A stretch of DNA of 64,000 nt from Amphiura filiformis (taxonomy: Eukaryota > Echinodermata > Ophiuroidea > Amphilepidida > Amphiuridae): contig NC_092631.1 of the NCBI RefSeq assembly GCF_039555335.1, forward strand, positions 17,231,805 to 17,295,804, given 5' to 3'. The translations under genes were made by a program, and so were the position numbers. The notes beneath the pieces are model-generated. The model was not told the origin of the DNA and ran no database searches. It saw only the letters and a list, made by a program, of their open reading frames with translations. Positions 1-64,000 of the stretch are shown one piece after another (within the stretch, counting starts at the first letter, position 1; each line of letters starts with the position of its first letter).

Positions 1-1700
1 GCCTATTGTTTAGAGGTAACATTGAATCGTTACGGTAGAGCATTCTCCCTTTCAATTGCTATTTAAATTCCCTGACTCGACGCTTAGCGTAACACAAACA
101 GCCCACCCAGATCACCATGTCACACACTGCTAAATCTGCTTTAGGGAGTGTTCAGAAATACTTTGGTGGGGGGGTGGTAAAAGGAGGGCCAAAAAGTTTT
201 GGACCTTAAAAGAGGGGGGACCAAAAAGTTTTAGGTGCTAGGAAAGGGGGGGGGGGGGCCAAACAAGTTTTCCTCTTCAAAATCCAAAATTTTCGAGCGC
301 TTCGCACGTATTGGTACCCTCTATATTACTTTTAACATGGACAAGTTTTGGTTTTCAGTGCTTTTGTTTGAAAAAATGGTGGCACTTAGTGTACACATAT
401 CTATTACTTAATATAACGTTAAAGATGATCAGCAACATGCAACTTCTGGGTTGGTCTAAGAAATACTGGCACTTTTTATCATAGAATTTTATATCTCTTC
501 AAAGTAGGCTACAAATATGATTATGTACCAATCTGATCAAAATACAACTAAATCAAGAAAATATTGCAAATAAATTATTAGATTTCTTTGCACGTAAACT
601 GCACACTTCAGTTTACTATTTCTCATTGCAAAATTATTTTGTACACATAGGCCCATGGGTAGATTTACCATAGGGCAGAGTGGGCACAGGCCCAAGTACC
701 ACAGTCTTTGGTGGCCAAAACTGATACCTGTGTACATTTGCGTAACGAAATTAATCTCATATTTGACCATTTTAGCTTTTTGCATAAATTAGTACCAATT
801 TTAACAATATTTGTAATACAGCGGAATAAAGCATACTGAGTCATGACAGCTTATATTGACAGGACGGAGACTACACCCCTGGCGATAGATGTTGCCATAC
901 CAGACCAGAGCATTAATCGGCCAACATTCTTCCCCGCTCCCCTACTACAATGTTGATTTGGATAAAATCGTCATCATTTCTATATTACAGTATCCCAACA
1001 TTAAACAATGGTGCATTTGCAAATATTTTACAAGGATAATACGGAAATATCACACATTTAGCTCCGACTGCGTGCTTTTAAGGTTGGCATGGCAACAAAT
1101 TTCAGCCCGGTTCATTTACAATTTACTGCTAGCCTACTCGGGAAGGCCGGACTGCGTATTTATGTCCGATTGTTAAGTAAGACCTCTATCATGATTTGTG
1201 AGTATTTTAAGTCCACAATATAAGTTCCAAACGTTTCTGATGTAAAAAGCATTCACGAAATCAACTTCGCAAGACTTTTATTTTTGCACAACAAAGCAAT
1301 ACACTAACATTGATCATTTCCAAATTATTATTAACATCATATTTTCCTCTGAAATCAAATAAATTGGTGAAAAAAATATCATTCTTTTATATATTTTGTC
1401 CTAAAAATAATATTTCTTTCATATATCGAACCTATTTTACCGACGAGTGAGCAGAAAGGAAAACATTACTTTACGAATAGTAGAATTATAATCTTTTGCG
1501 CTCTCCAACAGAAACGCTTAGCCAAGCTCTCTCCTGAAATATGCCTGTTATTTTGCTTGCACCTGGGGGTATAGAACCTTTTCCTTTTGTATTATGATGT
1601 CTACTAATGATTAAAAAAGGCTTACATAGGCAAAGGGCGTACCATTAAGAGTCGTCTATTATGTAGATTTATGTAAAAGGATTTAACAAACGGATTACAA
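1..1700. other. Non-coding flank with G-rich degenerate repeats
   Basis: No coding sequence is recognisable here. Positions 160-260 hold G-runs alternating with a CCAAAAAGTTTT-like phrase, and positions 640-780 hold a stretch resembling sequence near 10.2 kb. Both look like dispersed repeats. The short open frames have no recognisable motif and appear to be chance. Confidence 0.5.
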
Positions 1701-1719
1701 ATCCCTCATGACAGTAAGT

Positions 1720-1990
1720 TGGCACATCTCCATCATTCTTCATTTTGTAGACATTTCTGACGGCCAATAGCACTCCTGAGAGATTTTCTCAGATGGAAAT
1801 GCTTCCTAAGATTATCGGTTTTGTCACATGAACTGAGTAAGAAAATTGCCTTTGGCTAAGTGATTAATGTTGGGAAATACAACGATCAATACATATTAGT
1901 TAACTGTAAAAGAACATCAAGCTGTACATTCTGCGCTGACAATAAGAAGCAAAAGAAGAAGAAGAAGAAGAAGCAGAGGAAGAAGAAGAT
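1720..1990 (+). repeat. Diverged piece of the tandem unit ending in (AAG)n
   Basis: This stretch matches, with many differences, segments near 16.23-16.51, 48.65-48.97 and 62.10-62.41 kb. Shared words include ACTC.TGAGAGATT, GTCACATGAA and AACTTGTACATT-like runs. In every copy the segment ends in an AAG/GAAG microsatellite (here 1,944-1,990), so the microsatellite is an inherited part of the unit. Confidence 0.7.
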
Positions 1991-2131
1991 GGTGAATTTT
2001 AACCTAGTCATGGTGAATGTTAACCGTACTGTATGAACTCCGCAGCCCATTTAAAATCGATAAGTGGTGCCTTTGAAATCAAGAAAACAAGAATATAAGC
2101 TTTTTAAAGTACAAGAGGCATCATCTTTTTG

Positions 2132-2310
2132 CTTTTATTTCATTCCATGAGGATCAGACGTAGATAAAATCTACTCAATGCTGGATTTGTGACGGTCGGT
2201 GACACGACTTACTACTGGCATAGGATTTTTGGCGTTTTATTTCAGTCCATGAGGGCAGGTATAGATAAACATCTACTAAATAGTGGATTTGTGGCGGTCG
2301 GTGACACGAC
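2132..2310 (+). repeat. Two-copy direct repeat, about 102-bp period
   Basis: Two adjacent copies begin TTTTATTTCA.TCCATGAGG and end TGGCGGTCGGTGACACGACT-like, at 2,132-2,210 and 2,234-2,310. They differ by scattered substitutions and small indels. No coding meaning is visible. Confidence 0.75.
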
Positions 2311-3695
2311 TAAGACGACCTTTTATAACATGTAATGTAACGAACATTATGTTAGGATTTTGAAATTTGTTAGGGTTTGGCTTTTCAAAAGTTTGCCTTC
2401 CTTTATACTTTCATGTTTGTTGGTCGTTTGACTGGAATGGCTGAACATAGAGATGTTTCTCACATTTGACCTACTTGGTCTTTTATAATTTGCACATGAT
2501 TTTATGCTTGTCTCATCTAATTTTTTCCCATGTATGTTAATATTATTATTCTAATTTAAATCAATAACACTCATAATGCACTCAAAAGATGTTGTTTTAA
2601 AAGTGGCTCATCGTTGAACAAATTTTGAACAGAGCTGCTTTGGCTTTGTAGTCTAACGGTATGTGATGGATTTCGTAATGGAAAAAATAGCTGTACTGAA
2701 CGTGCTAAAGAAAGGATTTACAACAGGGAAAACAATCCTGACAAGTTACTTTATCATATTTAGCGGAAAATCACTTTTAGCCAGAATGATATGTTAAACT
2801 ACGTGGGCCTTGTAGTCGTAGATAAACATAAAAGTACATCGAACAAATTGTTGAAGATGACTGTGATTTTTATGGGACACAACTTCGTCGAATATTGGAA
2901 GATGTACATTAGTTTCCTGGATTGGATTATTGAAGGGTGGGGTCAACTATGGTGATTAAACCAAGGTTTGTCAAATAATGAGCTGTAACCTGACACATTA
3001 TTTTATAAATGTTTAAAACATAACAATCTTTTCCCATGTCATGTAAAGGTCCTTTGGTTTTCTTAGTTATCTTGTGAAGGTATATATTATCTATTGGCTA
3101 GAAGAACTGGTAGTCGAATGTTAAAATGTAATGTAATGTAAACGGTCTGGATTTTATAGGTCATCCAGAGGTTACGTGTCTCAATTATCATCTGAATACC
3201 AAAGCTGGTTAGTTAAAAATGACACAATTTAGTCATGTTTAGAATAGATTTCGTCGCTTCCAATAATTGTCACGTGATTCTCCATTGGTCTTATTTACAA
3301 CATTAAAACATCTTTGTGGCAGCAAAAATGTAATAACACTTCTTAATTCAGTGCTAATGGCCACAAAACTCTTCAAAAACTATATCATCAGCCTCAATCC
3401 CCAACGGATGTTTATTATGCAATGCGACAGTTTTCCAATCCATTAACCTAACAGGTTACCATTAAACAGGAATTGTTGCCTCTGGACACAAGACGGTTGG
3501 GTGTATTCAACTCATTCAATCCAGTTCAATGGTCATTAGAGCGAATGGCTTAAACAACCTGGTCAATTTTACATGTTGATGGTTATACAGCCTTACATGT
3601 AATATATAACCAAAACCCTCATGATAATCTTTAGTTTGAACGACTGAACTAATTTGATCTGTCAATGACGAAAATATAAATATGAACCTAACGTG

Positions 3696-3734
<39 letters not shown>

Positions 3735-3782
3735 AGATGCAGAAAAAACCCGAAACAAAACAAAACAAAACAAAACAAAACC
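3696..3782 (+). repeat. (GA)n and (AAAAC)n microsatellites
   Basis: A GA dinucleotide run at about 3,696-3,734 is followed by about six AAAAC units at 3,751-3,782. The homologous site in U1-U3 (for example 22,590-22,630) has only a short GAGAGAG run, so the expansion is specific to this copy. Confidence 0.85.
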
Positions 3783-4565
3783 CTTTACATGAAGACTCTA
3801 CTAAACGATTTTGCGTTGGATACGTAATGAATATGTGTTAAAACACTCCGATGGCTGCACTCATATTTCAATGAATTCAAGGAGTCAACGTAAGGAGAAT
3901 ATTAATTCTGAAGAGTACTTTAGTGGAAAGCTAAGATCGTTTATGTCATGTAAGACGCTGCAGTGAGATTTTGCGAGACCTTTTGCAATCAATTCATGGT
4001 ATTACATTCACTCAGACAATCGACTGTGCTATGAATTTACATTTTAAATAGATACCTGACATTTTAGTATGAATACAAAATCTTATGAAATAACTCAAAA
4101 TCTCTAACTAATATGCTAAACAGATGAATGCATTACATACGTAGCAGGTAACCTATAGTGTGAGGCTGCATTCTAATGCACAACAAACATATCGAGTTAC
4201 TTTGATTCTGTTATGATACGTCAACGGTTTGTAGTACCTTATTAAAGCATAATTTGCTTTCCTTAAACATAAACTTTTCAGATGGTACAACACATTTAAT
4301 TATTATTTGTCGTACCGACAATCAGAACCGATTCTAGTGATATTCGATTTACAACATAATGCAACATAAGAGATCCATCAAGTTTGCGCATTAGTGCTAT
4401 AGAAATCATCAATCTATATTCCATTACAATGCTTCCTTTTATTTATTGTAGGCCTTTATAATATATTGTACATTCTTGGGACATCACATTGTGGAATTTC
4501 GGAAGATGCAGTTCATTGTATTGCATAATTTTAAACTTTATGTGTAATCAAGTTTAGTTTAGAAT

Positions 4566-4706
4566 TGGAATTTAAAGCGGGTTCTGAAGACGTACCTTTT
4601 TCCTAATGTGTAATTTTTATATTGTTGTTTTTATTTAGTTTTTCATATGTATTTTGTTTTGGAGCAAAAGCGCTGTGTTATTTGTAGAGCGCTCTAGAAA
4701 TGTGCT

Positions 4707-4760
<54 letters not shown>
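4566..4760 (+). mobile_element. 5'-truncated LINE 3' tail ending in (TAA)n
   Basis: The stretch starts with a plus-strand frame reading WNLKRVLKTYLFPNV then a stop (4,566-4,613). Known: the pattern F/L-K-x-x-LKTYLF is common at the C-terminus of L2/Daphne-type LINE polymerases. The untranslated tail has an AGCGCT...GAGCGCTCTAGAAATG phrase and ends in about 17 TAA units (4,708-4,760). Unit U1 at about 24,190 continues without this block, so it is an insertion in U0. The clade assignment is tentative because only the last codons survive. Confidence 0.65.
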
Positions 4761-4854
4761 TTGTAGACTTAAAATAACCGCATCTTCTTCGAGATATGCT
4801 TGAATTACACTGTGCAAATTTACAAACTGACTTAGATTTTGAATACATTTCTAT

Positions 4855-6087
4855 CTATCTTGCGGACGCATCCGAGAAAGAGTTTACGATTCTTTTCCAG
4901 GAATCTCTATCAGCCATCAGATTTGGGAGGTCATTAATTTCTTGATTGACGTCCCTTGCCACACAGTCGATGTAGTTGAATGGTCTTCTTCCTCTACATG
5001 TTCGTGGAAGCCTCATACAGATGACATCTGAAATTATTTGGTCTTTTGCACGGTAGCAGTGGCCTGCAAATCTGGCTCGCCGTTGAGCAACGATGGAGGA
5101 CACCTGTGGAACACCATCATAGATCTCTGCTTTGGTTTTATGTTCACGCCAGGATATATTTCGAACCCTCATCAACAGCCGGGTGTAGGTACCATCAAGA
5201 CGGTCCTGAAGATCTTTCTTCATTGTCCAGGTCTCACTTCCATATAAGAGGATACTCTCTATGCAGGCTCTAAAGAAGGCAAGCTTGGTATTTCTTGATA
5301 TGTTGGACTGCCAGATGGTGTGCAGTTTGTTGCAAGCTTTCCATGCTTGAGCTTTGCGAGTCAGAAAGTCTTTCTTGCTGTCGGCAACAAATGAACCAAG
5401 ATATTTAAAGTCCGACACCTCCTTGAGTTGTGTGCCATCCCGAGAAAGGATTGGAGTTGGGTTCTTATCTCCATTAATACACATATATTCTGTCTTCTTG
5501 GAATTGAGAAAGAGGCCAACTTTGGCGGAATCATCTTCTAAAGATGACAGAAGATCTTGGGCATCTTGTGATAACGTAGCTGTTAAAGCGATGTCGTCTG
5601 CGTAGTCAAGATCGGTTAAATACTTGTTCTTCTCTCTGCTCGTCTTATTGGGCATGATGTCAATCCCTTTGGACTTGTCAGTGTCTATCGACTGTCTGAG
5701 GAGATAGTCTACCACTATCACAAAAAGGTAAGGGGCCAAGGTGTCGCCCTGCAGGATTCCAGCAGTAGAGAGAAACTCTTCAGTTGGTCCATCACCTGTT
5801 TGTACAAAACTTGAAGGATTATCATACATTATTGCAATAGCATTCACAATCTCCTGAGGGATCCCATAATTACGAAGAATATGCAGCATGGCCTTCCGGT
5901 TAACACTGTCGAAAGCTTTTGAGAAGTCAACAAACACAATATATGCCTGCTTCTTTGAGATTTTAAGCTCTTCTATTATCCTTCTAAGGGCTAGAATCTG
6001 TGGTGTGGTTGATCTACCCTTGCGAAAACCATTTTGGTTACGTCTGAGAATAGGATCTAGATGAGGAGAAATCCTGTTGAGCAGCAT
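4855..6087 (-). pseudogene. LINE reverse transcriptase, catalytic and C-terminal part
   Basis: The 410-residue frame holds the main body of the polymerase: QNGFRKGRST (18-27), FVDFSKAFD (52-60, first catalytic Asp), ILQGDTLAPY (111-120), YADD (162-165, catalytic Asp pair) and a LYGSETW block near 281-287, followed by the RRARFAGH region usual after the thumb in such LINEs. Coding continues upstream of the listed Met into the shift near 6.2 kb, so the Met is only the first one in frame. All catalytic positions look intact. The stop codon is almost at the element's 3' end. Confidence 0.88.
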
Positions 6088-6130
6088 AGTGTTATACAGC
6101 TTGGCAGCAAGTGCTGACAGTGTGATACCT

Positions 6131-8002
6131 CTATAATTTGATGGTTGTGAAAGATCCCCTTCTTCGGGAGAGGTATACTTGTGGATCTTGACAAGGCTTT
6201 TGGCTTATTTCCTTCATGGTTTCATTACAGAAATCAAGCAGTTGCTGATGGAAGAGTGGGTTTTTCCAAACAATGGCTGGTATGTTGTCAGGACCAGGAG
6301 TTTTTGACTTGTTGAGCTTGCTCAGACCTTTTTGCAGTTCCTCCATAGTAAATGGACCAGTGTGTATTGGGAGATCGTCAGAGACATTGCTGTTAAAGAA
6401 CGTATCTTCAAGGTTTACGTCTTGCTCTGGTTTCCCTAGTAAGTTGGAAAAGTGTAGAAACCAGTTGTCACGACGCTCTTCAGATGTATTGCCTTTCACT
6501 CTAACCACAGGAGCAGATTTGGTGTCAGTTATCTCCCGGAGGAGTTCCCAAGAAGCTGCATGTTTATATTCATGATGGAGGTTGTCAAGTTCCTCTGTCT
6601 TCTTTTGAATAGAGGACTCCAGAGTTTCTGTGTAGGCTTTATCAAGAGTAACTTTGGCCGATTCGAGGAGCTTTTGTGATGCTCGGGTGGATCTAGCATT
6701 GTGTTTCATAGATGCACTCTTTAAGACATCTCTTGCCTCAGTGACTTTGTCTGATGCAGCAATGTTGTAGGACTGCTTTGATTTTTTAGGGAGCATCTCC
6801 AGTGCAACTTCCTCATTAGCCGCAACTAAGGTATCATAAGTGGTGCTAATATTGGGTTCTTGTAGCTCATCGTGTAGAGAACTGAAGCGGTTATAGACTG
6901 CTACCACAAACTGCTCACCCAGGATGGTGTCTCTGGTAACCTTCTTCCAGTCAATACGTTTCATTGGGTCTTTCATGGAAGTTCTGCATTTCCGGTAGCT
7001 GATTTGACATTTGCATGAAACAATCCTATGGTCCGAGTTCACACCCTCGAAGGAGCTGTATGCACGTGAATTCTTGATTGAGTTGATCCACTTCTTTCTT
7101 ACCAGGACAAAGTCTAGTTGAACTAGTTGGCCATTAGGACGCCTATGTGTCCATAATCTGTTGATGCGGTTTTGAAACCTTGTGTTTGTGGCTATGAGGT
7201 TATGTTCCTGCAGGAAGTCTTTCATGTGGTTGCCATTTCTATTGGTTTCTTTAGCAGGTGTGAAGAGAGCATCCAATGGCCCAAGCTGAGCATTAAAGTC
7301 TCCTCCAATTATAAGTAAGTTATGAGCTGGGATGGCATTAACTGTAGAAGAGAGTTCTTGGTAGAAGGAGATAACAGCTTCTTCAGGTTGTTCGTTATGT
7401 GGACTATAGCAGCAGAGAACTGTGGATGTTGGATTGCCCAGCAGAGAAATTTCCATAATCCGTTCATTATGACTAATAATGGACATGCAGGAATTGATGG
7501 CTCTTGGTGAGATTAAGAAGCCTACTCCACCAGTGGCAGCATTCCTTTGGTTCTTCCATGCTGAAGAGGTGACTAATCTGTATCCATTCAGATCTTCCTG
7601 CAAGAGGGAGTCATTGTGACAAATCCGGTGTTCCTGCAGACATATGATGTCAATGCCATAATGTGCGGCTTCATGAGCAAGTTCTTCTTTTTTGGCTAGT
7701 GAGTTGAGAGTTCTGATGTTGAAAGTGCTGATGGTAAATGGTTTTTTCCTTTGTACAAATTTGCCTTGACCATCCTTATCTGCATCAGGTTTGGTCCGTC
7801 CAGGGATGGTATCAACTGGCTTTGAGATCAAACCGTCATTGATGTTAGCATAGTCTAACGGTGACTTAGATGGTCCAGACTTCATAGCAGGGGCTTTAAC
7901 CCTGGTGCTTAAATGTAAACTCATATTTCTTGTCAATGGCTGAATAAGACAGAGGTCGCCACTCCTTCTGTCATAGAGGATATAAAGGAAAGGTTTCAGC
8001 AT
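6131..8002 (-). pseudogene. LINE endonuclease plus start of reverse transcriptase
   Basis: The 623-residue frame carries an exonuclease-endonuclease-phosphatase domain. Visible motifs are STFNIRTL (92-99), LQEHR (122-126), GGDFN (233-237), QLDFVLVR (295-302) and SDHRIV (323-328), which are the Asn, Glu, Asp-Asn, Asp and Asp-His positions expected of an active site. In this family the enzyme nicks target DNA to prime reverse transcription. From residue 563, LNKSKTPGPDNIPA is the opening reverse-transcriptase motif. The frame then ends early at a shift near 6.2 kb, and the polymerase continues in another frame down to 4,855. The natural start may be the Met at residue 27. A 66-codon frame at 7,971-8,171 overlaps the 5' end and may be leader sequence. 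Confidence 0.85.
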
Positions 8003-8384
8003 TTAGTCCAGTTGCCACCCATACTAAATCATATGGGGATACACCTGGTCGCCTGCCGAGGAGATCTGTGTGTATGTACCCCTCAGCGGCATCGGTGAAG
8101 TCTCGATTTTTCCCAGACTCAGGTGTCTCTACCCTACAGAAGTACCTGAAACAGGTATTCTGTCCTACCATGCAAACGAAGCTGAAGACTAAAACTAAAT
8201 ATTAAACCCTAGACAACTGGATGATGAGAAGGAGGAAGAACTAGTATAAGCAGGAAAACACATGGAGCACCCAAAGGATGTTGAAAACATCCAGTGGGAA
8301 ACCCAGCCCCTTAAGATGGTAGTAGGGTGCTGGTAAGGGTAACTTTCAGCTCCGCGGCTATAGCCTCGGCTATAGCCTTCCCTT

Positions 8385-9345
8385 AATACATTTAAACGCC
8401 GACTACTTCTTAGATGGTTACAAACAATGCATAAAAGCTTTTTTTTCGTTTTTATAAGTAAGCTACATGATCCATTATTGCATTATCGTTTTAAGTGCGA
8501 TTTAAGTATATAGCGCTTGTGGATGTTATGAGCATACTGTGTGTTGACTTGTTTTTTAAATTCATATACGCAGTATTAATGGATGGGATCAATCGTTTCA
8601 TGACCAGTTTGAGATATAAGGTTGTAGTAGACAATAATGACACTACACTCAAAGAATAATTTTGTTTTATAATACAATATTGAAAACATATATTAGTGGC
8701 TCTGTAGTCTGAGGTAATAAGGGAAATAATTGTTTGAAAGAACAGCATAATCTTGTTTGATTTAATTGTTTATTCTATGCAGAAATGTGCAGTTATGATA
8801 GTGGCAAATTGTCTGAGTGTGGTTAATGGTATCATATCCATAATGGCGGCCAAGTTAAATCAAAATAATGCGATCAAATTGAAAAGTACCTCACATGTTT
8901 TGTCTACTCATAAGGTAAAGACAAGGACTACCGAGACTGAACCGTGACCAAGGACTAGAAATATATCCTATTTGGGACAAACTGTTGATGTTCAGGGGAG
9001 GGCACTACATCGTAACATCCTGACATGACGTTATCATATTAAGGTCTATCCGATTCTAGACAAGACATCGTCATTATAAAGTCCAACCGGCACTTTCGTA
9101 TTGATCTTTGTCCAGGGTCAGGGATGGACAGTTGATGTTCCCGGAGCGTATAACAGCTTTTTCGAAACACCGTTTCCTCGAACCAAATTCAATTTCCTCT
9201 CCTGCCCATTTAAGGGTAGAGACTATAGACATTTTTACCAAAGGAACATATTCTTGTTTATACCATGATATCGTTGTATCTCAATACTATCACAACTTCA
9301 GCTGTGTAACTTACCTAAAAAGTGGTTCTTTTAATTAAAAATGCA
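8385..9345 (+). repeat. U0/U1 junction segment of the tandem unit
   Basis: After the LINE the unit resumes and matches 24,300-25,000 (U1/U2), 44,150-44,680 and 59,110-59,680. Shared phrases include GGATGGGATCAAT, GTCCAGGGTCAGGGATGGAC and CCCGGAGCGTATAACAGC. The match stops near 9,170. The next unit segment resumes near 14,190, so about 5 kb here is specific to U1. Confidence 0.75.
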
Positions 9346-9355
9346 ATAAATATAG

Positions 9356-9443
9356 TCACTCTGCGCTTTTAGTACTGACCAGACTATAGTAATATTTTTA
9401 AATCACTCTGCGATTTTAGTACTGACCAGACTATAGTAATAAT
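9356..9443 (+). repeat. 47-bp direct repeat, two copies
   Basis: TCACTCTGCG(C/A)TTTTAGT followed by ACTGACCAGACTATAGTAAT occurs at 9,356 and again at 9,403. The copies are almost identical, so the duplication is recent or conserved. Confidence 0.85.
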
Positions 9444-11121
9444 ATTATGCAATATTAGCAGCTATTAATCATGCTTCAGTGGGCAAGTACTTTTAACTTT
9501 AAATGGTATTGAAATTTGTCTTGTCCGGGGGGACTTCCATATAGCTCAGTGGCGTTATTTTCTAGGGTCTATGGTGAATATGACTGATGCGTAGTAGGCC
9601 TACATGTATGTAGGGCTGTAAAAAGCCTGTTCAGTGATTTCATCCGGAGAATGTAGAAATCCATATATCAGCAAAATTTAGATTTTAGCACCTTGTCCAG
9701 TATCTTTGTTAGTTTCGATGTGCAAACCTTAAGCCCTGTATTAAAGACAAAGTAAGTTATTTTACATGAATCTGTAATTTCTCTACTTAGTAGAGAAATC
9801 AGCTATTATTATTATTTAATATCGGTATTTTATTTTACACATATCGTGGCCAAACGGCCAAATTACATGTAAAATTACAATTTGAACATACATATAAATA
9901 TTAAACACTTTAAGAAAACTTTTAAAAGACATCAAAAATTGCATCTATAGGGAAAAAAGTATTAGATCAGAAAAGCACTCGGTCATATTATTGCGCGCAA
10001 AATATTAATTTAACCAAAATACTATTGCACTATGAAAAACATCAAAATATACTCAAATCCAAAAATATCATGCATAGGCGTAGATCCTGGGGATGGGGAT
10101 TTATCCCCCCAATATTTTGGCAGGGGATGGTCCATACAGTCATCCCCCCCCCTCATGTCGATGCCTGATAATGGGTTTCTGATCAAATTAACCTCATATT
10201 TGCCCATTTTAGCCCCAAAAGTGCAAATTTTCACGCGCTTCGCGCGCATTTATTCTACTTTTACACCATATTTCATCAGTTTAGCTTCAAAATACCAAAA
10301 TTTTTCAAGCACTTAGCGCGCAATTGTACCATAATTGCCATATATTGTCGCTCGATTGACTATACTTCAATTTTTTCCAACTCCATTCCCCCCATGTCAA
10401 AAAAGAAATCTACGCCACTGATTAAATATGTCAAACATAATATAACAGTTGTACCAGACTATAAAAAGCAACCATGGCATTGGCATTGGCAATAATGAAG
10501 AACAATCCCAAGAGGAGATTTAAAAGATTAAAAAAATATGGAACGGGGCTATAATTTTATCAATATACTGCTATACTGCTTTCCTCGGTTCTTGCCAAAA
10601 CGTTTTAAAATACTGTATCTAATGACAATTTTAATGATTTATCCTTCACTTTTAGGCATTTTATATAGAATTTAAATTTGTTTTACCATTTTATACTTTC
10701 TCTGGGATCAATGAATAGCCCTTAAATTAAGACCCCCCCTTTCGCTATCACCCATCACATGGTTTGTCATCCACCCCACACACACACACACTTGTTTCCC
10801 ATTGGATCTATCGTCATCATGATTTAGACGCTTTTATTGTTTCATTGACAACTTTTATTATATTTATCACTGATAATGTTGCCAAAAAGTCTTTTGAAAT
10901 TAGTAGGCGTCATTAGTAGATCTCATATAATATAATGAAGTGCTACCCCGATAGCAAAATAATGACAGGCGTATGCTTAGTTTTGACATGTAAGAATACA
11001 AAATGATTTCCTGAGTTATTAATGGGGAGTTATAAGCTCCATTGCAAAGTGAAAGCAGAGCGAGGTGTGTGGATGTGGGGGGGGCAGGTGTTGATGGCCC
11101 GGGGTTTATATTATTAGGGGC
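9444..11121. other. Non-coding, dispersed repeats; possible LINE tail and GCGTAGATC element
   Basis: No gene is visible. Positions 9,800-9,960 read on the minus strand resemble a LINE 3' UTR rich in AATAAA-like words (GGCCGTTTGGCCACGA then TAAAATAAAATA), which is a weak call. At 10,074-10,420 a GGCGTAGATCC start faces a GAAATCTACGCC end, suggesting a degenerate terminal-inverted-repeat element with internal GCGCTTCGCGCGCA phrases. Short CA and G-runs lie at 10,780 and 11,070. Confidence 0.4.
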
Positions 11122-11381
11122 AAGCATCGAAATAAGCAGATCTGGATCAGGAACCACACATTTGGAAAAAGCGGTTCCTGGTCCTGTGATTATCTAGTGA
11201 ACCAGGAGGCATTTTTAAAGAGCTATGAGTCATTTAATTTTTGATTGTACATGTTACATACAAAAACCGATTTAACTAACAGGCTCTATTTATAAAAAAA
11301 AGAGGAGCCTGGTTTTGGTGTGGACCAGGAGCCAAAATGTTATGACCATTGGCTCCTGGGTGCCTGCTTATTTCGAGGCTT
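11122..11381. mobile_element. Small inverted-repeat element (AAGC.TCGAAATAAGCAG)
   Basis: AAGCATCGAAATAAGCAG at 11,122-11,139 is mirrored by CTGCTTATTTCGAGGCTT at 11,364-11,381 (16 of 18 positions pair). The similarity extends inward as a GG.TCAGGAACC / GGCTCCTGG phrase. There is no coding capacity. It is probably a non-autonomous DNA element. No target duplication was established. Confidence 0.6.
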
Positions 11382-11495
11382 GGGGAGGGGTGGGTTAGGC
11401 AATTAACAGCTGCCTGATATCATTCAACATTTCTGATACTGTTACGGCTTGAAATTTAAAGGCAGCGGGACTTTCGGATGCTCTCAGGAACAACT

Positions 11496-12393
11496 CGTCG
11501 CCAGAGTGCTACACTATCGTAAGTGACATTTTTGGCCAAAATGAGATTTTGACGAATTATGGAAGGCCATATAAAAACGCACATTTTAAACCAGGTTTTA
11601 AGTTTCAAAATTGCCTAATTATTTTTTAATTAATAAAATAAAATATCGTAAGTGCAATGCAATTTTAATTAATGCATGCAAGACTATCGTATGTGCCACT
11701 TACGATAGTCTTGCACGCTAATTTTGTTTTTCATTTGCTGCAAGACCATCGTATGTGCCACATACGCTACTTTATTAGGCCTAAACAACAAAATCACGGA
11801 ATGCTACACCATCGTAAGTGCAAAACAGTCTCTGACACATCACTGGCTGTGACGCTGACGGCTGTGTGCGTTGTCATCATGCTGGCTACGTTCATAGCTC
11901 CCATGACTGGTAATAGAGACGATAAATCCGGTGTTTTTAGTTTTAGATTCAATAATAAATCTTGACAGATAACATTACGGCAAAAGGTGTCTTGCTATTG
12001 TAAATATTATATGCCAAAATAAATTAACACTTGTTAAGAAACATAAAATGACAAAATATTGGATATTTGAGCCGATATTACGCATATCCTAATTTAGCAA
12101 TGCATGCTACACTATCGTATGTGGCACATACGATAGTGTTGCACTCTGCACTCATTTCACTTTGAGTGTAACACTATCGTATGTGACACTTACGACATCT
12201 AAATCAGTAAATAATTCATCGATTTATTAACTTTAACACCATTTATATAGTTCATATTATTAAAATCAAATTGCTTTACATTCCCATGTCATTTTATGGC
12301 TACTTGGAAACAAACAGCTACGCTAAACACAAAAATGCTCCTCCTGTAAAACTGTCCAAACTGCACTTACGATAGTGTAGCACTCTGCCGACG
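11496..12393. mobile_element. Foldback element A: CGTCG ends and reiterated CACTATCGTAAGTG
   Basis: The 898-bp element has 30-bp terminal inverted repeats, at 11,496-11,525 and 12,364-12,393, with one mismatch (CGTCGSCAGAGTGC then TACACTATCGTAAGTG). AACT flanks it at 11,492-11,495 and 12,394-12,397, a likely 4-bp target duplication. The core motif recurs inside in both orientations, as head-to-head palindromes near 11,677-11,715 and 12,106-12,147 and as singles near 11,742, 11,802 and 12,166. No transposase is encoded. The open frame over 11,672-11,965 is made of these repeats and is not credited as a gene. Confidence 0.85.
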
Positions 12394-12456
12394 AACTTTT
12401 ACCACCTGATGAACAATCTCAAATGCTCTAATTTGCACCAACATGACAGTATAGAT

Positions 12457-12862
12457 TAGGCCCATGAAAGTCAATTCCGAGTTTATCGTTACTTTTTTTC
12501 AGGTTGGTGAGGTGACTTTTTCCTTTTTCATTTTTCATTATTTCATCAGATTTCATTATTGACCTAAAATGCGTGTTGATTTGAAGCCAAACTCATACAT
12601 GTGATTTATAAACATGTTTTTTTTTATATGGGTAAGGACTAGAAAAATTAGAAAAGAGTCTGGTTTCATGCTTCCAAGTTATGAATATATGTTTTACAAA
12701 CAAAAATATATGTTTCCAATCGCTAAAACCGTGAAAACACTGATACTTTGAAAATAATGAATTATTTTGGCATTTTTGAAAATTTGATGCGGGTATTTTT
12801 TTTCTCCAAAAAGTGACACGGGCGGGGGACGATAAACTCGGAATCGACTATCACGCGCCTTA
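12457..12862. mobile_element. MITE with 31-bp inverted ends (CCGAGTTTATCGT)
   Basis: The left end TAGGCCCATGAAAGTC is followed by AATTCCGAGTTTATCGT. The right end is its reverse complement with about four mismatches (12,830-12,862). The interior is AT-rich and non-coding. TA-rich sequence lies at both edges. It is a non-autonomous element about 60 bp right of foldback element A. Confidence 0.75.
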
Positions 12863-14190
12863 TAGGAAATATATTCTATCAGTTAATGGTTTTATAGTTT
12901 ATTATTTCGGTTTACCAAAAATAAAGAAATAATATCAGCAATAACTGTAAAAAATGGTTTATGTCCATCTGAAGCCAAAATAATAGGATGAATTAAAAAA
13001 TAAAACGCACTATACTAATATACTATATCTTGGAGCTGTGCATAGCGATAAACTAAACCAACAAATATAATAGAAAACAACAAGAAATAATACAGTTATA
13101 TAGAAAACAGTCCCAGTACATAACTCACCGATAAATTACTCTCTTCTTCATTTCACATTCATTTATCTAATGTGAATTACAATGTGACGCTTATTATACG
13201 CAAGACTGAGTCCAGCTGTTACAAATTTGATAACTCAATTCAAAACTTCTGAACACAGTACATTAGGATCAAGGGCGTTGGTTCGAATCAATTGTTTGAA
13301 ATCAATCAATGTGAGAAAGAATTGGGATTCCAATGCGCTCAATGCAGAGTGACTTGTATGCTGTCAGAACTGTCAACGCAAGGTATATAGTGCTGTGGTA
13401 TTTTAAAGTGACTTGGAGGTGTTGTTCTGTAATAGGAATATTTTCGCCATTTTATGGAGGAGAAAAACGCAAAAGACATTGCAAATAACGACGATCAAGG
13501 ATTCTAATATATACATAGCCGAACCGGAATAGGTATGTAAACTACATACGACGTTTGAAGTAAATTCTTAATGTTCTTCATAGCAAGAACATATAAAACA
13601 TTGTCAAAAAATGCAACTTCTTACAAAAACGCTATATTCTCCGATAGTCCATATTTGCATGACTTCGGCGAACACTTTTGGTTCTCGTTTAAATTCTACC
13701 AATAGCACAGTCGATCTAATGTTATCTGCGGTTAGAGGACAGTTTAGAGAATTCTTTTTGCTGGTTGTTTGGTTTAAAATCCCGATATTTTTTTTAAATA
13801 TCGGGATTCAAGCAGGCGATCCGTATGGTATGAAAAAGACGTTGCAAATTGTCAATGAAAGAGCTTATAAATTAAAATCACGGACATTTAGCTCAACAAT
13901 AGGCATCTACATTCCAAGCGGAAACGCTTTTCAGAAACATACCCCACTTTTTTCAGCAATCGCTGAAACCTAAATATGCAATTCCAGGCGATTTGTAAAA
14001 AATAGCGTCAGCATATTTTACTATGAATTTGGGACACCGAAACAAATGCTTGCATTGGTGCCAGACCTATTATAATGATACGATAATTAGGCCCCAATAA
14101 TGGCTTTCATTTTAACCGTTATTTATTAAACTGAGATTTTTACTTTTTGAGAAATTAATGAATTTATCGAAAAACTTTTCGGAGAACGCT
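12863..14190. other. Non-coding, unassigned; one hairpin
   Basis: Nothing recognisable is encoded. A 120-codon frame at 13,611-13,973 has no familiar motif and contains a 13-bp hairpin (AATCCCGATATTT at 13,778, mirrored up to 13,808), so it is unlikely to be a protein. No other unit contains this stretch. Confidence 0.4.
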
Positions 14191-15170
14191 ACTTTAATGA
14201 ACCCATCCCTTAAGTTAATTATTGCTTGCAGTAAATTGCGTACGTTAAGCGACGCTAAACTTATGAACGTTTTTATTCTCTTTCAGTCAGTCTTTCTGAC
14301 ATTGTCTCTTTATTTTTCTTAAATGTTCTTGCTGTCTTTTTGCTTGTTTCTTCACGTTTTATGTCTTCTCTATGTTGTTGTTTTTATATCCTTACTTCAT
14401 TCTTGTTTTTTGTTTTTATTATAATTTATACTTGATATTCAAAGTTCGACGGAATGTTTCTGGAACATACTGGACGAACCAATTTATACGCGGCTTCAAA
14501 AGTATGAAATTACAACATTTAGACATCTCCTCGATTTCGCTTCCACTCACTCTCACATGATTACCTGGTAAAAATATACAGTATGAACACATCTTTGTGG
14601 CGCAATAAATACAATAGCACTGGTTAATTCAGTGTTAATGACCACATCAACTGTTCAAAGCTATACCCATCCGGCTCAATCCCCGATGGATATTTAACAT
14701 GAAATGCGACAGTTTCCAATCCGTTTAAACTAACAGGTTGTCTTTCGGCAAACAAGAATTGCTGTGTAATTATTTTGTTCCCTCTGGACGCAATATGTCC
14801 GGGTGTATTCAACTCATTTAGTACTGTAAAATGTTTTGTATATCAAGTAGCTTGAAGAAAACATGTCAATTTTTACAAGTTGATGATTATTCAGCCTTTA
14901 CGGAACAATGTAATCTAAACCTTTAATGTTAACTTTACCTTGAACGTTATTAAAACAGGGATCAGTAAATCACAGCTCAAGATAATAAACTTCCGAGAAA
15001 TAAAGATTTCTGTGACGAAAATCACAGACACTGTTGCTTTTGGTATTGTAATTCGCGTACTAATGCAATATTTTAAAATCAGTGCTATAATTACTTGATG
15101 GCGTTGAATGTCATTGCTTCTAGTAGTGCCTTGGTTTAATCAAGTTTATTATATAATGTTATACAACAAT
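14191..15170 (+). repeat. Unit segment with CCAATCC/CTCTGGACGC block
   Basis: This matches 25,040-25,850, 44,710-45,480 and 59,700-60,480. A weaker version of its central block (GCGACAGTTTCCAATC, then CTCTGGACGCAA, then GGGTGTATTCAACTC) recurs near 17,970-18,110 and 20,960-21,080. The unit therefore contains an older internal repeat. A minus-strand frame at 14,624-14,812 stays open in U1 and U4 but has a stop in U2 and U3. Confidence 0.8.
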
Positions 15171-15218
15171 AAATACACTCTTGCGAAATTGGGAAATTCT
15201 GGCTACGTACAAAAGTAC

Positions 15219-15560
15219 ATGTATAGGTAAAATTGATTTGTTTTTCGCTAAAATTTCTATGAACTATTTTAAACTAACCTACTATAGAAAAAATATTAAA
15301 TTCGTGTACATCGTGGAACATTCAACTACGCTTGTTACTCCGCGACTAATCATGCTAACTACACGCGCGTACAACGCTACTCTACGCGTCCATATTAGCG
15401 AGGCTATATGCGTACAACTGCTTACTACGTACAGCCACGCAAATAGTATGTTCCACGATGTATACGAATTTGATAAATTTTCTATAGTAAAAAGTCAATA
15501 TCTCTTGGAATAATTTTACAAGAGCCAAATAAAAATCATGGATTTTACTGTACAAACCTA
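15219..15560. mobile_element. Inverted-repeat element around TACATCGTGGAACAT
   Basis: A left arm at 15,280-15,323 (CTATAG...AAATTCGTGTACATCGTGG) pairs with a right arm at 15,447-15,496. Weaker pairing extends outward to about 15,219 and 15,560. The centre holds CG-containing words unlike the AT-rich surroundings. Units U2-U4 lack it at the equivalent point. It is probably a MITE, with ends not precisely defined. Confidence 0.6.
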
Positions 15561-16478
15561 TGGTGGACCTCAGTACCCCCAATGTCAATGTATTAGTACG
15601 TCATACTCCTAGTTAATGCGCTGGTGTAAAACATTTATCCCTAAAACGAGCGCAAATGTTAGATCTACAATTTGCTGAAGTCGTTTGGGCGTAAAGACGC
15701 GTATTATTTTAAGACCGATAAAAAAATTAGCTTGGTTAAGATATTCAATGCATTAAATGGAAAGTAAGCTGTACTTTTTGGGTAAGGATAGTAAGAAATA
15801 CATGGATTAAATAGAGTTAACAGTAAGTTTTCATCACTTTTATTCAAATTAACATAAAAGACTTAGTCTGCAGACTTTTTCTTATAATTTTTTCATCACT
15901 CAAAGAAATATATTCCAATAATGTGTGTTTTTTGTAAATTTGTAAGCTTTGAAAAATTCACGAAACTTTTTTATGGCTGCATTGAGTTTCAGTTGATATA
16001 ATTTTGCTACGCTACATACATTTTCTTGTTGATTTCAAATTGCATATTCCGATAAAAAATTAATTTTACCAAAAAAATATCTAAAGGCAGTTACTAGGTG
16101 TAATATATTTTTGTTAACTACTTCCTTGATTATTACTTTTAAGGGGTGAGTTCCCAGGTATAAGAAATTAAAAAAATATATATATTTGTATCAATATAGA
16201 TTAATCCGCATTTTATGAAGCAAATCTATCAATCCACCATCACTCTTGAGAGATTCTAACACATGAAAATATTCCTTAGGATCGATGTTTATGTCACATG
16301 AATCGACTATTGAAAATTGCCCTTGGCGTAATGAATAATTTTAGGAAATGACACGATCAATTGACATTATTAACTGTTGAGAACTTCAACTTGTACATTT
16401 TATTAATATAAAAAACGTAAGTTGTGGTTAGATAACTATTATGGCAAACATGTGACCATGATGACAATGGTAATATAA

Positions 16479-16483
16479 TGAAG

Positions 16484-16513
<30 letters not shown>
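16479..16513 (+). repeat. (AAG)n microsatellite
   Basis: About eleven AAG units. The same position in other units holds shorter AAG-like runs (48,950-48,970 and 62,394-62,410) and a longer imperfect one in U0. Confidence 0.9.
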
Positions 16514-16515
<2 letters not shown>

Positions 16516-18713
16516 GAATAAGAAGTGAGATAAAGAAACAGAATCAGAAAAATAATAAAGTAATAGTACTGGTGTGAATGTTGAAGCGTCTGTAATCTTA
16601 ACTTACTGGATTGGTTGAGTTAAGTTTGTTTGATTGAGGTTGAGTGGTAGCTTTTAATTACATTGTCCAGAATGTGAAATCTCTCATATGATCTGTTTTG
16701 TTATAACATTGGATAAATTGCAATATACATATATTGATCGAGCCATGAGTTTCTAAACTAATGGAAACATAACATGCATAGGCAGCTGAACCAGAGAAAA
16801 AAAATCATGACAGGACATGCCTGCCTGTAATTTCATGTTAAATTGGGCCAGTGTGCGATGGGTGGTTCTTCGTTCCCCTGTATACTGATATATAAAGAAT
16901 AAAGATTAAGCATCATCTCGTGCGCTAGTTGGCAATGTTCGAATGTTTCTACATGTATGTTCCAGTGTATGCATAAGCATCTTCCTTTCTTTGTACTATC
17001 ATCGGTTGAAATTCCAGTCAACGGCGTACATTCAGTTCATCGTTCGTCACACATACGACCAATGATGGACCTATTATGATATTCCCCGAGGCGCATTACA
17101 GCTTTCACAAAACACTGTAAAAGATGTAACCTCACTTGATTCTTGTATAGGGTGATTGATGGACATGTTATTTTCCCGGAGCGCATTAAAGCTTCTTAAC
17201 ATTGCCCCCTTAAGGAAAAAACTGTCCTATCTTACTTCCCACTTTTACCATTCTGACTATTACAGCTATACTAGTATTGTATTATTGATTTTAGTAAAAG
17301 AACTCAGGAAGGTTTTTTTGTATCATGATCTTTTAACTATTTTAGCCGATTCTTTATTATTTTGCATCTTTCAATCACTCTTTGTGACCTTGTCTCTTCA
17401 TTTTTTGTTAACTCTATTTGTACCTAAGAAGCAATTTTAGACTTCTACGCTACTCAAATTTCACTCACCGGAGCGCTTTCACCGGGTCAACCGGCGTCTT
17501 CAGTGGATGTTATTGCTTTCACCTCATGTTTGTACCTATTTGCACCTTTGATTCTCTGTTGTTGTTTGGTGTGCTTGTTGAATTCCGGTAGTCAGTGTCC
17601 TTTTTTATATAGGTATATGTCATTTGATCAAGGAAAATCAGTCGGAAGTAGGAAATATTTATTTTGAAATATAGCCAAACAAAGGAAATTTTTCCTTTCG
17701 TGTCTTATTGTTTCGGAAACTCTTTAACTCCTCAAATCTATTGAACTGGTTGTTCAAATTTAATGTTTTTTTACTGCTGTTTACAAATCTATTACGTCAA
17801 TTAGAATGTAATTGAATATTTCCGACATCAGACTGATTTTGCTTGATCATACTACATGAGAACGTTGAATTATTTGAAATACAAATAAACTAAACGTTTC
17901 TGAAGAAATCCTTGATCAAGTAATTTAAACAAGAAATTACGCAATTCAGTCAACTCGCTAATATATCCACCAGAATGGATGTTTATCTACAGTTTTCCAA
18001 TCCATTCAAACTAAAAGGATTTCCTCATAAACAAAACTATCATACTCTGTAAAATTGTGTTCTCTCTGGACGAAATATGTCTGGTGTATTCATCTCATTC
18101 AGTGCAGTGTAAAAAAATGTTGTTATAGCAAATGGCTTGAAGAAACATAGAAAGTGATTATGAAAAAAGGGGAGACAACAAGAGGCAGGAAAAGTAAAAA
18201 TAAAGCCTTTATATTAGCAAAGAGAAGACTTAGCTCAGAAATATTTTTACCTCGTATTTCGTAATCGATATGTGTTAAAACATTTTGATGGCTGCACTCA
18301 CATTACTCACATTTCAATACATCTACTATAAGGAGTCACCAAGGGGAGAACGATAATTGAGCGCTTCAGCGCAAATTCTCCCCTCTTGCGCATTGCTGCA
18401 TGGATGCTAGTCTGGCTATATCTGTATTGTTATTGCTCCTTGACTGGTTGACTTTGTGTCTAGCTCTCACTAGGACTAAACCTGTACAGCCAGCACAATA
18501 TATAAAGGAGCAATAAATGAAACATAGCCTTAGAGCCAAAGTGAGGGTTGATTTCAAAAATCAATGTTACCATACTGACCGCAAGGATGTTTTCTTCAAT
18601 TTTAGATATCAGTGACGGCAAATGATACAGGAATAACCACGTTATGAAACTAAAACCGATAAAAGGTACAAATTCAAAAGTTTCAACCTATTGGTATGTA
18701 CGTATCATGTAGA

Positions 18714-19384
18714 GTCCAATACATACCAGGGTTTAATGTGCATCCCCCAAGACTCTACCAAACCAATTTTAGCTTCATTTTGTGGTCCTATAACACATTC
18801 AAGATGTTAAGAAAAACTAAATCCCGGCACTTCGGCCATATTAAAGGTTAAAGGTCAAGAAAGTGGTAAAATGTGCTCAAATCTGGTTAACAAGAAAACC
18901 AAATTATTTCTCTCATTGCAAGGATTCAGAAAAAGTATAGTTTCACTTATCTGCGACATACCGTTCTTGAGATGGAAGCAAAAAGTCCAAATATTTTTCA
19001 ACGAAAATGGTCTCAAATTGCTCGTCATGCAAAAATAAGTCAAAGAACGAATCATTTGCAGTATCTAAAATGCTTCGTTATTGACAAAATTGGCCAATAA
19101 AGGTCAATCCCCATTACATGTACAGCTTATTGACAACAAACTATGTTGTGATGTTTTCTAGGTAACGAAACGAAACATCCTACATGATTACAACTTTTCC
19201 TTCTTGTTTTTACATGACAAGCAAATTGACACCAATTGCGTTGAAATCGGAGCACTTTTAATATGTTTCGAACGGTATATCGCAGGTAGGTCAACTGTGT
19301 TGACCTTTAACCTTGAATGTGGCCGGAGTGGCAGGAATTATTTTTGTTAATATTTTGAATGTGTTATAGGACCATAAAAGGAAG
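18714..19384. mobile_element. Long-inverted-repeat element E, U1 copy
   Basis: The left end is TCCAATACATACCAGGGTTT and the left arm runs to about 18,990. The right arm is shorter here and ends after GGACCATAAAAGGAAG. U3 (53,941-54,669) keeps the full right end (AAACCCTGGTATGTACTGG) but has lost the left end. The two copies together show arms of about 250 bp. U2 has it at 28,299-28,968. It is non-coding; the frames over 18,855-19,055 lie in the arm. Probably an old non-autonomous transposon that was multiplied along with the unit. Confidence 0.72.
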
Positions 19385-19812
19385 ATAATGCATGCATAAG
19401 TCACCAAAGATTTCAGTAATATCATAATGTATTGATATAAAGAAGTATATAATACACGTAATAACGGTTTGAAAGGTGTGTCATTAATCAAATCGTCCAA
19501 GATCCCTACGAATAACACAGATATGTGCCAAAAATTAGGCTTTTTGAGGGACACAATGTTTGGAATTTCGAAAGATGCAGTTCGTGGATTGTATGGCATA
19601 GTTTTGAAGTGCATGGAATCAGGTTTGGTTTGTCCTAGAATTGGAATTGTGCAACCTAAAATAAACATCTTCTACGATATTAGCCGGACACTTTGCAAAT
19701 ATATACAGTCTTCAATTTGACTGGCTTACCTTGAACGGATCCAATGAATTTTTAAAATATTGTTTTTGTTTCTGTATAATTATATCACAATTGAAGTCTT
19801 TACTACCTGGAT

Positions 19813-20496
19813 CCCAGCAAACACAAAAACGTTTTAAAAACGTTTTAAATAAGTTATATTTTGGCTTTTGGTTTAGGTAAAAACGTTTTAATAACATTAA
19901 AATGTCGGGTTGTATAAAGGTCATGATAACGTTTTAAAACGTTTTGTATGAAAACACACTACAACAATTTTTTTTTTCAAAAAATGTTATTGTAAACTAT
20001 TTATGCACACATTTTTACCAAATATTTTGTCAATACTTAAATAACATTATGTTAAAATATTTGAACCCAGCAAACACAGAAATGTTCTTAAATTTTTTTT
20101 TCAAAACCTTTTAATAACATTTAAATGTCGGGTTATATAAAGGTCATGAAAACGTTTTAAAAACGTTATTGCAAATAATTTGGGCAAACATGTTTCGCAA
20201 AATATTTTTTCAACCCCAAAATAACATTCTGTTTAGAATGTTTTGTATCAAGTTTTCAAGAATGTTTTTGGAATGCTTTTAAAACGATTTTATACCCTTT
20301 ATATAACCCGATATTTAAACGTTTTTTGTAAAACATTTTTGTTTGCTGAACAGTAGATTATCAAAAATGTTTTTAAGGTTATGAAAACGTTTTATACTCT
20401 TAATATACCCTTTATATAACCCGACATTTAAACGTTTTCTGACAACCTTTTATAACCTTTTGTGAATGATGTCGAAAACGTTTTGTGTTTGCTGGG
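19813..20496. mobile_element. MITE F with CCCAGCAAACACA ends and AACGTTTT interior
   Basis: CCCAGCAAACACAAAAACG at 19,813 is mirrored by CGTTTTGTGTTTGCTGGG ending at 20,496. AT flanks both sides. U3 at about 55,755 reads CTACCGGGATGTTATAA without the element, so the insertion site is visible. The interior is a mesh of AACGTTTT / AAAACGTT words, with a second inner pair of end-like sequences near 20,066 and 20,340-20,352, suggesting a nested insertion or internal duplication. No protein is encoded. Confidence 0.88.
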
Positions 20497-23145
20497 ATGT
20501 TATAACTTTATAACTATAACGAAATTACTAGTAAAACTTGTTGTTATTATAGTCAAATACGTAGTTTTAATGGACGAGGTCGAACGTTTAGAACTTCATG
20601 GCTACGAATATAGTTTTAACAGTATAAATCAATAACACTCACTAAAGCACTCAAAAGATGTTATTTTAAAAGTGGCTCATCGTTGGACAAATATTGAACA
20701 GAGATACTTTGACTTTGTAGTCTAACCAAATATGCGATGGATTCCGTAATGAGGAAAATAGCTGTAATGAATGTGTCAAAAAAGTCCTCATAGTCAAAAA
20801 TATATTCATCTTTAGAATAGATTACGTCGCTTCCAACAACTGTTTCGTGATTCCCAATTTGTCTTATTTACAGCATAAACAGATCTTTATGGTACCAAAA
20901 TGTAGTAACACTTGATGCTAATGGCCACAGAACTCTTCAAAAACTATATCATCAGCATCAATCCCCAACGAATGTTTATTATCCAATGCGACAGTTTTCC
21001 AATCTAGTAAGCTAATATGTTACCTTTAAACAAGAATTGTTGCCTCTGGACACAAGACGGCTGGGTGTATTCAACTCAATCCATCCAGTTCAATGGTTAT
21101 TAGAGGGAATGACTTCAAACCTGGTCAATTTTAGAAGTTGATGGTTATACAGCCTTAGAAGCACTATATAACCAACATTCTCATGATTATCTTTACCTTG
21201 AATGATTTAAATAGAAAACCAGACAAGGGTCGGTCAAGTCTTACAAAAAGACCTAAATATTGAGGCTTTTGGTATTGTAGTTTGCAACTATACAAGTTTT
21301 ATTTTTGATGGCGTCGAATATCATCCATCTAGTGATGCCTTGGTGTAATCAAGTTAGACATACTTAGTAACGATCTTTCCACATTGGTTATTTTTACTGT
21401 CTTTTAGAAACAAGGTTGACTTTGTTGAAATGTTTGTAAAATGCGACTAACATTGCTTAAACATATCTTGTTATAGGAAACTACAAACTACAAACAAACA
21501 ATCAAAAGGTCAGTTCTATTAGTGCATGACTTTGGCGTCCATTAATTTAGTGCCAAAAGATATTTGACTTTTATATACTCTAATATGGCAATGGAATAAA
21601 ATGAATTCATTAACACTCCAATACACACTCACCCCCCACACATCCTACGCACCTCCCACACAACGCTTGTTATTAAAGGACAAACAGGGCTTCCGTGTCT
21701 ACAAATCTCACAGATAACTAGCATATTAAGTGAGTTTTCTTTCCAGGGTTAAAACGACCCTTAAGGCTTTAAGTAACAAAAACTTATTTTACAATTCATA
21801 TTTGTTCAGCATTATTGCTACGAATTTTGTGACGTCATGTTGTCGATATCGGTTGCCTTTACACGGTGATTGCCGGGACAGTAGCATTTACTTATACGGA
21901 CCACAAGAATTGTGATGTCTTTGTAACGCATTGTGTTTTTCCTTGTCAAACGTGTTTAAAAACAAATCTGACAGGGAAGAACAAAAATGTCTTATAAGTT
22001 ATCAGGAGTTGATATAGAAATACTGTCAGATGCGATATTGCATGTGACATGTCTTTAACAATAGTCAAGCAAGCAATGCGCCGTGGCTCAAACTGGCATT
22101 GCCAAACACAAATACACTGGAGAATAACGCCTTCCTGGATTGAGCTAATTTTACTGCATCTTAACATTGTATCTTTCCCTCTGTGGTTTGGTAAGATTTT
22201 CAATGACTGGAATATAAATCTGAGCCTCATTTGAAGGGCGAGGCCACGAATAGGGAATTTAGAATCCTGTCGAGGTTTGTCTTTAAATCAGATTCTTTAT
22301 AAGTGAACAAAGTTAACGTACAAAAGCCGTCATGGCTAGGAGCCACTCTTGACACTGCAAATGGTATATAGGTAAGATACATTGGGCTATATTTACTTCC
22401 TTTGCAAACAATGCGGCATTATCGTCTTGTTTTTTGTTACATATTTCACGATGTAAAGTCTGTCTACATCATCAATAGGATACCTGGATCGTTCTAGAGG
22501 TACTTTCACCCAACGAGACAACATGGATGATATGTGGTGTAAGGTTCCTGACATCGACTGAAAAAATTTAGAGAAGGTGAATATGCAAAAATGAGAGAGA
22601 GCGAAGAAGATGCAGGAAAAAAACGAGAAAAAGAAACCCTTTCACATTATCAAAGATGAAGACTCTACTAAAACATTTTACGTTGGATATTGTAATGAAT
22701 ATGTGGTAAAAACACTCTGATGGCTGCACTCATATTTCAATGAATTTTCAAGGAGTCAACGTAAGGAGAATATTAATTCTGAAGAGTACTTTAGTGGAAA
22801 GCTAAGATCGTTTATGTCATGTAGAATGCTGCAGTGAGATTTTGCGAGACCTTTTGCAATCAATTCACGGTATTTCATATTCACTCAGACAATCGACTGT
22901 GCTATGAATTAACATTTTAAATAGATACCTGACATTTTAGTACGCATGCAAAATCTTATATTAAATTAAAATCTCTAACTAATATGCTAGACAGAGGAAT
23001 TCATTACATAATTAACAGGTAACCTATAGTGTATGGCTGCATTCTAATGCACAACAAACATATCGAGTTACTTTGATTCTGTTATGATACGTCAACGGTT
23101 TGTATTATCCTTTTTAAAGTATGATTTGCTTTCCTTAACCCAAAC

Positions 23146-23421
23146 CGCCTAAGTGCCTTTTGGAGACTGGAAGGGAAAGAAAGAAAGAATAAAGAGAGAA
23201 AACAAAGAGAGAAGTTGTTTAATCTGCGTGGGATTCGAACCCCTCGCATGCAAAGCATGGCGACACTTTGCCCCGGGTGTTGGGCTTCGCTGGGCTTCGC
23301 GAAACCGTGCCTCTATCACTTAGGGCCATTGCGTCATCACACCACGTGAGATGCAGCGTATATATCAAGTAGTATTTTGTAGTACCTCGTCCTATTAGGA
23401 TTAAACAGTTAAGATGAAAAT
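23146..23421 (-). mobile_element. tRNA-derived SINE, U1 copy
   Basis: Read on the minus strand, a box A-like run AATGGCCCTAAGTGATAGAG (23,330-23,311) is followed about 70 bp later by a B box GGTTCGAATCC (23,241-23,231). This is RNA polymerase III promoter architecture. A pyrimidine-rich tail (CTTTCTTTCTTTC) follows. The tRNA body is degraded. It is present in U1, U2 and U3 at the same place and absent from U0 (about 4,240-4,285), so it inserted before the U1-U3 copies arose. A 10-bp GGGCTTCGCT duplication marks U1 and U3 but not U2. Confidence 0.75.
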
Positions 23422-23506
23422 GGTTTGTACCAAATATTAAATATTATTTGTCTTACCGACAATCAAAACGATTCTAAAAATAAGAGATCCATCTAGTTTG
23501 CACATA

Positions 23507-23928
23507 AGGCCAACAAAATTTTTTTTTAATTCTCTTTTCGGATTTGGCGTATTCTTGGACCTAGCTAGTGCTAAATGCTACAATCATTCATGGTGACTTA
23601 AAAAACCATTTTGTTTATTTAATATGCAGTTAAAGTTATAATTTGTGTTCCAATCCAATGTATTTTGAAGTCACTAAAAATAATAGACTATGACATGAAA
23701 ACAAGTTATAATTTTGCATATTTAAGTCACAAAATGTTTTTGCGGGGCTTTTTTTTTACTTTCAACGATGAAAGGTCTTAGTATTTAGCTCTAGCTAGAG
23801 ATATTCCAAAAAAAAATGAATTTTACTTATTTTTATTTAAAAAAAATAGGAAAAAAAAAATATTGGTCAGGCCTTGATCTGAAGAGCGGGCGGTGGAGGA
23901 CAAACAAACACCTTTTTTGGGGGCCTAA
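23507..23928. mobile_element. MITE G with GTTTGTCCTCCAC ends, U1 copy (left end eroded)
   Basis: The right end reads GGTGGAGGACAAACAAACACC then GGGGGCCTAAC. The left end is partly deleted in U1 but intact in U2 (AAGGCCAACAAAAATAATTG then TTTGTTTGTCCTCCAC at 42,474-42,510). An inner inverted pair, GGACCTAGCTAGAGCTAAAT against ATTTAGCTCTAGCTAGG, lies deeper. U0 (about 4,390-4,430) has an uninterrupted equivalent, so this is an insertion that predates the U1-U3 split. Confidence 0.72.
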
Positions 23929-25899
23929 CTGTTATAATTACAATGCTTCCTTTAATTCCAAAAAAAAAAAGGATTATAATCAACAACAATTTTGGTAAAT
24001 ATGACTTAATGGTGTCGACAGTTCTAATTTATTTTGTTCTTTTTACTAAGTGACAAAGTCGTTGGTACAGATGTGACTGTAAATCCTACATGTGTTTGAA
24101 ATGTGCAATATATTGTACATTTTTGGGACATCATTTTGTGGAATTTCAGAAGATTCAGTTCATTGTTTTTGTGTATTCAAGTTTAGTGTGTAATTGTAAC
24201 TGTAGGACGTAAAATAAAGACATCTTCCTCGAAATATGCTGGACTTGCGAGGTATCAATTACCCTGTGCAAATTTAAAAACGGGCTCCGATTTTAATTTA
24301 TTTAAACACCGAATACTTCATAAATAGAAACAAACAATGTACAGATTTTGCCCGTTTGTTTAGGTAAGCTACATGATCCAGTAAGATAATTGCATTATCG
24401 TTGGCGCGGTTTAAGTATGCTAGTGCTTTATATGCAAAACACTATGTGTGGGTGTTATAAGCATATAAATTGTCTGTTGTTTTTAATCCAGATGCGCAGT
24501 TTTTTAATGGATGGGATCAATGTTTTTTGTGCCCAGTTTCAAGCATTAAGCTATAGTAAACATTAATGACACTACACTCAAATAATTTTTCTGTCATAAG
24601 CGTTCCATTATTACACAAATATTGAAAGAAATAATTAATTACTTCACAGTGTGAGATAATACGTGAAACAATGATTCCGGTAACAAACTGAAAACAAATC
24701 GGTTTCTTGAAGCTATACACATAAGGACTCATAAACCGAGACTAAAACCGTGACTAAGGACTAGAAATAGATCCTATTTGGGACAACCTGCTGATGCTCA
24801 AGGGGGAGGGCACTACATCGTAACATCATATGACGTCATACTGTTAAACATATGACGTCGATATGTAAATGACAATCCGATTCTAGACAAGACATTGTCA
24901 TTACATAGTCCAACCACACTTTCGAATTGATCTTTGTCCAGGGTCAGGGATGGACAGTTGATTTCCCGGAGCGTATAACAGCTTTTTCAAAAAATTAGTC
25001 CCATCTCAATTTCTCTCTCCTGCCCCACTCTCACTAGCTACTGAAGTTAATTATTGCTTGCAGTAAGTTGAGTACGTTGAGTAACGATTAACTTATGAGC
25101 GTTTGTATCCAAGTTTGATTTGTATCTGTTTGTATCTTTCAATCACTCTTTCTGACTTTCTGTCTCTTCATTTTTCTTGTTCAATGTTCTTTTTGTCTTC
25201 TTGTTTGTTTCTTCAAGTTTTATACCTGAACTCTATGTTGTTGTTGTTGTTGTTTTCATATCCTTACTTGATTCGTGTTTTTATTATTATTATTATTTAT
25301 ATTTGATATTCAAAATTCGACGGAATGTTTCTGGAACATACTGGGCGAACCACCAATTTATACGCGGCTTCAAAATGATGAAATAGCACAATTTAAATAT
25401 CTCCTCGATTTCGCTTCAACTCACTCTAACATGATTACCTTGTAAAAATATACAGTATGAACACATCTTTGTGGCGCAATAAATACAATAGCACTGGTTA
25501 ATTCAGTGTTAATGACCACATCAACTGTTCAAAGCTATACCCATCCGGCTCAATCCCCGATGGATATTTAACATGAAATGCGACAGTTTCCAATCCGTTT
25601 AAACTAACAGGATGTCTTTCGGCAAACAAGAATTGCTATGTAATTATTTTGTTCCCTCTGGACGCAAGATGTCCGGGTGTATTCAACTCATTTAGTACTG
25701 TAAAATGCTTTGTATAGCTTGAAGAAAACATGTCAATTTTGCAAGTTGGTGATTATACAGCGTTTAAGGAACAAGAATATAAACCTTTAATGTTAAGTTT
25801 GCCTTGAACGTTATTAAAAACCAGGCAAGGGTCAGTAAACTCTCACAGAACAAGCTAAGAAACTCCTGAGTTTGTAAAGAAAAGCACAGACACTGTTGC

Positions 25900-26266
25900 T
25901 CTTGGTATAATGGAAATATGTGCTTATTTAAGCATCAAGCGGCAAGTTCGCGTAAAAATTGGCAACCAAATTAGTTTGGTTAATTCGGGTATGCTGAATT
26001 CAAATATTTTGTCTACCAAGCTATATTGGAATCCCGAGACCCTAAAAATGACCACAGTCCCTTGCATGTTCATATAAAAGGCAACAATCAAAAATGCTCA
26101 AAATTTAATTTAAAAAAAACCAAAGAACATGTCAAATTATTTGTCTTTGTCTAAGGATCACAAAAATGTAACATGTTTGCGTGTAGGACATAATTATAGT
26201 TACCAAGTTATGAGGTTCAGCAGGTCCAAGGTCAATACGGGGCTGAACAAAACACAAAATAAAACA
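25900..26266. mobile_element. Truncated copy of long-inverted-repeat element H (U2)
   Basis: It matches the left half of the U4 element at 60,570-61,484, starting at TATAATGGAAATATGTGC and stopping at GGGGCTGAA, where a deletion begins. The right arm is missing. U1 at 15,041-15,060 (TTTTGGTATTGTAATTCGCG) is the empty site. Confidence 0.65.
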
Positions 26267-26314
26267 CAAAATTGAACGAGGGAGGGATTTACAGCCCATT
26301 CGCCGTGAACGGTC
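26267..26314. mobile_element. Right-end remnant of MITE I in U2
   Basis: This short run, ending CCGTGAACGGTCAC then ATAT, is identical to the right end of the 49,190-49,648 element in U3. The rest was removed by the deletion that also removed about 2.2 kb of unit sequence. It shows that the U3 insertion was already present in the common ancestor of U2 and U3 at this point. U1 (16,720) and U4 (62,560) lack it. Confidence 0.75.
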
Positions 26315-28298
26315 ACATATATATTGGTCGAGTTTCTATAAAACTAATGGAAACATAACATGTATAGGCAGTTGAACCGGAGAAAAAAATCATGACAGGG
26401 CATACCTTCTTGTAATTTCATTTCATTGTGCCAGTGTGCGATGCGTGGTTCTTCTTCCCCTGTATACTGATATATAAAGAATAACGATTAAACATCATCT
26501 CGTGCGCAAGTTGGTAATGTTCGAATGTTTCTACATGTATATTCCAGTGTATGCATAAGCATCTTCCTTTCTTTGTACTATCATCGGTTGAAATTCCAGT
26601 CAACGGCGTACATTCAGTTCATCGTTCGTCACACATACGACCAATGATGGACCTATTATGATATTCCCCGAGGCGCATTACAGCTTTCACAAAACACTGT
26701 AAAAGATGTAACCTCACTTGATTCTTGTATAGGGTGATTGATGGACATGTTATTTTCCCGGAGCGCATTAAAGCTTCTTAACATTGCCCCCTTAAGAAAA
26801 ATATGTCCTATCTTACTTCCCACTTTTACCATTCTGACTATTACAGCTATACTAGTATTGTATTATTGATTTTAGTAAAAGAACTCAGGAAGGTTTTTTT
26901 TATCATGATCTTTTAACTATTTTTGCCGATTCTCTATTATTTTGCATCTTTCAATCACTCTTTGTGACCTTGTCTCTTCATTTTTTGTTAACTCTGTTTG
27001 TACCTAAGAAGCAATTTTAGACTTCTACGCTACTCAAATTTCACTCACCGGAGCGCTTTCACCGGGTCAACCGGCGTCTTCAGTGGATGTTATTGCTTTC
27101 ACCTCATGTTTGTACCTATTTGCACCTTTGATTCTCTGTTGTTGTTTGGTGTGCTTGTTGAATTCCGGTAGTCAGTGTCCTTTTTTATATAGGTATATGT
27201 CATTTGATCAAGGAAAATCAGTCGGAAGTAGGAAATATTTATTTTGAAATATAGCCAAACAAAGGAAATTGTTCCTTTCGTGTCTTATTGTTTCGGAAAC
27301 TCTTTAACTCCTCAAATCTATTGAACTGGTTGTTCAAATTTAATGTTTTTTTACTGCTGTTTACAAATCTATTACTTCAATAAGAATGTAATTGAATATT
27401 TCCGACATCAGACTGATTTTGCTTGATCATACTACATGAGAACGTTGAATTATTTGAAATACAAATAAACTAAACGTTTCTGAAGCAATCCTTGATCAGG
27501 TAATTTAAACAACCCTCCCATAAAAATAAATTACGCAATTCAGTCATATATCCACCAGAATGGATGTTTATCTACAGTTTTCCAATCCATTCAAACTAAA
27601 AGGATTTCCTCATAAACAAAACTATCAGGCTCTGTAAAATTGTGTTCTCTCTGGACGAAATATGTCTGGTGTATTCATCTCATTCAGTGCAGTGTAAAAA
27701 AATGTTGTTATCGCAAATGGCTTGAAGAAACATAGAAAGTGATTATGAAAAAAGGGGAGACAACAAGAGGCAGGAAAAGTACAAATAAAGCCTTTATATT
27801 AGCAAAGAGAAGACTTAGCTCAGAAATATTTTTACCTCGTATTTCGTAATCGATATGTGTTAAAACATTTTGATGGCTGCACTCACATTACTCACATTTC
27901 AATACATCTACTATAAGGAGTCACCAAGGGGAGAACGATAATTGAGCGCTTCAGCGCAAATTCTCCCCTCTTGCGCATTGCTGCATGGATGCTAGTCTGG
28001 CTATATCTATATTATTATTGCTCCTTGACTGGTTGACTTTGTGTCTAGCTCTCACTAGGACTAAACCTGTACAGTCAGCACAATATATAAAGGAGCAATA
28101 AATGAAACATAGCCTTAGAGCCAAAGTGAGGGTTGATTTCAAAAATCAATGTTACCACTACTGACCGCAAGGATGTTTTCTTCAATTTTAGATATCAGTG
28201 ACGGCAAATGATACAGAAATAACCACGTTATGAAACTAACCGATAAAAGGTACAAATTCAAAAGTTTCAACCTATTGGTATGTACGTATCATGTAGAG

Positions 28299-28968
28299 TC
28301 CAATACATACCAGGGTTTAATGTGCATCCCCCAAGACTCTACCAAACCAATTTTAGCTTCATTTTGTGGTCCTATAACACATTCAAGATGTTAAGAAAGA
28401 CTAAATCCCGGCACTTCGGCCATATTAAAGGTTAAAGGTCAAGAAAGTGGTAAAATGTGCCCAAATCTGGTTAACAAGAAAACCAAATTATTTCTCTCAT
28501 TGCAAGGATTCAGAAAAAGTATAGTTTCACTTATCTGCGACATACCGTTCTTGAGATGGAAGCAAAAAGTCCAAATATTTTTCAACGAAAATGGTCTCAA
28601 ATTGCTCGTCATGCAAAAATAAGTCAAAGAACGAATCATTTGCAGTATCTAAAATGCTTCGTTATTGACAAAATTGGCCAATAAAGGTCAATCCCCATTA
28701 CATGTACAGCCTATTGACAACAAACTATGTTGTGATGTTTTCTAGGTAACGAAACGAAACATCCTACATGATTACAACTTTTCCTTCTTGTTTTTACATG
28801 ACAAGCAAATTGACACCAATTGCGTTGAAATCGGAGCACTTTTAATATGTTTCGAACGGTATATCGCAGGTAGGTCAACTGTGTTGACCTTTAACCTTGA
28901 ATGTGGCCGGAGTGGCAGGAATTATTTTTGTTAATATTTTAAATGTGTTATAGGACCATAAAAGGAAG
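28299..28968. mobile_element. Long-inverted-repeat element E, U2 copy
   Basis: Almost identical to 18,714-19,384, including the same shortened right arm (ends at GGACCATAAAAGGAAG). The truncation therefore predates the U1/U2 duplication of this part. Confidence 0.72.
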
Positions 28969-29370
28969 ATAATGCATGCATAAGTCACCAAAGATTTCAG
29001 TAATATCATAATGTATTGATATAAAGAAGTATATAATACACGTAATAACGGTTTGAAAGGTGTGTCATTAATCAAATCGTCCAAGATCCCTACGAATAAC
29101 ACAGATATGTGCCAAAAATTAGGCTTTTTGAGGGACACAATGTTTGGAATTTCGAAAGATGCAGTTCGTGGATTGTATGGCATAGTTTTGAAGTGCATGG
29201 AATCAGGTTTGGTTTGTCCTAGAATTGGAATTGTGCAACCTAAAATAAACATCTTCCACGATATTAGCCGGACACTTTGCAAATATATACAGTCTTCAAT
29301 TTGACTGGCTTACCTTGAACGGATACAATGAATTTTTAAAATATTGTTTTTGTTTCTGTATAATGCTTCT

Positions 29371-30030
29371 GTCACACTACACCGAATAGGTCTTCCGTAC
29401 AAGAAACGGATGGTATTTTAGTAAATCCGTTGTTGTTCGTCAATGATCGTTTTATGTTCTTTTTATGTCCTGCTATCATCCGCCAAATGCGTTTCGTGTT
29501 AGGTGATGTTCGTTAAGTCCGTCGACATGCACAAAACTTGAAACGGAGTGTACCGAATACACATGTTCGGTATTTATCCGATGTGTGTTCGTATGGTGCT
29601 GAATATTGCCGGAGTTTGTTCGCTCTCCTTTCGTTCATGTTCGTTCTTTGTTCGTTGCACTCGGCCCGTGTTCGTTGCAAATACGTTCCTGTCAGGCCTT
29701 CACCACCGGATAGCATATTTTTGCATTCGGTGATGTACGTTGACCCAGACCGTGTTAGTGTCACACTACACCGGATCGGTCTTCCGTATAAGAAACGGAT
29801 GGTATTTTAGCAAATCCGTTAGTGTTCGTCAATGTTCGTTTTATGTTCTTAATATGTCCTGCTATTATCCGCCAAATGCGTTTCGTGTTAGGTGATGTTT
29901 GTTTAGTCCGTCGACAATACGTTTCAAGTTTTTTGCATGCACAAAACTTGAAACGGAGTGTGCCGAATACACATGTTCGGAAGTTGTCCGATGTGTGTTC
30001 GTACAGTTCTGTATATATACCCTGGGTTTG
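29371..30030 (+). repeat. Tandem pair of a GTCACACTACACCG repeat, 389-bp period
   Basis: A unit starting GTCACACTACACCG, then GGTCTTCCGTA.AAGAAACGG, is present at 29,371 and again at 29,760. The first copy is full length. The second runs to about 30,030 and carries an extra GTTTCAAGTTTTTTGCATGC palindromic piece against ACAAAACTTGAAAC. Open frames on both strands reflect the CG-rich repeat and are not credited. Confidence 0.8.
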
Positions 30031-31036
30031 TTCGTTATTCTTTCGTTTATATACCGCAGGTGTTTGCAAGGTTTCGCAGGTGCTTGTGCCGGATGTAGGC
30101 CTATGGCGAACATGTGCATCAATCATGGGGGGGGGGGGGTTTCTGAAGGGTGTGTGACGCAATATCATATTTCCCCCAGTACTTTAGTGACTGACAAGTA
30201 GAAAAAAGGGGGAAAGGAGAGAAAAAGAAAAGAAAGTGAGAAAATTGAAGAGAGAAGAGAAGAGAAAAGTTAAATTACACGTAATTTAGTAGGCCTATGC
30301 ATGTAAGTAGTATTGAGCATGTTGAGGGAGGGGCACTTTCTGAAGGGTAGAGGACGCAATATCAAATTCCTACCAGTTTTAGTGATTGACAAGAAAGAAA
30401 AAAGAAGAGAAAACATGGAAAAGGTTAAATTGTATGTTATTGAGTAGGCCCAGGATAGTATATAGTAAGCTTAAGTATAGGCCTGTGATTATTATAGGTA
30501 GTGCTTTAAATGTCGTTCCTTGGCCCAAAAGCCTGTGAAAATTACTGCCGGCCCGTCGATATGTAGGGCCCGTGAAATTTTGTCACCAAAATCAGTATTT
30601 TAAGACGGGCTTAGGTCTATTACTGACTTTAACATAATCAATCCATGCATGTTTTACCTGAAATTACGAGTCTGAAGTCTGATATCTTAAAGTGTCAGTG
30701 GATCAGTGTAACATTTTAAATTTTGCAAATTCAGTTCGGGCCTTCTTTGTTTTTTGTTTAAGGCAATAATAGTGTAAAAATGATGCACCAAAAACAATTG
30801 TCCAAATTTTCCATTTTTAAAACTAAATTTTTACACAATAGGCCCAGGCCTAATAGGCCCTACAGTCCCCATGCAAATGGCTTCAATTGGACCTTCATTT
30901 TGAAAAATGGACAAAATTACAAACATTATTTTGCTTGAATTTGCTTCTGTGTTGAAATTTGAAAATTAATGCAAATTTATACATATGCAAGGCATGGAAG
31001 GAAATAGCATGTATACAGGACCAGACCAGCGATACA
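30031..31036. other. Non-coding, purine-rich and poly-G stretches
   Basis: Holds a G-run at 30,127-30,139, a GAAAGAGAAAAG-rich stretch (30,190-30,270), two related sentences near 30,140 and 30,340 (TTTCTGAAGGGT.G..GACGCAATATCA), and TAGGCCTA-type words. No gene is supported. Confidence 0.45.
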
Positions 31037-31037
31037 C

Positions 31038-31393
31038 CCCCGGGGGGGGGGGGGGTAATCAAGTTTGGTTTTGGTAGGGACGTGCTGCTGAGATTTTGGA
31101 AGTAGACCCATAAATATACCAATTTTTCAAAAATTTGGACCCATTGATATACCAAAAGTCACAATTTTCGGCCGAATTTACCCAAAATTGTCTTAGTTTT
31201 TACAAATTTTGGCTAGATTAAGGAAAAATTGGGCTGTTTTCCGAAAAAATTGAGAAAATTTTGAAAAAGGACCCATTCATATACCAAAATAGGCTTTGAA
31301 AAAGGGGTCATTGATATACCAGAAGGCTGAAAATGCTACCCATGTTTGCGGCACGTCCCCGTATGGTCATTTGTACTGAGTACCCCCCCGGGG
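31038..31393. mobile_element. Element with CCCCGGGGGGG ends and ATACAC duplication
   Basis: CCCCGGGGG...TAATCA on the left faces TGAGTACCCCCCCGGGG on the right. Inner arms share GGGACGTGC(T/C)GC. ATACAC (or up to ATACACCCC) flanks both ends, at 31,032 and 31,394, so a target duplication of 6-9 bp is visible. The interior repeats a GACCCATT.ATATACCAAAA sentence in both orientations. Non-autonomous. Confidence 0.75.
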
Positions 31394-31450
31394 ATACACC
31401 CCACCCCCAATCGGAGGCGCATAGCAACAACAGGACTGGTCGATTCTAAG

Positions 31451-31830
31451 GGGCTGTGAAATAATTATGTGTACCCCCGTTGTGGTGAATTATCAAAGTG
31501 GTCTGCCAAAAATTGCTTGCCCCCCCCTTTGGCCATGGCAAACAAATCTTTGCCCCTCCCCCTTTTGATGTACCAAAAAACCTTTGCCCCTCTTTTGCAA
31601 AGTTTTTAATATTTGAACGTGTTCCTAATGTTTTCCTACACCTTTTTAGGGTGTAATATAGAAACGGTGCCCAAAGTACTTGTGCCCAAAATCGCTTGAC
31701 CCCCCCTTCGACCTGGCAAAATTGCTTGATCCCCTTTCGACCTGCCAAAAAGCTTCCCCTTTGGCCTGCCAAAAAATCTTTGCCCCTCCCCAATTCGCCA
31801 CCCCGGGGTACACATAATTATTGCATCACC
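31451..31830. mobile_element. Element with AATAATTATGTGTACCCC ends and C-rich minisatellite core
   Basis: The left end GGCTGTGAAATAATTATGTG and the right end CACATAATTATTGCATCACC are inverse copies. Between them is a degenerate tandem of CTGCCAAAAATCTTTGCCCC-like sentences of about 25-30 bp. Non-coding. The minus-strand frame through it is repeat-derived. Confidence 0.7.
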
Positions 31831-32520
31831 CTCTCATGTGTGAGATTTTAACCTTGGTGTGATATTTACTACATATAACTTGGTGTATGTGTGATTTTAC
31901 TACCTTGGTGTGAGAGTGGGAGAAAGCTGGTGCCAGAATGTGGAAGTCTCTATCAGGCTGAATACATGAGTTGGTAGCCTAGCCCTGTCCCTGTCTGAAC
32001 AAAGGATACCTTTTGACCTATACTGCATTAATTAGGCATCCTAGAGATATAATTGTGACATGGAATGCCAGAAATAGACACTTTTGGGCAAGTTATCAAT
32101 TTGAGTGTCTTACAATACAGATATTTTGCTCCACAACACCGTTTTCCACAATGGACATTCCTAAGCGAAGATATTGAGTTCGTAAATGGTACATGTATTA
32201 TAAAATTGGAAATTGAGGTATCGGCCTTTAAAAATATTGTTGACAATGTTGAGATTAGGAATGACCTTGAAAGATATCTGGGGTTAATACAAAATGCCAG
32301 TTATATTCCGGTCTGAAATTATGAGACAGTATTTTAAACATTAATAACATCACCAATTTGCAACAAACCCAAATTGTGAAAAAATCACCCCTATTTCTCC
32401 ATTTACGATCCCGTCCCATCTCCTTTCGATATACCACATCACAATGACTATTTACTTTTTATTCCTTGGGACCAGAGGAACAACTTGATTAAAAAGTGAT
32501 AATCATACCTTTGATCTTAA

Positions 32521-34369
32521 GGGGGTACTACACCCCTTACCAATTTTGTGTCTATTATAGCACACTGGTAACAGGAAAACCGGGAGGGGATTATGAGAAT
32601 ATTAAGAGGGCGGTATACCATGATTACGGACGGGCCGGACCCGTGCTGGGGTCACAATGACATGTAAATGAACGGCCTAAATAGTAAAGCAGACGAAACA
32701 CAAGTTGTAGAATGTTCACAGTTCTCATATTATTATTTCTTTCCATCAATGGATTCCATCAACAGCAATAGCTGTCTACACAAAGTCGTAGTCAAAGCCG
32801 TAAGTTAATACAATGTTTTTGTGTGGACTTACGTGCTGTAATGAGGGATAGAAATGACAAGGCATTTATACATAAGCTTACAAAGGAGTGGACAAATGCC
32901 TACCTGTTATTTAGGCCTAAAGTTTAACGCAACCTAGCAAGATACAGAAAGGGAGTCTTTAAAAATAGAGGGTGTTATTTTATTGAGCACCAGGCCAGCC
33001 GACCTCAAGCATTAAATACCTATTCAAAAACATGCATTAAATATCACGCGGCTTATGCCTAGGCTTCTTCATGCCTTAGACATGCGTGCATACAGTATTG
33101 AAATAATGATAATTTGGCAAGACTCCATTTGCGTTCATGCGGGTTGTTTATTATTTTAGATGTTCAAATGTTGACACAGGAAGATTTTGATTTATAATAA
33201 TGAGGGGGATGTTATTTAGCTTAAAAGTACATGGCTCGGTTCTATGACAGAGATATGGTTCACTACAATGGCTGAGGTACAAGCTTAACCGATGCACGCA
33301 CACTGCATAGGCCAAACAGTCTATGCTAAGCTTAAACCAAATATTAATCATCTTAAATGTGCATTGACACCTTGGAGCAAAGAAGCTCTCATAAATGGGT
33401 CGCACGGCTGAAGATACCAGATATTATACAGCAAAGACTCAACCTTTTGCACAGCCATTGTAGTAACCACATCTCCATCACGAACCACAGGGGCCTATCA
33501 GCCTCCATATCATCAGCGAGCGGGCTTACAATACATAAAAAGTTACATGTCCAGATTTGATTTAGTCATTAATTAGGCCTAAAATTTAGTACCAAATACC
33601 GGATTTGGCAGGGCCACTACCGGCATGGCAGTGGCTTTTCTAACCCTTTTTACATCTCACCTGCAGATCTTCTGTCTGTTGAAATTGAACCCAAACTGTA
33701 AATCTAAATTGAGCTAAAATAAAACTATGTCTCACACGAATCAAGTCTGCCACCGGAATGACGCTACTTGTTTTAAAAAAGCGACGCCAAAAGTCTGTCT
33801 CATTGCTCATGCGCAACTCCTCAGAATTAGCTGATTGGTTTAGCGCGGCAACTTCTAGCCAGGTTGACTCCGCCCACAATAATATAGTGGGCGTATGATC
33901 GTGCCAGGGCAGCGCGGACATCATTGTAGTTGATTATGCTGAAATTTAAGGCCTACTTGTAGGCCTATTAATTATCTGATCATGTTGAATTTTAAGGTCT
34001 ACATTTATATTAAAGAATTATTTAGTTAACCAGCACATTTATACCACACATTATATAGAAATATAATACGCCTACGATAATTTAAATACATTTAACATAA
34101 AGGGCCAAAAGTAGCTTCATTACATTATTGATCAAATACTGGTTTTCCCTCATTTTTGACTGCAACTCCACAACTGCTGTCTGTGCCGAAATAAAATTTC
34201 CAGTGCAGTAGTTGTAGTAGTCCTTGCACCTATATTTATACATCTTACTTGTCACCAATACGCTATAATTTTTGAGAAAAATGCAAAAATAGGCACAAAA
34301 TTGGACAGGGGTGTAGTCTGAGACGAATACCAGGGACGAATATACCTCGTATCAGGGTGTAGTACCCCC
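32521..34369. mobile_element. TTAA-flanked element with GGGGGTACTACACCC ends
   Basis: TTAA at 32,517-32,520 and 34,370-34,373 borders perfect 15-bp inverted ends, GGGGGTACTACACCC and its reverse complement. A 1.85-kb length with TTAA duplication is typical of piggyBac- or Kolobok-type DNA transposons (known), but no transposase is visible, so it is probably non-autonomous. The interior includes TAGGCCTA-rich sequence and a C/G-richer part at 33,600-33,930. Confidence 0.8.
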
Positions 34370-34876
34370 TTAATGACTCAATTTGTCTACAAACCCTTCT
34401 CCATCACTTCTGAAGCAAAAAATATAAATTGGTACACAACTTCAAGTTCATGGTCATACTGGGCCGGTCCTCAATGATCTGTATCCCTGATTATACTTGC
34501 TGAAGTTAGTATCAATTCTTGAATGCTGGTAGTCTGGTACGCACTTTATTAATTAATACCATTATTGATAGTTGAATTTATGACAAATACATTGGTTGAA
34601 AAGTCCATTGAATAATCAACAAGAATATGTATGGTATGTTCTCATCTTTCGATTTAAATTAACAGGTCCATTTTCCAAATCATCATGCACGCCCCTGTAA
34701 AACAAAAAAATAATAACAAGAATAAATATATTAAAAATCTTAAATTAAATAGAAAATATGTTGACATGTTTTTAAATAGGTCTGATCAAAACTGCCAACA
34801 TGAATTTACCCAGTGTGGCCATATGTGTAGATCATGACATGCAGCGGTGTAGCCAGCCTTTCAGTGTGAAGGGACA

Positions 34877-34969
34877 TTTGTATTCATGTCATACTCTATT
34901 AACGATTTCAAAATGCATTGAATTTGAATGCATTTTGAAATCATTAATAGAGTATGACATGAATACAAA
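34877..34969. repeat. Near-perfect 93-bp palindrome
   Basis: TTTGTATTCATGTCATACTC at 34,877 continues for about 43 bases and is mirrored up to 34,969. The centre is at about 34,923. Only one internal C/T difference and a few central bases fail to pair. As RNA this would form one long hairpin with almost no loop. Confidence 0.9.
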
Positions 34970-35584
34970 TTATCAATTTTCATATTAAAAATAAAAAACA
35001 TCTTGAATTTTTTTTTTTTTGGTCAACCATGAATGATCCATGATCTAGGTCCAGGGACACTCCAAAACCGATTTTTTTTTTTTTTTAATTTCTGAATTTT
35101 TTTTGCCACAAATGATTTAATAAAAAGAATAAAAAACAAAAACAAAAAAACATTTAGTGAGTATGCCTAGCCTATTCCCGATCCCTCATGTTCGCTAAAA
35201 AGATTGTGCCCGAGTCAGCGCTCAACTTTACTATACTAGACCCTGCTAACCTACCTGCCTATGTCGAATGGTGTCCTTGAATTGTATCTTCACAGGAATC
35301 CAAGATTGAACTTATTACATCGAACCATGGAAGTGATCAAACCATTTTACACATAGATCTCCATTGATATCTTAGTCACCTGTAAACCAAACACACACAA
35401 AAGCAATAAATAATGCAGGATTTGCCAGTTGCATTGAAAGCTATTGAATGGGGACTAATTTATCATGTACCTGGTACATGCCTCTATGTAGCCTGGTATA
35501 TACAGATTACAACTGGTGGCTACACAGATTAGAACTCTGTCAGTTTCTCTAATCACAACACCCTCACCCTGAGGCTCCAGGTAA
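34970..35584. other. Non-coding with A/T homopolymers
   Basis: Several T and A runs (35,010, 35,072-35,105, 35,125-35,150) and otherwise unremarkable AT-rich sequence. No gene is seen. Confidence 0.5.
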
Positions 35585-35732
35585 CACATGGGGGAAAATG
35601 GTAAATCACACATATTTAGCAGCATTTCTTCTCATTTTTCACAATTTTGCAGAATTCAGCAGCCTGTCGTTATGATTTTAGAAAATCTGGCTGTTTTTTT
35701 GTGATCTCCCATTTTTCCCCATGCGACATGGG
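35585..35732 (+). repeat. Dispersed repeat CACATGGGGGAAAATGG, copy 1
   Basis: About 150 bp shared with 37,234-37,383: CACATGGGGGAAAATGGTAA, then ATTTAGCAGCATTTCT, then AATTCAGCAGCCTG, ending in a GTGATCTCCC...ACATGGGG phrase. The second copy has a TTTTAACAGATT insertion. Confidence 0.8.
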
Positions 35733-36232
35733 GTCTTGTTTCAGATCATGATTTTACATTTGAAATCACTCGAAACGTTCAAAATCGCTCATATTTTCAA
35801 GCACTGGAATCTCAAGGCAGCAAATGTGTAGGATATAGCTCAATTGTGGCTCCAACTTGTATATTTTGCATAGGGTTCAATGTAAAATTAAAACTTCACA
35901 TGCATTTTTCTGAAATTCCAAGTGCTTTTTTCCTCTGGCGTCAAAACAATGGACTTGATTCCGGATTAAAGTTTCTTGTGGAAGATGTCCTGCAGGTTGG
36001 GGAGTATGGAATTCAAATCAGGGCAAAAACTCAAATATAGTCACTCAAATATTAAAAAATAACACAGAAAGCTCATAAACAGCAGCACACAACTTTTAAT
36101 GAATCATTCAACATAATTTTTGTCTCATCAAGTCCTTAAAATGAAAAAGTTTTGAATCTGATATAGGCCTATGCCACATTTCGGTTAAATGCACTTGAGC
36201 AACAAAAACGTATGCCTTTTATTTCTTAATAT

Positions 36233-36483
36233 GTGACCGTTCACGGCGAATGAGCCGTAAATTCCTCTCCCGGTCAATTTTGTTTTATTTCATGTTTAAC
36301 AAATATACATCATAAGCTTTAAAATGGTATATCATTTGACTTCAAACGATACCCAAAAGCGGGGTTATAGTTTGTTAAACTTTGCTCCTTCAACGACATT
36401 GAATACGTCATTCGTACACATTTTACGCTGTAACTCAGAATACAATTTAGGGAATTTACGGCTCATTCGTGCTGTACGGTCAC
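36233..36483. mobile_element. MITE I (GTGACCG ends, ATAT flanks), short copy
   Basis: GTGACCGTTCACGGCGAATG at the left faces CATTCGTGCTGTACGGTCAC at the right. ATAT flanks both. The interior matches 46,590-46,710 (AACTTTGCTCCTTCAAC) and 49,480-49,570 in inverse orientation. No coding. Confidence 0.85.
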
Positions 36484-36575
36484 ATATGTTATTTATAATT
36501 ACAAAATCTGGCTTTGTTACACTCAGGAAATTATTTTTGTAACTTAATAATTTGTTTTGAGATGAAAAAAATGAA

Positions 36576-37042
36576 CTATAGACCTTTTTCTGATGACGTC
36601 ACCTAATCGATATTGGGGTCTCAGATGTAAACAAACAACACATGCGTTTCCCACATGCCCACAGTGTGAAAACACCAAATACTGCGTATTTTCTCCTCTG
36701 TTTTGTCATGTTTTTACATAAGCTTCCATAATTTTTTTTTTAATGGAACTGTATACTAGTTACCTTTGTTTCAGCTTGTTTTGATACCACAAAATACAAA
36801 AGATACGGAAAAACCGCCATGCTATTTGAAAATTAATCATTGTTTTGTTTCACATATTTGTTTACTTTTTACACCGTGAAGAACTAAACGCGTACTGCGA
36901 GCTGGCAATTCCGCGCAGGACGCCTAGCGTGGCGCAAAGTTGATCGCGCGCGCCGGCGCGGTATTTGCGTTTGGGTGCTGATGACTCGAATGCTGGACCC
37001 CAATATCGATTGATTGGTGACGTCTGAGAAAAAGGTCTATAG
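36576..37042. mobile_element. MITE L with CTATAGACCTTTTTCT ends
   Basis: CTATAGACCTTTTTCTGATG then ACGTCACC...ATCGATATTGGGGTC is mirrored at 36,998-37,042 with a few differences, giving arms of about 44 bp. The right part has an unusually CG-rich patch (36,940-36,965, GATCGCGCGCGCCGGCGCGG), a strong contrast to the AT-rich window. Non-autonomous. Confidence 0.82.
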
Positions 37043-37233
37043 ATCACTTTTTTAGTTTTTGCCATTTTTGCCGGCAAAAACTGGCAAAAACTGTTTTTGC
37101 CAAGCGGTTAAAACCGTGGTTAAAACCGCGGTTTTTTCCACCTGCGGCAAAAACCTGCGAACCCTGATTCAAATGGAATAGCCCAACAGTTCTTTTGTAG
37201 GATTTCCAAGGATTTCAATTTTTAGGCATAGGT

Positions 37234-37383
37234 CACATGGGGGAAAATGGTAAATCACTCATATTTAGCAGCATTTCTCCTCATTTTTCACAATTTTGCA
37301 GAATTCAGCAGCCTGTTTTAACAGATTTTGTCGTTATTTTAGAAAATCTGGCTGTTTTTGTGTGATCTCCCAACATGGGGCCT
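37234..37383 (+). repeat. Dispersed repeat CACATGGGGGAAAATGG, copy 2
   Basis: Second copy of the 35,585 repeat, lying immediately right of MITE L and a GGTTAAAACCG palindromic patch (37,105-37,135). Confidence 0.8.
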
Positions 37384-37954
37384 ACCCTGGAATAGGGGTC
37401 AGGGTTATAGCTACGCTGGTCGGGGCCAACCTGCACTAGTTCTACGCAGGCCTAGCCTGGGCCTGGCTTTGGCTATGCTGCACCGGCTATTTTTAGCGAA
37501 AATAGAGATTGACATTCTTTTGTTCAAGTGTAATTGTAGATAAATTCACCAATTAATACTAGTGTCAACTTAATTGTTTCGGGAATTGTTTCTCCACAAT
37601 CTAAGTTTCCGTAGCTCCAGCTTTAAAAGCTTTGCTCTAGCACTAGCAGTACTAGCACTAAAGCTTGATCATGTTGATGATTGTGTTCATAGGGTTTTGC
37701 ACATGCAGCTGTAGCCTAGGCCTAAGCAGAGAAGATGTAATTTTCTCTGGCCTAAGCTATGATGCATTTTTAAAAATCAAGATTAGAGACTGACTTTTGC
37801 AAAAATCATTGATGTAGGCCCTATTGCTGAAGCTTACCAAAGAGACGCAAAAGAGAAGGTAGTCTCAATGCATGCTCATCACGCTTGTCATGTTGAAATT
37901 CATTCATGCATTGACTTTCCCGTACGTTGTCATTGGTTGTAGGCCAATGCCGAT

Positions 37955-38645
37955 GCACACCCGGTTATCAATGCATTGCATTTACCTAAATTTAAGCTTC
38001 ACTCAATCTAATTTTGGCAAAAGTTTGCGATGCATAATGTAAACTTACCATAAGGTCACAAAAGAAATTGAGTCCGAAGCTCATTTTTCTTCACAAATGA
38101 ATTTTTTATCCGTATTTTCACACCGGGTTTCACAAATCCCCTATACCAACACACGTAAACAATCGGCGACAGTAATTTCCACTGCAAACTCGCTTGCCAG
38201 TCCTGTACAGTACACACCCGGTTATAAATGCATTTTTTTCCGAAATTTGAGCTCGTCCTCTTCTAATTGTGACAAAAATCATCGATGCATAATGTAAACT
38301 TACTAAAAAGGCACACAAGAAAAGAGGACGAGCTCATTTTTCTTCACAATTCAACTTTTAATCCGTATTTTCACCGGATTTACAAATCCCCTATACCAAC
38401 ACACGTAAACAATCGGCGACAGTTCCCCGGTACACACCCGGTTATGATTGCATTTTTTACCGAAATTTGAGCTTGACTCAATCCAATTTTGGCAAAAATC
38501 ATCGATACACAATGTAAACATACCATAAAGTCACAAAAGTAATTGAGTCAAGCTCCATTTTCTTCACAATTGAACTTTTAATCCGTACTTCCATAAATCC
38601 CCTATACTTACACACAGTGAACGATCAGCGACAATTTGAGTTTCG
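37955..38645 (+). repeat. Three-unit tandem repeat of about 230-250 bp with internal hairpins
   Basis: Units begin at a CACCCGGTTAT.AATGCATT phrase (about 37,959, 38,215 and 38,437). Each contains ATAATGTAAACTTAC-like, AACTTTTAATCCGTATTT-like and CCCCTATACCAACACACG-like blocks. Each also contains an inverted pair that differs between units: GAGCTCGTCCTCTT against AAGAGGACGAGCTC in one, and GAGCTTGACTCAAT against ATTGAGTCAAGCTC in the next. The stem is kept while its sequence changes. Confidence 0.8.
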
Positions 38646-38743
38646 TGGCCAAATCGAGGGGGCGTGTCTAATGATAACATTATAGAATCACCACGGTATA
38701 AACGCCGTTTGCATTAAATCAAGTTTTGTTCGCGTGAGGTGTG

Positions 38744-39433
38744 ATGGATTTTAATGAAAGTAGTTTTAAATTAAAGCATTATACTTAACAAATTTATTTA
38801 AGTGGAATCTTGAATTATATCTATGTATGCAGTATTGCTTAAAACTACACTAAGTAGTTCTGTATGTGAAATAGTTAATTTCCCGATATCGTATTTAAAG
38901 TGCGTTTCATACTGGTCTATCTTGGGGGCTATCTCGATTTCGCGAACAATGATATGACTTTAGACGCATCACATACTGGTCTATCTCGAGATAGACCAGT
39001 ATGTAATGCACTTTCAATACGATATCGGGAAATTAACGATTTCACATACAGAACTACAACTTAAGTGTAGTTTTAAGCAATATTACATACGTAAATATAA
39101 TTAAAGATTCCACTTAAATAAATCTGCTAAGTATATGCTTTAATTTAAAACCACTTTCATGAAAATCCATAGTCTAATTAAATTATAGAAAAGTCAACTT
39201 AATACGAAGATTTTCAATTGCGATTTTCTAGAAATACGTGTTTTTTTCGAGATAGATCAGTATGTGAAAATACGTATTTTGAAAAAATCATAGATAGTTT
39301 AAATTAAACATTTTATAACTAATTATCTAGGAAAAATTGAGGTCTGTAATTTGTTGTATTGGAAGAGCTTCGTAAAAATGAACTATATACCAATTTTCCA
39401 AAAATTCAAGATAGACCAGTATGTGATGCACCC
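38744..39433. mobile_element. Foldback element C with CATACTGGTCTATCT motif and CGTCG right end
   Basis: A left arm at 38,744-38,923 (ATGGATTTTAATGAAAGTAG onward) pairs with a right arm at 38,985-39,170 over about 180 bp. ACTGGTCTATCTCGAGATAG forms a palindrome at the inner edge. The motif recurs at 39,246 and 39,405. The block ends GATGCACCCGACG exactly where homology to U1 resumes. No left CGTCG end was found, so the element is one-ended or has lost its left terminus. Confidence 0.75.
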
Positions 39434-42105
39434 GACGAACTATAACGAAATTACTAGTAAAACTTGTTGTTATTATAGTCAAATACGTAGTTTTAATGGA
39501 CGAGGTCGAACGTTTAGAACTTCATGGCTACGAATATAGTTTTAACAGTATAAATCAATAACACTCACTAAAGCACTCAAAAGATGTTATTTTAAAAGTG
39601 GCTCATCGTTGGACAAATATTGAACAGAGATACTTTGACTTTGTAGTCTAACCAAATATGCGATGGATTCCGTAATGAGGAAAATAGCTGTAATGAATGT
39701 GTCAAAAAAGTCCTCATAGTCAAAAATGACAGAATATATTCATCTTTAGAATAGATTACGTCGCTTCCAACAACTGTTTCGTGATTCCCAATTTGTCTTA
39801 TTTACAGCATAAACAGATCTTTATGGTACCAAAATGTAGTAACACTTGATGCTAATGGCATAACAGAATTCTTCAAAAACTATATCATCAGCATCAATCC
39901 CCAACGAATGTTTATTATCCAATGCGACAGTTTTCCAATCTAGTAAGCTAATACGTTACCTTTAAACAAGAATTGTTGCCTCTGGACACAAGACGGCTGG
40001 GTGTATTCAACTCAATCCATCCAGTTCAATGGTTATTAGAGGGAATGACTTCAAACCTGGTCAATTTTAGAAGTTGATGGTTATACAGCCTTAGAAGCAC
40101 TATATAACCAAAACTCTCATGATTATCTTTACCTTGAATGATTTAAATAGAAAACCAGACAAGGGTCGGTCAAGTCTTACAAAAAGACCTAAATATTGAG
40201 GCTTTTGGTATTGTAGTTTGAAACTATACAAACTTATGCAATATTTTAAAATAAGTTTTATTTTTGATGGCGTCGAATATCATCCATCTAGTGATGCCTT
40301 GGTGTAATCAAGTTAGACATACTTAGTAACGATCTTTCCACATTAGTTATTTTTACTGTCTTTTAGAAACGAGGTTGACTTTGTTGAAAACATGTTGAAA
40401 TGTTTGTAAAATGCGACTAACATTGCTTAAACATATCTTGTTATAGGAAACTACAAACAAACAATCAAAAGGTCAGTTCTATTAGTGCATGACTTTGGCG
40501 ACCATTAATTTAGTGCCAAAAGATATTTGACTTTTATATACTCTAATGTGGCAATGGAATCAAATGAATTCATTAACACTCCAATACACACTCACCCCCG
40601 CACATCCTACGCACCTCCCACACAACGCTTGTTATCGAAGGACAAACAGGGCTTCCGTGTCTACAAATCTCACAGATAACTAGCATATTAAGTGAGTTTT
40701 CTTTCCAGGGTTAAAACGACCCTTAAGGCTTTAAGTAACAAAAAGCCTATTTTACAATTCATATGTGTTCAGCATTATTGCTACGAATTTTGTGACGTCA
40801 TGTTGTCGATATCGGTTGCCTTTACACGGTGATTGCCGGGACAGTAGCATTTACATATAATCACTGACCACAATAATTGTGATGTCTTTGTAAAGCATTG
40901 TGTTTTTCCTTGTCAACCGTGTTTAAAAACAAATCTGACAGGGAAGAACAAAAATGTCTTATAAGTTATCAGGAGTTGATATCAGATGCGATATTGCATG
41001 TGACATGTCTTTAACAATAGTCAAGCAAGCAATGCGCCGTGGCTCAAACTGGCATTGCCAAAACAAAATACACTGGAGAATAACGCCTTCCCGGATTGAG
41101 CTAATTTTACTGCATCTTAACATTGTATCTTTCCCTCTGTGGTTTGGTAAGATTTTCAATGACTAGAATATAAATCTGAGCCTCATTTGAGGGGCGAGGC
41201 CACGAATAGGGAATTTAGAATCATGTGGAGGTGTGTCTTTAAATCAGATTCTTTATAAGTGAACAAAGTTAACGTACAACAGCTGTCATGGCTAGGAGCC
41301 ACTCTTGACACTGCAAATGGTATATAGGTAAGATACATTGGGTTATATTTACTTCCTTTGTAAACAATGCGACATTATCGTCTTGTTTTTGTTACATATT
41401 TCATGATATAAAGTCTGTCTACATCAATAGGATACGTGGATCGTTCTACATGTACATTCACCCAACGAGACAACATGAATGATATGTGGTGTAAGGTTCC
41501 TAGCTGACATCGACTGAAAAAAATTGAGAGAAGGGGAATATGCAAAAATGAGAGAGAGAGAAGAAGATGCAGGAAAAAAACGAGAAAAAGAAACCCTCTC
41601 ACATTATCAGAGATGAAGACTGTACTAAAACATTTTACGTTGGATATCGTAATGAATATGTGGTAAAACACTCTGATGGCTGCACTCGTATTTCAATGAA
41701 TTTTCAAGGAGTCAGCGTAAGGAGAATATTAATTCTGAAGAGTACTTTAGTGGAAAGCTAAGATCGTTTATAATGTCATGTAGAATGCTGCAGTGAGATT
41801 TTGCGAGACCTTTTGCAATCAATTCACGGTATTTCATATTCACTCAGACAATCGACTGTGCTATGAATTAACATTTTAGATAGATACCTGACATTTTAGT
41901 ACGCATGCAAAATCTTATGAAATAAATCAAAATCTCTAACTAATATGCTAGACAGAGGAATTCATTACATAATTAACAGGTAACCTATAGTGTATGGCTG
42001 CATTCTAATGCACAACAAACATGTCGAGTTACTTTGATTCTGTTATGATACGTCAACGGTTTGTATTATCCTTTTTAAAGTATGATTTGCTTTCCTTAAC
42101 CCAAA

Positions 42106-42381
42106 AGTGCCTAAGTGCCTTTTGGAGACTGGAAGGGAAAGAAAGAAAGAATAAAGAGAGAAAACAAAGAGAGAAGTTGTTTAATCTGCGTGGGATTCGA
42201 ACCCCTCGCATGCCAAGCATGGCGACACTTTGCCCCGGGTGTTGGGCTTCGCTGGCCAGCGAAACCGTGCCTCTATCACTTAGGGCGATTGCGTCATCAC
42301 ACCACGTGAGATGCAGCGTATATATCAAGTAGTATTTTGTAGTACCTCGTCCTATTAGGATTAAACAGTTAAGATGAAAAT
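42106..42381 (-). mobile_element. tRNA-derived SINE, U2 copy
   Basis: Same insertion as at 23,146. The B box lies at about 42,192-42,202. It lacks the 10-bp GGGCTTCGCT duplication of the other two copies and has GGCCAGCGAAACC instead. Several overlapping open frames here are products of the SINE and are not genes. Confidence 0.75.
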
Positions 42382-42473
42382 GGTACAACAAATATTAAAT
42401 ATTATTTGTCTTACCGACAATCAAAACGATTCTAAAAATTATGCAACATAAGAGATCCATCCAGTTTGCACAT

Positions 42474-42962
42474 AAGGCCAACAAAAATAATTGTTTGTTT
42501 GTCCTCCACAGCTTTGAAAGAGGACGTGCGGGCGGACGGATTTTTTTTTTAATTCTCTTTTCGGATTTGGCGTATTCTTGGACCTAGCTAGAGCTAAATG
42601 CTACAATCATTCATGGTGACTTAAAAAAAACAATTTTGTTTATTTAATATGCAGTTAAAGTTATAATTTGTGTTCAAATCCAATGTATTTTGAAGTCACT
42701 AAAAATAATAGACTATGACATGAAAACAAGTTATAACTTTGCATATTTAAGACACAAAATGTTTTTGCGAGGCTTTTTTTTTTTACTTTCAACGATGAAA
42801 GGTCTTAGTATTTAGCTCTAGCTAGGTCCAGAGATATTCCAAAAAAAAATGAATTTTACTTATTTTTATATTAAAAAAAAAGAAAAAAAAAAATATTGGT
42901 CAGGCCTTGATCTGAAGAGCGGGCGGTGGAGGACAAACAAACACCTTTTTGGGGGCCTAACT
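42474..42962. mobile_element. MITE G, U2 copy (complete)
   Basis: The most complete copy. Terminal arms of about 35 bp both contain GTTTGTTTGTCCTCCAC in inverse orientation, and an inner inverted pair surrounds the CTAGCTAG words. Two T/A homopolymers (42,540 and 42,840-42,890) break the arms. Non-coding. Confidence 0.78.
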
Positions 42963-43480
42963 GTTATAATTACAATGCTTCCTTTAAAAAAAAAAAAAAA
43001 AGGATTATAATCAACAACAATTTTGGTAAATATGACTTAATGGTGTCGACAGTTCTAATTTATTTTGTTCTTTTTACTAAGTGACAAAGTCGTTGGTACA
43101 GATGTGACTGTAAATCCTACATGTGTTTGAAATGTGCAATATATTGTACATTTTTGGGACATCATTTTGTGGAATTTCAGAAGATGCAGTTCATTGCATT
43201 GAATATTGTTTTTGTGTATTCAAGTTTAGTGTGTAATTGTAACTGTAGGACGTAAAATAAAGACATCTTCCTCGAAATATGCTGGATTTGCGAGGTATCA
43301 ATTACCCTGTGCAAATTTAAAAACGGGCTCCGATTTTAATTCATTTAAACACCGAATCCTTCATAAATGGAAACAAACAATGTACAGATTTTGCCCGTTT
43401 GTTTAGGTAAGCTACACGATCCAGTAAGATAATTATTGCATTATCGTTGGCGCGGTTTAAGTATGCTAGTGCTTTATATA

Positions 43481-44117
43481 CTGCGCCAATAAAGTATCCT
43501 TACACTTGGAAAAATAATCACAATTTCCAAACTGAACAATATTGGGGTAAATTTGTTTTTTTAATAGATGCCCTATCTCATCTTGCACATTATGACACCA
43601 CATCGAATCCAATGTGACTTCAAGAAGCAAAGTTACAAGCATTTGATTAGACGAAGGTCCAGTTTTAAAAGTGAAAAACTGGCCTATTCAAAACTCCACA
43701 GACTAGACATCTGGTTTGAGAGGTGTGAATGGCTAATTTATGCGTTTGGCTTTAATTAAGAACAAAAGGACCAAAGAACTGACAAATAAAATGAAAGTTA
43801 TGAAAAGTACAGAGAAGCAAAAACTGAAATAAAAACTGCTTTAAATAACGCTTCATTGAAGAAGCTGTGTTGTCTCTTTGTTTCGCTTGATGGTATCTTT
43901 TTGCGCCTTGTATAGGCCAGTTTGTCACTTTTAAAACTGTTCCTTCGTTTATTCAATTGCTGGTAACTTTACTTCTTGAGGTAACATTGGATTCAATGTG
44001 GTGTCATAATGTGCAGGATAAGATAGTACATCTATTAAAAAAACAAATTTACCCAATATTGTTCAGTTTTGAAATTATGATTATTTTTCCAAGTGTAAGG
44101 ATTCTTTATTGGCGCAG
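43481..44117. mobile_element. MITE M with inverted ends of about 200 bp, U2 copy
   Basis: CTGCGCCAATAAAGTATCCT at the left is mirrored by AGGATTCTTTATTGGCGCAG at the right, and pairing continues for about 205 bp each side (to about 43,686 and from about 43,912). U1 at 24,425-24,445 (GCTTTATATGCAAAAC) is the empty site. The flanks TATA.../...TATATG indicate a TA or short TA-rich duplication. The interior of about 225 bp is non-coding. Only U2 and U3 carry it. Confidence 0.9.
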
Positions 44118-45479
44118 TATATGTAAAACACTATGTGTGGGTGTTATAAGCATATAAATTGGCTGTTGTTTTTAATCCAGATGCGCAGTTTTTTAATGGA
44201 TGGGATCAATGTTTTTTGTGCCCAGTTTCAAGCATTAAGCTATAGTAAACATTAATGACACTACACTCAAATAATTTTTCTTTCATAAGCGTTCCATTAT
44301 TACACAAATATTGAAAGAAATAATTAATTACTTCGCAGTGTGAGATAATAAGTGAAACAATGATTCCGGTAACAAACTGAAAACAAATCGGTTTCTTGAA
44401 GCTATACACATAAGGACTCAGAAACCGAGACTAAAACCGTGACTAAGGACTAGAAATAGATCCTATTTGGGACAACCTGCTGATGCTCAAGGGGGAGGGC
44501 ACTACATCGTAACATCATATGACGTCATACTGTTAAACATATGACGTCGATATGTAAATGACTATCCGATGTCCAACCACACTTTCGAATTGATCTTTGT
44601 CCAGGGTCAGGGATGGACAGTTGATTTCCCGGAGCGTATAACAGCATTTTCAAAAAAATAGTCCCATCTCTATTTCCCTCTCCTGCCCCACTCTGACTAG
44701 CTACTAAAGTTAATTATTGCTTGCAGTAAGTAGAGTACGTTGAGTAACGATTAACTTATGACCGTTTGTATCCAAGTTTGATTTGTATCTGTTTGTATCT
44801 TTCAATCACTCTTTCTGACTTTCTGTCTCTTCATTTTTCTTGTTCAATGTTCTTTTTGTCTTTTTGTTTGTTTCTTCAAGTTTTATATCTGAACTCTATG
44901 TTGTTGTTGTTGTTGTTTTTATATCCTTACTTGATTCGTGTTTTTGTTATTATTATTAATTATATTTGATATTCAAAATTCGACGGAATGTTTCTGGAAC
45001 ATACTGGACGAACCATCAATTTATACGCGGCTTCAAAATGATGAAATTTCACAATTTCAATATCTCCTCGATTTCGCTTCAACTCACTCTAACATGATTA
45101 CCTGGTAAAAATATACAGTATGAACACATCTTTGTGGCGCAATAAATACAATAGCCCTGGTTAATTCAGTGTTAATGACCACATCAACTGTTCAAAACTA
45201 TACCCATCCGGCTCAATCCCCGATGGATATTTAACATGAAATGCGACAGTTTCTAATCCGTTTAAACTAACAGGATGTCTTTCGGCAAACAAAAATTGCT
45301 ATGTAATTATTTTGTTCCCTCTGGACGCAATATGTCCGGGTGTATTCAACTCATTTAGTACTGTAAAATGTTTCGTATAGCAAGTAGCTTGAAGAAAACA
45401 TGTCAATTTTGCAAGTTGGTGATTATACAGTGTTTAAGGAACAAGAATATAAACCTTTAATGTTAAGTTTGCCTTGAAC

Positions 45480-46323
45480 AAGTGGGTAATGGTGAATCCA
45501 ACGGACGAGGACACAAAACACATCAAGGATCAATAAATGATACAAGAGGATACCTTGAATATATGAAAACTGGAAAGAAAAAAAGCAAGGTACACCAACT
45601 TGACGTGGGGGAACAAGTAAAATACAGACTACACAGTACGTAGGGGGGGGGGGGGACAAAATAGGCATTAGAAGAAAAGGTGTACTAGAACAAGTGATGA
45701 AAATCACTGAGCACACAAGTAGACAAAAACCAAACAACCAATATAGGCCTAAAAACAGGCAAAGTTAGGTGCCGAGTGCCAAAGTTTAATGGCCAAAAAT
45801 TGCCAATTCCAGAACCCACGGAGGTGTCAGGAAAACAGTACAAAAGTACACTGGAGTAAGGAAAATCACTGTGCACATAGTAGACAAACAAAACCTAACA
45901 GACAACAAAATCAACCGACGTTTCGAGCAATAAACTTCAGGGACAGACGACAAAATATTAAATTAAACAACGAAAACTACATGCTGTAGTTTAAAAACAA
46001 GTACAAGACAAAAACTGAAGGCAAGTTGAGAGGTAGCAAACAAGACAAGCCCAGAGCAACTATAAGCTGTGTCTTTACTGTAAGAAAGCTACTGAGTACT
46101 GAGAAGCAATATGCAATTTAATATGTAACACCAGCGGACAATAGGGTATTGTCCTAATTGACAGGATGTAAATGTCAAGAGGGTCGCAATCAATAGAAGA
46201 AAAATAGATTGAAAAGAGGATATTGGACTAAATAGGAAAAAAGTGTCACTCAAACGTACTGTGTAGTCTGTATTTTACTTGTTCCCCCACGTCAAGTTGG
46301 TGTACCTTGCTTTTTTTCTTTCC
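45480..46323. mobile_element. Unclassified 844-bp insertion with 14-bp target duplication
   Basis: AGTTTGCCTTGAAC is found on both sides (45,466-45,479 and 46,324-46,337). U2 (25,797) and U4 (60,459) have a single copy, so the insertion and its duplication are certain. Inside, a 71-bp stretch at 45,571-45,641 is repeated in inverse orientation at the extreme right, 46,253-46,323. A plus-strand reading near 45,540-45,640 looks protein-like (a KVHQLDVGEQVKYRL phrase reminiscent of sequence after retroelement integrases), but that is a weak guess. A G-run lies at 45,642-45,655. Confidence 0.8.
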
Positions 46324-46544
46324 AGTTTGCCTTGAACGTTATTAAAAACCAGGCAAGGGTCAGTAAACTCTCACAGAACAAGCTAAGAAACTCCTGAGTT
46401 TGTAAAGAAAAGCACAGACATTTGTTGCTTTTGGTATAATGGAAATATGTGCTAATTTTAGCATCAAGTGGCAAGTTCGCGTAAAATTATTTTGGTTAAT
46501 TCGGGTATGCTGAATTCAAATATTTTGTCTACCAAGCTATATAT

Positions 46545-47099
46545 GTGACCGTCCACGGCGAATGAGCCGTAAATTCCTCCCCCGGTCAATTTTGTTTTAT
46601 TTCGAGTTTAAAAAATAAACATCATAAACTTAAAAATGGAATATCATTTGACTTCAAACGATATCCAGAAGCGGGGTTATGGTTTGTTAAACTTTGCTCC
46701 TTCAACAAAATAATAGCTTTTTACGTTTTTACATGTGTCTCTTTTTCCACATTGTTGGCAATAAATATCAAACAGTCATAATTGGCGGTCATTTCAAATC
46801 ATCCCCAAGTCAACGAGGTTTAAGAAAGTTCTCTCATTGTTAATTGTTGGTTATGCATACCTGTACAAAATACAATGCCTGGTAACCCACCACTTGAACA
46901 GGATTTAGCAATATAAGCAAACAAAGACCAGAGCTATTAAAAGTTCTATAGCCATCTAAGGTAGAAGCTTATTATCCACTTCAACAATAGGATTATTGAT
47001 TAGTTTTTGACTATCGAAATGAGACGGATGTCGGGCCAGCTTAAGTTACCGATGAATATGATTTAGGGAATTTATGGCTCATTTGTGCTGCCGGGTCAC
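46545..47099. mobile_element. MITE I, U3 copy inside element H
   Basis: GTGACCGTCCACGGCGAATG faces CATTTGTGCTGCCGGGTCAC, with ATAT on both sides. U4 at about 60,676 reads CAAGCTATATTGGAATCC without the insert. It lies within the left half of element H and so is younger than H. Confidence 0.88.
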
Positions 47100-47354
47100 A
47101 TATTGGAATCCCGAGACCCTGAAAATCAACACAGCCCCCTACATGTTCATATAAAGGGCAACAATCAAAAATGCTCAAAATTTAATCAAAAAAACAACAA
47201 CAAAGAACATGTCAAATTATTTGTCTTTGTCTAAGGATCACAAAAATGTAACATATTTGTGTGTAGGACATAATTATACTTACCAAGTTATGAGGTTTAG
47301 CAGGTCCAAGGTCGATACGGGGCTGAAAAATTAAGGTTGCTCCGATTTTCGTAA

Positions 47355-48170
47355 AAGTTCAACAAATCTTCCTTGTGCACTGAATGATGGTTGCATGGGT
47401 GCCTGAAGGATCAGACACAGAATGGTGAAGGAAAAAACAAGAATTAAATCAACCATAACATTAATATCGAGAACGTTTTGTACAAAATGTGGTAAAGTGC
47501 AACTTTTTCTGAAAGCATCATTTTTGGAAAATGTGATTATTTTTGACCAAAAATATTGCTTTTGCAAATGAAACAACTTTGGGAGGGTTGAAAAACGATT
47601 CCTCTATTCACAGCTTTTTGAATTTCTCAAATCAGTAAAATAAATGTCAAGTTATGCAAAGAAATGTTTTGTAATTTTAGGGGGGGGTATTTCTTTTGAA
47701 CCCTGTATTTGTTTTCATGGCATTCGAAAAGACTGCCTTAAAATCGCTGAAATTGATCAAGTTATATAGCAAAAAAAGTACTTTTTAGAGTTTGATGCTT
47801 CAAAATGGTACATTTTCTCTCATTATATGACATTTTGATGTAATAGTACCAAAATTCATACGCACGGCTTCGGTTTTTAGTAAATAGTCGCCCTATCATA
47901 TTGTAACTTTCAGCTTCGAGGGCGCACTGTCATTTTAAGGTGTTTACGGTTCAGTGCGTTAAAACAAGAAAAGTCTCAGGTCAACCTATGTTAAATTTTT
48001 GATCATTTGGCATCTAAATCACATAGTTTCACCTGATATTGGTGGCATTGAACTGTGAGAGTTGTGAATATGAGAAAATTCCACCCGAAATTAGGCACTT
48101 TCCCATTTAAACCCGTGTAATACATAATTAGTGGTATTTAACCTTAAATCACCCTGAAGTTGTAAACTTG
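47355..48170. other. Non-coding stretch unique to U3
   Basis: After the GCTCCGATTTTCGTAAAA point, U3 departs from U4 and no other unit matches this stretch. It contains a G-run at 47,680 and AT-rich sequence. No gene or clear repeat ends are seen. Confidence 0.4.
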
Positions 48171-49189
48171 TAAGCTTTAATTAATGAATTCACGAACTGT
48201 TTCAAAAGTTGTAGGGCTGCAAGTTGATATAATGTTGTTGTGACTACGTTTTGTTGTTGTTTTCAAAATACATATTCCCTTAAAAATTTAATTTTACCAA
48301 AATATATCTAAAGCAGTCATTATGTATAATATACGAGCCGTATGTTGTCTACTTCTTTGATTATTACTATTATGCGAACTCTGAATAATGTCTTGCTAAG
48401 ACAACGTCAATAGATTGATCGCGTGGTTTGTATGATAATTGTCCTATTCTCTTCTTTGTCACTTTTGTACGGCTTACATAATTGAAATTTAAAAATAAAT
48501 TTCATTCGGCTTCTGATTTCTGCAAAGTAAATGGTATTATTATTGATTATTGATATTAAAATGCCCATGAAAAATAAAAAAGGAAAGAAAATATTTGTAT
48601 CAATAGATATTAATCCGCATTTTATGAAGCATATTTGTCAGTTCTCCAAAGCAGCAAGTTGACACATCTGCATCATACGTCTTGCCTTTAAGTCATTTCT
48701 GCGGTCAATAGCACTCTTGAGAGACTCTAACACATGAAAATGTTCCTTAGGATCGATGTTTATGTCACATGAATCGACTATTGAAAATTGCCCTTGGCAT
48801 AATGAATACTTTTAGGAAATGAGACGATCAATTGACATTATTAACTGCTGAGAACTTCAACTTGTACATTTCGTTAATATAAAAACGTAAGTTGTGGCTC
48901 GATAACTATTATGACAAAATGTGACCATGATGACAATGGTAGTATAATGAAAAAGAAGAAAAAGAAGAAGTAGAATAAGAACTGAGATAAAGAAACAGAA
49001 TCAGAAAAATAATAAAGTAATAGTACTGGTGTGAATGTTGAAGCGTCTGTAATCTTAACTAACTGGATTGGTTGAGTTAAGTTTGTTTGATTGAGGTTGA
49101 TTGGTCCCATTTAATTACATTGTCCAGAATGTAAACTCTGCCACATGGTCTTCTTTGTTATAACATTGGATAAATTGCAATATACATAT

Positions 49190-49648
49190 GTGACCGTACA
49201 GCACGAATGAGCCGTAAATTCCCTAAATTGTATTCTGAGTTACAGTGTAAAATGTGTATGAAGATCGTATTCATCGGTAACTTAAGCTGGCGCGAAATCT
49301 ATCTCATTTTAACCAGGCAAAGTATTTTGTATAATTATGTTTAACCAATTAACAATGAGAGAACATTCTTAAACCTCGTTGACTTGGGGATGATTTGAAA
49401 TGACCGCTAATTATGACTGTTTGATATTTATTGCCAGCAATGTGGAAAAAGAGATACATGAAGAAACGAAAGAAGCTACCATTTTGTTGAAGGAGCAAAG
49501 TTTAACAAACCATACCGCTTCTGGATATCTTTTGAAGTCAAATGATATACCATATTTTAAAGCTTATGATGTATATTTTCTAAACACAAAATAAAACACA
49601 AAATTGAACGAGGGAGGGATTTACAGCCCATTCGCCGTGAACGGTCAC
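49190..49648. mobile_element. MITE I, inverted copy shared with U2
   Basis: GTGACCGTACAGCACGAATG is at the left and ATTCGCCGTGAACGGTCAC at the right, flanked by ATAT. U1 at 16,718-16,735 (GCAATATACATATATTG) is uninterrupted. Its right end survives in U2 at 26,267-26,314. A 64-codon frame inside (49,400-49,594) is not conserved in the other copies. Confidence 0.88.
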
Positions 49649-50026
49649 ATATATATTGGTCGAGTTTCGATAAAACTAATGGAAACATAGCATGCATATG
49701 CAGTTGAACCGGAGAAAAAAATCCGGACAGGGCATACCTGCTTGTAATTTCATTTCATTGTGCCAGTGTGCGATGCGTGGTTCTTCTTTCCCCTGTATAC
49801 TGATTATATAAAGAATAACGATTAAGCATCATCTCGTGCGCAAGTTGGTAATGTTCGAATGTTTCTACATGTATGTCCCAGTGTATGCATAAGCATCTTC
49901 ATTTTTTTGTACTATCATCGGTTGAAATTTCAGTCAACGGCGTACATAATTCAGTTCATTGTTCGTCAGAAAGTCAGTCGGAAGTAGGAAATATTTATTT
50001 TGAAATATAGCCAAACAAAGGACATT

Positions 50027-50700
50027 AACGTCGGCTGTATTCCATAGTGGCGTATAGTGATTTTTGGTCATTTTTTTGAAAATTGGCACATATGTCTTTA
50101 ATGATGTTCTCTTTCATTTTTCTAAGTCTCATCAGTCATAATTAGCTAATTAATTAGTAATTGATTAATTAAATGTGGCGTATAGTTACAAAGTGACATT
50201 TTTCGTATTCCATAGTGGCGTATCGACCATACGCCACTTTTTATACACATTTTATAATTAAGAAATATCGGCAAAAAAGAAAAACATCGTATGTCATAGT
50301 GGCGTACGCGTATCGGACCTATACGCCACTATGGAATACGATATTTTCATTTTGCCGATATTTCATAATTATAAAATGTGTATAAAAAGTGGCGTATGGT
50401 CGATACGCCACTATGGAATACGAAAAAGGTTAGGGTATTGCGTTTTGTTCGTTTTCCATAGTGACGTATAGTTTTATTGTCAGTTTGCCAGCAAAAGTAT
50501 GTATTTATTTCTTTTGAAAAATATATAACAATAAAATCTATTTAGTTTACTACAGAAATTTCACATCATTTACAAAATATAATGAATGTCTGATTTACAC
50601 AACTCGATTTTAAATTGGCATTTCTTCAAACCCGATTTTCTCGAAAAGTTGTTTATTCGCGGCGCCCCGCTATACGCCACTATGGAATACGGACGACGAT
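50027..50700. mobile_element. Foldback element B with CGTCG ends and CCATAGTGGCGTATAG motif
   Basis: Terminal inverted repeats of about 30 bp (50,027-50,057 and 50,670-50,700: CGTCGGCTGTATTCC then ATAGTGGCGTATAG). The motif or its inverse recurs about eight more times. The middle, 50,199-50,427, is a nearly complete 229-bp palindrome centred at about 50,313, whose arms contain smaller inverted pairs (GTGGCGTATCGACCATACGC). U1 at 17,685-17,700 (AAAGGAAATTTTTCC) is the empty site. The duplication is short and ambiguous (ATT or ATTTT-like). Confidence 0.88.
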
Positions 50701-50927
50701 TTTTCCTTTGTCTTATTGTTTCGGAAACTCTGTAACGCTTTACAAATCTATAACTTCAATAAGAGACTAAAAATTGAATATTTCCGACATCTGGCTGATT
50801 TTGCTTGATCACACTACATGCGAACGTTGAATTATTTGAAATGCAAAGTTAAACTGAACGTTTCTGAAGCAATCCTTGATCAAGTAATTTAAACAACCCT
50901 CCCATAATAAGAAATTACACAATTCAG

Positions 50928-51830
50928 TCAACTGTGACCACTGCCCTCAAGGTGATTGTAGACAGCTGAATCGTTGCCACTTGAACTGGCGCGTCTATGT
51001 TGGGACATGCGACTCTGCAGTGGTTGGCCGGTTCCACCAATGTAATGTTCTTGGCACACCTGATCTTCAGCGCACTGGACACCATACACAACGCCACTTA
51101 TACGGCCCTTGGGCTGCTTGTCTTTTGTGTGTACTAGCGACTGCCGCAGGGTATTGGTTGGCTTGAATTGTGTAGTGATGCCGTGATCGCGGTATATCCT
51201 CTTTAATTTCTCTGAAACATCCCCATGGTAGGGAATGGTTACAAAAGTCTTGGTACCAGAAGACGCGGTGGGTTCGCTGGTCTGTTTAGCGTCTTTCTCA
51301 CCACGATTTAGGGCCTTGTCAATTGCCCAGTCTTTGTAACCACACGTTTTCAAGGCGTGGCGCAAGCGTTGGTGCTCAGTAATCTTATCAGAGACCTTTG
51401 TGATGATGGAATCAGCTCTGTGATAAAGAGTATTCACTACACCGAGTTTCTGGACCAATGGGTGATTAGAGCTGAACTGCAAAAATTGATCAGTATGTGT
51501 TGGTTTACGAAATACTGATACTGAGAGAGTGCGATCTTGGTTGACAGTAAACAAGCATTCCAAAAATGGAAGTTTATTGTCCGTCAGACCTTCTTGGGTG
51601 AATTTGATATTATTATCCACTTGGTTGATGCGCAAAAAACTTGTCGAACTCCGAAAACTTGACTCGAACCCAAGTATCGTCAACATAATGATACCATTTG
51701 GAAGGTGGAGATCCGGGATAAGACGACAAAGCACACTGTTCAAATCGCTCCATGTACAAGTTAGAAATAATCGGCGACACAGGGGAGCCCATCGAACAAC
51801 CAAGACATTGTTGGTAAAAGTTATTGCCAT
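50928..51830 (-). pseudogene. Penelope-like RT C-terminus and truncated GIY-YIG endonuclease
   Basis: The frame shows KLPFLECLF and SVFRKPTHTDQFLQF phrases typical after the polymerase core. From about residue 242 comes the endonuclease: VVY (247-249, the GIY position), a C-x5-C-x2-H cluster (253, 259, 262), YIG (263-265) and Arg 274. In family members the domain normally continues past the GSGH phrase to a catalytic Glu. Here the coding sequence stops at GSGHS, where host unit sequence begins, so the second half of the nuclease is missing. Residues before about 60 are out-of-frame filler. Confidence 0.85.
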
Positions 51831-52399
51831 AGCTGAAGTAGGTATTATCCAAACATAAGCTCAACAATTCACAAATCTGATTTAGCGCCAAAGTTGTGCG
51901 TTCGGCCAAAGTCTTATCCTCCTTCAAAACGTCCCGAACCGCGAGTACCGCGTCTGCTGGAGGGATGCTCGTGAACAAGGCAGTGACGTTGAAGGGTGTT
52001 ATCGTCTCGTCCGCGTCCAACACATTACCCTGAATTATCTCCGCGAAGTCCTTTGAATTCCAAATGTGATGTTGCGATTTGCCAACCAAAGGGCCTACGA
52101 TCTTAGCAAGGTATTTGGCAATGTTATAAGTGACTGATCCTATGCTACTGACGATAGGACATAGAGGCCTTATGAACCTTCGGAAGTCCATAGAAGGTAG
52201 GTATTGTTTCAGACGTGGGATACAGTTGATGTTTCAATTTAATGTCAATAACCTTGTCTTTCTCCAAGAATTGATTCAACTTGGACGCGATCTTGCGTTT
52301 AATGCCACTCGTGGGGTCTTTCTTGAGGGGCGTATAAGTCTTTGTATCCCCTAAAAACTCTTTGGCTTTCTTGTCATAGTCTGTCGAATTCAACACCAC
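51613..52399 (-). pseudogene. Penelope-like reverse transcriptase core
   Basis: The upstream frame (52,145-52,399) ends with FYGLPKVHK, the signature phrase of Penelope-like polymerases. The next frame (192 codons, 51,613-52,191) carries a PIVSSIGSVTYN block, FNVTALFTSIP (67-77; the usual catalytic Asp of the FDV motif is Asn here), GCSMGSPVSPIISNLYME (131-148) and YVDD (169-172, catalytic). The enzyme would copy the element's RNA into DNA. The FNV change, together with the frame breaks, argues that this copy is dead. After YVDD the frame shifts again near 51,650. Confidence 0.88.
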
Positions 52400-52474
52400 T
52401 GTGCACAGCCCCTTATGGTAATGTCCTTGTTCTTTTTAAGACTTTCCAACGCAGTAAATTCCGCTTTATACAAG

Positions 52475-53210
52475 TTATGTTGGGGGGGTAGCGCTGATGA
52501 CACTAGCACTTACCCGCGATCTCAGTTCTTCAGCATTAGCTGGTCCCAAACTGGCATTGCGAATCGCCGATTCAGTGGCAGTAATGATATCAATCACTTG
52601 AACACGCTTGGAAGTAACGGCGAAATTCAAGCCCTTTTCCAATAAACTCTGTTTGTTAGACGATAGCGGACAGTCCCAGAGGTTCTTAACCCATCTATCT
52701 CTGATATTGTGAGCAGATTTATCCTCTTTACAGCGCCAATTGGTGTCTTTATCGGCCCTGTCTGACGAAACAAGTCTTCCGAATTTTGCTACCTGCCTTG
52801 TTTTTGTTTTCTCGTGCTGCGATAACTGCGCATCTGCGGTGAGCTCCTGAACCCATTGGTATGTTTCCAACGGCAAATGAGTTTCCAACTCGCCTGAAAT
52901 GTCTTCCTTTTTGGTATTTAACTTGTTGATCGTATAGTTTAATCTGTCTTATGCTCTCATTTAATAATTTGCGTTCAGTATTATGGAGGATCTTCTCTGC
53001 TCCCGATCCTTTGATCTTAGATTGTAATCTGGCGCTACGGGGTATTACATCAGCGTGTAGGCACCGTAGAGAAAAACGCAAATGGTTGCGATAGTTAGCA
53101 ACTTTCCTCGATGTTTTCTCGAAATCCTTCGTTAATAGTTTGAGGCAATCCTTACCGTATTCCTTTCGAATAACACTGTGTATACTTTCAGTCATCTGGG
53201 ATTTGATCAA
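52475..53210 (-). pseudogene. Penelope-like element N-terminal region, frameshifted
   Basis: Two overlapping frames (52,749-53,210 and 52,475-52,888) encode the region before the polymerase. Phrases such as ANYRNHLRFSLRC and DVIPRSARL fit the conserved N-terminal part of Penelope-like proteins (family knowledge, recalled rather than searched). The frame changes near 52,880. The second frame ends just past a 7-base C/G homopolymer at 52,482-52,488, a typical slip site. Confidence 0.7.
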
Positions 53211-53940
53211 TTAGTAGATATCTGCAGTTTACCAATCCATTTAAACTAAAAGGATTTCCTGATAAACAAAAAACTATCATGTTCTGTAAAATTTTGTTCT
53301 CTCTGGACGAAATATGTCTGGTGTATTCATCTCATTCAGTGCAGTAAACATGTTGTTATAGCAAATGGCTTGAAGAAACATAGAAAGTGATTATGAAAAA
53401 AGGGGAGACAACAAGAGGCAGGAAAAGTAAAAATAAAGCGTTTATATTAGCAAAGAGAAGACTTAGCTCAGAAATATTTTTACCTCGTATTTCGTAATCG
53501 ATATGTGTTAAAACATTTTGATGGCTGCACTCACATTACTCACATTTCAATACATCTACTGTAAGGAGTCACCAAGGGGAGAACGATAATTGAGTGCTAC
53601 AGCGCAAATTCTCCCCTCTTGCGCATTGCTGCATGGATGCTAGTCTGGCTATATCTGTATTATTATTGCTCCTTGACTGGTTGACTTTGTGTCTAGCTCT
53701 GACTAAACCTGCACAGTCAGCACAATATATAAAGGAGCAATAAATGAAACATAGCCTTATAGCCAAAGTTAGGGTCGATTTCAGAAATCTATGTAACCAT
53801 ACTGACCGCAAGGATGTTTTCATCAATTTTAGATATCAGTGACGGCAAATGATACAGGAATAACCACGTTATGAAACTAAAACCGATAAAAGATACAAAT
53901 TCAAAAGTTTCAACCAACCTATTGGTATGTACGTATCATG

Positions 53941-54669
53941 ACAAGAACAAGAACACATTCAAGATGTTAAGAAAAATAAATCCCGGGACATCGGCCATAT
54001 TCAAGGTTAAAGGTCAACAAAGTGGTAAAAGTTCAATGTTGCTCAAATCTGGTTAACAAGAAACCCAAATTATTTCTCTCATTGCAAGGATTCAGAAAAA
54101 GTATAGTTTGACTTATCTGCGACATACTGTTCTTGAGTTACAAGCATAAAGGCCAAATCTCTTTCAACGAATGGTCTCAAATTGCTCGTCATGCAAAAAC
54201 AAGTCAAAGAAGGAATCATGTGCAGTATCTAAAATGCTTCGTTATTGACTAAATTGGCCAATAAAGGTCAATTCCCATTACATGTACAGCCTATTGACCA
54301 CAACCTATGTTGTGATGTTTCCTAGGTAACGAAATATCTTACATAGTTACAACTATTCCTTATTTTTTTACATGACAAGAAAAAACTGACCACCCCCAAG
54401 ATTTGACCTTTCGAACGTTATATCGCACGTAGGTGAAACTATATTTTTTCTGAATCCTTGCAATGAGAGGAATAATTTGGTGTGCTTGTTAACCAGCTTT
54501 GAGCAACTTTGAAATTTAACCACTGTGTTGACCTTTAACCTTGAATGTGGCCGGAGAGCCGGGGATTATTTTTGCTAACCTTCTGATTGTGTTATAGGAC
54601 CATAAAAGGAAGCTTATAGTTGGTTTGGTAGAGTCATGGGGATGCGCATTAAACCCTGGTATGTACTGG
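53941..54669. mobile_element. Long-inverted-repeat element E, U3 copy with full right arm
   Basis: The right arm retains GGTTTGGTAGAGTC, then AAACCCTGGTATGTACTGG at 54,651-54,669. The left arm starts abruptly at ACACATTCAAGATGTTAAG, having lost about 85 bp of the terminus. It complements the U1/U2 copies, which kept the left end and lost the right. About 170 bp of unmatched sequence follows before the unit resumes at GATGCATAAGTCACC. Confidence 0.75.
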
Positions 54670-55112
54670 ATAATGTATGCCGTGAGTGTTTACTTCCGTT
54701 AGCATGATCAACGTTTACCGTAACTGTAGCGCTAAGCTAGTGAAATATTGTGTTCACAATAATTATTAATTGTTACTTTTGCTTTCAAATGTTATAACTT
54801 TGAAAAGAATATCTTAACCTAATGAGCCTTTTTTGCCGGATAATAGATGCATAAGTCACCAAAGATTTCAGTAAAATCATAATGTATTGATATGAAGAAG
54901 TAATACAATTAATAACCGTTTGAAAGGTGTGTCGTTAATCAAATCGTCCAAGATCCCTACGAATAACACAGATTTTCTGAAGATGCAGTTCGTGGATTGT
55001 ATGGCATAGTTTTGAGGTGCATGGAATCAGGTTTGGCTTGTCCTAGAATTGGAATTGTGCAACCTAAAATAAACATCTTCCACGATATTACCCGGACACT
55101 TTGTAAATGTAT

Positions 55113-55623
55113 CTCTCTCTCTATGTGCCATATCCAGTGACGTGGGCGACCATGGAATGCCAATCCATCCTGTTCTTTGCCAATCTCAACAGCTTGATGT
55201 TATCCACACCCGTCCAGGCTGCGATACTCTGAAGATATGTTGTCCTCTGCCGCCCTCTGTCTCTCCTTCCATTAATCTTCCCCGTAAGAAACAAACACTC
55301 AAGATCATCTTTCCTCATACAGTGGCCCAGGAAATCAAGTTGCAGTTTCCGGATCTTCCTCAGGAGCATCCGTTGACTGCCAGCTCTATGCAATACTGTT
55401 TCATTTGTGGTGTGACTAGTCCAAGGGATCCTCAACATTTGTCTGAGGAACCACATTTCCGTTGCTTGCAATCGATCTTCCATTGCCTTTGAGACTAGCC
55501 AGCTCTCGCAACCATATTTCAGAATTGGTAGTACATAGCAATCTAAGACCCTGAGTCTTGTACTCATGGTGGTATTCAAATTACAAAGGAGGGTGCTCAT
55601 CCTTGTGAAAGTCTCTTTTGCCA
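55113..55623 (-). mobile_element. 5'-truncated LINE fragment with 12-bp target duplication
   Basis: TTGTAAATGTAT is present at 55,101-55,112 and 55,624-55,635. U1 (about 19,695) and U2 (about 29,279) read TTTGCAAATATATACAG once, without the insert. The 511-bp insert encodes, on the minus strand, the C-terminal end of a LINE polymerase and ends in a short GA-type tail (55,112-55,122). Classic target-primed insertion with 5' truncation. Confidence 0.92.
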
Positions 55624-55639
55624 TTGTAAATGTATACAT
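55121..55639 (-). pseudogene. LINE reverse transcriptase C-terminal fragment
   Basis: A 172-codon frame, of which the first five codons are host sequence. It shows LPILKYGCESW (37-47), EMWFLRQMLRIPW (61-73), a LDFLGHCMRK block (about 101-110) and GRRDRGRQRTTYL (124-136). This order follows the thumb in many invertebrate LINE polymerases. No catalytic YADD or endonuclease is included. Sequence differs clearly from the RTE-like element at 4.9-8.4 kb (YGCESW, EMWFLR versus YGSETW, RLLMRV), so it comes from another LINE family. Uninterrupted reading suggests a fairly young insertion. Confidence 0.85.
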
Positions 55640-56821
55640 TCTTCAATTTGACTGGCTTACCATGAATAGATACAATTTAAATTTTAAAATCTTGTTTTCA
55701 TTTCTGTTTAATTATAATCTGATGCATTTATATCGTAATTGAAGTCTTTGCTACCGGGATGTTATAAGTTGTGAGAAATTACTTACAAAACTTGTTATTA
55801 TAGTCAAAATACGTAGTTTTAATAGACGAGGTCGATCGTTCAGAATTTCATGGCTACGAATACAGTTTAACAGATAAATCAATAACACTCACTAATACAC
55901 TCAAAAGATGTCATTTTAAAAGTGGCTCATCGTTGCACAAATATTGAACAGAGATACTTTGGCTTTGTACTTGTCATTCTAATACTTTTATATACTTTAG
56001 ACCAACAATTTAGTAATTATGAGGCCCGAAAGTTTCCATAATTCCAGGGTTAAGACCCCCCCCCCCCCCTTAAGGCTTTAAATAATACAAACTTTAGAAT
56101 TTTACAATGCATATTTGTTCAGCATTATTGCTACGCATTTTGTGATGTCATGTTGTCGATATCGGTTCTTATGTTGCCTTAACACGGTGATTGCCAGGAC
56201 AGTAGCATTTACATATAATCAACACTGACCACAAGAATTGTGATGTCTTTGTAAACAGTGTGTTCTTGCTTGTCAAATATATAAAAACACGTCTGACTGG
56301 AAAGAACAAAAATGTCTTATAAGATGAGTTGATATATAGTAATACTAGCAGATGCGATATTGCATGTGACATGTCTTTAACAATAGTTAAGCAAGCAATG
56401 CGCTGTGGCTCAAACTGGCATTGCCAAACACAAATACACTGGAGAATAAAACCTTCTCGATTGAGCTAATTTGACTGCACCTTAACATTGTATCTTTTCC
56501 TCTGTGGTTTGGTAAGATTTTCAATGACTAGAATATAAATCTGAGCTTCATTTGAGGGGTGAGCGCACGAATAGGGAATTTAGAATCACGTTGAGGTGTG
56601 TCTTTAAATCAGATTCTTTATAAGTGAACAAAGTTAACGTACAATAGCTGTCATGGCTAGGAGCCACTCTTGACACTGCAAATGGTATATAGTTAAGATA
56701 CATTGGGCTATATTTACTTCCATTGTAAACAATGCGACATTATCGTCTTGTTTTGTGTTACATATTTCACGATAAGTCTGTCTATCATCAATAGGATACG
56801 TGGATCGTTCTAGATGTACCT

Positions 56822-57202
56822 CAGAGGATGATTTAAGGAAGCCCCATCATGCACTGTAAAAGTGTTATCACTAGAGTTTCAACTGCCACTTTACTTTTCA
56901 AATCCCATTGAACTCTATGCAAAAGATGTTGTTTTAGAATTGCCCATGTGTCATTATTACTTGGTCAATTTCAGATCAAAAGTGATGTATGCATGAAGGA
57001 TAATTCACACCTTCTGTAGATAAAATAAAATGTGAAATCGACCAACCTTTTGAATTGAAGGTGTTTTTATTGTAAATATATCTGTCCAAATTCGAATTTA
57101 ATCATGCACGTGTGTATGCAGTGGGCGGGCAGTGGTGTCATGTTCACTCACACAGCTGTGCTAACCGCAAGACTTGCTGGGAAGTGCTTAAATCATCCTC
57201 TG
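56822..57202. mobile_element. MITE O with CAGAGGATGATTTAAG ends and 9-bp duplication
   Basis: Perfect 16-bp inverted ends (CAGAGGATGATTTAAG). GATGTACCT flanks both sides (56,813-56,821 and 57,203-57,211). U1 (about 22,497) and U2 (about 41,450) have the uninterrupted site. Length is 381 bp with no coding. CAG-starting ends with an 8-9 bp duplication are compatible with hAT- or Mutator-type mobilisation (inference). Confidence 0.92.
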
Positions 57203-57853
57203 GATGTACCTTCACCCAACGAGACAACATGAATGATATGTGGTGTAAGGTTCCTGACATCGACTGAAAAAATTGAGAGAAGGTGAATATGCAAAAATGA
57301 GAGAGAGCGAAGAAGATGCAGGAAAAAAACTAGAAAAAGAAACCCTTTCACATTATCAAAGATGAAGACTCTACTAAAACATTTTACGTTGGATATCGTA
57401 ATGAATATGTGGTAAAAACACTCTGATGGCTGCACTCATATTTCAATGAATTTTCAAGGAGTCAACGTAAGGAGAATATTAATTCTGAAGAGTACTTTAG
57501 TGGAAAGCTAAGATCGTTTATGTCATGTAGAATGCTGCAGTGAGATTTTGCGAGACCTTTTGTAATCAATTCACGGTATTTCATATTCACTCAGACAATC
57601 GACTGTGCTATGAATTAACATTTTAAATAGATACCTGACATTTTAGTACGCATGCAAAATCTTATGAAATAAATCAAAATCTCTAACTAATATGCTAGAC
57701 AGAGGAATTCATTACATAATTAACAGGTAACCTATAGTGTATGGCTGCATTCTAATGCACAACAAACATATCGAGTTACTTTGATTCTGTTATGATACGT
57801 CAACGGTTTGTATTATCCTTTTTAAAGTATGATTTGCTTTCCTTAACCCAAAC

Positions 57854-58129
57854 CACCTAAGTGCCTTTTGGAGACTGGAAGGGAAAGAAAGAAAGAATAA
57901 AGAGAGAAAACAAAGAGAGAAGTTGTTTAATCTGCGTGGGATTCGAACCCCTTGCATGCCAAGCATGGCGACACTTTGCCCCAGGTGTTGGGCTTCGCTG
58001 GGCTTCGCGAAACCGTGCCTCTATCACTTAGGGCGATTGCGTCATCACACCACGTGAGATGCAGCGTATATATCAAGTAGTATTTTGTAGTACCTCGTCC
58101 TATTAGGATTAAACAGTTAAGATGAAAAT
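57854..58129 (-). mobile_element. tRNA-derived SINE, U3 copy
   Basis: Third copy at the orthologous place in U3, with the B box at about 57,940-57,950 and the 10-bp duplication as in U1. It gives another point of comparison among units. Confidence 0.75.
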
Positions 58130-58594
58130 GGTACAACAAATATTAAATATTATCTGTCTTACCGACAATCAAAACGATTCTAAAAATTATGCAACATAAG
58201 AGATCCATCTAGTTTGCACATAAGGCCAACAAAAAATAATTTTTTGTTTATCCTCCACAGCTTTGAAAGAGGACGTTAATTCTCTTTTCGGATTTGGCGT
58301 ATTCTTGGACCTAGCTAGAGCTAAATGCTACAATCATTCATGGTGAATTAAAAAAACATTTTGTTTATTTAATATGCAGTTAAAGTTATAATTTGTGTTC
58401 AAATTCAATGTATTTTGAAGTCACTAAAGATAATAACACAAAATGTTTTTGCGGGGCTTTTTTTAAAACTTTCAACGATGAAAGGTCTTAGTATTTAGCT
58501 CTAGCTAGGTCCAGAGATATTCCAAAAAAAAAAAAATGAATTTTACTTATTTTTATTTTAAAAAAAAAAAAATATTGGTCAGGCCTTGATCTGA

Positions 58595-59099
58595 AAGTTA
58601 CAAGCATTTGATTAGACGAAGGTCCAGTTTTAAAAGTGACAAACTGGCCTATTCAAAACTCCACAGACTAGACATCTGGTTTGAGATGGGTGAATGGCTA
58701 ATTTATGCGTTTGGCTTTAATTAAGAACAAAAGGACCAAAAGAAAACTGAAAACAAAGAACTGACAAATAAAATGAAAGTTATGAAAAGTACAGAGAAGC
58801 AAAAACTGAAATAAAAACTGCTTTAAATAACGCTTCATTGAAGAAGCTGTGTTGTCTCTTTGTTTCGCTTGATGGAATCTTTTTGCGCCTTGTATAGGCC
58901 AGTCTGTCACTTTTAAAACTGTTCCTTCGTCTATTCAATTGCTGGTAACTTTACTTCTTGAGGTCACATTGGATTCAATGTGGTGTCATAATGTGCAGGA
59001 TTAGATAGTACATCTATTAAAAAACAAATTTACCCCAATATTGTTCAGTTTTGAAATTATGATTATTTTTCCAAGTGTAAGGATTCTTTATTGGCGCAG
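58595..59099. mobile_element. MITE M, U3 copy with left arm deleted
   Basis: It begins abruptly inside the element at AAAGTTACAAGCATTTG, fused to the CCTTGATCTGA part of MITE G. The right end is intact. Compared with U2, about 715 bp (42,917-43,632) is missing here, covering the end of MITE G, unit sequence and the left end of M. Confidence 0.85.
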
Positions 59100-60569
59100 T
59101 ATATGTAAAACACTATGTGTGGGTGTTATAAGCATATAAATTGTCTGTTGTTTTTAATCCAGATGCGCAGTTTTTTAATGGATGGGATCAATGTTTTTGT
59201 GCCCAGTTTCAAGCATAGTAAACATTAATGACACTACACTCAAATAATTTTTCTTTCATAAGCGTTCCATTATTACACAAATATTGAAAGAAATAATTAA
59301 TTACTTCGCAGTGTGAGATAATACGTGAAACAATGATTCCGGTAACAAACTGAAAACAAATCGGTTTCTTGAAGCTATACACATAATGACTCAGAAACCG
59401 AGACTAAAACCGTGACTAAGGACTAGAAATAGATCCTATTTGGGACAACCTGCTGATGCTCAAGGGGGAGGGCACTACATCGTAATATCTTATGACGTCA
59501 TACTGTTAAACATATGACGTCGATATGTAAATGACTATCCGATTCTAGACAAGACATCGTCATTACATAGTCCAACCACACTTTCGAATTTGTCCAGGGT
59601 CAGGGATGGACAGTTGATTTCCCGGAGCGTATAACAGCTTTTTCAAAAAATTAGTCCCATCTCTATTTCCCTCTCCTGTCCCACTCTCACTAGCTACTGA
59701 AGTTAATTATTGCTTGCAGTAAGTTGAGTACGTTGAGTAACGATTAACTTATGAACATTTATATCCAAGTTTGATTTGTATCTGTTTGTATCTTTCAATC
59801 ATTCTTTCTGACTTTGTCGCTTCATTTTTCTTGTTCAATGTTCTTTTTGTCTTTTTGTTTGTTTCTTCAAGTTTTATATCTGAACTCTATGTTGTTGTTG
59901 TTGTTGTTTTTATATCCTTACTTGATTCGTGTTTTTGTTATTATCATTAATTATATTTGATATTCAAAATTCGACGGAATGTTTCTGGAAAATACTGCGC
60001 GAACCACCAATTTATACGCGGCTTCAAAATGATGAAATTGCACAATTTAAATATCTCCTCGATTTCGCTTCAACTCACTCTAACATGATTACCTGGTAAA
60101 AATATACAGTATGAACACATCTTTGTGGCGCAATAAATACAATAGCACTGGTTAATTCAGTGTTAATGACCACATCAACTGTTCAAAGCTATACCCATCC
60201 GGCTCAATCCCCGATGGATATTTAACATGAAATGCGACAGTTTCCAATCCGTTTAAACTAACAGGATGTCTTTCGGCAAACAAAAATTGCCATGTAATTA
60301 TTTTGTTCCCTCTGGACGCAATATGTCCGGGTGTATTCAACTCATTTAGTACTGTAAAATGATTTGTATAGCAAGTAGCTTGAAGAAAACATGTCAATTT
60401 TGCAAGTTGGTGATTATACAGTGTTTAAGGAACAATAATATAAACCTTTAATGTTAAGTTTGCCTTGAACGTTATTAAAAACAAGGCAAGGGTCAGTAAA
60501 CTCTCACATAACAAGCTAAGAAACTCCTGAGTTTGTAAAGAAAAGCACAGACACGGTTGCTTTTGGTAT

Positions 60570-61484
60570 AATGGAAATATGTGCTTATTTAAGCATCAAG
60601 CGTCAAGTTCGCGTAAAAATTGGCAACCAAATTATTTTGGTTAATTCGGGTATGCTGAATTCAATATTTTGTCTACCAAGCTATATTGGAATCCCGAGAC
60701 CCTAAAAATGACCACAGTCCCTTGCATGTTCATATAAAAGGCAACAATCAAAAATGCTCAAAATTTAATTTAAAAAAAAACAAAGAACATGTCAAATTAT
60801 TTGTCTTTGTCTAAGGATCACAAAAATGTAACATATTTGCGTGTAGGACATAATTATAGTTACCAAGTTATGAGGTTCAGCAGGTCCAAGGTCAATACGG
60901 GGCTGAAAAATTAAGGTTGCTCCGATTTTCGTAAAAATGGATGCAAACTTTCTCAAGGTCAAGGGATTCGGGAAAAGAATAGTTTTACTATCTGCGATGT
61001 CAAGTTCAGAAGATAGATGAAAAATAAATACAAATTCCACTGAATCATATGGAATCCTACATATTTGTGACTCTTTGCTGTATAACATGCTAGATATCGC
61101 AGATAGTGCAAACTATTCTTTTTCTGAAACCTCTTATCTAAGCGAACAATTTGCGACAGTTTCTACGAAAATTGAGCAACTTTGTCTTTTGACCCATACA
61201 CAATAAGCAAACCGACCTATGATCTTCTGTGCCCCATAACGTCTTAACGATTCTTTTTTTCTGGGATTAATGGGGCCAGACGCGTTAAGTGTTATTGGAA
61301 TCAAATTGATTTTGCCCGTATGTGATCCTATGGGGTAATTTGGGGAATTTTGTGGGTCACCGTCTCAACATATTACTTAGCAGGCAGCAGATTCGAGTTC
61401 AGCATACCCAAATCAACAAAAATAACCTGGTTCCCAACTTTTTGCCAACTTGCCGCTAGGAACGCGAGTTTCCAAAATAGAACC
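60570..61484. mobile_element. Long-inverted-repeat element H, complete copy in U4
   Basis: The left part (AATGGAAATATG, then CAAGTTCGCGTAAAAATTGG, then GGGTATGCTGAATTC) is matched in inverse orientation by 61,390-61,475 (GAGTTCAGCATACCCAAATC, then AACTTGCCGCTAGG). A second inner inverted pair surrounds ACTATCTGCGAT (60,987 and about 61,095). The empty site is U1 15,041-15,060. No coding. Partial copies lie in U2 and U3. Confidence 0.72.
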
Positions 61485-61589
61485 TATTGTAATTCGCGTA
61501 CTAATAGTTTAAAATCAGTGCTATATTTGTTGGCGTCGAATATCATTGCTTTTAGTGGTGCCTTGATTTAATCAAGTTAGACGCTCCCA

Positions 61590-62095
61590 ATAAATGATAT
61601 TCTTTTATTATTATCTTTATTTATTTTTAGAAATGAGGTTACCGTTGTTGGAATTACAACCCAGGGTAAATATTTCTGTGGCTAACGAAGCAATCTGAAT
61701 GATTAACAAACACAATCATGTGTTCCATTATTACAACAATACTATATCATGGGGAAACAGTCACAATAATACACTAATACATGATGCACGCGCTAACAAC
61801 GCAGTTACTATGAAATATAATGAAAGACAGAGATAAAAAGACTTTATCGCGTTTGACGTCATCAAACTCGCGCAGGGTTTGTTTACAAGTGTCGAGATGA
61901 TAACTTGCTGAACGCGGCGGTATAACCGGACACCTTCAACCATACAAACCCTCTAAAAAGTTAGGTCTTTATAGTAGGAAACTTTCTTTCCCGAAGGCTT
62001 CTGATTTCTGCAAAATAAATGGTATTGATTATTAAAATGCACAGGGAAAGGAAATAATTTAAAAAAATATTTGTATTACGGTAATACAGATTAAT
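61590..62095. other. Non-coding stretch between element H and the AAG segment
   Basis: No gene is seen. A short CG-containing patch at 61,850-61,930 contains TTTGACGTCATCAAAC, a 14-bp palindromic core with a CRE-like TGACGTCA word. Regulatory meaning is unproven. Confidence 0.4.
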
Positions 62096-62744
62096 CCGCA
62101 TTTTATGAAGCAAATCTATCAATCCACCACCACAGTCACATCTGCATCATATGTCTTGCCTTTAAGTCATTTCTGCGGTCAATACCACTCTTGAGAGATT
62201 CTAACACATGAAAATGTTCCAGGATCGATGTTTATGTCACTGCCCTTGGCAAATTGAATACTTTTGGGAAAAGAGACGATCAATTGACATTATTAACTGC
62301 TGAGAACTTCAACTTGTACATTTTGGTTAATATAAAAACGTAAGTTGTGAATATGGCAAAATGTGAACATGATGACAATGGTAATATAATGAAAAAGAAG
62401 AAGAAGAAGTAGAATAAGACGTGAGATAAAGAAACAAGATCAGAAAATGAACAAAGTAATAGTGTAACTGGTGTGAATGGTATAGTTAAGTTTGCTTGAT
62501 TGCTAGGTTGAGTGGTCGCGTTTGATTACATTGTCCAGAATGTGCACTCTGTGTCCAATACATAAATCTATTGGTCGAGCCATGAGTTTGATTTTTTAAA
62601 TTATGGAAGCATAACATGTATAGGCAGATAAACCAGAGAAAAAAAACTCCCGATATACCTGCCTGTAATTTCATGTTAAATTGGGCCAGTGTGCGATGCG
62701 TGGTTCTTCTTTCCCCTGTATAGTGATATGTTAAGATTAAGGGG

Positions 62745-63650
62745 TCGAGCTGTATTGTCTCAAATATCTCCGAAATGGGAGAAAACTGCCATGTTTGCTG
62801 TGAAATTTTGCCTAGCAATATCTATCTCAGGTGCAAAATTTATGGTGCACATTTAAGATTGATGTCTTTAGATTAATATTTTAGCAATCTTAATATTATT
62901 AGTTGATAGGAAATTCTTCAAATATGCCTGTACATATAACGATGCATAACAGCCCACGCAGTTTTTTTATAGGTGAACTCTTTTCGAGCAGTCCGTGTTG
63001 GACGATGACCCTATCTTTTTGCTGAGGTATTTACAGGACCTTGAAATAAGAATTATGATAGATATTTGCGACTTCGGAATGCAACGAAGGCATGTTCGAA
63101 GCTCGTCAATACACAAAATACTACCTGATTTTACACTCTCGTCGACCACTGTCTGGCGCATGTTATTTTGTTACTTTAAATTCAACAAAATTCCAATTTT
63201 TTAGGCAAAAAGACTTCTAGAGATACCATCCTGCATGTCCATGTTCGATTTATGGTAATACAATTAACCAATTTTTAAATATCAATTTGTTTAGATTCAC
63301 GGAAGCCATATTTTATGCATTTTCGACAGTAACGAGTTAACGCCAATTTTGGTACAAATTTGTCAGTTTTGCCAAAGTTATTTATCCGGTAAACTAACGA
63401 ATGCCAAGGTTCATAGGCGAGCTAATAGCGCTATGTTATTTAATTACTTTTACTTACGATTTTTATCAAGGTTGGTACGCGTGTCTGTCATCGACTTGAC
63501 AACAGGCATACCCGGTACAAACATTTTGTAAATCGTGGAAAGTCGTATTTATGCAAAATGATCAAAAAATGATACTTTTAGGTGTTATTCTGTTAGTTTC
63601 TGTTTGGCAAATCATAAATGCGTACGTGTTTTGGTCAAAATGGCACGAAC
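62745..63650. other. U4-specific insertion of about 0.9 kb, unclassified
   Basis: The match to U1 stops after GATTAAG (62,740) and resumes at about 63,665 with TGTTCGTCATACATACGATC. The interior has no recognised protein, no obvious inverted ends and several short frames (62,995-63,204, 63,349-63,531). It may be a 5'-truncated or decayed element. Confidence 0.45.
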
Positions 63651-64000
63651 ATAATTCAGCAAGTTTATTGTTCGTCATACATACGATCAATGATGGACAT
63701 GTTATGATATTCCCCGAAGCGCATTGCAGCATTCACTGAAATTTAACCTCACTTGATTCTTGGATATGGTGATGATGGACATCTTATTTTCCCGGAACGC
63801 ATTAAACTTGTCCCCTTAAGGAAAATAAATTGTCCTACCTTACTTACCACTTTTACCATTCTGATATTATATCTATAGTAGTATTGTATTATTGCTTTTA
63901 GTAAAAGAACCCAGGAACGCTTTTATTCTCTTTTACTTTTTTGTTTTGAACTAGTTTTGTGTATACTGTTTGCATCTTTCAATCACTCTGTCTGACCTTG

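Follow-up and report, generated by a model that had tools for sequence, protein, structure and literature searches.

The window analysed here is a stretch of 64,000 bases, without N and with a G+C content of 32-43% in 2-kb steps, in which a composite unit recurs in direct orientation. The unit consists of three segments, B (5.7 kb), J (1.7 kb), and A (3.0 kb), and measures ~10.5 kb if complete; its copies, referred to as U0 to U3, begin at 2557, 20512, 39438, and 55775, the fourth being cut by the window end. When the window was compared with itself by BLASTN (E<=1e-10), 253 HSP rows were obtained, with both directions and the self match counted, and an off-diagonal match appeared in 0 of 20 order-1 Markov sequences of window length. 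With 19781-29650 as the query, the main matches were collinear, on the plus strand, and located in U0, U2, and U3, and individual self-matches extend over 3044 columns at 97.7%, 3078 at 94.8%, and 1830 at 96.3%. The self-comparison bears out the original prediction of collinear direct copies in a fixed order and orientation. The predicted array start (2562) also agrees with the first match of B0 at 2557, and the predicted unit of about 10 kb holds, although successive B starts are spaced 18.1, 18.9, and 16.3 kb apart; this spacing is wider than the unit because of insertions.

All unit segments lie on the plus strand. B0, the outer older B copy (2557-15046), has a LINE (4851-8384) and an unmatched stretch (9208-14208) as interruptions; its pieces aligned to U1 are 2557-2712, 3226-3651, 3716-4266, 4296-4336, and 4460-4548 in the left part and 8383-8672, 8930-9207, and 14209-15046 in the right part. 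The J segment of U0 (15044-16746), pieces of which match 48160-49189 in U2 and 61485-62550 in U3, is followed by A0 (16747-19780), which is 97.7% identical to 26330-29364 over 3044 columns. In U1, B1 (20512-26250), collinear with B2 and B3, is joined to A1 (26330-29364) without a J segment. U2 comprises B2 (39438-47330), with inserts at 43480-44117 (part of it common to U3), 45480-46323, and 46543-47099, a J segment together with the arms of an inverted-repeat element (47331-49581), and the insertion-bearing A2 (49582-55712). B3 (55775-60910), collinear with B1 and B2, is followed by the J segment of U3 (60911-62560), where 61996-62551 resembles 48508-49140 and 62186-62740 resembles 16241-16902, and by A3 (62561-64000), the outer older A copy, which is cut by the window end and matches A at 62561-62740 and 63662-64000.

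Four copies are seen in the window, with the right end open, a copy number that, like the contiguity of the array, is read from one assembled sequence. Four to five had been predicted; in place of a fifth, there is a J-like remnant alone at 1712-1930, left of the first B copy and 74% identical to 48652-48870, which indicates that an older array may reach left of the predicted start. The further expectation that the copies fill most of the window did not hold, as bases matching another unit amount to just 31,118 of 64,000 (49%), with matched shares of 39% in U0, 92% in U1, 59% in U2, and 72% in U3. U1 and U2 are parted by a largely unrelated 10-kb block outside the unit (29365-39437), with several short repeats and inverted repeats inside, whose matches to the units are short, weak, or mobile-element-like (e.g., 34875-35090 with 23607-23838 at 64%). 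Within this block, 29370-29638 and 29759-30050 form a direct duplicate at 83%.

Mobile elements and coding content

The LINE-type retrotransposon within B0 (4851-8384, minus strand) has an endonuclease ORF at 6131-8002 and a reverse-transcriptase ORF at 4855-6204, in two frames, and the Pfam matches are Exo_endo_phos (1.4e-9) and RVT_1 (1e-32). It is flanked by nine bases, AATACATTT, read by eye at 4842-4850 and again at 8385-8393, and B homology picks up again at 8383. No second copy of this LINE is present elsewhere in the window, and its reverse-transcriptase patterns hit six stretches in viral_contigs and seven in genome_contigs, 0 of which were confirmed as relatives. A broken reverse-transcriptase element occupies 50931-53218 within A2 (minus strand), where A homology ends at 50930 and returns at 53219. 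This span holds four ORFs, with neighbours overlapping at two places; the ORF at 51616-52233 matches RVT_1 at 6.9e-7 with 29.6 bits, equal to the cut-off of 29.6, and gave weak matches only against PDB, the top one being a reverse transcriptase at E 0.04. By motif, we take its C-terminal stretch to be GIY-YIG nuclease-like, and hence the element to be possibly Penelope-like. Another insert in A2 (55113-55623, minus strand), evident as a gap in the A1-A2 alignment, carries most of the ORF at 55121-55642, which has no Pfam match and looks like the end of a reverse transcriptase.

A terminal-inverted-repeat element, with ends counted by eye and containing the inverted repeats I11 and I17, lies at the A0/B1 junction (19813-20496); its left end reads CCCAGCAAACACAAAAACG, with the inverted counterpart at the right end. 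The A-B junction between U2 and U3, at about 55713-55775, is without this element. Inverted arms of ~350 bp, 88% identical and 2.4 kb apart, are found at 46528-46883 and 49312-49663, and related sequence also occurs at 36229-36493 and, over a short length, at 26250-26331, the B1/A1 join, which resembles an inverted-repeat element end. The arms are a foldback-type element family present also at that join. In addition, a 427-bp near-palindrome at 38744-39170, about 82-84% self-complementary, adjoins three direct copies of a ~220-255 bp unit at 37950-38636, and together these are possibly an inverted-repeat mobile element.

The window contains 11 ORFs of at least 120 aa; this sparseness of ORFs, together with the LINE-type ORFs, points to DNA of probable eukaryotic origin. 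Pfam was run on 20 ORFs: of the 28 stop-to-stop ORFs that reach 100 aa, 14 were included, together with six shorter ones (the window has 1197 stop-to-stop pieces of 30 aa or more), and no host-gene domain was found among these 20. The coding sequences recognised are, to judge from these matches, those of mobile elements, in a scan of 20 ORFs that could miss short exons. The original prediction that no copy contains a recognisable gene was too broad, since transposon ORFs are present, with RVT_1 and Exo_endo_phos in U0 and RVT_1 at the cut-off in U2. ARAGORN detected no tRNA in the window, and Rfam gave 0 matches at the gathering threshold in the window and 0 at E<=1 in 20500-29700, so that nothing found ties the array to rDNA, a reading that had also been raised.

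Of the U1 ORFs of at least 35 codons, 17 are free of stops in two or more of the other aligned copies. Our own count for these, over 30 gap-free comparisons with changes in which overlapping ORFs were entered more than once, is 33 silent versus 76 amino-acid-changing codons, which gives no sign of selection and no convincing coding signal. Silent changes exceed changing ones in five of the 30 comparisons, three of the five within the tract 25441-25733 (X3); the ORFs concerned are 22581-22706 (plus strand, 2 versus 0 in one copy), 25501-25635 (minus strand, 1 versus 0 and 3 versus 0), 25577-25714 (plus strand, 4 versus 1 in one copy), and 27803-27913 (plus strand, 1 versus 0). A minus-strand frame of X3 is open for 72 codons in U0 (14627-14842) and likewise open in U3; its mismatches to the other three copies by codon positions 1, 2, and 3 are 2, 0, 2; 1, 0, 5; and 1, 1, 3, thus leaning to third positions. 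Pfam gave no match for it up to E 1, and PDB a single one, at E 0.8. The frame was rejected as a gene that all copies maintain, since it has an in-frame stop in U1 and U2 and the paralogs have out-of-frame gaps and no clear third-position excess. X3 could conceivably be of decayed coding origin.

Relationships among the copies

Pairwise identity was computed in 18 blocks across the copies. B1, B2, and B3 are mutually 88.7-100% identical, whereas B0 reaches 86.7-94.1% against B1-B3 block by block, the X3 tract excepted. In the two leftmost blocks that include B3, its identity is 88.7-92.1%, the lowest values of this group of three being those of B3 in 20521-20719, and B1 and B2 are up to 100% identical over 263 columns. 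Among the A copies, A0 and A1 are 89.6-99.7% identical and either of them is 89.0-96.8% identical to A2, whereas A3 is 84.6-88.1% identical to A0-A2; the U3 copy of J, at 91.9-92.3% identity to the others, is less of an outsider than A3 itself. As B1-B3 and A0-A2 are closer to one another while B0 and A3 are diverged, the younger copies are A0-B1, A1-B2, and A2-B3. The A-to-B join within 19740-20560 can be aligned with that within 55690-55800, the first carrying the inserted terminal-inverted-repeat element, and this indicates that the join is ancestral to those copies. The younger amplification is in the register A-then-B, with identities mostly of 92-100%, and is flanked by the older B0 and A3. 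The description 'recently amplified' given in the original prediction applies to the A-B copies on the inside, by comparison with the outer copies, and not to the rest of the array.

Older paralogy is found inside the units. In U1, the left part of B, the right part of B, and A have diverged blocks in common: X1 (20827-21256) resembles X3 (25411-25858) at 66%, Y (22559-22768) resembles 27723-27920 at 70%, and further pairs are 24927-25196 with 26718-27001 (65%), 25583-25727 with 27574-27730 (72%), and 24098-24244 with 29104-29273 (65%). The same kind of diverged internal pairs in U2 reaches 78%. The older internal duplicates expected in each unit are thereby borne out, as paralogous pairs of 64-78% within a unit.

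The three-way comparison of B1, B2, and B3 (3,995 columns) contains 207 two-against-one sites (96 with B1=B2, 63 with B1=B3, and 48 with B2=B3), for which the maximum chi-square is 58.0 at 22244, a value reached by 0 of 2000 label shuffles; the B1=B2 class is dominant on the left side of this position only. In A, the block 26330-26616 has 12 sites with A1=A2 versus 9 with A0=A1 and 4 with A0=A2, and the other three blocks favour A0=A1, with 20, 31, and 15 sites. At 26347-26484, A1 is 95.7% identical to A2 and 89.6% to A0; at 26023-26250, B1 is 98.7% identical to B3 and 92.5% to B2. Part of an insert (43629-44118, matching 58594-59100) is common to B2 and B3 and missing in B1, so that B2 and B3 group together there. 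The blocks disagree on a single duplication order, as seen from the A1/A2 affinity at 26347-26484 and from the shared B2/B3 insert, which stands against the closest pairing of B1 with B3 at 26023-26250, and we read these conflicting orders as mosaicism of the kind that gene conversion or unequal exchange would leave.

The X3 tract, with edges near 25440 and 25733, departs from the general pattern. Within it, B0 is 97.3-98.6% identical to the other copies, versus 87.1-87.7% in the 400 bases upstream, while B1-B3 are 97.3-98.3% identical within it and 96.5-96.8% upstream (divergence 1.7-2.7% versus 3.2-3.5%). Because the likeness of the three younger copies inside it is not far above that upstream, X3 is best read as a putative conversion tract, with constraint as the alternative.

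Origin of the array and comparison with known systems

Taken together, these observations point, with a probability of roughly 80%, to a tandem segmental duplication cluster that grew in at least two rounds and is decaying by transposon insertion, rather than to a homogeneous satellite. An older local duplication would have produced the related segments within one unit that are now 64-78% alike, and the older round would also have generated the initial B-J-A units in head-to-tail order. The inner part may then have been amplified by unequal exchange among those units, in the register A-then-B, into three younger copies (A0-B1, A1-B2, and A2-B3), with the older B0 and A3 left at the ends. The mosaic state of the copies would be due to gene conversion or additional unequal exchange at a later time, and transposons would have inserted into the copies. 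What is observed are the collinear copies, the pattern of identities, the mosaicism, and the inserts, from which the sequence of events and the mechanism of exchange are inferred. No function is needed to explain the array.

Part of the array might instead be an assembly artefact, in which two haplotypes of a very polymorphic organism were placed in series and A0-B1 and A1-B2 are allelic. The identity of A0 and A1 (97.7%) and the B1/B2 stretch of up to 100% over 263 columns would suit alleles, and A0-B1 aligns in order with A1-B2 except where inserts separate A from B. This explanation is nevertheless unlikely: the third copy, A2-B3, is nearly as close, B1 is nearer to B3 (98.7%) than to B2 (92.5%) in 26023-26250, and the mosaic together with the diverged B0 and A3 requires more than one copy per haplotype anyway. 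Still less credible, and the least probable of the readings weighed here, is a tandemly repeated endogenous virus or large transposable element; reverse-transcriptase ORFs do lie within the span, but a single unit copy is broken in each case by the LINE, by the reverse-transcriptase element of U2, and by the element at the A0/B1 junction, no Pfam match was obtained outside those elements among the ORFs scanned (20 in all), and two array motifs had 0 exact matches in viral_contigs.

We also considered whether the unit carries a retained, undescribed non-coding RNA gene with exons X and Y on the plus strand, in which exon X (25441-25733 and its copies) would be kept while introns and flanks decay, with A carrying a processed, spliced-like X-Y copy. 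X has TTTACAG or ATACAG before it and GTCAATTTT after it, X and Y are adjacent in A and ~1.3 kb apart in B, X3 is 97.3-98.6% identical in all four copies with B0 at only about 87% just upstream, and the single-sequence fold of X3 has a z of -2.45, with 1 of 200 shuffles folding as well. However, paralogy continues beyond the supposed donor site and the X-Y join falls in a short GAA-rich similarity, so that deletion at a microhomology fits too. The acceptor AG is lost in the B1-type X of U0, Rfam gave 0 matches, and the B1-B3 divergence inside X3 (1.7-2.7% versus 3.2-3.5% upstream) fits conversion better. Covariation over six sequences is unfavourable (term of +2.32) and 2 of 55 pairs are compensatory, so that a structured RNA in X3 is not supported despite the fold score. 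Such a gene is accordingly rated very improbable, and the segmental duplication cluster remains the preferred reading.

Segmental duplications are blocks longer than 1 kb that are about 90% or more alike and present in few copies, and the self-matches of 3044 columns at 97.7%, 3078 at 94.8%, and 1830 at 96.3% are of this size and identity. Block identities, the site test, and internal paralogy likewise present a mosaic of ancestral and younger duplicons. The array shares with macrosatellites the direct tandem units of at least 1 kb, but it is not an uninterrupted, homogeneous array, given the 10-kb block at 29365-39437, the matched share of 49%, and the diverged outer copies. Satellite higher-order repeats have two levels of repetition, with older divergence within the unit and younger likeness between units; both levels are present here, but the inner paralogs lie dispersed at 64-78% identity, with unrelated sequence between them, and do not form a monomer array. 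The sequence matches the original prediction of a higher-order tandem array whose unit has no detected host gene and includes nested older duplicates, whereas the label 'satellite-like' does not suit four copies with outer ones about 85-94% alike, a 10-kb interruption, and copy-specific insertions.

The value of the array is as a clear worked example, in which a younger register A-B that differs from the older B-A can be read from one window; it documents how duplication, conversion, and transposon insertion have acted at one locus, and we see no newly opened question in it. The 9p21.3 region is described as consisting of head-to-tail duplicons that form a mosaic of ancestral and younger duplicons, with mobile elements at junctions (PMC5880603); the present array resembles it in its head-to-tail arrangement, mosaic blocks, and junction mobile elements, and differs in unit length (~10 kb here, ~50 kb there) and in being more divergent and heavily interrupted. 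The macrosatellites D4Z4, DXZ4, and NBL2 have units of 1.4-3.3 kb, with 12-100 copies for DXZ4 (PMC8122249); they share long direct tandem units with the present array, which differs in its four copies, 10.5-kb unit, 10-kb interruption, and outer copies of about 85-94%. The kind of duplication is an already known and ordinary one, of which this locus is another example.
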